Assembly: GCA_963969365.1 (NCBI GenBank)
Contig: OZ017761.1
Coordinates: 2,170,001-2,234,000 of the forward strand
Direction of reading: 5' to 3'
Source of the DNA: Asterochloris sp. CNOR1
Lineage: Eukaryota; Chlorophyta; Trebouxiophyceae; Trebouxiales; Trebouxiaceae
Length of the DNA stretch: 64,000 nt
Both the position numbers and the translations under genes were made by a program. Positions 1 to 64,000 of this stretch are shown piece after piece; position 1 is the stretch's first letter, and the number at the start of each line of letters is the position of its first letter. Below the pieces are notes generated by a model, which was given only the letters and a program-made list of their open reading frames with translations, searched no databases and was not told the origin of the DNA.

Positions 1-589
1 GGGTGGCAGGTGTGTGGCTGTGCACCGTGTCTGGTGGCTGGCACCATTGCTGCGTCTGGCAGGCTTGGGCTTGCCCAGGTGCAGTTCTCAGCCAAGCCAG
101 CAACCGCTGACAGGGTGGTCAAGAGGGTGGCTGTGCTGGGTGAGTGACAGAGTCGCTGTGTCTGGCTGGCTTGTGCTGTCAAAGTTGCAGCTATGCTGAG
201 TGGGTTGGCACCATACATTGCGACTGATGGGCTTGTCCCTACGTCGTGGCAGGTAGCAGTTGACTCGATGGGAGCTAGACAAGGTGGCAGGTGTGGGGCT
301 GAGCTGCGTGTGTGGCATGATAGGTGTGTCTGATGGGGTCGTGCTTGCAGGCGCCAGCCAAGCCTTCAGCTGGTTCAGGACTGGGCAGATTGGTGGCTAC
401 ATCGGCTGCTGCTTGCTGCATTTCACATCAACAGCAGACTGAGGGCTGAGCCTGCTGGTTGTGCCATGTGCGGCAGTGCGTCCCACAGCCTGCCTTGAGC
501 TAGACAGCCAGGTGACACCAGTGCAAAGCTTGGCTCTGTCCAAGTAATGGTGCCCTCTGTGCCTGTGCAGGCCGCAAGGCAGCGCCAGT
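1..589. other. Probable ATG2 intron, imperfectly repetitive
   Basis: I see no convincing exon here. The sequence is rich in variants of GGTGGCAGGTGTGTGGCTG and GTGTCTGGCTGGC, spaced roughly 100 bases apart (for example near 1, 125 and 285). It is most simply the 5' intron of the ATG2 gene entering from the left, but an exon hidden here cannot be excluded. Confidence 0.4.
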
Positions 590-3500
590 GTGAACAGCAT
601 CCTGGATGATCTGAAGGTGGGCAGCTCTGCGTCACGTTGCTCTGCAGCAGGGTCGGTCTGGCACCCCTTGATGTCAGTGGCCTGCAAATTCCCTGCAGCA
701 GTCAGGACCTGCATGTCACAGGATCTGTCATTTCCAGTGACATATCTCATGCCCTGCTGGAGCCTCCATCACTTGGCCAGACCCTGGTCAGCCAGGTCAC
801 CAAGAGTAGGTCACAGTCAGACCCTTGGGTTTCAGCCCTGTACGGGATGTTTGGCTGGTGGTGTACAATGGAACCCATCCCACCTGACTGTGCCTGGCCG
901 CGACGCTCTTGGCCCTGCTAGCAGCCTGGCCGCCCCGTGCTGCAGGGGCACAGTGCGCCCCCGCGGCCGCCGCCTGCAGAGCAGGGTCTGTGGGCAGACA
1001 TCAGTGCACCCAACATGTGCGCCCTGCTGCTGTTTCCCACGCTGCCTGGGCCCTCTGGGCTGTCGGAGAGCCCCTTGGAGAGCCACGGCTACACCTGCCT
1101 GGCTGCAGACTTCCTGGCTGTGCCCCGACCTCCTGAGGTGAGGCTGCCGAAACACGAGATGAGGCCAAGTGTCTGTGCAGCTGCGCCAGACCGTTGTGCC
1201 CTTGAGGGGCATGGCAGGCTCTGCAGGTGCAGGTGCAGGGCGCAGACATGCCTCATCACTCCAGCTGTCAGGGGTGTGGTGCCTCAGAGATGGACCTCCA
1301 GCTGTTTGACGGCTAAAATCCCATCGCAGATAGCTTGTGGCAACAACACCTCCAGCTCAAAAGCAAGGCAGGGGCTGCAGTGAGAGTCTGCCAATAGGAA
1401 GGCGCGTCAGCAAACATGCTGGGGCTGTTGCATGTTGGTATCAGTCAAGGCAGTGCCATTAGAGGCTGCGCTTGACCTTTTGATTGAGTGAAGATGCTGC
1501 AGCTGTTGCGGTAAGTGACACCAATACAGTCAGTGAAGGGAGGGTCTGCCAGTAGGACCTAACCTCAGTGAAGTGGTGCTGCTGCTGCTGCTGCTGCGCA
1601 CTGGCGGCACTGCTGTTGTCATTGTACTAAGAGTCTGCCAGCAGGGTCCACCTCAGTGAGGATGCTGCTGCAGGTTGTTGACAAGGGTCGTAGGTGCTAC
1701 GAGCCGATGATACAGATTCGGCCGTTGCCCCCGAGCCATCCCAGCAAAGCCCATGCTGCCTCGAGCAGACTCTGGGGGGCAGACATGGCTGTGGGGCAGG
1801 TCAAGCTGTACCTGCTGGGGCAGGCAGTGGGGACAGCCTCCCTGGGGGGTGTCCAGCTGCAGGCAAGCCCTTTGTGTGACAAGGTGCCCTCACATTAACT
1901 GGCAGGTCAGGGGCGTGGCAGGGCTGGTTCCTGGCATCGGCACTGCCTGCAGTGGTCTCCTTTTGTGGGTTGCTTTGCAGTCTGCATCCCTGACACATTT
2001 ACCAGCGGTGTGCATCTTTCTGACTATATAGTGTAAAAACAACAGTTACGCACTGCATGCACCGGTGCAGATGTCCTGCTGCTGGTGCTTCAGGGCTGGC
2101 TGTCGTACACAGACATGTCACCGGATCATACATTGCTTTTTACATTCCAGCCCACGCCCAGACTTGAGATCTCTGCAAACAAATGGCACGATGTCAAGTT
2201 TGCTCACGAGGATCTCTATGTGGCTGCTGCAGGCTGACTGCGTGCTGGACATGCTGCCGCCGGCGCAGCAGCAGGTGTCTGTGAGGCAGGAGGTCCAGGC
2301 TTCCCTAAACCCTGGTGCAGCCCTCTCGCTGCGCCTGCAGCTGCAGCCTGGGTGCCCAGCTGATCCAGGGATTATCTCACATGCCTGGGGCACGGTGCAG
2401 AGCCATGCTGGCCGCTTGGACTCAGCGACAGGTGACAGCTCACGGCAAGACTCGCCTTCTGTTATGCCTTTGATCTATAGTCGTGTGACCTGTGCCCAGT
2501 GATTGCTCTGCAAACAGCACCCTACATATTCGCTTGCGCTTGTTGTCGTGTTCAAAGCTCTGCATGCTTCGCTGCGTACGCACAGCATGCAAAGCACGCA
2601 AGAGCTGCATGGGCAATGCAGTCAAAGGACACCTCTGGCAGCACCTTGCTATGCGCCTGATGGCGATGGTGTGGTCACTGGTGGGGGGCCTTGTGCTGTT
2701 TTTGATTGGGTCCGCCCAGCCTGCTATCTGCCTGCAGCAAAGGTCAAGGCAGGAAGTCTGCTTGCTTTTTTGTGCACCGCTGTGCGCACACAGCCTGGAC
2801 AATGCCGAGGAGTCTACTTGCTGTACTCTGCACAGCTATGTGCCTACAACCTGGACTCTGCCCACCCTAGATGTGAGTTGATTGACGCCCTGAGCCTGTC
2901 GCCTGCCGCAAGCTCAGATCCAAGCTGTCTGTTGGAGTGAGGCAGGGGGCTGGTTGACCTGTGCTTGCATGGCCGCCACAAGCAGCGGCAATGAGCTCCC
3001 ACAGCAGCTCATGTCACTTTCGTGCTGTGCCTGCAGGCAGCCCTCCTGCAACCCAGGTGGACACGGCACAGCTGCAGCAGGCCTGCCTGGAGAGCTCAGC
3101 CATGGTGCTGCGCATGCAGGCGGCTGATTGCCAGGCTGAGCTGTCTCAGGTAGGCTGGCGCTCACATCCGCTGCCTCCTGGGTGATGGGCCTCTCAACCT
3201 GCCGACAGGGCACTGAACCTGCCCGCCCCCCGCTGCTTCTTGAGGGCACAAGTGTATCCTGCCTGCCTATGGCTGGTCACGCAAAGGCCCACAGCCTGCA
3301 CACAGATGATTTGTGCCATATCAGTTGTCTGGCAATAGAAGCTGCAACCATGCTTTCCCCGCCTCTGAATGCCTGCACCAGCACATCATGCTGGTCACCT
3401 TGCAGATGCAACTTGCATGCCCATCCAAATTTCCACCCACTCATCGCTGTCATTGGTGCCTGCCTGCAGCCCCAGCTGGCTGCCCTCGCCCATTTGGCAG

Positions 3501-6500
3501 CAGCCTTTGCTGAGTGGCAGGAGGACTGCGCCCAGGCTGCCCACAGCCACCAGGAGGCTCTGGCTGGGCTGGGGCTGATGCCCATGGAGGCCTTCCAGGA
3601 CATGCTCCAGCCGGTGCAAGTGGCGCTGCTGCTGGAGTGCCGCCTGCGGGTCCGTCTACAGCAGCCTGTCAACAAGGTGGGTTTGCCTGGACTGCTGGCA
3701 TGTTGCGAGGTGGCTGCTGGTCTGGCTGCAGCAGCACTGGCTTTGCCTGTACAAGTGCCATGTCATTGAGCCGCTGTCAATCCGTTTGGTTTCATACTTG
3801 CATGGCAGGCTGCACCAGCCATTGAAGCAGGTTGGGCTTACCTGTCTTTCCGGTAAGTGCATGATGATAATGCGCTGCAGCCAAGCCTGCAAATCAGCCT
3901 GCACCAGTCTGTGAATGAGGGAATGCAAGGCTGGCTGACATGCAAAAGTGATTGTGCAACATGTGCATTGGCAGTTTGCCCTGGAGCCTGCCAGTTCCAG
4001 CACCATGCAGGTCTGCACAGCACGCATGCTGAGCCCTGTGGGTCTCCGCCGAAGTCCATGTCTCCACACGTGCACTCACCAGGCGTTGCCACATTTGTTC
4101 CCGGCCACACCCTGATAGTCTGACAACAAAGCGGTTACTGTCTGCAGGCGTGCCATGAGGCCCAAACTTTTGTATCCAACTGATGTGCTGAATAGGCCCC
4201 AATGCAGGCCTTGGCGACTGCCTGCAGCACCTCCAGGTGCCATCTGTGTAGTGAGGCAGTATAATGACGATACTCATGCCTGCAGGTGGGCCCACCAGGC
4301 ATCCCGCCCTACCCTGCATTTGTCCTGGACATCCAAGAGGCAGCCATCTGCCTGGGAGCAGGCCTGGGCGGCTGTGAGGGAGCAGGGCTGCAGCTTGTCT
4401 CCCTGGAGGGGCTTTGCGTAACGGGGGGCCCAGACCGCGCCTGCCTGCTGTTGTGCCCCACAGCTGTGGGCAGCGTGCCCCAGCGGGAGGCAGCCTGTAT
4501 TGAGATCCAGCGCGCCTCTAGGTGAGACAGTGTTGTCATGTGTCTGGGCTGCTGTCAGAATGCAATCTGCGTGTTGCGGCCTTGAATGGAGGACTGACAG
4601 AATTGATGGGTTGCTTGGGATTGCCGTCTCCTGCTCCCTACAGCTCTGAGTGGCAGGACTTAGCAGGAGACAATGTGCGATCAAAAATAGCCAGGTTTCG
4701 TCTCGATTTAGGAGGCAGACCCTCAGTTGCGGTGGTGATTGTGTTGTGCGCCCCAGCAAAAGGCAGGTGCCTTAAGCTGTCACAGGCGGATCCCCTCCGG
4801 CTCAGGTAACATGGTTCATGAACGAAACCATCTGCAGGCCCCTGGCGTCAGCTGGGGAGGCGGGCCCAGCAGGCACGACAGGCGACCCGTTGCCGACAGT
4901 GGCCACAGTCTCGGTGGCTGTCCAGGGCACCACAGTGGCCACAGTCGAGGGCGACATAACCCTGGGCTGGGCCTCAGAGCTGATCAGCTACTTTGACGTG
5001 TGCAGCGTGGCGCAGGCAGAGCAGGTGAGCATCCACCCAGATATCCAAATATGGGACTGCTTACTGCAGAGCTTGCTGGGTCTGTTACCTGTGCAGAGGG
5101 GGAAAGCCCCTCTGTCGTGGTGAGGTGCCTTGGGTTCAAGTGGCAGGGGTAAACAGCAGCGGCAGCCAGGCCTCTACTGGTCCAAGAGCAACACCGAACT
5201 GCTTGAGCGGCAGTTCCTCCACTGTGTCAAGCCCAGCAGGCTTCAACAGCAATCTGTCCAACCCCAGACGCCGACAAGTCCTGAAACATGCAGGGGCGTC
5301 CTTAGCAATCACACACTTTGAATCCTGGGGTGCATTGTTATTAAAATGATGTATGAGAAAACCCACCCTGCAGCCTTGCCATACTCACTGCCCTGGCGCT
5401 GCAGGCTGGGCCGCCGGTGCCCACTGAGTGGCATGTGCAGGCCAACAGCATCGCAGTGCGGTACGAGGCCCCTCAGGAGGCTGTGCCAGCGCCAGCAGAT
5501 GCAGGCGCCTCCTTCCAGGTGTGAGACGAGCTGCTCAGATTGTTTTGGGGGACACCCCTGCTGCTCAAGGCCCATGCTGCCTCCTCCGCCCTGCCACAGC
5601 CCAAATGTGCAAGCTGCATGTTGATGCTGGGCCGGCCTGTACACCACCGTAGCATGGACGTGGGCGGCCTCTCGACGACATCATCGTCGCTCACAACATG
5701 CTTGGCCTCACACAATGAAACACCAGCACAGCCAGGCTTCCCTGCATGTGGCTGGCGCGTCATGCAGTGTCATACCACAGTCTGGTGCAGCGTGTGCCTG
5801 TGCCAGCTCGTTAGACCCACAGAGTGCCACTGGGTCCCTTGAAGCAATCACAGAGGGCTCTTGCACATGCAGGGGCCGACAGCAGCTGCGCTGCAGCTGG
5901 GGCAGCTGAGGTGGAGCAGCCTGCCTGGGTCTGCCTCGCACGCCCTGGAGCTGCAGGGGCTGCAGCTGTTCTGCGCTGCAGCAGCCATGCGCGGCAGCAC
6001 CTGGGCTGCCAGTCAGCCCATTGACCTGCCACAGAAGGACCTGACCAGCTGCCACTACGCCAGGATCGCCTCCGAGGCCAGGATCACCATTGTTTTCAGC
6101 ACCCTGCCTGAGGAGGATGGGGGTGAGCTGATGAGGCAGCAGACTGGTTTCAAAAATTGCTGAGGTTCGCTTGATATAGGTTGTTGATATGGTGAACCTT
6201 CCTGTGGCTGACAGCTCCCAAGAGCAGGGCGCGGTGCCGATGAGATGCCTCTTTGACAGCCCATTGTGGCACCCTGCCTCTCAGGTGCTGGGCTCGCATG
6301 CCACACAATCCTTCAGCTCAAATGTACTGGTCCCCACAAGACCCTTCAGACAGTGTTGACAGTCAGGCAGCCTTTGTCCATTACACCAGGCGCTGCCAAC
6401 AGGGACTCTAATGAGACAGGGCCTCGTCCTTCAGGCCAGTAAAGGCTGGACGTGCTACTTGGGGCTCACATTCTGCAGCCCGCTGCCCTGCAGGCTGTCC

Positions 6501-9500
6501 CCAGACAGAGATCAGCAACACCTGCCTGGCCAGCACGCTGTGCCGTCCCTCGCTGCGGCTGTTGGTGGCCTGGGTGGCTCAGCTGTCTGGCAACAGCAAC
6601 ACAGACGGCGGGCTAGCGCCCTCCACAACCCACTCTGTGGCGGGCAGCGGGCGCAGCGCCTCCTTCAGCGCAGCCGGCACCTCGGGTACTGCAGCGGCGG
6701 CCATGGGGTCCTCAAATGCCAGCGAGACGGGGGGAGCGCCTGTGCCGGTCATGCAGGGCGTGCAGGAGGATGCTTTCAGGTGAGGTCTGCTGCCAGGGCT
6801 TTGGACTGCCACTGATGCCGTGGTGGGCTGGCCTTGGCTGGCCTTGAATTGTACAAGCAGGGCGTGCAGGAGGATGCCTTCAGGTGATATCTGCTGCCAG
6901 GGGTTAGGGACTGTGGCAGGACTGGCCTGGGCCCGGGCGTGCAGGAGGACGTTGTAAGATGTGACTGGCTGGCTGCGAGAGTGCATGGGCAGTGGCCCTG
7001 GCTGCGGCTGGCCTCAACGTGGGCGCGTGTGGCGTGCAGGAGACTGCCTTCAGGTAAAGTCTGCTGACTGGGGTGTGGACTGCTACTGCCACTGAAGTAT
7101 GGCTGGCCTGGGCTGGCCTCACACAGTGCGAACAGGGTGTGCAGGAGGATGCTTTCAGGTGTGACCGGCTTTGGGCAGCCGTGCAAGGGGCGGATTCAAA
7201 TTGGGGTGCAGGAGCATATGCTCTCAGTGAGCAGGGGTGGTATGGGAGGGGTCTGTGCAGGGCCTGGCCTCAATCTGGGGTGCAGAGTGTGCAGGAAGCT
7301 GCTTTCAGATGGGCAGGGGTCGTGCTGGGGCTGGCCTCGACTTGGGCTTGCATGTCATGCGGGAGGGTGAGTTCAGATTCGGGATGCCAGCAGTGTGATA
7401 TGGCAGCCAGCACAGCTTGAAGGGATGGCCCTGTGTGGTGGTGCAGGATCATGCAGGGAGGTGCCTCTGGGTGAGATTGTCAGCGGAAGTGCAGTATTGC
7501 AGGAGGCCCTTGTCAGTGGAGCAGGAGGCTCCCATGGCGACACTAGCCACTGTCACAGTACTTTAGGGGTGATTTCTTTGTCAAGCCTGGCGCTGCCGCT
7601 GTGCTGTGTGCCAGCTCCATTAGAGCCTGAATGTTGGAGAGGATCCTCCAGGCGGCCTCCACCAAAGAACGATTGTGGCCTGTGACGCTGCCTCTGCTGC
7701 CAAGACATGCACTTCGCCACCACTCTGCTGTCTCTGCAGCGTCTTTCTCACAGGCTGCACAGCCCCGCCTTCACAACAAGCCGAGTGATGCAAGTGCCGC
7801 CCTGCCAGCCATCAGCCCCCCCACTTCCTTGATGCTGGACCTTTCAGTGGCGCACCGTGCAGGCATTACATGGCGTCTGAGGCCCCAGCAAACTTTGCCA
7901 CTGGCAGCGTCTTCCTGGGAGGCGGCTACTACTCTAGGACCCCGCCCAATGACCTGGCAGCCAGCGTAGTTGAGATTGACCCAGCCAGCTATCTGGTGGG
8001 CGCAGCCATTGCTCTCCTTGGCCACACTGTAGTCGCAGCAGGGAGTCTGGATGGGAGCAGGCGGCAGGGCCTGTGGACAAGTGAACAGGCTGGCCGGCAT
8101 TGTGGCAGCTGCAGGACTCCTGCTAATTTGCGCCTGCATTGCTCTTCATGCCGGCTGGTGCGCGCCTTGAGTCAGGCGCACAAGAAGACAGGCTGTTGCT
8201 TGAATCTTGATGGAACAGGGTGAACATGTTCTTATTGTTGCGGACAAACCTGCAGGAGATGCGGCCGCCGGCGCCCTCCGGTGCGCTCAGAGTGATCGAG
8301 GGCTTTGTGGGGGACCACATGGCAGCTGGCATCTACCCAGAGCCGCAGAGCCCTGCAGGCAGCAGCCAGGATGAAGGCGGGGGCGGCATCTGGTGAGGTG
8401 CTGCACTCAGTCATCTCAAGCAGGTTTCCACTTGTCAGCTCTTGTGTACACTAGGCGTTGTTGCCATGCCTGACAGGGGATCTATAGACGGGCTGCCAGC
8501 ATGGGGCTGCTCGGTGACAAGCCAGAGAGGAGGTCGGCTGCTTGTGGGCAGTGTAGCACTGCCAAACAAGAAGTGCCAGGCGGCCTCGCGCGTGACACAG
8601 CAGCCACCATCAGCTCAGAACTGCTGCTTGGGTGGCAAGACAGGCCTCTGCGCTCTGCAGGTTGTGGCAACACAGCAGCCCAGCAGCGGAGTCAGCTTTG
8701 ACCTGGGGTTGCACGTATGTGCTGCAGATCTGCTGATCGCAGCGCAAATCTGCTGAGCCAAGCGCATCCAATAAATAGGTCACCCTGCTGCAGGTGCCCT
8801 GCAGCCCCTGGCAGGGTTTCCAGGCTTGCTGCTGTGCCCCACAGGTACTACTCCCAAGCCAGCCCACCCAGCAGCCCTGATTTGGGCCCCGCCTTGGTCG
8901 ACGACTATGTGAGGATGCCCACCCCTGAGGAGTGCGCAGCCTCGCTGGGAGCGGGGCCCACAGGGCGTGGGGCCATCGCTCCCCTCCCTGAGGGCTATGC
9001 TGGCCCCGCCTCGCGGCTCCTGGTGCGGGATGTCAAAGTCATGATCACGCTGACGGAGGAGGGCCCAGGTATGCAAATGCTCTGATGGTACTGCGGGTCA
9101 TTCTGTCAGCTGTACCTGGCAGCTGAGGACCTGACCTGTCTGCAACCCCTGTCCTGGCAGGCACTGAAGCCATACTTGAGGGCTGCCGCCGGCAGGGGAG
9201 GCCCACATGCTTGCCAGGTGTGTGTTCAGCAATGGGGAATGTTGTGGTACACCTGCGATGCATGTGGTGGAAACAGCACTCAGCTGACATGGCAGCTTCT
9301 GCCATTCACATACATAGCAGGCACAGATCGCCAAACTCAACAGGCGCCCCTCACGCCCGTGCTTCTTGCCTCTGGTGCCTCTTTGTGCAGCGCCGCAGCC
9401 TGTCGCAATCTGTGCATGTTGCTGGAGCTCCTGCGCAGCTTTGCGACCTGCTGGCGCATGGACTTTCCGCCACATACCATCCTGACCCTTGTGGATGACT

Positions 9501-12500
9501 GCCTACCCAAGAATTTTTCTTACCTGCAGGTCAAACATCTGTACCAGGCCAAGCGCAGCCGCCTGCCATGCCCTCAGAAGACCCAGGGATCTGCGCTGAG
9601 GGGCGACTGGAGGTGGAGCTGCAGCGCATCTGCCTGCAGGCAAGTCAGCTCATGAGGTGGACTTCTATGGCACTGCATGGCTCATGCTTGCCCCTCTGGC
9701 AGTGAGCAGCAAGATGCTCTTGCAAATGAAGGTTGGGTGACGGGACCTTGTGCGGCAGGTGCTGCTGCACCTGTGCAGTTGGGCACACAAAGGACACACT
9801 CTGCTCGAGAGGTGCTTCAAGTCCACCATGTGCTGCACTGGTGGCAAGGAGCATGCAGCATGTCTGAGTCCCGCAGCATGACGCCCCCTGCTAAGGATCC
9901 CAATCAGCCCCACAACTGCTTGTCAGACAACCTACCGTCCTCCGGACCACTTTATCATCTTGTTGGCTGCTCAACCGCTTTGTCTTTGACTGACTCCTCT
10001 CGTAGATGTCTTTTGCACTGAGATCTTGCTTGCGGCTGCTTGCCTGCAGTACGACACCTTTCCTGAGGATGGACCACATGCCTGGCGCCTGGCCCTCAGC
10101 GTGGCAGACTTGGAAGCCCGCGACGCCACCTGTCGCCCAGGAGATCCCCAGCCTCGCTGGCGGCGCATGCTGGGCTGCCATGCTGCAGCACGGCAACAGC
10201 AGGCGGCGGGAGCTTGCATGGCTCAGGTAGGGATACAATGGACCTCTGATGCTGCTTGGTCAGTGGTCTGGGTGGCAGTTGTGACCTGTTTTGCTGCCTT
10301 TTGCAGGAAATGCTCCAGTCTAGGCAGCTGCAGCGGCACATGCATTTGAATCTTTGACTCAAGGCTTGTAAAGCATGTGTCCTTCAGGTTTTACAACCCC
10401 TTACGCTGCCTTAATGGGATGAAGACAGGGGTGTAGAGGCTCAGCTTTGGTTGGGCTGCAGCTCCGCAGCTTTCAGCAACAAGTGGGGTGCCATGCTGCA
10501 CCTGAGCAAGGCCTGCATGGCCCTCATTTGGCTGCTCAGTCACAGAAGCTGAACAGGCAGTAGAGGATTGTGACAATTTTGGTAAGGGCCCTCACAGGCT
10601 GCATCACCATGTGTCTCTGGCCAGTTTCAACTTTTGTTGTGTGTGCAGATGGTTTTGGAGGCGGTGCGCCCCAGCAGCCATGCAGCTCTGGGGGCACAGG
10701 AGTACACCCTTGCGGTGGCCCTCCTGCCCCTGCGGGTGCACCTGGACCAGCACTGTGTGACCTTCCTGCAGCAGCTGCTTGCCGGCGAGGAGGCCTCTGC
10801 AGAGCCCAGTCGCAGCGGGTCTTGGCAGGACCTGCAGGGGGAGGGCAGCGTGGGGGGCTTGGAGCAGCAGGGGGAGGCTGCAGCTGTGGCCACTGCCGGG
10901 GACGACTCAGGTGGGCAGCTGCTGCCCTGCTGCCCTGGCGGCATGCGCCCTGCCCAGCTGCTGAGAACCACTTTCTGCCCCAGAGATGTGGTCTCTTGGG
11001 CAGGTTGGTTGAGGCTGCAGCTGTAGGCCTGGGCAGGAGTGCGGGCGGAGGTGGGAGGTTCCAGATGCAGGGTGTGAATCAGCTGACGACTGGGGTGTGC
11101 CCAGAGATGCACGCTCTCAGGCAGTCAGACTGAGAGGGCAGCTGTGGTGCTGCCTGGCCAAGCACAGGGACCAGCTGCATGGGAAAGGCTGCGACTCTGG
11201 TTGTGAGGGCCCCGGTGGGCTCTGTGCTGAACAGCGCCATGCTGAGCGTGTAAGAGCCAGGATAGCAGGTCGTGCTGAGGCCTGGAGGCAGTGCTATGGC
11301 CACTACAAGGCAGGATGCAGGAGAGATGTCCAGGCGTGTTTTGCCCAACTGAGGCGTGGCCCTACATAGGGTATACCCGCTGTGCGGTTAGCTAAGCTGA
11401 GGCTCTACTTATCCTGTGGCCCCTGGTTTTGCTAGAGCTCACCGACATCAAATCAAGCCTGGAGCTGACCGTACTGTATGCCTGTCTGCAGGGGCTGTTG
11501 CAACCCTCCACTGCAGCATGTTTGGCTGCTGGGCACAGCTCTCTGCACGACACAGCTTGGCTGCTGGGCAGTGGGCAGAGCATTCTGCGGCACACAGCAT
11601 TGGCTGCTGGGCACGTCCTTCTGCACTGCACAGCTTTGGCTGTTGGGCACAGCCTCTACAAAACAACACCCGCACTCTCAATGACCCACAAGTCAACTAA
11701 CTTGTGCCAATCAGTGTGCAGGGGCCAGTATTCCAGCCATGTGAGACTTTCCTCTCATGCACTGCAGACTGTGGCCTTTCAGGATCATCTTGTATTGGTG
11801 CAGTGCAGGCGCAACATGCTGCCCAACCTGCAAGACTGTGACCCCTGGGATCACTGTGACTTGCTGTGGTGCAGGCGCAATGTTCTTTCAGCGCTGCGAG
11901 ATTGCAGCCTTGTCGCTGACCATCGATTACCGGCCGCGCCGTGTCAATGTGGCAGCCCTGCGGGCCGGCTCATTTGTTGAGGTGAGGGCTCTAGATGACC
12001 ACCTGCTGTGTTTAGACTTTGTGCCTGGTCCCGCAGTTGCTGCAGCACTGCTCTAGAGGGCTGCCATGTGACACAGGTGCACCTGGGGAGATGGCCATTG
12101 TGCTGAGGTGCTGCATACATAACCGTATCGTATAACTGTCGTTCCCTTGGGAAAGCTCAAGAAACTGGGCTGGTGTAGTGCCTGGATGCACTGCTTTCAC
12201 GCTAATGTGCTGCAGCCTGCTGCAGCCGCATATGATGCCATCCTTTTACCTGCCTGATGCTGTGCTGCTGGTCACAGGTGCTCCTGCTATCGGTGCAGGT
12301 CATCCAATGCGGCTCCTTCTTGCTCTTGATGCTGGACCAGACAGGTGCAACTGATGCTGCAGGTGCTCAACCTGGTGCCCTGGGGTGGAGTGCAGCTGCG
12401 CCTGCCGGAGCTGCGCTTGAGCGGCGTGCAGGGGTGGGGTGGCCTGGCAGCTGCTGCTGGGCAAGCCTACCTGCAGGACATTGCCGCCAACCAGGTGACA

Positions 12501-14167
12501 ATCAACCTGAGAGTGACTTGGCAGTGTAGCACACTGTAGCACCCTGTAGCAAAGGAGCCAGAAGTGGTGGCCCCCATGTGGGATAGCATGCCCTGCTGTC
12601 TGGTGCTGCACCGCAAGGTACAGCACACCTGGGGCTGGGCCGTGCTGCTTGAGCCCCATCATGCAACCCCTGCCACCTGCAGCTGGCTGCCTAGGACCTG
12701 GTAGGCAACAATCAGCTGACCTGAGCAACAGTGTTTCGAAGGCAATTGTCAAGTGCTGGCTGCAATACGCTGGGTGGGTGCTGGCATTGTGGCCTGAGAG
12801 GAGGTGCATGGGTGCTATGTACCACATGCTGGACGCCAGCACATGCCTTGATGAAGCTCATGGCTTCCATGTGGAAGCAATCCAGTCAGGTTCAGTTAGT
12901 TCGTATCCCAAAATGCCTGCAGACTTGCTTTTCGACCTTGTGTGCTGTGCCATGGCTCCTGCCGGCTGCCTAGGAGTCGCCCTGCAAATATGCCATGCGT
13001 GCACGTGAGCATGTGTGAGCTTGGGTGGGCGACACATGCCAGGCTTGCCTCACGACAAATGCAGCAGAGGCGGATGCTGCAAGGGTGCCTGGGTGCAGCA
13101 AAAGGCACCCCGTCCTCACGCCAGTCATGACTGCACCCCTCGAGAACCTGCTTCCCAGCTGTGTGGGTGCGTGAAGTCATGCTCGTCTCAGGCTGCCCAA
13201 ATCGGTGGTTCCGTCCTCCATATTTTTTCCCCATGCCAAATTCGTTAGTGTGTGGCAGGAGATGAGGTGCCTGCTGGACGCTACTCCCATGACCTCTTTG
13301 TGCAGGTGCACCAGTTCATGGTTGGAGTGGCGCCCATTCGCTCCCTGTGTCGCGTGGGCTGGGCAGCCAAGCAGCTGGTGTCCATCCCGTCTGACCTGCT
13401 GCGCAACCCCACCGGGCAGCAGCAGGAGGTGGCCGTCAGCCGCCAGCTGCACCGTGCCCTGGCAGGGTTTGTACGGGCAGTCACGCTGGAGGCGCTGGGC
13501 CTGGGAGCCACCCTGGCTGGCGGCGCACAGCAGCTGCTGGGAGCGCCGACGGCTGAGGAGCAGCCGGCAGGTGCACATGCCCACCCAGTGGCAAACAAGG
13601 CAGCATTGCAACAGTGCTGTGCACCAGTTGCATCAACCTGTGCAGCAGCTGCCACCAGAGTGGGGCAACCTGCAGCTGCCCCTCTGTTTGTCTGCGTTGC
13701 TGAGCTGTCAGATTCATTGCTTTGCGGCCGCCGTCGAACTGGGTCGCAATCAGGAAGAGGGTTGCCTGTACATTCGGAACAGAAGTGATCTGACCAGATC
13801 AAGGCAGCCATGGGGCGCTGTGTGCCTGTCACTAGCCGTACTGTGGCCACAGATATTACTTGCATCTGTGAGCCTGGCCTCAGGGTGACTCATCTGCCAT
13901 GCAGGTCTGTCAGATGGGCTACGACAGGCTGCGCAGGGCCTGAGGGTGGGCATCCACAGCGCGGCGTCAGCTTTGGTGATGAAGCCAGCCCAAACAGTCA
14001 GAGAAGGTCACAGCATCAGCAATGCCATGGGCCGCGCTCTGCGGGCAGCCCCTTCGGCTGCTGCTGCACCGGCGTCTGCAGCAGCAGCTGCAGTGCGCGC
14101 TACTCTTTTAGGGGCCAGGAATGCGCTGTCCCCTGGTCACAACGACAGAAAGCGTTTTGGGGACTGA
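590..14167 (+). CDS. ATG2: Autophagy-related protein 2 (ATG2), 5' partial, about 20 exons
   Basis: Autophagosomal lipid-transfer protein that bridges the ER and the growing phagophore. I recognise ATG2 from its C-terminal half. An exon join near 8393/8845 reads ...GGGGIW-YYSQASPP, the conserved WY region. Exon 10051-10226 begins YDTFPEDGPHAWRLALSV. Exon about 10650-10910 contains LPLRVHLDQHCVTFLQQLL. Exon about 11874-11980 contains IDYRPRRVNVAALRAGSF. Exon about 12350-12494 contains VPWGGVQLRLPELRLSGVQG. Exon 13306-13570 contains VHQFMVGVAPIRSLCRVGW and FVRAVTLEALGLGATLAGG, the ATG_C domain. The last exon (about 13907-14167) carries GIHSAASALVMKPAQTVREG and ends in TGA. Earlier exons, near 590-635, 950-1137, 3036-3149, 3465-3675, 4287-4521, 4812-5024, 5403-5518, 5873-6120, 6502-6779 and 7868-8000, have clean GT-AG borders but weaker family resemblance. 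The exons I see total about 1,200 codons against roughly 1,600-2,000 in ATG2 proteins, and no chorein_N domain is visible, so the 5' end is outside the window. Confidence 0.85.
1380..1690. repeat. Diverged tandem repeat with a CTG run inside an ATG2 intron
   Basis: Three diverged units share GAGTCTGCCARYAGG followed by CTCAGTGARGATGCTGCTGCAG. They lie near 1382-1520, 1545-1600 and 1628-1680. The middle one carries a (CTG)n run of about 20 bases near 1577-1596. No coding frame is shared between units. Confidence 0.6.
6757..7380 (+). repeat. Seven diverged copies of an ATG2 exon end plus splice donor
   Basis: The ATG2 exon ending at 6779 finishes with GTGCAGGAGGATGCTTTCAG, followed by the donor GTGAGG. 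Recognisable copies of that junction recur downstream in the same intron at about 6861, 6936, 7031, 7136, 7204 and 7286, spaced 68-105 bases. The 6861, 7031 and 7136 copies keep the CAG and the following GTGATA, GTAAAG or GTGTGA, so they resemble usable donors. The others are more eroded. Confidence 0.85.
11523..11655. repeat. Short tandem repeat (35-43 bp units) in an ATG2 intron
   Basis: TGGCTGCTGGGCA or a one-base variant begins at 11523, 11558, 11601 and 11637. Each is followed by a CTGCRCRRCACAGC-like stretch. This gives four diverged units inside the intron upstream of the exon at about 11874. Confidence 0.8.
11800..11900 (+). repeat. Duplicated acceptor and exon start in ATG2
   Basis: The acceptor of the exon at about 11874 reads GTGCAG then GCGCAATGTTC. 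A copy reading GTGCAG then GCGCAACATGC lies about 67 bases upstream, near 11803. This is an acceptor-side tandem duplication, the mirror image of the donor-side copies at 6757-7380. Confidence 0.65.
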
Positions 14168-14600
14168 TTGTCTCATGTGCTGTATAATAACCCCCTCCCT
14201 TGGTCCCGCTGCTGGCTGCTCTACATTGCTTGGCCCTGCCTGGTTTCAATAGCCACATGTAGCAGATACTATTCTTTGTCAATGACCTGTGTTCTCAGCA
14301 TTTTCAGTCTGTATTATCTGACTTCATGTGTAGACTTTGGCAGCAGAAGGCATACCTGCAACCATGTGCTCCAGGCATGTCACCTGCTGCCACCTGTGAA
14401 ATGGCAGGCTTATAATCATTGATGCCTGCCAGTGCAACAGGACTCATCCCTGCAAGCTATATGCTAAGGGAAGAGCAATCAAGTCTGGTCAAAGGGACCA
14501 TATGGCTAAGTGTGCGATCACCAGCCTGGGTGTCATGATGCAAAAATTGTGTACAGAAGGCCTGCTAAGAAGTGATATGGTGCACTGAACCTGGGGAAAG
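14168..14600. other. Intergenic region between convergent ATG2 and SPX-MFS genes
   Basis: This gap holds the 3' ends of both genes. The base composition is more AT-rich than the flanking exons, as expected for 3' untranslated sequence. I see no supported gene, RNA or repeat in it. Confidence 0.6.
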
Positions 14601-17600
14601 CTAGCAGGCCAGCCTCTTCCAAAGCACCAGTGTGTAGGCCAGGCTGCCTGCTGTGAGGAGCCCCATGAAGCTGAAGAGAACTTCTCCCAGACGCTTAAGC
14701 TGCTGTGGCTGCTCATCGCCAGTGAATTTGCTGATGGCTGCCACAATGAAATTGCCAAATAGACGGCCCACTGTGCCAGCTTGAGTGGACAGGAGTCCGC
14801 TGTTGAAGGTGCCTGAGGCTAGATCAGGGTGCATGACTTTGCTGCATAGGGACATAGCTGTTCCCTCGAGGATCACTGTAGTGCAGGGGCAGTGTATCAT
14901 ATGAAAAGAGCACTAAGAGGTGTTGAATCTGTTTTCTTTTTGTGGGAGGGATAAGGTGCACGTAGTGGCAGCAAAACAACAACTGGTGGCAGCAGATATG
15001 CAACTAGGACGGGAAGGCTCAGCTTTGCATGAGGCGCTGCACATGGCAGGCTCCTGCAGACTGCAACACCGCCCAGAGCCCAGCAAAAGGCTTGCAAACT
15101 GCTGCAGGCCATCAGCTCAAGGCACAGGCGCATGAGGCACAGTGGTGCTGCGTGCTGGGAGAATATAAACACAAAACTCCCTTGTTGTGGAGAAGAAAAC
15201 CCTAAACGCACAGGGGCAGACCTGTGCAGAAGAATATGATGAGGCCTCCACAGAAGAAGAGCCACAAGGGCTGTCCTGCACAGAGGCTGATGGCACAGCC
15301 TACTGCAGTGAAGAGCAGCGCCGAGGCATTGAGGGCACGATCTGAGACATAATTGGCGAGGTAGCCGACTGCTGTGTTCACTGGAATGACACTGCAGCGC
15401 ACCCAGATGCTTTTTGCAAGCTGCAGGCAACATGGGGACGGTCACCAGATGATGCTCACAAAACCCTCAACGCCAAGCAGGATGCTCTATTGGGCGCAGG
15501 CTCAGAGGCAATATTGACAAGCAAATACAAATAGGCTGGCTCCTGTTGGGGGAAGACTACAACAATGTCACGGGAAGTCACAGCAGGCTGTGTAACCTCA
15601 GCAATGTCAGTGGAAGTCACACGAAAATGAGTCGTTTCACCTCAGCCATGTACAACGCATCAGGCATACATCAAGAATGGGCTCCCCTGGTGATGCATGA
15701 TGCCAGGCTGCACATGACTTCATCGCTGTGCCATGGCACGGCTCCCTCACCTGATACCATAGGCAGAAAGAACCAGGCCGGCCTGTCCAGCAGACCAGCC
15801 ATAAAGGTGACCTGCAGGCAGGGGGTGTCGTCAGCAGGACACTGCAGTCTCGGTGGAGCATTGCTGCAGAGCTCGTGGGTGCGCTACAAATGGCTGGAGC
15901 CTCTGCAGCACACAGCACAGGTGACTCTTTTCCTGGAGATTGTGGCAGCTGGTGAGCAGAAGGCGGGTTGCTGAGCACGGCTGGCCCCAGCAAGAACACA
16001 CCCATGGCCTGTAAGTCATATTGAGTCAAAAAGCAATGTTGGCCTCACTTGACAGACAGGTTATCCAAGTAGGCTATACCTGTCACAGGGGACCTACTTT
16101 GGAACAGAAGGCAAGCTGCCCCACATGGCTGCCCCAGTAATGCAGTTCCTGGCCTCAAATAGCTGCCACAAGAACAATGAGGGCCTCACTTGTGAAGACG
16201 GGCAGGCTATCCAAGTAGGCCTGCTGGACCAGCTTGAGCAGCAGGAGGATGATCATGGCCACCAGGGTGGGCTGCAGAGTCTCCCGCCAGGTGGGGCCTT
16301 TCTTGGAGTCCTGCAGGCAGGTGTCCAAGGATGGGTGGCCAACACTTGCTCAGGGCAGCATTTGGGGAGACTACAAGGTATCTGTGTACCTATATTCATT
16401 TTATGTTGTACCACAGTGGTGAACAGCAACTGCATCCAACATGCACTGGTGCACAGCCTGACCCCATCACCAAGGCACAGCCACAGGCAACACAAAGTTG
16501 GACAGCCCTCACCTTGGACTCCCGCTTGTCATCCTTGTTGTTCTTCTTGTGATCGTGTTGCCCATGGCCGCTGCTGCCCTCCCCCTCCTCCTGGTCATCC
16601 CCATCCTCGAGCAGCGCCTGCCGATGCTCGTCGTCCCCTTCGTTGCCCTCGCTCCCGCTGCCACCCCCATCCCTGCAGGAGCCCACATGAAGATTTTTCC
16701 AACTAATGCTCATCGTCCCCTTTCATGGCTCGTGCTCCTGCCGCCGACCCCATCCCTGCAGGAGCCCACATGAAAGTGAAAGGGTCCAAGCATTGAGTGT
16801 TGCCCGTTGCAGTGAGCAAGTCATTGTCTGCCAGCCGCAAATCAAGATGAACCCATCATAGCCTCCCCGTCATTGGGGCCATGGACAATGCAACATATGT
16901 TTGTTGGCTGGTGCCCTGTGCTCACCTGCCCCTGGGGTCAGCAAAGCAGAAGATGGTTACTGCCAGGAAGGCCACCCAGATGATGAGCATCAGGTAGGCT
17001 CCGGCCGTGATAGGGTCAATGGTCAGGCTCCCCAGCTGCATCGTGGGGAGGCGCTGCAGGGGCTCAGCCAGCAGGGGGCCCACCGCCATGCCCACAGCGC
17101 TGGCTGTCACAAAGGCTGCAGCAGCAGGCAAGATGGAGTGCATCTGTGAGATCGGTGCGGAGCAAAGTGCATGCCGTAGTAGGCATGCAGAGAATAGGTG
17201 ACTGCAACCTGTGCAATGAGCAACCCTGCCTGTGGAAACCACCGCTGTCGCTCAATATGGCCCTGCAGCAGCAGGCAGCAAAGGAGTGATCTTGTGAGGT
17301 CACCGCAGAGCAAGTGCGTGCTGCAGCAGGCGTGCAGGAGTCGGGATACAGTGATAACTCGTGTCGGCCGCAAGGACCCATGTGGCTCAACACAGCCCTG
17401 CAGCAGGAGGCAGGACAGAGTGCGTCTTTCAGGTTGGCGTGGGGCAGAGTGCATCCTGCAGCAGGCGTGCAGAAGTCCCGTGTGCAATGAGGTTACTTGT
17501 CCTTTAGAACGGACCTCTGCAGCTTGACAGGGCCTTGCAGTTCAAAACCGCATGCCACAGCTGGCGTGCAGAGGCCGGAATGGGATGAGCACCCCTGATC

Positions 17601-20600
17601 GTTGAAGTGGACCCCTGGGTTTTGATGCAGCCCTGCTACACACCAGGTGTGCAGATGAAGCAGCAAAGCAGTGTTGAGGGTTGCCGTTTGGTGAAACATC
17701 TGAGATACAGCAAGCAGATATCAGGGTATGATCGCCTTTGATCAGAGCAGGTGACCATAGCATGATCTGTTAACAGCACAGAGCAGCCCTCAGGTGAGGA
17801 TATGCACAGCAAAGCGGCTCCTGCACGTGTTTGTTGGCGGCCTGGGCAGTAGTGTCAAAACTGTAGCCTGTGGCTGCTGAGCCGTGGAGCACCCACCTGA
17901 GCTGGCCTTTGTGCGTTGAGATTGAGGGGTGAAGTCAGCAATGTAGCGCCTGTTGACGGCCCGGGCCGAGCCTGCAAGCACAACACAGCAACCTTTAGAG
18001 GCGCCTTCAAGCTGCCACGAGATTCCAGACGCCAGACCTTGCTGATCTGGCTGCCTCGGCTGAACTGACAACCTCTGGCAGAGGGTGATGTTGCCATTAA
18101 GCATGACATCACAATAAGCTGAAAGCAGGGTGAGAGCAGCACCTTTGAGCACAGTGCAGCACATTGCCATACAATGCCACAACAGGTAAGGCAGAGCACA
18201 TGCCAGGATGCGGCAAGCTCTGCGCAGGCTTTATCGGCACCTAAGCTGCTGTTCTGCAAAAGGGTGTACATGCCATATGGGGTACTATCATGTGATATCC
18301 TAAGATGTTTGGCATTGGGTCAACCCTCATGAGTCTATGGTGAATGGCAAAGTGCAGAGCCAGCCTGCGCAGAGCTGTGCACTCCTGGTGAGACAGGCAG
18401 AACTCACCAAAGCCGAGCACCAGTCTGGACGCCGTGAGTACCCAGACGCTCTTCAGGTCATAGCCGGCGCAGTAGAGCACATTGCCGGCCAGGCAGGCCA
18501 GGGAGCTGGTGATCAGGGGTGCTTTGAAGCTCGAGTTGGTCCACTTGGAGTAGACTGCAGCCAGACAGAGGCGTCTTGTCAGCTGCTGGCCGCAAGTCAC
18601 TGGACAGGCACAGTGCCGATGTGACGTGCACGCGTACCATGCAGCATCAGATATCAGCTTTGTGAGGTCTTCTCCGTGAGACAGAGCCTGAGGCGGCCGG
18701 GCAGGTGACACAAAAAGTGCCCATAGTGATAGAGGTGAGTCATCTGAGCCTGGTGTGAGCGCTGACATGGCCAGGCAGCCTCGTGTTGAGCAGTTTGCAA
18801 CAGATTGCCAGGTTTGTTTTCCAGGAAGCCTGGGCCAGCAAGGTCTGCACCAGCCTGGCATGAACACAACAGGCAGTCTGAGCCAAATCGTTGCTCGACA
18901 GCACACGATCTAGCCTGGCTCAGCAGCATCAGCATAGGCTGCCCTCCACTTGGCGTCTTGCAGAGCATGTCAAATTGAGCTGTTGCAGGTGAGGTGTCAG
19001 CCTGGCATGGAATGGAGGTGGCACTGTACTGCAGCAGAAGGCACTCAAGAAGCCGTGCTGCTGCAACACCTTGCTCCGCTCTGGCCGCGAACGGTGTCAG
19101 GGGGGCTTCACAGGGCCCGGCAGCACACTGCCGACGCGGCAGCACTGGCACTCACCCACAGTCCCTGGGATGGTGGCGACGTCTGCACTGCCTATCATGT
19201 AGCCCGCGAGAGAGGCTGCAGCGCCCACATGCTGCAGGTAGTCTTGCATGGTGGGCAGCACCAGCTGATAGTTTGCCTGCAGGGGCCCATGCTGGTGCTG
19301 GTTGTGCAGAGCTGGTGTCAGGGCCAGTAGTGTGAAGGCATGTTTGAGGCGCAGCATGCCACTCCGCTGCAGCTGCTGCACACCAATGGGGCTGCTTGCA
19401 CATTGCAGGCCTTGAGGCCCAACGCGATTCTGCCCATACAGAACACCACACTACTGCATTGCCATATGCAGGGCAGCTTACCATATAAAGTCCTGAGCTC
19501 ACGCAGTTGAGGACCAGTCCCAGCGTGGTGGCCTTGGCCTGATTGTCTGCAGCCACCCAGCTCCACCTTGTTAGTGAGCTGGGGGCACAGCTTTGCTGGC
19601 ATCATGTGGCATGTTGTCTGCATGTGATACATCCTGGCAAACATCTCACAGGCCTCTTGATGGCGGCGCCTGGAGAGGGACTTGCAAGGCTGTTCAGTAC
19701 CTGCATGCCGTCAAAGGTGCAGAGTGCTCCGCTGCATGTTGAGGCATCCAGTTGCCACAGCTCAAAGTGTCTCTCAGTGGCCTGACCAGAGAACAGCCAT
19801 GGCAGCAGCACGCGCATCCCTGACAATGCTGGGTACAAGCTTGAGCAGTGTGTGCAGCTGTGGCTGCAACCACGATAACCTGTACCCTCACCTGCGGGAG
19901 CAGGCTCCCAGATACCAGCCCTCCGCTCATGCCCGCTGAGGGCATTCACCAGGCTGGCATTGCGCTGCGCCCTCTGCCGCTGCTCCTTCATCTCAGACAG
20001 GACATCCTCCATCTTGTGCAGCAGTTCACTGCCGTCTGACACCCCCACCTGCAGCAACAGGTTGCGGGGAGCTGCTCAGTCAAAGTGGTCTCACATGTTT
20101 CATGAACGCATTGCGACTTCGCACAGGGCAGGCACCTGCGCAGAAGGCCTCACAATGCAAATGTTGTGACTTGCTTTTTGTGGCGGCAGAGCCAACCCTG
20201 CAGCAGGCGCTGCTGCAAGCTGCCCGACCAAATTTGGTAAAGCAAGCAGCCAGTCCTGCATCAGCCCCTGCCGATTCGAGCAGCACCAAATCAGAATGCA
20301 TGAAGGGGTGCTGGCCGGCCGCTGCAGCACTTTGCACATTTCTGTACCCAATCCTGCCTCCCAGGGAGGGTCACTGTGGCCCAGAGCACATGGAGTTTGG
20401 TCACAACACAGAGTATTGGGGCCCAACCAAGATTTACGAGGTACAGCAACCTCCGCATCACAGCTTCCGGCGCCATGTGAGCGCATGCGCATCCCCAAGC
20501 CGACGGCGTCCTCCCACAGCAGCACTCACTGACCTCCACGTCATGGCCCCCACGCCTCTGTAGCTGCCAGCGCCACTTGACCAGGCTGCGATGCATGCGC

Positions 20601-23065
20601 AGCACGCGGTCGCAGCTGTTCTGGGGGGCGCGCTGCATGCGGTCCAGATCATCTGCCAGGGAGGCGTCCAGAGTGGTGCCCTGTAGGTCAGGTATCATTA
20701 GGTATCATTGGCCAACTTGAGGTTGCACATGCATCGCAACTCTTCTTGGGGGCTCACTGCTTCCAGTCCAGCTTGTCTGCCACAGAGCAGGGTGGTGCCC
20801 TGCAAGGCACCGCTGGCCAGCTGCATATGCAGTGGGGCGGAGCGACTGGGGAGTGCAGCATAACCCTCTGCCATGCAGGCAGTCAGCAAAGGTGCCCTTC
20901 AACACAGCGATCTCGGCAGCGACACAGAGTGCTGGTCGGGGGGCGCACTGCAAACAGGTTAGCTTGTCTGCCATGTATGGCAGTCCAGGGTATCACTCTA
21001 CAAGGACCCATTGGCTAGCACAGCACATGACAGCAAAATGACCTGCAAAGTGGTGCTTCTTGGAGGAACCTGACTTTCTCGCGGGCAGCACAATTGCACA
21101 GGTGGGTGCCATGAATCATGCCCACACAGGCAGCAGGCCACTAAGCGGGTGCTGAGCCTGGGTCGCTGGCTGACCAGCATGGCGTGCTGTGGTGCAACGC
21201 CATTCAGAGGAGAGCATGCAGGCCCAACTTGTGCCACATGCAGCACTCAGGGCTGCACCTGCACCGTCTTCTGCCCATACTTGTGGGGGTGCTCAATCTC
21301 CAGCCCCAGGTAGCCCTCTCTTGGCTTCATCGTCTCCACATGCTTGGCAAACTTTCTGACTGCCTTGCGCAGGGCCTGCAGGGGTGAGGAAGGCTCTCAT
21401 CACACATGCGCTGTTGGAGCAAGATGCTATCAGGCAGCATGCAGCAGCTGTTCCAAGCTGCCAGAGCTGCAGCGGTACTGCAGCAAGGAGCTGGCTAAAG
21501 TTGACATGTGCAGCTCAGGGTGGCACTGATCATTGGTCCTCAGTTGCTGTTTGTGTGCAGACAGACAGCGGCTGCTAGCTGTGACGGCAATGGTGCCTCA
21601 AAAAATCTTTTGGCAATCAAAAGGGTCCACAGGTTGGCTGCCGGGCACATGCAGCTGGGCGCAAAACTCATAGATAGCTGTCAGCCACTGCAATGGCAAG
21701 GTCGGCAGAGGCAGGTAGATCACATGCAATACAGCAAGATTCAGGATCAGCTGCCGGCGCACCCGCATATTAATGCTCACAAACTCCAGGAGGTACGAGA
21801 TTTCGACGGCTACATCATGCAGACGCTCGAGGTGTCCATCTACACTACGGACCATGTCAGCAGCATCCTCAGCACTCTGTGCATCCTGCTGGGGGGGCTT
21901 CATCTGCACAAGGGAGGCATGCTGGAGTGGTGCCTCTGACCAGAACAGAGCTGTGGTCCACTTACAGGCCCCATCAGTCACCCAGCAGCTCAGGAATGGT
22001 GATGGCTGTCGTCAACCACTTCATGAGCCCTCATTTGCTGCACATGCACTGTGACCAGGGGGACAAAGGTACAGCAGGCTGAATTGTGCACATGGCAGGG
22101 CAAGCCTGCTTCTGGACAAGGAAGCTGCCCAGCCACATGTACCAAGACAGTTGGTGGCAGTGCAGGTCCCATGCTTGGCGTGCAGGTGGTGATCGTCTCC
22201 CTCCTGCCTGGATGCCTGGCAGCAAACACTGCGCAAGGTGTGCGTAGTGGTCAAGGGCAGGCAGCGCATGCTGAGCATGAGGCTTGACAGCAGGACAACC
22301 AGCTTCACACCTCAGGATTCAACAGGCCAGAACCCTTAGCAGCGTGCAGCCAAGTGGCAGGCTGACAACGAATGAGTCCCAGACCCCTGCTTACCAGAAG
22401 GACAACCAGCCTCGCACCTGGGGCGCGGCATGCTCAATGTCGCACAGAGTGGCGTCGATGTCTGCCTGTTTCTGCCTGTAGAACTCCATGGCTTTCTCCA
22501 GCTCAGAGGTCAGCGTGCCTGCAGGGTGGTGGCATTGGGTGTTGGCTGCTGAGACACAGGGCGGCTTGCCTGCAGATGCATCCTGCTAACAACATGCTGC
22601 ACGCTGCCTGGAGCCCTGAGATTCAGGCCGCAAGCCTGAATGCATGGTGAGTGCTCACTGACGCCAGAGCAAGGGGTGACCGTCCCAAATTGAGCGCAGT
22701 ACTGCACTGCGGGCGGCGCACCCGAAAAGTCATACTTCCTGTCCTTGACGGCCTGTAGCAGCCACAGCACATTGTCAGGGCCAGCCCTCAGCTTCATGGT
22801 GGCTGCATGCAAAGGAACAGCAAATGACATCTGGCAACCAGCACTGCAGGCAAGTCACCTGCTCATCGCTGCCATCCTCGCGGGCAGCTCTGATGTCCCT
22901 GATCCTTGCTTTCAAGACCAGGTAATCAAGGTACTTGTCCTGCCACTCATCTCGCCTGGTTTCCTCTACAGGGCAGACAGCGGATTCTCAGCCCAAAAGA
23001 TGTAGCAAGCCGGGACATGAGCAGAGCCTTTCATGCTCACTCCAGGTCTTCTCAAAGTGGACCAT
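14601..23065 (-). CDS. SPX-MFS vacuolar phosphate transporter (PHT5/VPT1-like)
   Basis: Family members move inorganic phosphate across the vacuolar membrane, and the SPX domain senses inositol pyrophosphates. The first exon encodes MVHFEKTW (ATG at 23065) and splices to KETRRDEWQDKYLDYLVLKA, a typical SPX start. Further SPX exons contain LEKAMEFYRQKQADIDATL (about 22,400-22,520) and VEISYLLEFVSINM (about 21,770-21,850). The MFS part begins with LPTMQDYLQHVGAAASLAGY (about 19,150-19,300). It continues with YSKWTNSSFKAPLITSSLAC (18.4-18.5 kb), GSARAVNRRYIADF (about 17.95 kb), TASAVGMAVGPLLAEPLQ (about 17.1 kb) and an acidic/lysine-rich loop (16.5-16.7 kb). The C-terminal half includes HLYGWSAGQAGLVLSAYGI (about 15.8 kb), VIPVNTAVGYLANYVSDRAL (about 15.4 kb) and GTFNSGLLSTQAGTVGRL; it ends KRLAC at the stop at 14601. 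The spacing of these blocks matches plant SPX-MFS proteins. The SPX/MFS linker exons (19.9-21.4 kb) are less certain. Confidence 0.9.
17114..17590 (-). repeat. Acceptor-side tandem repeats in an SPX-MFS intron
   Basis: On the minus strand the exon beginning with the AFVTASAVGM block is preceded by TGCTGCTGCAG. The same acceptor-like block and its flank recur at about 17263, 17398 and 17535, with units of roughly 135-148 bases. They share CTGCAGCAGSAGGCA and downstream GCAGGCGTGCAGRAGTC (plus-strand reading). The copies fill most of this intron. Confidence 0.7.
20660..20810 (-). repeat. Duplicated acceptor and exon start in the SPX-MFS gene
   Basis: On the minus strand an exon begins CTACAG then GGCACCACTCTGGACG (near 20680). 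A copy reading TTGCAG then GGCACCACCCTG lies near 20807. It also keeps a later GGCAGAC-AAGCTGGA match to the exon's GGCAGATGATCTGGA. A weaker third copy may lie near 20985. Confidence 0.55.
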
Positions 23066-23614
23066 GCTGCTGTTACAGGGTAGTGATGGGAGCTCTCAGT
23101 GCAGCATGGGATGTGCCTCCGGATCCAGACTTCCTAGGTTGCTCACTGCATCTCCAGACCAGAACGTCCCAGCTTGCTGATTGCTCCTACAGTGAAAACA
23201 ATAAGCAGCCTACTCGCCAGGTAGCTGGGCGAATCTTGACTACGTTAGCTGCGCCCGCATGGAGCAAGGGCCAATTTGGGCTCTGTTTTCTGAGCCAGCC
23301 AGGCGGGTGCCACTGCAACAAATTCACCCTGACCAATCTTTCAAGTGAAGTTCAAGTGTAGTGAGCACAACAACAGAGGCTCACCAAAAGTTGACGACCT
23401 TGCATGCCTGACAGTGCTTCAAGCAGACCCTTGCAAAGCACAGCATAGTAGGGGACACTGCGACTCAACAAAGATTGTCAGGCTGATTGACTGAGTCCAG
23501 TGCTAGCAGGTGCTTGATGCAGGGTCACTCAACGTTGGGCAGCGTCTTCACATCAGGCCTTGGACGGAAATGGTGCCTGTCTGAAGAGCCCTAAACAGCA
23601 ACTGCTGTGGCACT
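23066..23614. other. Gap between the SPX-MFS start and the 3' end of the NTPase gene
   Basis: This must hold the SPX-MFS promoter and 5' leader and the 3' untranslated region of the NTPase gene; both are transcribed leftward. I see no conserved P1BS-like phosphate-response element that I would defend, no tRNA and no supported coding exon. Confidence 0.5.
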
Positions 23615-25137
23615 TCACAGCCATGTTGCGCGAGATCTGACTGTGTCACCAGCAGGCGACACCCTGTGACACAAGCCCTGCCACAACATGTCGCGTATCC
23701 CTCCAGGGTCTGCACCAATTGCCGATGCGCTCAAGTATGTCCGTAGGTGGTCACGCTCCTCCTGGAACAGCTTCATCGCAACCGCCTCAGCAACCCTAGT
23801 CGAAGCCCACCGCACAGTGGTAGTGACAAAATCATCTTCCACATGTAGGTGCATGATCAGCTGGCTGACCGCTGGATGGGCGTTGAGGTTCCTCTCACAC
23901 TCAGTGAGGATGCGCAGAGTGGTGCCGGCAATGGCATGCCCCAGAAAATTCTGGAAACATGCATCTAGCTTTTGCAGCACATATCGAGGGATGCCACCCC
24001 AGCGGTCAAAGAGGCTGCGTAGCAGGGCATCAGATGTCCGTGTCGACACTCCTGGTTGCATGGCATTGCGGCACGCAACCAGCTCCTCAAAGCTCCAGAT
24101 TGGCATGTACAGAAAAGTGAAGCCGTGCCAGTTGACGGCATCCTGCACATGAAACCACACACGCAACATTTGCAAAGCCAATGCAAGGCACAGGCGCAAG
24201 TGGCATGTCAACTGAGACAGCAGCCCTGTCTCCTGGTTGCCACAATCACCCAGTACACGTCACGGCGATCAGGTGCCGTGATGAGAATGGTGCGAGCTTC
24301 CTGGGCGTGCATAGGGCATACGTTGTCCACCAGGTACCTGCAGGGTCAAAGGAAAAGTTGAGTGGGATGCTGAGCATTGCAGTATCGGCATGGCAACAAA
24401 AGTCATTTGAACCAGATCTGTCGGGCTTTTGAAGCAGAGCCACTGTGCCCTTGTGGAGCCAGCACTCACCAGGTATCTGATCTGGCAAGTTCCGTCCGGG
24501 GGTTAGCCAGCTGGAAGGCTCCCTCATCACAGAACAAGAGGGGATCTAAGCCAAGCTGGTGATACACCACTCGCTGCCCTTGCAGAGCCAGGCGGTGCAA
24601 CATCAAGTAGCCAAAATAAGTTTTGCCAATGCCTGCACCAGGAAGCCTGGCAACACTTGATGTGGTTGGCTAATACAGCCGAGCACGCATCAAGCAGCCG
24701 GCAAACAAACTCAGCAACGCAGTATCAGCTTGGTACCAACCTGGATGGCCCAGCAAGACAAGTCCCCTGTTCTCTGGGTTCCCAAAGTATGCCTTCAACC
24801 TCGTTGCCAATGCTTCGTAACAGGCCCTGATCATGAAGCGCTCCACATGCAGAAAGGAGGTGCCCTCAGCCAGTTGCAAGCAGCCCTGTTTGTTGACGGT
24901 TGCTTGTGGGAGTGCAGCCCAGAGTTCCCGGGTTGCTGCAAAGGCAGGCTGCAGGCCTGCAGGTGGTACAGCCAGGTCAAACAGATCATGCTGAATTGGC
25001 GGCCAGCTAGGCTGGGACCAGGTCACACAGTAGATGGCCGCTACTCGAAGCAGACAATCTGCAGATGTGAAGGCACGGATGCCAAGTAGACAGGTAAAAG
25101 GGAGTGTGCCTAGCGCAAGAGGGAGCAGGCCACACAT
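23615..25137 (-). CDS. Crinkler/RHS-type P-loop NTPase protein
   Basis: The protein resembles the NTPase module of Crinkler (CRN) and retrotransposon-hot-spot (RHS) proteins, STAND-like ATPases often tied to nuclear effectors or intragenomic conflict. The exon downstream of ATG 25137 contains AEGTSFLHVERFMIRACYEA and ends VLLGHPG before a GTTGGT donor near 24742. The next exon reads LPGAGIGKTYFGYLMLHRLA (Walker A), then VVYHQLGLDPLLFCDEG. A third (about 24,260-24,340) gives YLVDNVCPMHAQEARTILIT. The last (about 23,615-24,150) gives FTFLYMPIWSFEELVACR and DRWGGIPRYVLQKLDACF; the GGIPR block is a hallmark of this family. The start codon is the first in-frame ATG of a long open frame, and the first 70 residues are hydrophobic and unassigned. 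I see no LFLAK-type CRN header. The gene is divergent from the DUF3445 gene. The family call is good; any activity is inferred. Confidence 0.72.
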
Positions 25138-25512
25138 GATTGAAGTTGGTCCTTACCTGACATTGATCCTGGTCAGTCACTCTCTGCAGTCGAACTCGCC
25201 ACCTGCACCTGGAAGAGGGCCTGAAGATCTTTTCAGTGTGTGACACTGTCAATCTCTTCTGCTGTCAGCTTTTTGTACCACTCCAGGCTGCCTGAGCTTA
25301 TCCAATGTGAATGATGGTGGCCTTACCGCGGTGACGTGCTGCAGGCAACGCAAACAGAGCCGTGATCAGACAGAAGTAGACTGGCAAGATTGACGCCTTC
25401 GGACCTTTCTGTGGCCATGTCTCCAAGGCCCCATTTGTAAATGCTCTAATCAATTTTGGCCCCTGTGCTAAAATCATTGGGTACCTTTGATCTCAGTCCA
25501 CAGGCAGTCCTG
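25138..25512. promoter_or_regulatory. Probable bidirectional promoter region
   Basis: About 375 bases separate the divergent start codons of the NTPase gene (left) and the DUF3445 gene (right). Both 5' leaders and their promoters must lie here unless a start is mis-assigned. No TATA-like box or repeat stands out. Confidence 0.4.
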
Positions 25513-28500
25513 ATGGTTGTTAGAGGCCTGCTGCATGGCAGGGCAATGCCGTGGCATGCCCAGCCTGCACAAGACCAAGCCAGGGGACACCACAGGACAC
25601 CACTACACATCAGGGTAGCAGCAGCCACAGAGCAGGCTCCAGCAGAGCAGGCAGCAAGGGCAGCCAATGCTGGGGGCTGCCCAATGAGTGTGCCTGGCGG
25701 AGCCTCAGCAGTGCCACTGCCAGAGGGCAGGCCTTTGGAGTATGTACCCATGAAACAGATGAAGCAGGGCCCCTACAGAATGACGATGGGCCTGGAGCCT
25801 ATGCACCCCAGGTGGGGCGCTCCACATCTTAAATGTTGTGACTGGCTGCATGTTCATTGGTGCGGCCAGGCCATATGTACAGCTAGGTGTGCTCAACAGC
25901 AGCAGCAGCAGCCGAGCAGTGCATTTGCAATTGTCAGGTGACAGTGGGTTGGGCAGCGTCCCATCATGGCCTGGGCCAAGTCTGATCAGCAGGACTTGCC
26001 AGTACCTGGTTCCGGGGTGAGTGCCAATGCATGCATCTGCTTTGCGATGGCCTGGTGACCAACCTTGATAGCTGGCATCCAGTGGCTTCTTGACACGGCA
26101 GACAGGACGAACAGCCACAGTGTCATGCAGACGGAGTTGAAAGCTGCAATTTTGCTGCAGGGACTGGATTGAGATTGATGGCTTCTACGCTGAGGAGATG
26201 GAGATGCGGCGAGACATCCTGCAGAACCACAGGGATGTGGTGCTGGCCGTCATGCCGCAGGTGAGACTCCCTGACAGCAATCAAGGATGGCAGCATGTCC
26301 AGGGATTCCCAGTGACAAGAGATCCTGCAGAACCCTGGAGACAAGGTGCTGGCCATCATGCCGCAAGTAACATTGTAAGACAGCCAGGGCAGGGGAAGCT
26401 TGGTCCGGTGTGTCAGCGGCATGGGCTCTGCAATGTCATTGAGAGATGATGCTGGCCTTCATGCTGCGGTGAGGGGTCATGATGGCAAGGGCCGGGGATG
26501 TCAGGCGCAGTGCTTTCAGCAGCATGAGCACCAGCAGATCCAGCAGGGGATGGTGCCAGCCGTTTTGAGGCATGTAACACTATATGACACAAAAATGTCG
26601 GGGGATGGCTGGTGCAGTGAGCTGATTCAGTGGCAAGAGCTCCTACGCATGAGGGCTGCAGCATGAGTTTTCAAAGGGGAGCCTGTACTGGATCACAGTG
26701 ACCCAACAGCAGCAGCCTAGAGCTCTGCAGCCCTCAAAGACCGGCAACCTGCTGCTTTCCAGCTAATTGTGCGCTCAAGTTCAGCCTCCAAGTTCAGCCT
26801 CGCTGCGAAGAGACGAGGGTGAACTGAGATGAGGTGCAGGTGATTCCCTGAGGCAACAGAGGGTTTAGGGTTTGGGCACGCCAGCGCCTCCTGTTGCTGG
26901 GGAGTGGGAGGCCCTGCACAACCAGTACAAAGTCGTGCTGGCAGGCAGGCCGCACATGAACCCTTTGACCAGCAAGTGGGTGCTTGCCCTGTGGGCAAGT
27001 GCTACTGCAAATCCAGCTGGATGTCACGCTGGCAGTCATGCTGCAAGTGAGCCACTTGGCCAGCCGGGCTGCGTCGAAAGTCTAGTCCTGAATTCGGGTG
27101 CTGTGTCAACAGTCTAGTCCTGAACTCGGGTGGCGGACGTCTGCTTGGAACCTCTGCGCCTGCAGAGGGGGCCTGCCAGAAGATGCTGGCATACCAGTCC
27201 GGACCTGTGCAGAAGCTCACAGCTGCCACTTGCTGCACAGGGGGCATGTGACATTCCCCGCCCCCTCAAGAGCACCGAAAATCGTTGCCACCCAAGGTTG
27301 ACCCTGCTCCCCCTTCTGTGCCCAGGCAGAGGAGGCCTGCCAAGAGTTGCTGGAGATGCTGGCCGACCACTTGCCTGGCGAGTATCCTACCCTCTTCCAG
27401 AGAGAGGGCAGCACACTGGTGGCCACACTGACGGGGGAGAGGTTCCCGCTGGAGCCTGGAGCATCCAGCATGCACCCGTTGGAGGCCTGCGCGCGGCTAG
27501 TCCAGGTGGGCTCAAGTGGGTGGGCAGCAGAAGATTGTGCGAAAGTGCGCATGACGTGCAGCACCAGCTAGCAGCACCAGCTGAGGTGCGCTGGGGCATG
27601 TATCTCGATGTGCCAAGTATTGCAGCATACTCATGAAGGAATTCACATGCGCCAGAGCTTCAGCCTGCCAGCCCTTCACACTGCCCAGCCCTGCAGAAGG
27701 GGCCTGCGCCTGACGCCCACAACTCCTCAAACCCTCTGCTGTGTCCAGACAGGTCTGCCCTTCCAGCTGCCAGCCCCTCACCCTCCCTGCCCAAGCCGTC
27801 AAGTGTGAGCTTGATTCAGGGACAGCCGCTGCATGTCAACATCTGCTGTCTTGACTGCGAGGTCCTCCTAGCTGAGGGGCCTCGACCTGCGCCTGCAGGA
27901 GGACCTGTGCCTGATGCAAGACGACCCCTCCACCCCCAACTCCATGAAGTTCACGGCAGGAGCAGTGCTGTTCCCCCAGCGCTGGAGCCTTCTGGAGAAG
28001 CTGGGCATGGACCTGCACCGCATCCATGACCCAGTGCCTCAGTATGAGCAGGAGGTCAGCCACATTGAGCCTGCGCCTTGTCATGGACTGTAGCATCTGT
28101 CCCCATGCACTTTGCATTTGCCACACCTTGCCTATTGCCCGGCTGCTGCCTGCTGGCAGTCAGCAGTGATGTGCTCACACTGACATCCTGTAACGAGGGG
28201 CAACCAGTTGCTGTCCCTGGTGCATTTTGCACTATCCGAACTTTGCTTATTGCCCAGCTGCTGCCTGGTGGAGGCCAGCAGCAACATGCTCATTCTGACA
28301 GCCTGCAATGAGGGGCACTCAGTTGCTGTCCCTGGTGCAGGTCAGCCGCCCAGTGGACAGCTTCATGCGCTTGATGAAACCTGGCAAACCCTTCTGGCGG
28401 GCCAACTGGACCATCACAGACCACCCCGACCTATTTCAACCCCTGGTGGAGGATGACATCAGGTGCTGATCAGGAACTGATGGTGGCAGCGTCACTTTAT

Positions 28501-30174
28501 GCAGTGTGAAGCAAAGCACAAGTGCCCTGTGTCCCATCCTGAAAAATACAGGTGCTTGCGGGTGAGCACAAGAAAAGGCGCGCTGCTGTGTAGCTACCCA
28601 GTCAAAGCGCTCTCTGTGGGCCGCCCATTGATTTCAGGGGGGCTGAGTGTGTGAGTCAAACATGGTTTCCAAGTGTCAGACTTACAGCTGTCTGTGGGTG
28701 TTTGCACCCCGCAGCAAGGCGACCATGCAACAGAACGTAACGCTGGGCTGCCTTGTAGCAAGGGTCAATGCTGTGGCTGGCTGGCTAGCCTTGCCAGGCA
28801 TCAGGCTTCGTAACCCAATGCTCCTGCCTGGCATAACCTGCTAGCTCATCTACCTGGCATTGCCAGGCAACATGCTTTGTCACCAAGGCACCCTGCTTGG
28901 CATAACCTGCTGGCTCATCTGAGTCTGCTGCTGTGCACAGCCATGACTTTAGGCAGGCCATGCGACACATCCATTGACTCGTTTGAGGCTGCTGCTGTGC
29001 AGGGCAATGACTTCAGGCAAGCCGCGCGAAGCCTTTACCCAGGTGACCTTCCCTGTCTCTTACTTGACTGTGTTCGGTTGACAGGCTACAGCCGGGGGGG
29101 CATCGAGTGTTTCAAGGACGCTTCATGGGTGGTGCACTGATTTCTTGCAATACAGGGCTGCTGCTGCTTGCTGCCGGCAGTAGAACTGAGACATTTTAGC
29201 TTCTGGCTTCCTGTTGGCTCACTTGGGTATGTGAATGCATGATGTATATGGTCAGGCAGCAGGCCCTGCCTACCTCAGGTAGGCAGGTGATTGCAAAAGC
29301 AATGGCGCCTTTTGGATCATGGCTTGGTGTTGGACGCGACTATGATGCAGAGGGAGGCTGCAGTCCTTGAAGTCTATTCGAATGCTCCAGGTGAGCATGG
29401 AGCACACCCTCACTCAGAGCGGCCAGCTACTGTGCAGGTGACTGATGAGAATGCGGGCCAAACGCTGTGCACGCGGTGCGAGCGTGAGACCTTTACGCGC
29501 CTGCCCCGCACACAGGCCATCCTGTTCACGATCCGGACCTTCCTCCGCCCCCTGCACAAGTATGCAGCCAAGCCAGACGAGGCTGTACAGTTGGGCAACG
29601 CGCTACGCAACCTGCCAGAGGACCTGGTGAGCCCCTTGTGTTCCTCCTGGGTCGATAGGCCTAGTCAGTGAGTGTGAATGCTGAAGCCGGAGGAGGCTGT
29701 GGAGCTGGCCAAGGAAATGCACAGTCCTGCCAGAGGTCCCTGGTCGGCCGCTTGATTGGGGGCTTAAAGCAGGGGACAAGCATGATGGGTGCCTGCATGC
29801 CCTGGGTGCGTGAGCAGCCAAGCCAGCATAGGCTGTCTCGCTAAGGAAAGTACTGCATGACCTGTTGGAAGACCCAGCAAGCACTTGCATCTGCCACCTA
29901 GGCACATGTCATGACATTTCCAGGTGTTGCAGCCGTATGAGGTTTTGCATGCCCAGGCAGCAAGCTGAGGCTGACTGCCTGCCAGGCAGTACCGGCGTCC
30001 AGTTCCCTGACAGCTGTGTGCTGATGTAGGCGGACCATGACTGACACTGGTCCCCTGCAGGTGAACTACAAAACCATGGGACACATCAAGGAGCATGCCC
30101 AAAACTACCTGGATGCAGCCGTATTGAATGCTGAGGCCATCAAGGATGGCAAGACAATTGCCAAGGCAGCCTGA
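25513..30174 (+). CDS. DUF3445 haem-dependent oxidative N-demethylase-like protein
   Basis: Members of this family (DUF3445, including the alpha-like subunit of haem-dependent oxidative N-demethylase) bind haem and demethylate small amines; the substrate here is unknown. Exon 1 (ATG 25513) ends with PYRMTMGLEPMHPR. It splices to DWIEIDGFYAEEMEMRRDIL (26163-26260). A later exon (about 27329-27508) has AEEACQELLEMLADHLPGEY. Then come EDLCLMQDDPSTPNS and GAVLFPQRWSLLEKLGMDLH with IHDPVPQYEQEV (27.9-28.05 kb). Next are VSRPVDSFMRLMKPGKPFWR and ANWTITDHPDLF (28.34-28.46 kb). Then RETFTRLPRTQAILFTIRTF (about 29.44-29.62 kb), and last VNYKTMGHIKEHAQNYLDAA (ends 30174). The motif order matches the bacterial and fungal family. 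One or two exons between 26.3 and 27.3 kb may be missed. Three separate tandem exon-end duplications lie in its introns. Confidence 0.85.
26236..27050 (+). repeat. Copies of a DUF3445 exon end with splice donors
   Basis: The exon ending at 26260 finishes GTGCTGGCCGTCATGCCGCAG before GTGAGA. Copies lie at about 26340-26370 (...GCCATCATGCCGCAA, GTAACA), 26445-26474 (...GCCTTCATGCTGCG, GTGAGG) and 27020-27050 (...GCAGTCATGCTGCAA, GTGAGC). The first three are about 105 bases apart. All four keep a GT in the donor position. Confidence 0.8.
28101..28340 (+). repeat. About 115-bp tandem duplication ending at a DUF3445 acceptor
   Basis: Two units share TTGCYTATTGCCCRGCTGCTG, GCTCA-A/T-CTGACA and GTTGCTGTCCCTGGTGCA, the latter starting at 28207 and 28322. 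The second copy ends in the true acceptor AG at 28339-28340, just before the VSRPVDSF exon. In the first copy the same site reads GCATT and lacks the AG. Confidence 0.85.
29570..29745 (+). repeat. Duplicated exon end in the DUF3445 gene
   Basis: The exon end AAGCCAGACGAGGCTGTACAG...CTGCCAGAGGACCTG (donor GTGAGC at 29627) is followed about 113 bases later by AAGCCGGAGGAGGCTGTGGAG...CTGCCAGAGGTCCCTG. In the copy the donor position reads GTCGGC. Confidence 0.8.
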
Positions 30175-30599
30175 CCCACCTGTTTATGAGCCTGCCCACC
30201 TGAACTCGCTGATTCTGGTTGGCGCATCCTGACGCCACTGGACTGGACCTATGCAGGCAGGCACTGCAGGGTGGTGTACAAGCTGCTTGATTGTAGAGTA
30301 AAGGGGCCTGCTACGACCTTCCTTGTGCATTCAGTCTGCCCCATGCCAATCTCTGTTGTGCACTGAGCCAATCTTGCCATGAGTATCTTGAGACAGTCCT
30401 CTCTCATATGTCATTGCAGCCTTGTCTTTGTATCTGCTGTGTTTACATCTGCTTGAAGTGCCTTGAATTGTTTCCCACACCCTTCTGAAATCAGGCACTG
30501 AGCTCATGCTAGAATCTTACGATGGCAGCTGGCTTCACTCAGTGATGGTTGCTTGATGAGCAAGTGGCAACAAGCTGCTCATACTTTGGCAGGAGGTGC
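30175..30599. other. 3' flank of the DUF3445 gene
   Basis: AT-richer sequence following the DUF3445 stop, probably 3' untranslated region and spacer. I see no supported gene. The SINE begins near its right end. Confidence 0.5.
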
Positions 30600-30628
30600 A
30601 CAACCGTTGACCCCAGAGACTTCCACCT

Positions 30629-30701
30629 CAGTGGTACCACCTTAGTGGTAAAGCACCAGACTGCAAATCTGGGGACCCAGGTTCGATTCCTTGGTTGCTG
30701 C
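30629..30701 (+). pseudogene. tRNA-Cys(GCA)-like head, not a normal tRNA
   Basis: The anticodon arm is intact (GCA at 30663-30665). The acceptor CAGTGGT/GTTGCTG pairs only with four G-U wobbles, the D stem has three pairs and is preceded by four unpaired bases instead of two, and the T stem has a mismatch. This fits a decayed tRNA-derived SINE promoter better than a working tRNA-Cys. Confidence 0.65.
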
Positions 30702-31010
30702 ACCCCAACCCAGGGTATAAATTGGGAAGCAGGAGGAGTTGGCATGCCAAATGCGAACATGTGCTCAAGAAGGCCGCTAGTACCATCAGATAAACTTCTT
30801 CTAACTAGACTTGACTCAGATTTCGGCCAGACACCTAAGGACTTGCTCACATGAGCCAACACTTGTCAGCACCGAGCTGACTGCAAGAACCTGATGCTCA
30901 AACTGAAATGAAGCTAACTAATGATGTGCTGGAGGCCAGGCACACTGATATGAAGCAAAGCCTAGTCATAGTCCTAAGCCCGTTCATTGAGGCTACGGAC
31001 TCTAAATGTA

Positions 31011-31034
31011 ATCATCATCATCATCATCATCATC
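31011..31034 (+). repeat. (ATC)8 microsatellite
   Basis: Eight perfect ATC units close the SINE-like element and probably represent its 3' tail. Confidence 0.9.
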
Positions 31035-31295
31035 ACCTGAGCTTTCACATGACACCATATCACTGTGCAGTGAGTCTGACGTTTGGTTGGGAAGCACCTC
31101 CAACACCGAGTCGTCACCTAACAGGGGGCCGTGCTGGTCAGTAATCGGTAACAAAAGCATTCGGCTGCTTTCATCCATCTGCAGCAGCCAGGTTATTTGC
31201 CAGGCACTGCCCTACATTTGCCTAGGCAGCCCTGAAACACGCGAGAGGTTTTCCTTCTACACTGGCACTGTGTTATATTGCACAACGCATCAGGG

Positions 31296-34200
31296 ATGAG
31301 CACCATCCTGGGCAGCAGCCCTGTTCTGCACTATGCTCCGCGAAGAAGTTCGTCAGGCAGCAGAGGGGATGGTGCCGGGCAGCGCAATCAGGTGCTGCCT
31401 TTTCAGCGGCCAGGGCGCCCCTCAGATGACGGCAAGTACGGCAGCAGTAGGAGAAGCAGCACTCCGACGGGGCGCTCCCTCCCAGGGACAGGCACTCCCC
31501 CGCTGCACCACTCCACCAGCCTGCCTTGCAACCGTTCCTCCGTGGACCAGCAGAAGTGTGCTCCCAGCCAGCGCCAGGAAGGGTTCAGCGTCACTGGCGC
31601 TGCCCCAGCTTCCCCCACCAGGGAGCTGGTGCGCAGCCCCTCTTTGCTGAGTAGACAACTGAGCAGAGACGGCAGCATGACGCAGGGAGACATGAGCAGA
31701 GTGAAGGTATGCCTTCCTGTGCACCTGGCAGCACGTCACCATATTTTGCTCCTTTCCCATGGTGGCCTCTGGCTCCACAGGAGCCTGCTGCATGCTCGGC
31801 TTTCGCTGCAGAGTTGTCATGCACAACTGGCGCTGCTGTGGCACACACCCTGCGCATGCACTTGGCACATGCATGCTGATAGCTCCTGAGATTGTCTGCC
31901 ACGCTGCTGCGCTGCTGCCCCTGCAGGAGAGTTTGGAGCAGCTGCACGCCAGACCTGCAGTGAAACCTGCGACACAGCAAGGGCCAGTGCAGCCATGTGA
32001 GCTGCTGCAGACTCTCCAGGTATGCTGCTCCTGCTAGCACAGCGTGTTTGCTTTGGGATCATGAGATGCAGAGTCACTGGCGCCAGTCAATGTACTGTTG
32101 CCATGTATTAAAGGCGAATTGGCCAGCTCATGTCAGCCGTTGCCTTGCAATCGACTGACAGGGGCAAATGGCTGGACAGGGCACACAGCACAGTGTGCTC
32201 CCTAGAGCTTTTGCCACCGCTGAGCAATGTTGAAAGCCAGCAGATTGCGATTTGCATGACCTGGCGATTTTGCATGACTAATGAGCTTCCCCGTCCTTGC
32301 CAAGCACCTGGCCACTAGGCTCTTCCTTTTGCCGTACCTGGGAGGGACTTGCTGCTGCGTGCTTGGAGCACCAAACTTCAGGAAGCCAGTTCTGTGTTGT
32401 TCCAACTTCCTGGTGCCGGGTTGGGACCTGACAAGCCATGAGCCTTGCTCATGCATTCTGTAGCACAGCATGCGCTCCTGCACCCCGTGCTGGAGACAGG
32501 AGCTCCTGACATTGAAAAGCCACCATGACCACCCTCACGCTGCACACGGGTCCCCCACTTTCACATCTGGCTCGCCCCCCTTGTGCAGGCTGAGCTCCCA
32601 GTATTCCAAGAGCCAGCAGTAGTGCGAGCCTTTGAGGTTGCCTGCCATGCCTACGGCGGTCGCCAGCAGCAAGATGGGCAGCCCCTGCTGCTGCACGCAG
32701 TGGCCACAGCACGCGTTCTGGGAGAGATGGGGCTGGATGCTGATGTTGTGGCAGCAGGGCTATTGCAGGTGAGCTTGACATTTGACACAGCTGCAAGGGC
32801 TGGCTGCCAATGTCCTGGCAGCAGGGCTCCTGCAGGTGGGCTGGACAGCTGAATCAGGCTGCAGCTGCACCATGTGAGACATCCTGGCAGCAGCGCTTCT
32901 GCAGGCCAGCTAGATCCTGACACATGCCAGCTGCAATCTGGGAACTTGCTGGGTTAGGCGCAAAGGTCCCACAGGCAAGACTTCTGCTAGTAGGCTTGGC
33001 TTTTGGTACTGTCAGCTAGGCACTCACATCTTGGTAGGAAGGGGGCGGATGGCTGGTGCTGGATTGCTGCAGGCTCAGTGTGCTCTTCAGTGCTGTTTTG
33101 CTGGTGTGTGGTGGGTTGGCACAGGGAATTGTGTTAGACGCAGACATAACAGCACGTCTCCTGGAAAGCACTGGCGAGTAGGGATGCCAGCAAGGCAGGG
33201 CACAATGCTGAACAGTGGCCTCTGCAGCCCCAGAGCAGGCACAGGCCTGAAGTGCCGATAACCTCATAGCAGGGCACTGCTTGTCGGGGGGATCACAGCT
33301 GGCTGGCTTGGTGAGAAGGGCACGCTGTGCAGGGCTCCTGCAAGTGCACAACGTTTGCAGTCTGAATGGGTCTGCAGTATGTTGAAGTATGCTCCTGCCT
33401 GCATGTCACCCCTTGCTGCAGGGCACCAAGATTCCCTGCAGCATGTTCTTTGCTGTTTATGACAGCCATCCCCCACAGTGCACTTGTCTGCCCACAACCC
33501 ACTTGAGTGCCCAGCTGGATGTGATCTGCCTGCCACGTACAAGGCAGTGGCCTGCGTCAGCTGGCCCCCGAATGTGTGCTGTGCCACGCCGCAGGACGCG
33601 CTGAGCAGCTCCCCCATGACATTGGAGGACCTGCGGAGGGTGGCCTCACCTGCGGTCGTCAGCATGGTGAGCTTGTCGGCAAGTCTAAGGGCTGTTGCCG
33701 CCAGCAGTGGGCAGGCTGGCCAAGTCTGGCCTATGGGACGCGTCTAGAGTTTGTCAGCTTGCTTTCTTGCTGGCACTGCCTGACGCCCCCACTTGGACAG
33801 CACCTTTCAGCTTCACCCAGTGCAGGAGCAACCTGTGCTGGTCTGACTGTCAGTCTCCGTTGACGCTTTCCTCATGCATTCTCTGCAGGTCAGCAGCGTG
33901 ATGCGCATGAGCAACCTGTGCGATGTGTATCGCGAGACAGCCGCAGCCCCTGGGGGCACAGCGCTGGACCACGCCAAGCTGCGCGACACACTGGTCTGCA
34001 TGGCTGACGTGCGCGTGGTGCTCCTGAAGCTGGCTGACCGGCTGCAGCTGCTGAGAGAGCTGGCGGCAGCCAAGGGGGAGGCGGCTGAGAGGCGACGGGA
34101 GACTGCTGCGCAAGAGGCCCTGCAGGTCTTCTCCCCGCTGGCCAACAGGTACAGCAAGGAGACCCTTCCAGGGTCTGGATGTGTGCGCATCTGCTGGGAA

Positions 34201-37200
34201 CACCTGCGGGCGTGCCTCCTGCCGCCCAGCAGGCACATAGCCCTGAATTCCAAGGGGAGGCCTTACAGCAAGTCAGGCGTGTAGTGCATTCCTTTCCTAC
34301 AGCACTCACTTTAATGTTGCTGTACTGCATGGCTGACCGCACCGCCCTGTGACACTCTGCAGGCTGGGTGTGTGGAGCATCAAGGCTGAGCTGGAGGATC
34401 TGTGCTTCCAGTTCCTGCACCAGGCCCAGCACAAGGTCCTGCAGCGTAAACTGCACGAGTCCCAGGACCGGGGGTCCATCGAGCGCATGCTGACCGAGCT
34501 GCACGAGTGCCTGCGGGCGCGAGGTGAGCTTGTGATGCTCTCAGGCTGCTGTGTGGCTTCAGGGCTGTGGTGTCACCTAAGCCGTGTCTGGCCAAGCCTA
34601 TATGATGTCTGTCTGTGCAACCTTGACTGCTGTGATGGCCAGGGTGTTTGGCTTCATTCCAAGACATACTGACTGAGCTGGCCAAGTGCCTGCGGGCATG
34701 TGGGGAGGGTCCTGTCTTGCATTTGGCCTTGTCTGTGTGGGACCACAAGGCAGGCATAGCCGCCACCACGGACAGCCAAGTCAGACCACATCCATGTTTT
34801 CAGGCATGCTCAATGCGGAGCTGACGGGCCGACCCAAGAATCTGTGGGGCGTGCACCAGAAGATGTGCCTCAAGGGGCACTCCCTGCGAGACGTCTATGA
34901 CGTCCGTGCAGTCAGGATCATTGTGGACACCAAGGCTGACTGCTACACTGCACTGCAGCAGGTGGGTTGGGAAGGTGTCTGTCAACAAAGTGGTGTGGCT
35001 TGGTGCACACTTGACGGCAAGCTTGCCTGCTGCACGGCACGAGTTACTGAAAGGGGCTGTTGTGAAGTGGGGGGATGTGCATCAGCCTGAAAATGTCTTG
35101 CCCTTGTCCGCCATTAAAAAACAGAGGCTTCTCAAGGACTTACATGAGCCTTGTGTTAGCATATCTGTGCACAGCACAGCACATGCAAAGCAAAAGTGCC
35201 AGGGCCTGCTGTGGCAATGAAGTGTGCTGCGGTCTTAGGTTGACCTGCATCACAGCGCTGATGTGACCTGCAGTCAGCTGCATGGTGGCATCAGTGCAAG
35301 TGAACACCCCTCATGTGAGGCAGTACTTATCTGTGACGTTACCTGGCGGCCTGCAGGTGCACGCCAGGTGGACGCCTGTCCCTGGACGTTTCAAGGATTA
35401 CATCAAAAACAAGAAGCTCAATGGTTACCAGTCCCTGCACACAGTTGTCCAGGTGGGGCTGCCTCTGATTGCGGTATGGCCCTATCAAGTGAGGGACATG
35501 CCTGCATTTGATGCTGGGAAGGCTTTGGCGGAGTGTGTCCGCTGGCAGTGTGGGGTGTGATGCAGATGTGATGCTGGAGTTGATTGCAGGGTTCAGGGTA
35601 TTGAAGCCTCAGCTAGTGGTGCAGCAGGCGCTTGGTAGCGTGCTCTGCTCTTGGCTGCTGGTACTACAGATGCTTGGTGGTGTCGCCTGACAAGGGCACT
35701 CTGGCCGTGCTGCATGCTCAGGCTGTTGGGTTTTGTAGGCGCCAAGCAAGCTGATGTGACAGGCTCACCCATATCATGTTGCCTGCAGGGGGCTGATGGA
35801 GTGCCTGTGGAGGTTCAGATCCGGACTACCAAGATGCACTTCATTGCGGAGTATGGGCTGGCAGCACACTGGCGCTACAAGGAGGCAGACCGCGCAGCTG
35901 TGGCACAGTCGTCAGAGTTTGCTGAGCGCACCACAGGTGGGCTGACCCTCAGTTCCTGATTGCATTGTGCTGCATGTTGGGAAATGCTCTTTGCAGCTCC
36001 TCCAGTGGTTGCATGCTCGCTTGGCAGGTGGACCTCGTGGGCTGGGGTGGGCACTGACAGGCAGCGCTGGTCTCTGATTGTTGGTCAGCATGGCTTGCAG
36101 CCCCGCCCTGTCAGCTCTGCCTGTCAACATTCGCACTGGCTCTCGCAAAAGCCCGGCTGCATCTGCACGACAGGCACTCCAGCATGGCGCACCTGCCTCC
36201 CCCAAGACACTCCGAGCAGACCAGCTCTTTGCTCGCTGGCTGTCTCAGCATGTGCAGCCCGCTCAGGCTGACTTTTTGCTTGGTCAGTGCCATACATGTA
36301 CAGCTGGCTCCCTTATGAAACTCCTTTTGGCCCTCTGACCCTGTCTCCACCCCTGCAGCCTGGGCGCGGTGGCTGCTGGCGTGGCAGATGGAGCTGCGGG
36401 ACCACAAGTGCCGCCCCTCAGGCTCCCCCACAGGCAGCGGCGACTCAGCCCTGCGCTCCTTCGTGCACTCCCTGTGCGCCTTCCCCGAGCACCGCAGCGA
36501 CTGCAAGTTCGCTGCCTACGTGCGCCAGGCCAACATCGCGCCGCAGCCCATCAGCCAGGTCAGCTGCTGTGCCTCAGCTCTGCCTACGTCTGCCTGGTAG
36601 TAACAAAGCTGAGTTGGCTTGCTGCTTTTTCCTTTTGGTCTGGTTACCAGCTGTCAGGGTGAGTGTCCAGCTGTCTGCGTTCCTTCTGGTGGGGCGAGCA
36701 TCAGCCCATGCCCCAGAAACGCTGCAGCTGCTTGCCCTGCCCCATTAGCAGGCGCACAATCAGTCACCTGCTGCCGCTTGGGATTATGCTGCACGCCGGC
36801 GTGCTGCAGGAGGATGCAGCCAAGGCCCCAGTCAACATTCTGTTGACCTATTCGGTGAAGCAGGAGCGCAGCCCCCGCATCGAGAGCCTGCCCCCGGGGT
36901 GCACTCCTGCTAAGCTGGCAGGCCTGCTGCAGACAGGGCTGTTTGGGTCACCTGCGCAGTATGGCCTCAAAATGCTGGTGAGCCCCGCAACAGTCCAGTT
37001 TGCCATGCTGCAGCATGACAGTGTGGTGCGCGCTTGCTGCATGCTCGGCTCTGAGTGCAAGGCCAGCCTTGCAAGTGCATGCTCTGTGTCTGTGCCTCTG
37101 ATCGCTGCAAGCAACACAAAGTGCCGGCACGCTTCTGACCTGCCATCCCAGCTTCCCCAACCGTTGTGTACCCCTCAGAACCTCACAGCCAACCTGCCAC

Positions 37201-37509
37201 CCCTTCCTGCTGTAGGTGAACTGTCTAGAGGTGGACTCCGACAGCACTGTTCCCTTGGAGCATGGAGACCAGGTGGAGGTTTGGGAGGCAGATCCCCCTC
37301 CAGGGCTGGTCCTATTGCCCAAGCCGGTGCGGCGCGTGCAACAAGTGGCGGCTGCTGCGGGGCAGCAGGCCAGCGAGCTGACGCGGGCGCTCAGCCGCAC
37401 TGCTCAGGGCATGCCCATCGACAGCTTGGGGAGAGTGTCGCTGGGCCAACCGCAGCAAGGGTGGCCAGTGTCGCGCAGCCGCAGCCTCCCTGCTGTGACT
37501 GCAGGGTGA
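31296..37509 (+). CDS. RelA/SpoT homologue (RSH), ppGpp synthetase, probably plastid-targeted
   Basis: RSH enzymes make and degrade (p)ppGpp; in algae they act mainly in the chloroplast. ATG 31296 opens a Ser/Arg-rich 135-residue N-terminus suited to a transit peptide. HD exon (about 32589-32768): [20 protein letters not shown] then GLLQ, spliced to [13 protein letters not shown] (33594). Next [14 protein letters not shown] and [15 protein letters not shown] (33.89-34.15 kb), then [20 protein letters not shown] (34.36 kb). Synthetase: [74 protein letters not shown]. The downstream exon [15 protein letters not shown] resembles plant RSH2/RSH3. Last come a TGS-like [20 protein letters not shown] and a Ser/Gln-rich tail to 37509. 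The synthetase looks canonical. The hydrolase HD dyad is QD and the following ED pair is lost, so degradation of ppGpp is probably absent. Confidence 0.9.
32742..32906 (+). repeat. Three 67-69 bp copies of the RSH HD exon end plus donor
   Basis: The exon ends GATGTTGTGGCAGCAGGGC-TATTGCAG at 32768 before GTGAGC. The second copy, AATGTCCTGGCAGCAGGGC-TCCTGCAG, ends at 32835 before GTGGGC. The third, GACATCCTGGCAGCAGCGC-TTCTGCAG, ends at 32904 before GCCAGC. Two of the three keep a GT donor. Confidence 0.9.
34485..34710 (+). repeat. Duplicated exon end in RSH
   Basis: The exon end CTGACCGAGCTGCACGAG-TGCCTGCGGGCGCGAG, before GTGAGC near 34525, recurs about 180 bases later as CTGACTGAGCTGGCCAAG-TGCCTGCGGGCATGTG followed by GGGAGG. 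In the copy the donor GT has become GG. Confidence 0.8.
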
Positions 37510-38052
37510 TGGCGTGAAGGTCCCGCCTCATGGTGCTGCAGGCTGTGTGCTGTGGCTGGGGCCTAGTGCTGGACCCTGTACGGTCCTGTAGCCATTCGAC
37601 TGGCCTTTGCAATGGCTCCCCTCCCCACTAGGTTGCAAAGCTTGTGCTGGGAGCATGTACATGGCGTGTTAAGCCTGAAAGAGGGCAGCATGCAAGACAG
37701 TCTGTGTGTGCACAAAGCAAGTCGACCCCATGCTATAGGGCGTGTCTCCATACCTCCTTTCTCTGCTTTGTATTGTATAGCAGCAGAAGCATTGTGTATT
37801 ATGTATCAGCCAAGCTTGAGAAGAGCAATATGACACACATCAGCCCTATGCAGGCAGGGTTGTACATTTGATGCTAGCTGCATTTAATCTGAACCAGCTA
37901 GGTGTGTGCTTGACTGCATTTGATGCATTCCAGTTCAACAAAATATCATGGAGTTAGCAGTGTCAAGAGCCAAATTGGTGGCAACGGGGTTCAGGAGAGG
38001 GATCATGACCTGCGACAACATCACTTGCCAACAGTGCAACCAGACAAATGCT
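37510..38052. other. Intergenic region between convergent RSH and POLQ
   Basis: Holds the 3' untranslated regions of both genes. No supported exon, RNA or repeat was seen. Confidence 0.5.
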
Positions 38053-41000
38053 TCAAACAGTCAAGGTCTTCATTTGGCCCCAGTTGGGGCCTGCACGCAA
38101 TTTGATGGGGAGTGGGACTGATAGCGGCCAGGCTTCCTCCATGACCTGCCTGATGAGGACAGCAAACTCCTGCAACCTGCTCTTGTGCACCTCAAACAGC
38201 AGCTCATCATGGATCTGCAGAGCATTGGACATTCACAATTGGAGCCAGTATTGCTGAGGTGCCAGAAGGACCCAAAATTGCAGGCAGCGTGGGCATGTTG
38301 ATATGATTGCAGAGGGACAAGCAGCAGCCAGTCACCTGCAGAACCAGGCGGCAGGGTGGGGGCCCATTGGCAAGGAGTGGCGGCTCGTGCTGCAGCTTGC
38401 GGTCCAGCACCCTCTGCAGGTTGATCATGGCCAGCTTGACAAGGTCCGCCGCACCTCCCTGCAAGGGCAACACACAGGTGCTCTGCGCAGCACTGCAGGT
38501 AAAGTCACACACATGCACTTACAGTCGCTCTTCTTATGCAGGGCCTGGCCAGGTCAGCTTTGCCACCCTGCAACACAGCCTAAGGTCCCTGACACAGGCT
38601 AATAAGGGGGCATTGAGCAGCTTGACCAGGTAGGGCAGCCCACCCTGCAACTGATCTGCCAGTACTTCACCAGCAGTGCAGCAGAGACTTTACTGAAGAA
38701 CAGGCAGAAGCTGTTGATGGATCATGAAAGCCATACCAGGTCAGCTGCCCCGTTCAAGGCCAACAGGCAAAACATGTTTAAACAAGTCGACGATGTCACA
38801 TAGATCACATACTGTGTCAACTGCTACATGCAGCTTGAGCAGTCATCCACAGTCAAACACTATTTGCTCTTCCTTGGACTGTCACCTTCTTGCGCTGAGA
38901 GCGCATCCTTCACCAGAGCCAGAGGCATGCGCAGGATTCCTGCCCAGGGAGTGGCACTGAAAGAGTCTTGGTTGATTCGCTGCTCCAGCAGCCCAACAAA
39001 CACGCACCTGGCAGACGGTGTTGATGGCCTTGCGCTCCGCCCCTGCCACCTCCTCACTCTTGTCAGATGTGATGTCAGGCAGCGGGCGCCGCCTCCCTGC
39101 CAGCGTGGTCACAAAGTGGTTCTGGCGGCAGCCATCCCTGATGGCATCCTGCCACCTCATCTGCAGCACAGCACTCGACACCTGTCAGCAGGATGCTGCG
39201 TAACAATAGCAGCTCTGTGTGCCTGACAATCCAAGTGGCAGCCTGGTCAGTTGGCAGCATGTGGCCACACAGCAGAGCTATGGGCCAGCTGCATAGCCGG
39301 TGCTCGGCGGCCTCCTGACTGCGCCCTGCCACCTCACCTGAAGCCCGTCACCGAGAGGATGCTCAGGCAAGGGCTGGTGATCAGTGGGCATCGCCGCCGC
39401 CCACACCCCGGCTGCTGGCGAGTGTCACCCCTGCCCATGGCCTGACACCCTCATCAGTAGCAGGCCAGGCCGTCACCACAGCCTCATTCCAGATTCTGGC
39501 AGGTAGGCAAGCAGGCTAGTGGGTGCGCTCTCAAGTGAAGAGCACCCACCACGCCAGGCAGGGACCTCATGAAAGTTGTGCGCTCATCTTGGGCCGCCTC
39601 CACGGTGCAGGACAGATCCTTGGACAGAGCCCTGGCACCCTTGCCGTAGAGCAGGCCGTATGCCAGCTGCTTGGCCTTATTGCGCACCTCGTCAGGCACC
39701 TGCAAGAGGGGAGCAGCAGGCTCTCTCGGCAGGAACTCTTGTTACAGGACAACACCCCAGCGGCAGGCTACCTCCAAGCTTCCTGATTGTCCTGCGCATA
39801 TCGTCAGGCCACTGCAGCTCGGCAGCAGCTCTGTCAGGCCAGAGACGGCAAAAAAGCTGTAGCTGGTCAGTTGCCTGATCATGTTTGGCACCTTTGCTCA
39901 CAGGTGAGGCAGCAGCTGCCGTGGTGGCCACAGCTCAGATCAGATCTGCTGTTGCAGCAGGTTAGGATGGGGGTCAGCCTATTGGCATTTCTGTGTGCCT
40001 GTCATGCACCTGCAAGGGGCAGTGAGAAAGCGCTGCCAGTCAGATACCTCAGGCAGCGCGGCTTTAGCCACCTGCTGCTGGGCTGCAGTAGCTTCTGTGA
40101 TGCCAATGTCCGGCAAAGCGTCAGACCAGTTGGCTTTGAGCGGTGAACAGCCCACTGATCACCTACCTGGGCAAAATGCGCAACCTGTGATAGATTGAGT
40201 CCAGCTGCTGCCTGGGCATCACCTGTATGCCCAAATGACCCAGACAGCATAAAAAGGTGTCCAGCGGCGTCCGAACCCCACAAAGCAAGGCTACCCTCTG
40301 CCAACCTGCTGTACTGACTGCAATACTCACTTCTGCACCATCTGGTCAACTGCAGATGGCCCCAAACTCTAAAGCATTCACTGATCACTGCTGCAAAGCA
40401 CCACCAAGGAGCAACTGTGGTCCAGCTCACACCTGCTCCGCATACTGTGGCATCCACTGCTGCGCCAGGTTGCTGAAGGGATCCATCTTTCCTTCCGTGA
40501 AGATGGCCACCAGCCCACAGTCCTGGCTGAGGTGGGCCATGATGCGCAACTCCAGCTGGCAGTAGTCAGCCGACAACAGCACGCAGCCGGCAGGGGCCAC
40601 AAAGGCCAGCCTGCAGGAGCAAGGGGCAGGCTGTGAGGGGCACGTGGGCAGGCACTGCTTGATCCCCCGTGTCCAGGTGGGCAGCATGCCTCGCCCATGA
40701 GGGCAGCACTCTGAGAGCACTCAAGCAGGCAGGGAGTTGTAGAGCAGGGGAAGGTGACTGCTGCCAAACGCTCCCACGTGACAAGAGTGGTGCAGCAGTC
40801 ATGACAACTTCCACAGGGAGGTCTGAGAGGAGCCTGTGCACCTCCTGCTTGCACGTTTCAGAGGAGACCTCATGCACTAAATAAGTGCTGAAGGCTGGCA
40901 AGAGTCCAACCTGCGAGCTACCAGGAGCTTGCTCCTCGCCTGCTTGTCAACCCACATTAGCTGCTGTCATTTTGGGCAGTGCAGCAATCCCACCTGGGGC

Positions 41001-44000
41001 CATCCGTCTGCCCTGCCTGCCACTCAAACTGGCTGCTAGTGTGACAGGTCAGCACAGACCCCACCTGGGGGCTACAAGGTGGCTGCTCCTCGCTTGCTCG
41101 CCGCCCTGGGGGGGTTGTTGTGTGGCTGCCAGGTCCACGCTGCGCTCGTGGGGCACTGTCTGCAGGTTGGGCTCATCCATGGCCAGCCTGCATAGGGGCA
41201 CAGCAGCTCACACCTCAGTCACGTTGGGCATGAGGCTGGCTGCAGCCCTCTAAGTGGCCATCGCCAATCTGCAGCCCTGCAAACCTGGTTGGGCTGTATG
41301 CAAATGCTTGTTACTGATTGGTCAAAGGCTGGCAGAGACCCTGTACACAACTGAATTCAGGAGGCCAGACAAGACCCATGCCAGTCTGCGCACAGTGGCT
41401 CGCTGACAGTCAGCACTGGGCATGCCTGCAGTCAAGCCATCAAAGCACTTCATCCAGCACCTGGGCCACAGGCTGCCCTGCTCCTGAAGACGGCACCTGG
41501 TGGCCCAAGACCCTCAAATCAATGGTCAACACCAGGCAGTGCTGATGATGTACTGCTTGATGTGCCCCAGGATACGCACCAGGCTGTCACGCAGCTGATC
41601 ATTGAGATACAAAAGCTGACCTTCAACTGCCCACAAACCCTGCTCCTGACGACAGGACCAGGTCCTGTTGGTCCCCAACCCTAATCTCACCTAGAGGTGT
41701 CATTGTTGCGTTACATGCTGCACCCCGCTATGCGCACTAGGCCACCCTTCTTGTAAAACCAATTGAGCACCTATTGGCGCTGCCAGTCTTACCTGGCAGT
41801 GCTGACAATGCACTGCTTCATGCGCCCCTCAATGCGCACCAGGCTGCCCCTGCTCCTGAACACAACACCTGGAGGCCCCGACCCTAATTTGCCTGACTCA
41901 CCTGCCAGTGCCAGTGTTGCACTGCATGATGCGCCCCGCAATGCGCACCAGGCTGCCCTGTTCAAGGGGCTGCCCCGTGGCAGGGTCCAGGCCCCACACG
42001 CGGCCGCCGCCTGCCAGGGCCATGTGGCGAGGGGTCTGCTGGGCGGTCTCCAGTAGGCTGCGGCGCAGTGCGTCTAAGGAGCGCCATTCCATGATCAGGT
42101 CAGCTACAGGGTGGTCAAGCTGCTTGAGCACCTGCAGTCAAATGCATTCCATTTATTGACCAAGGCAAGATAGTTCCTGGGTACAACGGTGCAGCAGTAT
42201 ATTGGAGCAGCAGGGCGACACTTGGTCTTGAAACCCTACAGGCAAACACATGCTGCAGCAGTCAGGACCCTGTGCAGACAGCAGGGCGTGCCACTCCCTG
42301 ATCAGGTCAAATGCATGAAGAAGAAGCTGCTCAGGCATCTGCAGGCGACCAGAGCTCTTTTCAGCAGGGCAGGGCATTGCCACCTCAGCAGCCAAGTGTC
42401 AGATGGGCCTTCGTGAGAGAGCAACAGAGTGGCAACAGCCCCGCAGGCAACCAAGCGCGGCAGTCGAATTTGTGCATGGCCAATACAGAGCACCACTCCA
42501 TGCACAATCCTGCCAGAGGGTAGTCAAGCTGCTGCTGGAGAACCTTGAGGAAGCTGAGAGGGCATCTGGGGTCTTTGCAGGATGCTTGAGGGCGGTGGTG
42601 TTGTATCAGAAGCTGATCCAGTGCTGTGTCTAGGCAGGAGGCAAAGAGATTGCTCAGGTTTCCCACAGGTTGATTCAGCAGCAGCAGCGCCCGCAATCAG
42701 CAGCAGGCTTATGCTGAGCTATAGGATGCACAGTGTCACTGCCGCACATCAGATGTAGCTTTGTGCAGCTGGGGTGCAGCACACCGACACACTGCCGAAG
42801 GGGCACACATGCAGAGCCAGACTGCAACAATGGTGGCCAGAGCTCTTGGCTAGCCTTGCTCAAAGGGCATCTGGGAAGCCCCCGATCGTCATGACAACAG
42901 ACAGTACATTACCAGCCTGGGTGCAGCATCAGTGTGCCATGCACTTCACTGCATGGTGCAGCCCAATTGTCACTGGCAGCCCAGCAAGGAAGCCATCTGA
43001 CCATTTGTCTCGGACTTGCCTCCTGTGCCCTGGGCACCCTGCTGGGGCCTGCAGTTTCAGTTGCTGCTCACAGCAGCTACTCAAGACAGACGCCAACAAG
43101 CAAGTCCCTTTTGGTGAGTCCTGGGCTGACAGTCACACCCAGCCTGGCTGGCAGAGGTATGCACAGCTGCTGCTCACAGTTAATGACGCATCTACTGACC
43201 TGCTGATTGGTCTTTGGCTTGCCATTTGAGCCCAGGCACCCTGCCGGCACGTGCAGCTCCAGCTTCTTCTTCCCAAACAACAGGTCAGAGGTCTCCTGTG
43301 GGCTCCTGATGATGGCTTTGATCTCAAAGGTGTTGTAGCCATGACTTGGCAGCAGGGACCTGATCAGATTGCACAACTGGCCCGCGATGTCGTCTTGGCG
43401 GCGCTCCAGATAGACCCTGCAGGCACGCCAGCACACAGATCTCAGCTGTATGTCTTCAAACATGTGACAACAGAGGCACTAGCAGGGGAGCCTATTGCAC
43501 AGCTGCCCTCAGAATGGTCCCGGTGGGGCTGGTAGCAGAAAAATTTTGATGTGCTTTGTGGCGCTCAGCCTTGGCCCTTTGGACATGTCACCTTGCAAAC
43601 TTGGCACCTTTGGAATGCCGCCTGCCTGCCAGAGGGCTTGACAGGTTTCCTGACAGAAGCCAGCCTGCGCAACGCCTCTCGGCATCTGGGCTGCTGCTGA
43701 TGTGTCCCTGGTAGGTCTAGGCAACTTCCCGGCACTACAGGCCGCATGCTATCCTGTACAAGCCCTGATTGCTTGTAAAGGGATGCGGCTGCTGTGCACA
43801 CACAAGGTGAGCCTGTCTGTATGCACAACATGACAGCCTCCCCAGACCAACTGAAGATGTTGTACCAATCACAGAGAGCAGCGAGGGCAGGAGTGATTGC
43901 AACGCTTCAGGACACCAGCTTCTCTGTGGACTCCAACTCTGATGCCTCCCACTCTCCAGCAGATTCATTGGCAATGGCTGTTCGAGCCCTCACAACAAAT

Positions 44001-47000
44001 AGACTGATTGGCCTCAGCATTGTGTGCCAGTCAGACACAAGGCCTGGTTGCACCCAGAGTAGGGCTCCTGATTCACCCAGGTGATCCTGGCAGGCTGTGT
44101 CCAGTGGCATTGCTGGGGATTTGCAACCACCCTGCATCCAAACTGTGAGCCAGAGCCACTTACGCTGCCTGCTTCATTGTCTGGCGATCCAGCACCATGC
44201 CCTGCGACTCCATGGCAGCCAGCAGAGGCACGAGGGGCATCTCCACACCATGCAGGGCCTCCAGCATGCCTCCCTCCTGCAGCAGCAGCAGCCAACGTCG
44301 TGCCTTCTGCAGCATGCTGCCCACAATCTTCTGCCTCAAATCAATGCACTGCACTGTGGTGCAGCCTATTGGGGCCTGCAATGTGGTCAAAATGTTGCGC
44401 CGGTGCCGTGCAGAGGCTGCAGCTGGCGACTATGCACAGCCAGCGTCTGGCCCTCCTTCTGCAACAGCACCAGTGTACAGCAGCGGCAGCAGGCAGGGTC
44501 GTCCTCAAACCCCTAAGCCAGCTGCCCCATCCCTTCTCCTGCAACTGCAGCAGCCCCTGACTGAGAAACTTCTTCTTACTTTGGGGCCAGGGTTTTTTGA
44601 CAGTTGTCTTAGATGCTGTGCTGAAAAGAGCAGGCGACCCAGGCAGCCACTTCACACAGTCCCTCCCTGTGACTACTTTCCAAAGTGGCTGCCCAGACTG
44701 ACCAATCTGCTTGGGTTTTTGTCGGTGCAGCACATGCAAACTGCATTGCAGGAAGGTGGCAAAGGCAGACAGCAGACACCAGAGGAAGCCTGCACCTTGT
44801 CCAAGCTGCTCAGACTGGCTTCTTATACTATGCAGCACATGCAATGTGCACTGCAGAAAGTGCTGCAGGCAGACGGAGGACAGGATTTTCGAGCCTTGTC
44901 AATGCGCCCACATGGGTCTCATCAGTGCAGCACATGCAAGGTGCTTTGCAAGTGCGGCCGGTGGATGAAAAAGGAGACAAAGCTCTCACCCTGAGCTTGA
45001 CCTGCAGCACCCTGTCCGCAGCCTGGCTGAGCAGTGCAAAGCTGCATGTCCGGATCGCATTTCCTGCAGCGCAAACACATGCCTATCTGGAAGCTTTCTC
45101 AGTTTGCTGCAGCTCAACCGCTGCAGAGAAAGCAGGGCCCCCAGCTCTGCAGGCACAGCGCAAAGAGTCACATGGGGTCTGCGCTGTAGCAGTGTCATCA
45201 AGTGGCCAGCCGACACGGCCAGACACATGAAGTCGATCAGGTAGGCTCCAGGCAGGGTGTCCCCGGTAGCCCACCGCTGGTTGCCATGGTGCGAGTGCAT
45301 CTCCCAAGGACGCCTGCCACCTGGGCAACAGCTGAGGAGCTGCTTAGCTCTGCTACCAGCTTCTCCAGCCTCTTCTCGGCCTTGCTGCTGCTGTCTGCGT
45401 GGTCGTCATGGGCATTCTTGCAGTCAGGGTCCACCAGGTAGGCTGCAATGCGCACGTCGACCAGGCGCCCACCCAGGCTAAGGTTGCAGCCCTCATCTGC
45501 AGTCAAATGGCAACATGTTTGGTTGCAGACCGGTTCTGTAGTCCAAAAAGTTTGTCCCATGTGCTGCCTATGAAGCACTTGCAGCAGCATCTGTCACCGC
45601 CGATGAAGGCAGCAGGCTTCATCTGCAGACTGAAAAGACAAGTAGTGCGATCTGGCATGGTCGCTCTCAGCAGGCAGCTGCAAGCTAGGAGCAGGCTGCA
45701 GGCGTCATTGGCAGCCATGGTGGAGGAGGTAACAGGCAGACTGCATGTTCATGTGTTGGGACAGCAAGAAACTTCGCAGCCTGTCACTGGAGCAGCTGTA
45801 GAACTTGACACGTATATCTTGCTGGAGATGATTTCTGGGCTGCTGAAATCTTGCCAAGTGGCATATTGATTGCCACAACATAGCAGAAGCACTGACAGGA
45901 TTGTGCTGCAGTACCAAGCACTCACCTGCCAACAATCACCCGTGAGTCTGCGAGACAGGCTGACATGCTAGCTACGTGCTGTCTTGCCTAAAAGGTGATC
46001 TCTGAAATTCTGGTCCCACCTGTCCTGGCTCGGATGAGCTCTCACACCAGGCAGGGATGCGGCAGCTGATGCCTCACCTACAATTAGAGCCTTGAGCTGG
46101 CCCTTTAGGTCGAAGCAGACCTTCTCAGGCACCTTCTGCTCGGTGCTGTCACCACCCTGCAGCATATGCCCCACAGCGGCCTGCATGGCAGCCGCCTCCT
46201 CTGCTGGTGGCTGGTCGCTGCTGGAGTGCCGCAGGCGCACGTAGTACGCTGCCTCACGGTTCCAGGTCACAGCGATGCCAGCCACTGCCAGCGTGACGCC
46301 CTGAGCCTTCCTCCCTGCAACAGCAATGTTCACAGTGACTAGGGGCACAATGGGGTGTCCCCATGTAGCGTGGACGGGGACATCAGCAGACAGCTCCACA
46401 GCAGCCAGCAAGAGGCAAACTCACATGAAGCCTCTGCTGTCAATCCTGCTTCTTGAGTGCAGTCTGCAGTGTTACCGCACGCAGCAGCCGCCGGAGAGTA
46501 CCTCGCGGTGCAGCAGCCCGCTCTCTGCTGCCTGAGATCTGGCTGACCATGTGCAGCACAGCACAAGATGTCAGTGGCGTGATCGAACAGTGCCCAGCCA
46601 AAGATGCCGGCTGGTTTTGTCGATCCCACTGTTGGAGCTCTCACTTGCCAAGTCTTGCAGCCCGTGGCGTTCAAAATGGGAGAAGCGCTGGCACACATAG
46701 GAGGACAGTGTGCAGGGAAGCTGGCGGCTATGGCAGGGTCTGAAAGCCAGAACGGCCCAGACCATGCTGCAAGGCATGTGCCCTCCCTGACTTAGCGCAA
46801 ACAGGTCACCTGTGTCACCAGCACCCGCATTCTGGACCTCTGTCCTGCAACGGCGCACGTCAAGCTGGAAGGCCCAGCGGGGTTGCCTCCGCCACAGTTG
46901 CAGCAAGGCCTCCAGGGTTGGTAGGCTTGCAATGTATAGCAGCCCCTGCAGTGCACCAGCAGCGTACTTTGATGCCGAGAAAGCCGGCAGCCAATGATTT

Positions 47001-50000
47001 TTTGAGCAGTGGTCTCCCATGTTTACTGGCACCTTGCGGGGACAGGCCACTTGCGCCGGTGCTGAGACAGCAGGCAGCACACAATTTCCAAAACAGATGC
47101 ACTTAAAGGTCCCACAGCACTGCATGCAGCACCATAACACTGGCAGCCCCAAGACGCCAAGGTGAGTCCTTCATGCACAGTCTCGAGACCACCACAGTGC
47201 TCACCTTCTGGTCTGCCTTGATCTGCTGAGGCAGCGCCGCAGTGACAGCCTCATCGTCCTCAGGAGGGTCATCGGGGCCCTGCTGCCTCCGCTTCAGGAG
47301 ATCATGCTCCTCAGCAGCCTCCGCATTTGCATCCTCTTGCTGCTTGACCTTCTCCTCCTGCGGCCAGCATCAGGCAACATGGCAGCGTGAGGTCCTGTTC
47401 AGTCAAGGACCGGTCTGGGAGCCAGGCTGCTTGTCCACCCAATTCCACTGCTTGGCAGCAGTGAAGCTGGCCCAGGCAGCCCCTCCCTCAAGACAAAGAG
47501 GAACGAACACCTGGCCGACAGTTTTGCGAGTCTGCCTGCGAGGCACATCCATTCCACAGCCAGCACAAGGCACTGCATGCTATGCTTTTGGAGCTTCTAC
47601 CCTTGGCTGCATATGCCTGCATCTCTGCTCCTTACTAGCTTCTGGGGTACCTGTACCTTGCATTCTGGCAGCCGGACCTTGGCATGGGCGCACAGGCACG
47701 CATTGGCTGCCTACACCTTGGCCTAAGCTCACTGGCACACTTGGGCAGCTCAGAAGGCTGCTCATGCAGAGCCCCACTAGCACCAGCGTCTGGCCTGCCT
47801 CAAGAAGCTCCAGGCACAGGCCACAAGCAGCCTCCACGATAAGCAACACAAATTGGTGCAGCAGATCTGCCCAAGAAGAGCAGTGTGCATGGCAAAGCTG
47901 AGCATGGGTCTGGATGCAGACTGTCAGTGCAGGTGCCCAACAGCAACAGTCTCCACTGGCTCTAGGTGCGGAGCTTACATCCCCACAGGCAGCCTCCAGC
48001 AGCCGACACGGTAACTGACACAACTGGGTCAGCAACATCAGCCTATAGGAGGGTAGAGCGCGGCTCAGCGAGGTGAGGGCTCACAGACAGGCTGCTGGTG
48101 CAAGCGCCCACTGGCACCAGCTGTTGGGCTGTCTGCACAGGGCCTGGAGGCGACACACAGACAGGTGACCTGGACTCATGCCTTCGAGCAGCCCTGGCTG
48201 TGAACAATGCAACAGACAGACAGCTGGTGTTGGATACCTACTGGCTCTAGGCCCTGACCAGTCCAGCATGCTCTTGAGGCCACATGCGTGCTTGTGCCTG
48301 CTGACACCTGCCCTTGAGCAGTCTTGATCACTCGAAATCACAGGTAGATGATCACCCACCAGCACTAGCCTCTGGGCAGCGTTCACCAGCTGCTTGGCAT
48401 CCTTTTGCCAGCGCGATGCCATCTTGGGGTTGCTCCCATCAGGGTGCCCTGTGCAAACAAGCAGCGACCTATTGAGAATATCCAACAACAATTGGAGAAC
48501 AGCAGGGCAAGACAGCCTGAGGACTGCCACCTGATGGTGCTTGAGAAGTTGCTCTGCTTGACCTGAGCTCAGCACGATGTATTGCAGACATGCAGGCTCT
48601 GAAAGCAGCTCCACAGCAGACGGGATGATCACAATAATTGCTTCTTGGTCTCATTGCTGACCCAGCTCCCTGCCAGCTGCTCAGGCAAGTATGTCACGGC
48701 AAACGCATGTACACCTGGCAGCTGTGGTGTAACTAGCTGCTCTCTGCCGTTTGTTAGGCATTTTGTGGCATGCCAAGCATGTATGCCTGACCAGGAAACA
48801 CCTGACTTCAGCAGCTTGTGAAACTACCCAAGGCTGTCCATCTGCAACCTGCCCATGCAAGTGAGGCATGCGCAGCACCCACAGCATGGCAGGAGTGTCT
48901 CACCCGATTTCAGATTTTTGGCGATGTCATCAGGCTCGCTCGCCGCAAGCTGCTCAGGTGTCAGGATGCCACAGTTGTACAGGATGCGAGCCCTACTGGC
49001 CTGGACTCCTGGTACAGTCATTAGTGCCACCAGCTCCTCTCGTGTGCCAGCTTCAATGCGCCTCTGCAAGCAGAGTTCCATTGCTGGGCCCCTGGCGTCC
49101 ATAGCTGGTGACACCAAGGGGACAACATCGGCAGCAGCAATGTGAAGGCCTACTCAGCTCATTCATGACAGTCCAGCCCTTGTCTGACAGAGACCAGCTT
49201 CACCCTCAAGGTGCGTGTTGCGGCTTGTTTTGCCTCAAGCTCACGTGCAACTGTGACAGTAGGGCCTCAATGTCTGACCAGCCCTTGCCGCGAGAGAAAG
49301 CCGCCAGGTCACTGGTGAACTGCGCTGCGGTCTCTTTGAACCTCTTGAGCTCCCCCACGCCGAGGTCATATTTCTTGTCAAGGGAGGCCACTTTGGCAGC
49401 GGCGTCCTGCGCAGTCATGTCCTTCTGTGAGAGAGGCACCTGCAGAGCAGCAACAAGGTGTTTGAGAAAGCAGGAGATGAGCCTTGAAGCAGCATCCTGC
49501 ACAGTCCTGCCATCTTCTGACAGCTGCACCTGCACTTCACCAAGGGGCACTGTTACATTGTGGGACTTGTGGTGGCAGCATCATCCTTCAGGGTCACCTC
49601 ATCTGCAGCCAGGGACAGCTGCACAGCAGCAAGCGGCTCCTCTCATTGAGAATCCCTCTGAGGCAGCAGGCTGTAGTGCAGAAAATGTCTTTGACTGTGA
49701 GGTGCACCTGTCTGACAAGAAGGGCAGTGTCCTGTGAGGGGAGTCAGACCTGAAGACGGGTTGATCTGCAGTCTTGAGATTCTGTGCTGCACAGCAACAT
49801 GATGCACTGTCTTGTTGCAGAGGGCTACCCATGACTGCATCTTGTAAAATTGCTGTTCCAATGTCAGTAAGACCAGCACAGCAAGAAGGGCATCAAACAT
49901 GATGTGCAATCTGCCTGCAACAGCAAGAGGTGACCAGGAGCCTAGCCAGACTCTGCGACTGTGCACAAGCTACTCGCAGCTGTAAGCAGGCTAGTTTTAG

Positions 50001-53000
50001 CATGGTACTCATGTCAAGCCAGTTTCTGCTACGCTTTGAGGAGCTGACTGCATCGTGCGCACATTGTTTACCCACAAGACAGCGCTGTAAAGCAAGCTCC
50101 TGCAGCTACTTGCAGGACAGGGCTTACATTGCAAAAATCTTGCTCACCCACCTCACAGCTGCGCAAGCCAGAGTGCTTCAGCACATTGTTGGGCAGGGCT
50201 CACCTCGCGCACAATGTCCGTCAGCACCATGGCAGCATAGAACCGCATGTAACGGTGCTGCTCGCCCTTTTTGATGGGAATAGATTGGTGGACATGGCCG
50301 CACAGAGCCTGGTGGTTGAGCCCAAGACGCTTTCTCATCAGGTTGTCCTCCTTCTGCAGGCAGGGGCAAGAGCACCATGAGCAGCAAGCTTGCTGTTTCA
50401 CATGTGACTTGCCAGATGTGCTGTTGTACTGTCGTTGCAGGCAAAGGCAGCATATGCCCAACAGCAAAGGCGATAGGCAGTAAAGCAAACACTGCTTCGT
50501 GCCTGTCTGGCTTCTGCTGGGACAGGCATGTCCACTTCACCTTCTGTTACATCTCGTGAGAGACCTGTGTGTCAAGTGATACTTGCAATTGTGAGAAAGC
50601 TTGCTCTGGGCCCCCAGACCAAAGGATTGTCATGGAGCATTGCTGCAGCACATGCTTGCTGCAGCACAAATAGAATTCTAGCTGCAAGGTCGTGTGCCAA
50701 CACATGAACCCCATAGATCCTTGCAATCAGGTAAAACTTCACGCATGCAAGATGCCACGCCGGCAAGTTGCCCCGCAACTGACATCTTGACATCTGTAAT
50801 GGCAGCATGCACCCTTCGGCCACGAAGGACACCAGCATACTCTCTCAGCTGGTCCAAGCTCTGGGCGTGAGCGGAAGGCAGCATGGCAAGCCAGGAGGCT
50901 GCAGGCCTTAACACAGAGGTCCCGTCCCTGTCTTAACACAACAGGAGCTGGTGTTACCAGAAGGCCCAGAAGGGTGCGCCAGTGTTTGTCATCCATGAAG
51001 CCATCCTTGTTGATCCAGGGCAGATCAGGGACGATCATGTCTGTGCTGGTGTGGCCCTTTGTGACCTTCTTGGTGGTGATAGGTACCACCACATAGCAGA
51101 GGTGGAGGGGGAAGGTGTCGCCCAGGCAGATGCTTGTGCGGGTGTCCTCCAGTAACTGCAGGCCCAGCAATTGCAACTGCTTAGCCTTGCCAGGCCAGGT
51201 TGGGTTACCAGAAATACCGTAAGTCTGGAGTGGTGCCCCGGTCAGGCAGCATTCCTCAAGCACCTTGTCCTGATTGTCAGCCTGATGTGGAAGTGCTTGG
51301 ATTGAGAGCTGTAGTCAGTCATCACCGCAGCTGACTTGCCTGGGCAGTCTTCACAATGCAGAAGTCTGTCGCAGCCCCTCCACCTGGGACACCTCGCTCC
51401 CTGTGTGAGCTTTGCAGCCCCAGTACAGTGCCTGCTCACAGCAGCATGAGTTTTTGCATGCATGGCTCTCACTCAAGCAACATGCACCTCAGCGTGAGGT
51501 TCCTGAGTATTATAACATGCAGGCCTTAGGTGATTGGCAAGTCCACTTGCTTGCGTTGGCACGCACCACATTACATATGCCCGCGTGCACCTGCTCACCT
51601 CAAGCACCTTGCTCCCCAGGGTGAGGCCCATGTGCGACGCGGCCAAAGCCTTGCCAAAGTCTGTGACCTCGTAGTCTGGGTTGTCGGGGGTGCCACGAGG
51701 GATAAGGACTCCTGACCCCGTGAGCCGCTTCCTCACTGGCTCCACGCACCTCAGCAGGGTCTGCACAAGCCAGGGCAGCATGTCAAGGCCAGCAGTTTCA
51801 CAGGGCAGACAAGGCTAAGTGTTATGAGCAATGACGATGCTAGATCCTGACAGCAGCAGCTACACGTCTGGTCTATGCAGGCTCAGGCTGCGCCCATCAG
51901 GGCCAAAGACGCATTCCAGCTGCTCTGAAACTGGCTGTGCCACAGCATATCTCAGAAAGTGGCACTAGTAAGCAGGAGCAGCATGTGGCGAGCAGCCTGT
52001 GGCACTGGTAAGCAGGAGCAGCAAGTAAAGCCTGCACCTTCAGTCCTAATGGCGTAAGCCTCATTAGCAGGGCCAGCTGCAGCATGTCAACAACTGCAGC
52101 CAGAGCCCTGATGCGATTTGAGCCACCTGGAGCAAGCGCTTTGCACAGACAGGCCCAAAAGCGACATGGGGCTCACATAGGTGCTAGCTACAGCTCTGCC
52201 ATCAGATAAAGGTTTCCGCAATCCACATCGCTTGCGACAAGCAGGCCCCTGTCTGCTGGCCTGCGCTGGCAGACTGAGGGGCATGGCAAGAGCCAAGATG
52301 CTCCTACCATGCAGCACGAGGGCTGCTCTACCTCTGATGGCATGCGGGTGGCCATGAGGGTGCTCCTGAGGAAGAGCATGATGTCTGCGGGCTTGGTGCA
52401 GAGGCCAGAGTTGACGGCGTCTGTGATGGCTCTGTCCACTCCCTCCTGTGCCATCAGAGCACTGCCCACAGCCTCCAGGTCTGCCTGCAAGCAGACGCAC
52501 CAGAGTCTCATGAAGGACACAACATTGTCTGTCAGATAGAGGGCCCAGTGTAGCACTGCTCACAGCCTCCAAGCCCTCCTGCAGACAGCACAACCTCAGG
52601 ACTTGGGTCAGGTTAGCTGCGGAAAGACAGACAGGAACGCTGCACACAGCTTTCAGATGTGTCTCAGGTCAGGCTTGCAGGCAGCTGCTTCCCAAACTTG
52701 TCCAGCTTTGGGAGTCAGAAAGCCCACCTTGATGAGGTATTCTGCATCCTTCCGCCGCTGCTCATTCCTTATCCCTGCAAGGATGACAGCTTCGCCAGTA
52801 ATGTCCATTCCTTTGCGCCCTGCGCGCCCCGAAATCTGCTGCATCTCAGAGATTGTCAGGAGCTTGGGCTCCCCATCATACTTTTTCAGGTCCCTATAGG
52901 CAACATGCAGCACTGCTCAAAGATGCGACATTGCTCTGAGAAGGCGCCACAACTGGTGCACAGGAGCACAGCACAGCAGCTGCACAGTTCCCAAGATCCT

Positions 53001-56000
53001 CGCAGGCATACTGACTGTTTTGCATATGCCATTGCAACTTGCACATCTGGTCAGGTTCCTATGGGCGATTCACCATTACTCAAGTGGGACGGAACAGCAG
53101 CATGCCAGCCACACCAGCTGCCGAGTCTTGTAAGGTTTCTGGATGAAACAGTGCCTGGCACACACGATAGTGTCCAGTGTGTCAGGCCATGGACAACGCT
53201 GTGGAACATGAAGCCCTGGGAAGCCCAGTCTTGCTAGCAGGCACAGGCCTCACACGTCCCTTCAGCAACTCCAATGACTCAATACCATGCTGAGCACAAG
53301 CTGCATTCAGTGCTTGATTGGGCCCACTATCACAATTTGACCTGATGAGAGGGCGCACCTGAATATCACCCGCCGGACAGGCAGGTTGGTCCCCACTGTC
53401 AGGGTGGAGGTGCAACAGATGACAGAAATGGCACCAGCCTGGAAGGCATGCTCCACAAGGTGCCTCTCCTCAAAGCTGAAATCTGCAGAAAGCAGGTGTT
53501 TTGGAGTCAGTGGAAGTTGCCAGCACCAAGGCTGCGACACACAGCAGCAGTTTCAGATTCGCTCCACAGGATGACGCTTTGTCAGCCGCAGACTGCAGCA
53601 GGCAGGTGGGGTAGGGAGGCAGGCGCCGCGCTGCATGCCAGCAGCATGTTGGGTTGTTCAATGGGTACTCGTAACTGCCGTGCTTCATACATACAGCATG
53701 TAGTAGGTGGCATGAGCGTTGCCCAGACAGGCAGCATTGCAGGGCTCAAAACGGTTGCAAGTTGATGCCCTTCACCATCACTGTTGCTTGCATGCAGCAG
53801 CTCTTGCAGATGCCTGGAGTGCACTACGGAGGGCCTCACCGCCGTGATGGAAAGCAACTCCTTTCTGCATGACTGCCGCCAGCTTATCGCTGTACTTGCT
53901 CTGCAGACTCCTAGCCTTCTCCACCCAGGTGTCACGCCCTGACTGGCTCCAGTACTGGCTGTGCTGCAGCTTCTTGGGGGCAGCCTCAACATGCCTGGAA
54001 AGATATTCTGCAGTGCTTATGGTGCCCTGCAGCAGGTTATTGGGTGCCTGAGCAGCAAGCTGACCATTTGTCACATGCAGGGCACATGTTACACCCCACC
54101 AACCACCATGTCCTGCAGCATGTCAGCCAGCACACCAAACATGCAGTGGGTCCAGCCCACAGCCTGCCACAGAGTACATGCTACACCGCTGTCAGACCAA
54201 TGGTCTGCAGCCCTGCACGGGGAGCATTGGATTCTGTGGGTACCTTGGCCTGCAACCTGCAGTGGGCCCAGCTCACAGCTTGTTGCGAGGCAAAGCAATG
54301 CCAGACAGGCCTTCAGGGAGAACCAGCAAGGATGGCCGTGGCTTGGCTGCAGAAGTTTGTTGGCTACAGTCAGCCCTGGTCAATGTATGCTTCACATGCC
54401 CGCCTCAAGCGTCGTTTATCCTGAGGTGGCAGCCCAGTGTTGCAGGTGAAGACAAAGCAAGCGCGACACAGGCCTTACAATGTGCAGTCTTTTGCAAGGT
54501 AGGATGTACACGGGCATGCAGCACATCGAACCCACCACCGAGCACCCTAGAGCCAGCTGCAGTATATGGTCTTTTGCGGGCAACTCCGGCTCTTTGCCTC
54601 ACAGACTCAATCTGCATTACGCGCAGGGTACAACACTGCAGTGTCCAGCACCTCCTTTCGGGCAGAAAAGCTGGTTGCAATTGTGCACAGCTTACACGTC
54701 AAGGTGGCAGAAACTTGCCAGCCTTTGGGGAACCGGTCAGTGCTTGCCCAGCACTTGGATAGACTGAGCCACAGGAGGCAGACTGTGCAGTTGCAGGCAA
54801 TCCACTAGGCACTTCGGGTCTGGGCCACTTGACTGGCCTCTTCCTATCAAGTCATGTGGTGCCAATGCGATGACCAACAGTTGCAGCCACAAGGGCCACA
54901 GTTGCTCACCCACTGGGTGCTGCAGAACACCAGGACTGAGCCGCCCTCCCCAAGTGTGTCGTCCACTGCACATCGGCACTGCTCCAAGACAGCGTCATCT
55001 GGCTTTCTTGTCTTGACCATCTCCGAGTGCATTGCAGGCAGCACGCGCTTGATGCCGCTGCCATCTGTGATGTGGGGTTGAGAGAGTACATTGCCATCCA
55101 GCATCATCATGGTGAGGGGCACAGCCCTGAACAAGACAGTAGACAGAGGGTGACCAAGCAAGTGGCCATGAGGATGCCATGCCCAAGTATTGGGCAGCTT
55201 TAGCAATTCTGGGGGCGAGGATGTCCATTTGCCAGAACAGCGCCAAGACTGCTCTCTTGCAGTGTGTCGCAGACACCTCTAGCCCATGTGACATGCAGTA
55301 TACTGGAGCTGCCTGCTTGCACATGTCATCTCAGCCTCCCCCCTCAGCCGCCCTGTCAGCTGTTTTGCACTTTCTTGCGCATGAAGCAGTCCAGCATAGC
55401 TGCATTGGGGAAGCAAGTCTGCAGCCTGCAGCGTGTGTGTTGGCCCAGATAATGCCATCAAAGATACCGCAGGCCCTCTGGCCTGCAGTCTATGACGTGT
55501 TCCCCTGCCGGCAGCCACGCTGTCAGCTGAGCTGCACCCTCTGCAGACTGTTCGACCAGGAGCCGACCTGCAGTCTGTGACGTACACCTCTGCCCCCAGC
55601 CACTGCCTCAGCTCATCCACATTCTGCATTGTGCCCGACATGGCCACAATCTGCAGCCTGCTGGTGTGGAGGTCCTCAGCATCCTGGCTGACCTGCAGAC
55701 ACAAGGGGAAGGTTGAGCATGTCTCAGGCCCAGAAAGGCTGCCCGCAAATTGCTCTTCATGTCATGACACACACAGCTGGACCCTGCCTTGCATGCTACA
55801 GCAGCAGGCAGTCAAAGCACAGTGGCTAGCCAATAGAAGGCTTCAGCCACCCTTCTGTAGCTGCGCTGCCCAGTGTGAATGCAGAGCTAAAGGCCTTGGC
55901 TGAGTGCGCTGGCACCCATCACTGCATCCCTGACAGCATCCTGCATGCTGCCTGCCTGCTGAGTATCAGGCAAGGCACACCGTGTGGTCGTGCTGAGTCG

Positions 56001-59000
56001 CCTGCTGCTTCTCCAGGTAGCGCAGCATGGACAGCATCAGCTCCAGGCGAGGTCCCCGCCCAGAGGTGGACACCTACAGCCAAGACAGGGACAGTCAAGA
56101 GACTGCACAGCAGGCTCTGCTGCTGCAGGGGCCGCTATGCATCAGATGGGGCCTGCGAACTGCAGCAGAGGCGTGCCGCTCAGGACAGATGCTGCGGGAA
56201 AGCATGAGTAGCCATGACTGTGGCTGCGGGGTCGAGTAAGCAGGTCAAAAGACTCTAACTCACCGCAGAGCAAGCAGGAACAATCTCTCCAGGCTTGGCA
56301 TTCACCTGCAGAAGAGCTCTGGCAGCAACAGGTAGTGCCCTTGCATCAGTCAGGCACACCAGTTGCAGCTGATCTTTGGCACATATGATAGTGACTGGTA
56401 TATGTGGCCCTTGTGCAGGTTGTGCGCAGATTTCAGCAGGACCCACAACATCCAGTATGCTTTGTCGAGACAAGGAGATATTTTTGACAGGTGAGCAGTC
56501 AGCTGCTCACAGAAGCAGCTTGGCAACCTTGACGCAGCCCTGTTCCAGGACCCACACAGGCTTGCAGACGCACTGCCTAGCCCCTGCAGCAGCCAGCAGG
56601 CTCATCATGTGCAGCTCGTCAGCCATTTGCAGCCCAGGCACTTCAGGACCTCCTCCTTCAGTGCAAGCACTGACATGAAACGGCGGGCAAAACCATCTGG
56701 TGCACACCCATCAAGACCTGGAGGTTGACCTGTGCCTGGCAGGCAGGTTGACCATGTGCGGATCGTCCTCCGCCATGCACCGCAGGCTAAGCTGTAGTCA
56801 CCTCTGTGCCAGTTTCACATCCAGCTGCAACCAGCCACACAGTCAGAGGCTCACCATGTGCAGCTCGTCCACGACCATGCAGCCCAGGCGGTGTAGTTTG
56901 CCCTCCTCCTTGAGGCGCCTGATGAGGGGATAGGCCTTTTCAATGGTGCACACAATGACAGCCACTTGGCTGTCAATCTTGCCCACAAAGTGGTGGCCAT
57001 AGTGTTGCTTCACCGTCCTGCAGCGCCAGGGCAATGATGTCCGAGTGCTTCCAGCCTGATGAGCATGTCAGGGACTGTATCAGACGGCCCTAGCCCCACT
57101 GTAGCTCCTGAGCGCCTCAGATGGACAAATTGAACAGTTTCTAGAACGAGGTGGGGGTTTGGCAGCAACACGCAGCATTGTGTATGTGTATGGTTTGCGT
57201 GCCCTAGTTGTGAACCTGTTGTGCAGCCAAATTTGCAGCGCCAGGCAGGCCTCACCTGCTGCTGGCGCCAGAAATGCGCTGTAGCCCTGTGCACATGCTT
57301 TGAACTCAGGCTCGTAGCAGTGGTCGGGGCTCACTTGTTGAGAGGGTCAAAGACAGGCTGCAGCCGGTGCACCTGCTCGTCGCAGATCTTCACATAGGGT
57401 GTGACAAAGATGCAGAACTTGTGGGTCTGCGCCACTGTGCGCAGGATGAGCGCGTGCGCCACCGCACTCTTGCCGGAGCCTGTGGGTGCGCTGATCACCA
57501 GGTTGCAGCGGTTGCGCTCCACCTTTGGCATCATTAGGCAGTCAGCCTGTGGCAGCAGGACAGCACTAGCTATGAAGACGCAGTGCTTCTTGAGGTGTCA
57601 GCCAAGTGTCTGTCAGGTGCTTGCAGGCACAATACATGTGGTAGGCCTACAGCAGCACCTGGGCATACAAGAGCTGCATCACCGGTCTACGAGCCATCTC
57701 AAAGTGTGCAAAGCATGCACACCTGGGCGTCTGGCGCTTCTGCGCTAGCTGCTGTTGATGCTTTGGCAGCAGATTGCATGAGGCAGGTGCAAAATGCACT
57801 GACGTGCATTCTAGCCTAGTCTCAACATGTGGAAGATGCCATCTGCCCCGCATCAGGCCAACAGGGTGCTAGCCATACGGGACACCATCAGTCATGGCCT
57901 AGCCGCCCTCAGTCGGGACAATGGATCCACCAGCAGCTCAGCAATACCCCGCTTGGATGCCCACACAACGACAGCCCTGTCACAACATCTTCCTCCGCCC
58001 CTGAACTGAGCTTCTGACAGTCCACGTACATTGATTTGCTTGTGCGGACAGCAGCACGCACCTGCCAAGGGTGGCAGTTGCCCTTGAGAATCCTCTGCGC
58101 TGCCTCAGGCGCCTCAGGCACAAGGTCGCTCAGTCTCAGCGACAGGTGCTGGGGTGGCGCCTCTGCCACCTCAACATCGGCGTCTGCCCTGTCAGGCGCC
58201 CTACACAAGAGGCGTAACAGTGTGGGGCCTATGTCACTTGCTGTCAGAGCCTGCAAGATTGGCAGGCCACAGAACAAACGGTGCACAGGCCACGGCACCA
58301 GGCACCAGTCTGTCAAATGGGGCTTTGATACAGCGTCTAAGCTCAAAGTATGGTCTTTCCAGCCGCAAGACAGCTGCTTCCAAGACAAGTGCCTTTTAGA
58401 AACCGTGAAGCGTCAGCTTCTGGCAGGTCAGGGTACGTAAAAGTTGGCATTGCTGCGTCCTCAGCAGCTTCTGCAGCTGCCTTCAGTGCCTCCTGTAGCC
58501 CACTCAGATCAGGCATGAGGCCAGCCAGTGGCAGCCGTATCAACTTCAACCACACCCCACTGCAGCCACATGCAGCCCAGGGATCTTCGACATTAGCCAC
58601 CTGTTGCCAGCAACAGGCGCACTGGAGGGCCCTGGCGCCCCGGCCACAGCATCCCAAGCGCCGCCGCCTGCAGCCGCCTGAGCAGCAATGGGTCCCTCTG
58701 TGCCCAGCAGGCTGGCTCTCCCTGGCCTTAGCCCATGGGGGTCGGGGTCAGGCCTGCTGAGGAACCCCCACATTGTGCCAGCAGAGCTGCTTGCTGGCGC
58801 CCCGCTCTGCTGACCACCAGCAGCCTGAGCAGCCGCTGCTGGTGCAGCAGTGCCCCTGCCTGAAGGACTGCCTGTTCCCTGCTGGTGAGGCCAAGCAGGT
58901 GCAGCCACCTCAGCTGAAGCAGCGCCAGCTGCTCCCTGCTGCCAGCGCCCGGCTGGGGCAGCCCCCATTGGATCGTCCATCAGCGGTGGCGGCTCCCCAA

Positions 59001-62000
59001 CCTCTGTGGGAGGCTTCACTGTTGCCTGCAGCCCATAAGGTATCGCAGCCCCCGCTGCCACCTGTAGCAGCTCTGCCGGCGCATCATTTGCGGGCTCATC
59101 CCCAGAGGTGGCCATCCACAGTGGCAGGGCATTCACACTCAGTTGCCCGCCCCAGGGCTTTGAGGCTTGCTCATGGGGGCCACCCTGTGGCAGCTGCGGC
59201 GCAGCGTCAGCCTGAGGGGCCTGGATGCTGGAGCCAGCCCGGGGGAGCTGGGGCCCAGCTTGTGCGCTAGCAGCCAGTTCACTGGTGCCAACCTGCTGAG
59301 GCTGCTGACAAGCGGCGCCTGCTTGGCTGTCATAGGCAGCCTTCTGCTGTTGTGCCTGAGCATGTGCCCGTGCAGCCAGGCCAGCAGTGGCAGCCTGCGG
59401 CCGCTGCAACTCCCCAAGTTGCCCTGTTGCCAGGCCATTGCAGTCAGCCTGTCCCCACTGCGCCTGAGCACCCTTGGCTGCAGCCTGGCCCACAGACATA
59501 GCCTGATGCCGCTGAGGCTTTAAGTGTGCACCTCCAGACTGGCCCCCTGAGCTGCATTGCAGGCGGGAGGGCTTGCTGGCGCCCCTGCCAGCCTTAGCAG
59601 GGCCAGGCGACTTGCGAGCTGGAGTCACAGGCTGCGCGGGCCGCACAGCCGCCACCGGAGACCCAGCGGCAGGAGCTGGAACTCGCTGCTGCTGCGGCCC
59701 GACTGCAGCTCTCTTGCCCTGGCCCTGCCTGGAGCTGTCGTGGGCAGCGTTGCCGCTGTCTGTCCTGCTGGAGACGCCGGCCTCAGCAAATGCCGCCTCT
59801 GGCTGCTTCCGCTTCCCCAGACCTACAGCGCCGCCTGCTGACTGCTGCTGCGGCCAGGGTCCAGCCCTGGGGTAGGCAGCAGGCGTCAGGGACATGGCCG
59901 CAGCGACACCCATCCTCATGGCTGTCTGACACAGCGCCCCACTGCCCAAGGAGCTGGGCCCCGGGGCAGGCATGGGCAGGGCAGCAGCCTTGTCCAGCTG
60001 CTGCTGCTGCCCCTGCCCAGCTTGGGGCGGTGTGGCCATCGCTTGTGCTGTAGCAGATGCCATGATACTGGTCGCAGCAGGCACCCCCTGGAGCCTCCGG
60101 GCAACAGGTCTGGCGGTTGCGGCCAGCCTGGCCGCAGCACTATCTGCGTACAGGCTATGTGCAGGGGCCTCGGCCGCTGCAGAAGCAGACGCTGGCACTG
60201 TCTGCCTGGGAGCCTGCCTACCGCCAGATGAACTGCCAGCAGCAAGCTCCTGACACGCAGCTGCTGGCTGGGCCACTGGCTGCGCACTGCCTGCCTGTGC
60301 CACCTCGTCAGGCTGCAATGCTTTGCCTGGCTGTGAAGCCAGGCTTGGCAGCGCCCACATAATCCCGTCCTGAGTGTGCAGCAGCCCCTGGCTGCCACCT
60401 GACCCGCCTGGTAGGCTGCCAGCTCTGCTGCTGGTAGGTGTGTCAGGCACCGTGTCTTCAGGGGCTGCCTCTCCTGTAACTGGGCTCCTCAGAGGAGCAG
60501 GCTCCTGGTGCTGGGAAGGAGCGCGCCGGCTGCTGCTGCTGCTTGGCTCAGCCAACACCTGCTGATGGACATGCTGCTGCTCTGCAGCCCCTGGACGTGC
60601 CTGTCCTGTCAAAGGGCTTCCTGAAGGAGCCGGTTTCCGCTGCTGACCCTGGCTGAGGGCGTCCACCGCGTTTCTGCTGTTGCTGACTGCAGGCAACCAC
60701 TTTGGAAGGCTGTGCTGCCCTTTTGCAGCCTCTGCTGTGGCCTGCTCCTGCTGCGGTGGTGAAAGACGGGCGCCAACTGGGCTGCTGATGCTGCTGGCGG
60801 CAAGCAACCCCTCCTGCTGGAGTCCATGCTTCTCTTCAGGACCTGTGTCTGCCACAGCTTTGCTGGGGCGGGCACAGGAGCGTTGCGCAAGCGGTGCCAC
60901 CCCTGGATGAGACCTGCTGCTGCCCAGGAGGATCTGAGGATTGCCTGCAGGCAGTTACATGATCAGGGTCGTTCAAGAACAGCCGAGATTGCACAAGATG
61001 CTGCAGGCACACTAGCAACTGCAGTTGGCTTCTCCAGCAGACAGCTGTAGACACTTGCAATGCAGCAGTCAAGACAGCAGGACAGCTCTGCAGGTGCTTT
61101 ACAAGAGCCACAGGGACGCCCTTAGCACAGTCAAGCAGCGGCGTAGGAGGTGTCAAGTCTAGGGCGACTGCCATACCCTGAAGTGACCCCACAAGCAGGT
61201 TGGTGGCCTGCACACAGCTTCTCTGCAGCAGGCCTTGCTGGATGGACTTGCCTGACGCTGGTGCAGCGCCGGCTGCTGAAGAGGGCTTGCCTTGCTCCAG
61301 CTGCATCTGTCGCATCTGGATAGATGCTGCCACTGTGTCTGACGCAACGCCATTCCGGGAGATCTGTTGCTGCTGTGGTGCAGGTGCAGCCTGCTCAGAG
61401 GATGGCTTGAGGCTCAGGGGGTTGCTCGCTGCCCTTATGCCACTGGCGCAGGCCTGCAGGCAGTTTGGACCAGGCAAAGATGCAGTGTTTTATAAGCGCC
61501 ATCGTGTGCAACACCCCTAGTCAGGGGTGCGTCACTTTCCTTGCATGACTGCAGCCGAGCATGGCCTGCTGTGTAGTCCAAAACGCTGCGTCAGGCAGAT
61601 GCACCCAACCCTGTCTGCATGATTTGCTGTGCAGCCAAGGAGAGAGATGCAGGTGATGTGCATGTCCTTCAGGCTGCTGCGCACCCATGGAGAGGATTGC
61701 TGGTGCATATGCATGCTCACCAGGCTGGCCTCTGGCAACCCAAACCATTCATGCTGCTGCTGCGCTGTGAATAAGAGGCACGGCAACATAGAGGCCAGGG
61801 CAGACGCATGCGCACCATGCTGGCCTGAGGAACTGCTGGAATATGACAGCTGCGCATCCCCTCCTGCTGCTTAGCCTGCCTGGTCACAGCCTCAGCGTGC
61901 TTTGCCTTCTTGCTGGGGTGTGCCCCCTCAGCCCTTTCAGCTTCCAGGTGCTTGCGGTAGCATTGGCCACTGAGCATCTCAATCAGGCGGTCCTTGCACC

Positions 62001-62298
62001 TGTTCATCTCCCTGCAGTCCAAGGCAGCTGGCGGCATGCTGCACTGTGCTGGCACAGGCGCACCACTTACGAGGCAAATGCATCTGATACATATGGGATG
62101 CGGCAGCTGCATGCACCTGAGTCTTCTGGCCCTTGCCAGCTCCTCGTCGGTCATTGGCCTCTTGCTGCCCCTGTGTTTTGCGCTGCCAGCATGTTCCGCT
62201 GCTCCCTGGATTCTTGCAGCATTGGAGGCTGCAGCTGCATCAGCAGTACCCCTGACAGAGGAATCAGCGAGCTTCTGGTCGCCTGCAAGCTCTTGCAT
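38053..62298 (-). CDS. POLQ: DNA polymerase theta (helicase-polymerase fusion, TEBICHI-like)
   Basis: Drives theta-mediated (microhomology) end joining. Reading leftward, an N-terminal exon (ATG 62298) has [13 protein letters not shown] and a lysine-rich patch, then a very long low-complexity exon (about 58,580-60,945). Helicase: [30 protein letters not shown] (Walker A, 57.5 kb), VVDELHM (56.87 kb), [20 protein letters not shown] (55.6 kb), SVLVFCSTQ (54.9 kb), [12 protein letters not shown] (53.85 kb), [19 protein letters not shown] (53.4 kb), [20 protein letters not shown] (52.8 kb). Helix-hairpin-helix: [19 protein letters not shown] (48.98 kb). Exonuclease-like: [16 protein letters not shown] (45.45 kb). 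Polymerase: [17 protein letters not shown] (43.3 kb), [20 protein letters not shown] (42.1 kb), PNLQTVP (41.2 kb), motif [17 protein letters not shown] (40.5 kb), motif [16 protein letters not shown] (39.6 kb), motif [11 protein letters not shown], then LRAGPNWG and the stop at 38053. The catalytic acidic residues of motifs A and C are kept. The minor risk is that the N-terminal exons belong to another gene. Confidence 0.88.
41528..41965 (-). repeat. Four copies of a POLQ exon end with donors
   Basis: Minus strand. The exon around 41902-42131 ends CTGGTGCGCATTGCGGGGCG...CTGGCAG before GTGAGT. Downstream copies in the intron lie at about 41788-41860 (...CTGCCAG, GTAAGA), 41686-41755 (...CTCTAG, GTGAGA) and 41528-41595 (GTGTTG), spaced about 100-155 bases. 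The GTGCGCAT-G-GGGGCGC/GTGC core is visible in all. Confidence 0.85.
42060..42550 (-). repeat. Three copies of a POLQ exon start with acceptor
   Basis: Minus strand. The true exon starts at 42131 and encodes [20 protein letters not shown]. Upstream copies encode the related strings [20 protein letters not shown] (about 42284-42350) and [20 protein letters not shown] (about 42488-42550). So the beginning of a polymerase exon, with its CTGCAG-like acceptor, has been copied twice into its own upstream intron. Confidence 0.85.
49403..49622 (-). repeat. Three copies of a POLQ exon start with acceptor
   Basis: Minus strand. The true exon begins CTCTGCAG then [16 protein letters not shown] (about 49403-49440). 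Upstream copies translate as [16 protein letters not shown] (about 49478-49545) and [17 protein letters not shown] (about 49571-49622). The units are about 90-100 bases. Confidence 0.75.
52471..52583 (-). repeat. Duplicated acceptor and exon start in POLQ
   Basis: Minus strand. The exon start TGCAG-GCAGACCTGGAGGCTGTG (LEAVGSAL) near 52490 is matched by TGCAG-GAGGGCTTGGAGGCTGTG (LEAVSSAT) about 90 bases upstream in transcript order, near 52583. Both keep AG acceptors. Confidence 0.75.
55473..55600 (-). repeat. Duplicated exon end in POLQ helicase region
   Basis: Minus strand. The exon end TGGCTGGGGGCAGAGGTGTA then GTCACAGACTGCAG (GTCGGC) recurs about 85 bases downstream as TGGCTGCCGGCAGGGGAACA then GTCATAGACTGCAG (GCCAGA). 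Confidence 0.7.
56600..56890 (-). repeat. Three copies of the POLQ DELH-box exon end
   Basis: Minus strand. The exon ends GCATGGTCGTGGACGAGC-TGCACATG before GTGAGC (about 56853), encoding VVDELHM. A copy at about 56745-56788 reads MAEDDPHM followed by GTCAAC. Another at about 56600-56640 reads MADELHM followed by ATGAGC. Spacing is about 106 and 145 bases. Only the authentic copy keeps a strong donor. Confidence 0.85.
58580..60945 (-). other. Long low-complexity exon (about 790 residues) at the POLQ N-terminus
   Basis: A single uninterrupted frame, unlike the 30-100 codon exons elsewhere in the window. The product is rich in Ala, Gln, Pro, Ser and Gly with many QQ and AQAQ runs and no recognisable fold. 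It opens after a CTGCCTGCAG acceptor near 60945 and leaves through a CAACAG/GTGGCT donor near 58590. I assign it to POLQ because it is on the same strand just upstream of the helicase exons. Another possibility is a separate gene ending near 58546. Confidence 0.6.
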
Positions 62299-63289
62299 GG
62301 AGCAACGCTTGGCTACCGGCCGCTAACAGATGAAAGTCGTTACACATGAACTTCCAGACGAACACAGTCCCAAAGCATGGCAGATGGGCCGCTCTGCATT
62401 TCTTGCTGTGATGGTGTGTCAGATAGGAGGTGTGAGTGACTTGACTCTGTGCTTTTGCAGTCCATGACTAGCTGCTCCACAATGACATTTGCAACGCCCT
62501 ACTGACATGGGCACAAGTTGACGTCCAAAGAGAATAGGACGGTCCTACCAGGACCCTGTGTTGCGCCTCAGAACAAAATATTAGAGAGGCAGGGCAAGCA
62601 AACAACTTGCTCCATTCTGCCTTAGAAGTAAGTACACTTTGCACACAATGAGTGACCCATGAAGCTCCCTTGGCTTAGAGCGTGGGCTGGTGATTCCAGC
62701 CCTGGCAATGGCTGCACTGCAGTATAATGCTGCCATGGCCTGAAGCTGGGGGAGTCTGACGGGACAGACTGTATTCCCTCCCTTAGACACTCCCAGCAAT
62801 ATTGCTGCCAAAAACATGCGCATGAGCAGACTCCTGCTTTGAAGCCATCCAGACAAAGTCATTGTCCGCAAGGGTCGCCTTCAGATCTCTTAAGGCTAAC
62901 TTTTATGTCCACCTGTGCCTCAGCATACCCATTGACCATCTTGAGCAAGCGGTGTTGTATTTAGAGGGGTACAGCTGAGACATCTGGTTCAGTGCGTATG
63001 GAACGGTAACTCATGGTTATGTGACGCTGCAACAAGAATGCTTCAGAAAAGCTGGCAGCACACAGCCACTCGAGTAGACGATTAACCTGTTCTCATCCAA
63101 AAAAAGACGCTCTGAGAGAGCTAAGTGATGACATTACAGACTACTCCCAAACAGTTCATATACACGTGTACCCGTGCCACAAACAGCTGAAATGTTTGCG
63201 ACTCACAACACAGAGTAGAGGATCACACAGAAGCTTGAGGTGATGTTGCAGGTCAGACATCACCCTTCATGAAGCGTGGCCTTAGTAGA
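62299..63289. other. Gap upstream of POLQ
   Basis: Contains the POLQ promoter and leader and the 3' flank of the last gene, which is also on the minus strand. A minus-strand frame at 62581-62871 has no supporting splice structure or homology that I recognise, so I do not call it. Confidence 0.5.
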
Positions 63290-64000
63290 CTAAATACACA
63301 CACAGAAGCCACCATTGCCAGAGGCACACAAAGCACAGCTTGAAACATAGGGGTTTGAGGCCCCAGCGGTACACAATGCCGTACATTGGAGTGTACACTC
63401 TGAACAATAGCTCTCAGGAGGTGTTGGGGTTGCAGGTGAAGAGGATTCTTCTTCTGCAACAAAAAATCAACATTTGGCAAAACAAACAAGAACACACACA
63501 AATATTGGCATGATGCACACCTGCAGCTGCTTCCGCATTGATGACGTTGTCGACGGTTTGCGTGGTGGCTGCACTGCATGGGCCGACACTGCCCAGTTGC
63601 TCAAAGCCGTCTTCTTCCACTGCTTCACAGGAAGCTGTGAGAGGAATCAGACAATTCCCTGCGTACTCATAGTAGTATGAGGATTCGGCAAGAACAGAGC
63701 AGCCTTGAGTGTTGGTCTCAACCACAACAATGGACTCTATTTCCGCTTCATTTTCTGGGTAAGTAGCACAACATGCAGCCAATGATGGCGGTGTTGGCGT
63801 CGGCAGTGGCTTTGCCGGCAGGACAATGGGCATTGCAGGAGAGGGGGTCGGCACTGGCGTTGGCGTCAGCGGAGCTAGCGTGGTAGGAGGTGGGGTTGGC
63901 ACTGGCGTGGGCGTCAGCGGAGCTAGCGTGGTAGGAGGTGGGGTCGGCACTGGCGTGGTCGTCAGCATGGCCACCGTGGTAGGTGGTGGAGTCGGCACCG
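63290..64000 (-). CDS. Secreted (S/T)P-rich, Cys-rich cell-wall-type protein, 5' partial
   Basis: Two exons are visible: 63521 to the window edge and 63290-63453, joined across a 67-base intron (GTGTGC...TTGCAG) with the reading phase kept. The product starts with repeats of VPTPPPTTLAPLTPTP, likely hydroxyproline O-glycosylated as in algal pherophorins and extensins. Then come a non-repetitive part (AACCATYPENEAEIESIVVV, SSYYYEYAGNCLIPL), a second short linker (SSSPATPTPPESYC) and a Cys-rich end (CSECTLQCTALCTAG ... GGFCVCI) before TAG at 63292. The signal peptide would lie beyond the edge. I do not recognise the family more closely. A competing frame across exon 2 gives a hydrophobic stretch but breaks the splice phase. 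Confidence 0.65.
63846..64000 (-). repeat. 48-bp minisatellite coding for a 16-residue Pro/Thr repeat
   Basis: Three nearly identical 48-base units and the start of another run off the right edge. Each encodes VPTPPPTTLAPLTPTP or a close variant. The unit length is a multiple of three, so repeat number can change without shifting the frame. Confidence 0.9.

Follow-up and report, generated by a model that had tools for sequence, protein, structure and literature searches.

Tandem duplication over an intron-exon border is known from the RdRp gene of potato, where it duplicates splice signals; the gene also holds an 83-bp duplication within an intron, the copies there have ten nucleotide differences, and the gene gained a transcribed intron (PMC4974935; here and below, comparisons are with the accessible portions of the sources). 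The window analyzed here, a stretch of 64 kb taken at its full length, likewise contains head-to-tail local copies that combine exon sequence, intron sequence, and a splice site, but its copies are old, non-coding, and contained within existing introns, and they occur at >20 junctions in five genes. Splice sites are also supplied by tandem genomic duplication in the Rogers/Hellsten model, which predicts that the start of an intron resembles the start of the next exon and its end the end of the previous exon, a resemblance not found here. In human paralogues, repeat units at exon-intron boundaries change gene structure, as in our window, but those repeats are recent, lie within segmental duplications, and are supported by transcripts (PMC2812944). 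Introners, too, tie repeated sequence to many introns, but they insert similar copies into many genes (PMC9860276), whereas our repeats are local. Under border-induced selection, deletions reaching conserved borders are rejected, so that short introns gain on balance; we infer that duplications across borders would form the visible counterpart of this effect, although the model leaves segmental duplications aside and was fitted to human introns (PMC9748784). Among titles and abstract openings of the top-ranked literature, with few subscription journals, we met no report of the pattern at the density described below.

Genes, probes, and samples

Five genes with 88 introns were modelled on both strands of the window: ATG2 (plus strand), an SPX-MFS gene (minus), a HODM-like gene (plus), a RelA/SpoT homologue (plus), and DNA polymerase theta (minus). 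The exon models are gene-finder predictions. Exon-only probes (35 nt touching the junction, for introns of at least 150 bp and exons of at least 35 nt) were compared with dinucleotide shuffles; junction probes (40 exonic plus 30 intronic nt) were aligned to their own intron, with pieces of other introns as the control. Junction probes covered 56 of the 88 introns, i.e., the 59 with both exons stable minus three under 150 bp, and local duplications were counted over 85 introns. Self-BLAST of intron regions gave 38 direct matches in 19 of 85 regions, but it missed one pair that whole-window BLAST found, and its inverted matches numbered 1 or 20 depending on the counting rule. For repeat counts we preferred a Smith-Waterman scan of 60-nt windows with inverted partners as the control.

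Exon ends are copied into adjoining introns

About one-third of the introns in this algal-looking DNA contain worn local copies, mostly of the neighbouring exon end and its splice site. A local duplication was detected in 33 of 85 introns and crosses a junction in 27 of these 33, or in 25 without the two introns (5519 and 13571) where the second copy is exonic and the intron has none. By class, 15 introns have donor-side, 15 acceptor-side, and 16 wholly intronic duplications (15 if the last are counted by family), and six have only wholly intronic ones. An earlier note on this DNA had counted about fourteen cases and judged them too many for chance; the judgment stands, but the count was too low. 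With exon-only probes, copies were found on the expected side (3′ of the exon for donors and 5′ for acceptors, as the note had described) at 14/74 donor and 13/80 acceptor junctions (P ≤ 0.01; <1 expected on each side); probing the opposite, wrong side gave 2/67 and 0/67. Junction probes were significant against pieces of other introns at 9/56 donors and 16/56 acceptors (P ≤ 0.01).

The exonic signal is lost by 60–95 nt into the exon. With exon-only probes placed 0, 30, 60, and 90 nt from the junction, it fell from 14/74 to 11/69, 1/64, and 0/53 on the donor side and from 11/80 to 4/76, 0/70, and 0/55 on the acceptor side (P ≤ 0.01). The copied exonic part is mostly 20–90 nt; nearest copies are spaced by about 110 bp, with offsets mostly of 66–207 bp (one of 583 bp, and one exon-exon pair at 1754 bp). 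These values agree with the 25–90 exonic bases and 65- to 215-bp units noted earlier.

The copies are direct and local. In plus-strand self-BLAST of the window (E < 0.01), 22 of 23 matches lay ≤3 kb from their partner. At a score of at least 110, 123 of 3160 60-nt windows matched in direct orientation within the following 700 nt, compared with 2/3160 for inverted partners in the same stretch and 1/3160 for a random distant 700-nt stretch (one per window). Introners were rejected within the window on the 22 local matches of 23 and the single distant match in 3160 windows. The scan restricted to intron regions (2744 windows) returned 150 direct matches at scores of at least 100 and 82 at scores of at least 120, vs. 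5 and 0 inverted ones; other introns gave 14–23 matches at scores of at least 100, a control likely to be contaminated by exons common to adjacent regions, and the inverted control was used instead. Evidence outside genes is thin, with only one non-genic pair (61631–61727), not counting those within the first 350 bp, at which end the window truncates a gene. These border-crossing local copies suggest that introns are lengthened by duplication of nearby DNA, which leaves defunct splice sites in them, in line with the earlier note. Its stronger wording, that introns are built by duplication, suits the big arrays, but detectable duplicates make up 11.9% of intronic bases at a strict threshold.

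Duplications in the five genes

All duplications given below with a range were recovered by the window scan; additional evidence is given in parentheses. The largest array, in ATG2 (plus strand, 6750–7340), consists of an exon end with its donor followed by six further tandem copies near 6861, 6934, 7031, 7133, 7203, and 7286, the last two eroded (self-BLAST, exon-only probe). ATG2 also has an acceptor-side duplication at 11762–11904 with an offset of 66 and 30 nt of exon (junction probe, P = 0.008). Some cases lie outside the range 6757–56890 to which the pattern had been assigned, e.g., the donor at 3676 (exon-only probe).

In the SPX-MFS gene (minus strand), a donor-side duplication lies at 16030–16220 (offset 146; self-BLAST, exon-only probe), and acceptor-side duplications lie at 16624–16774 (offset 83, 49 nt of exon) and 20599–20809 (offset 119, 82 nt of exon), both found by self-BLAST and by junction and exon-only probes. 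The acceptor-side array at 17095–17500 (offset 138; self-BLAST, junction probe) has a mostly intronic unit.

The HODM-like gene (plus strand) has four copies in all of the exon end with donor 26260, the others near 26312, 26425, and 27000 (26206–27070; exon-only probe). Acceptor-side copies repeat the exon starts at 27326 (copy at 27152–27189 within 27152–27353; exon-only probe) and 27899 (27683–27936; junction probe). A wholly intronic 114-bp tandem duplication ends at the acceptor (28097–28339; self-BLAST), an array of 69-bp units reaches and crosses the acceptor of a predicted 40-nt exon (28785–29029; self-BLAST, exon-only probe), and a donor-side duplication has an offset of 116 (29560–29752; junction and exon-only probes). 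The RelA/SpoT homologue (plus strand) carries a donor-side array at 32730–32943 (offset 67; self-BLAST, exon-only probe) and a donor-side duplication at 34475–34737 (offset 179; junction and exon-only probes).

Polymerase theta (minus strand) has acceptor-side duplications at 39099–39356 (offset 176) and 52458–52588 (offset 94). The exon start at 39699, a junction supported by protein alignment, is repeated twice on its acceptor side, at offsets 110 and 310 (39651–40034), and the one at 42131 is likewise repeated at offsets 207 and 412, with a weaker copy at offset 559 (42048–42549); all were found by junction and exon-only probes. The same two probes support donor-side duplications at 40898–41106 (offset 154) and 51456–51634 (offset 127) and, together with self-BLAST, two donor-side copies offset by 99 and 250 (56562–56897). 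Exon-only probes support two more on the donor side, at 42995–43289 (offset 199, 90 nt of exon) and 55478–55628 (offset 83, 61 nt of exon). At 41415–41963, an exon end and its donor are followed by four further copies, the last eroded (self-BLAST, exon-only probe, protein alignment). Here human polymerase theta aligns gap-free over the exon junction that skips the four copies; by this homology, the first donor of the five-copy exon end is the one in use. This one homology-checked case represents intron lengthening, not intron gain.

Full-unit tandem structure is clear in the window scan for the arrays at 6750, 16624, 17095, 32730, and 41963. Some arrays (28785 and 32730) resemble minisatellites (head-to-tail arrays of similar 10- to 100-bp units), but many cases consist of just two or three eroded copies.

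The copies have decayed as non-coding sequence

In the copied exonic parts, mismatches at codon positions 1, 2, and 3 numbered 89/373, 90/367, and 90/367, and 31 of 32 gaps were not multiples of three; because positions mismatch equally and gaps break the frame, the copies are dead. This count used 27 pairs, of which 23 were informative and four had no exonic columns (overlapping array members aligned to themselves); it included the 5519 pair but excluded pairs offset by >260, second and later pairs for a given junction side, and the exon-exon pair. Four-fold sites showed no excess (46/184 mismatches vs. 179/740 at positions 1 and 2), and therefore exon synonymous sites must evolve, by our estimate, far less than half as fast as the intron copies, or the copies were already mutated when made.

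Among the 23 informative pairs, 22 exonic parts were 63–88% identical and none exceeded 93%; the closest junction pair, in ATG2, matched at 53 of 59 aligned positions, although a short-read assembly could hide younger pairs. The earlier suggestion that the genome keeps making such duplications is thus not borne out. Identity in the intronic half of the unit was 0.648, near the control value of 0.627 (85 vs. 474 gapped positions), and was 0.722 in the exonic half; because the intronic half is so close to the control, tandem structure in two-copy cases is deduced from the multi-copy arrays.

Decoy splice sites, also anticipated, are frequent: GT is kept in 12/15 copied donors and AG in 11/14 copied acceptors. 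The joint 23/29 is above a rough expectation of 0.76 squared in a sample conditioned on aligning across the site. Copied contexts scored below the real site at 11/15 donors and 11/14 acceptors.

Origin of the duplications

These observations are probably best explained by short local tandem duplications that arose repeatedly and blindly with respect to splice sites, those crossing borders being tolerated and staying visible longer. Units of about 110 bp (about 60–200) would have been duplicated repeatedly in this lineage, possibly by slippage, unequal exchange, or microhomology-mediated repair. Duplications wholly within exons would be purged by selection; intronic or border-crossing ones would be tolerated because the outermost original sites (first donor, last acceptor) presumably stay in use, and a border-crossing duplication would therefore add former exon sequence, together with a splice site, to the intron. 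Because the exon is under selection and an intronic copy drifts freely, exon-anchored copies should remain recognizable for longer than intron-intron copies.

Splice-blind simulation matched the counts under one tuned setting of 36: uniform breakpoints, ages of 0.2–0.6 substitutions per site, near-frozen exons, and three duplications per 435 bp. Simulated vs. observed numbers of introns were 13.0 vs. 15 (donor), 15.0 vs. 15 (acceptor), 12.5 vs. 16 (interior), 33.3 vs. 33 (any), 25.8 vs. 27 (crossing), and 7.5 vs. 6 (interior-only). With events continuing up to the present, all 48 settings gave a ratio of interior to donor plus acceptor of 0.76–1.73 (observed: 0.53), and 43 gave a crossing share of 0.44–0.78 (observed: 0.82); the remaining five exceeded that share but affected 51–70 introns, compared with 33 observed. 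Eight earlier settings gave crossing shares of 0.49–0.72. A near fit is thus obtained only with older events, and the fit needs tuning. The lack of a four-fold excess, the near-control identity of intronic halves, the high retention of splice sites, and the scarcity of pairs outside genes also count against the proposed origin.

The interior deficit under ongoing events, together with the 27 of 33 duplication-bearing introns (25 without the two exon-located pairs) that have a border-crossing copy, would also be expected if duplication favoured exon-intron borders, e.g., through splicing factors or RNA-DNA hybrids that stall replication. However, exonic extents look random, falling off roughly as uniform breakpoints in a 105- to 110-bp unit would (compared by hand), six of 33 introns have interior duplications only, and the older-event neutral setting fits. 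Since splice-blind breakpoints match the counts, the process acting at existing junctions that the earlier note invoked is not needed, and we consider border targeting unlikely. The same low standing applies to the broader view that introns in this lineage grew largely by accretion of junction-spanning tandem duplications, the products of a border-preferring process, perhaps low-fidelity repair synthesis, with exon ends as a hot spot of structural mutation and the process setting intron length.

Low-fidelity copying, e.g., by an error-prone repair polymerase, would have mutated the duplicates at birth and could account for the missing four-fold excess (46/184 vs. 89/373 and 90/367) and for the lack of exonic parts above 93% identity. 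Strong synonymous constraint would also explain the former, and identical copies would be hidden in a short-read assembly; moreover, the intronic half is more diverged than the exonic half, as predicted by drift of both intronic copies against a stable exon. We regard such copying as quite improbable. Still less probable is use of the copies as alternative exons, spare splice sites, or recursive-splicing points: GT or AG is kept in 23/29 and the gene finder took one copy for an exon, but most copied contexts score below the real site, the polymerase alignment skips the copies, and coding copies or functional alternative exons were rejected on the absence of frame and of any codon-position pattern.

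Intron birth from a tandemly duplicated exonic AGGT segment, with later enlargement, would leave donor-acceptor resemblance at an offset equal to intron length. Intron 28055–28340 does have GTCAGCC at its own start and at the start of the next exon, and two donor windows exceeded the 95th percentile at that offset; nevertheless, across 59 introns the own acceptor was no better than others (the 95th percentile was exceeded in 1/59 gapped and 2/59 ungapped comparisons, the 99th in none), and this origin was rejected as very improbable. Chance, common splice consensus, or assembly error is the least credible explanation even with predicted exon models and an unstated assembly method, given that inverted and wrong-side controls were near expectation, that own introns beat shuffles and other introns, and that exonic parts differ by 7–37%, so that the copies are not duplicated reads.

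Intron growth can here be read event by event, because the exon serves as a preserved reference for each copy. Six algae related to Chlamydomonas have conspicuously long introns without the usual 60- to 110-bp peak; the advantage of long introns is stated to be unknown and the mechanism driving length to be probably ancient (PMC8226300). Accumulated border-crossing duplications would offer a testable answer to these long introns, if the window comes from a similar alga. They can also be set directly against the border-induced selection model (PMC9748784), and natural decoy splice sites of known origin provide material on outermost-site choice by the spliceosome.

In viral contigs, a scan with one polymerase exon turned up no relative; in bacterial and archaeal genomes, a single scan turned up two weakly matching loci (31–33% identity), both in bacterial records, which were set aside. 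The polymerase theta copy that the gene finder called an exon lies at 41855–41793.

Exon-end copies in adjoining introns

Five intron-rich genes were found in the window (GC content ~58%, eukaryotic DNA), whose splice signals and gene set would suit a green alga. Using profile scans together with a gene finder of our own, we identified ATG2 (up to ~14.1 kb by homology, plus strand), an SPX-MFS gene (~23.0-14.6 kb, minus strand), a HODM-like gene (25.8-30.2 kb, plus strand), and a RelA/SpoT homologue (~31.7-37.5 kb, plus strand); DEAD helicase, Helicase_C, and family-A polymerase matches mark the helicase and polymerase parts of DNA polymerase theta (38053-57546, minus strand). The five gene models contain 88 introns (median 435 bp), 59 of them with both flanking exons stable under two finder settings. 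The last exon of ATG2 is doubtful because the model extends past the homologous end by way of a 1659-bp intron. Exon-like stretches at 23716-24632 (minus strand), fused by the finder to the SPX-MFS model, are probably a separate gene fragment; they carry a GKT motif that may be a P-loop, and a Pfam search with 23716-24142 gave no match.

The earlier note claimed that exon ends recur, with their splice sites, in the adjoining introns. This recurrence is real and well above chance by self-BLAST, window scan, and junction and exon-only probes. Partners were <3 kb apart in 22 of the 23 plus-strand self-BLAST matches in the window. In the whole-window scan, 123 of 3160 scan windows were followed within 700 nt by a direct partner, compared with 2 followed by an inverted one and 1 that matched an equally long, randomly chosen distant stretch. 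Junction probes matched their own intron over other introns (P ≤ 0.01) at 9/56 donors and 16/56 acceptors. To exclude shared splice consensus, we used probes of 35 nt of exon only; these matched their own intron better than its dinucleotide shuffles (P ≤ 0.01) at 14/74 donors and 13/80 acceptors. With other introns as control, exon-only matches at 0, 30, 60, and 90 nt from the border numbered 14/74, 11/69, 1/64, and 0/53 for donors, and 11/80, 4/76, 0/70, and 0/55 for acceptors. Probes directed to the wrong side rarely matched (exon ends against the upstream intron: 2/67; exon starts against the downstream intron: 0/67).

Anatomy and decay of the copies

At least one local duplication was detected in 33 of 85 introns. 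Duplications crossed the donor border in 15 introns and the acceptor border in 15, and lay wholly within the intron in 16; 27 introns had any crossing duplication (two of these, 5519 and 13571, being pairs with the second copy in an exon) and six had interior ones only. The spacing between nearest copies, counted by hand over duplication families, centers on ~110 bp. The largest arrays hold seven exon-end copies in ATG2, five in polymerase theta, and four in HODM, and in the first two the intronic portions of the unit are also repeated. On the intronic side of junction pairs, identity is barely over control, yet gaps are far fewer.

GT is retained in 12/15 copied donors and AG in 11/14 copied acceptors, with surroundings weaker than those of the real site in 11/15 and 11/14, respectively. 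In the polymerase theta array it is the first donor that serves the coding sequence, because the human polymerase theta alignment runs without a gap from the exon end, over a splice junction bypassing four copies, into the next exon. At 41793-41855 (minus strand) the gene finder called an exon that is a decoy exon-end copy; this copy has acceptor-like and donor-like sites of its own, and its frame is open over 63 nt. The finder is blind to repeats, and this predicted exon (41855-41793) was the exception taken out by hand as a copy. It is a candidate for exon birth.

The intron copies are not coding, since mismatches with the exon are even across codon positions 1, 2, and 3 (89/373, 90/367, and 90/367, with exonic columns supplied by 23 of 27 pairs) and gaps break triplets (31 of 32 gap lengths are not a multiple of three). 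If exonic synonymous sites drifted at the speed of the copies, four-fold degenerate sites would be expected to mismatch nearly twice as often as positions 1 and 2; the observed 46/184 is no higher than at those positions, and therefore either synonymous sites are well constrained relative to introns or the copies were mutated from birth. Exonic synonymous sites seem slow relative to the copies. Within duplicated units, intronic halves are less identical than exonic halves (0.648 vs. 0.722), a greater divergence that leans toward slow decay over mutation at birth.

Origin of the duplications

We simulated duplications with uniform breakpoints, permitting them inside introns or across a single border, then introduced substitutions and indels and applied the same detector. 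When events continued evenly up to the present, all 48 of 48 settings gave interior/(donor + acceptor) ratios of 0.76-1.73 vs. 0.53 observed. With events set further back in time, frequent indels, and exons almost frozen, 1 of 36 settings came near the observed counts (simulated vs. observed: donor 13.0 vs. 15, acceptor 15.0 vs. 15, interior 12.5 vs. 16, any duplication 33.3 vs. 33, crossing 25.8 vs. 27, interior only 7.5 vs. 6); an untargeted process therefore suffices, only in part of parameter space. Exon-only matches thin out with distance from the border, and a comparison by hand puts this fall-off at about what random breakpoints in a unit of ~105-110 bp would produce. The likeliest reading is that local tandem duplications arose long ago without targeting and were filtered by selection; the process may instead be directed to borders, or it may be error-prone.

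Introners, elements that insert similar copies into introns of many genes, were rejected as a source, the repeats being local and not scattered across this window's introns in the plus-strand self-BLAST. Intron birth by tandem duplication of an exonic AGGT segment (the Rogers/Hellsten model) was also rejected, as donor and acceptor windows lying one intron length apart lack the predicted likeness: donor windows against their own acceptor windows exceeded the 95th control percentile in 1/59 gapped and 2/59 ungapped comparisons, and the 99th in none.

Single border-crossing tandem duplications are already known in potato (PMC4974935) and in human paralogues (PMC2812944). Tandem duplication has been described as one of the genuine ways in which introns are gained (PMC3443670), and a border-induced selection model accounts for introns between conserved borders not vanishing (PMC9748784). 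Among the papers listed in our literature searches, we found none on a genome stretch with about one-third of introns visibly bearing such duplications; the density given here describes this one window and may not be exceptional, and other genomes may not have been inspected so closely.

Other features of the window

At 28055-28340 (plus strand), an intron and the next exon both start with GTCAGCC, a short direct repeat at both splice sites. The polymerase theta gene is itself among the five genes with the pattern. End joining by polymerase theta has been associated in the literature with small duplications and templated insertions; as far as can be told, the presence of the pattern in this gene is a coincidence. 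A stretch at 30639-30693 (plus strand) matches the Rfam tRNA model (33.5 bits, model positions 9-63), and ARAGORN called no tRNA there; it may be a truncated tRNA, or an element derived from one. Amid an otherwise intron-rich region lies an uninterrupted ORF of 802 aa (58549-60954, minus strand); the window scan showed internal local repeats in it, and a Pfam search gave no match. A tandem array at 63837-63998, reaching nearly to the window end, holds 3.4 copies of a 48-bp unit with 88% matches.
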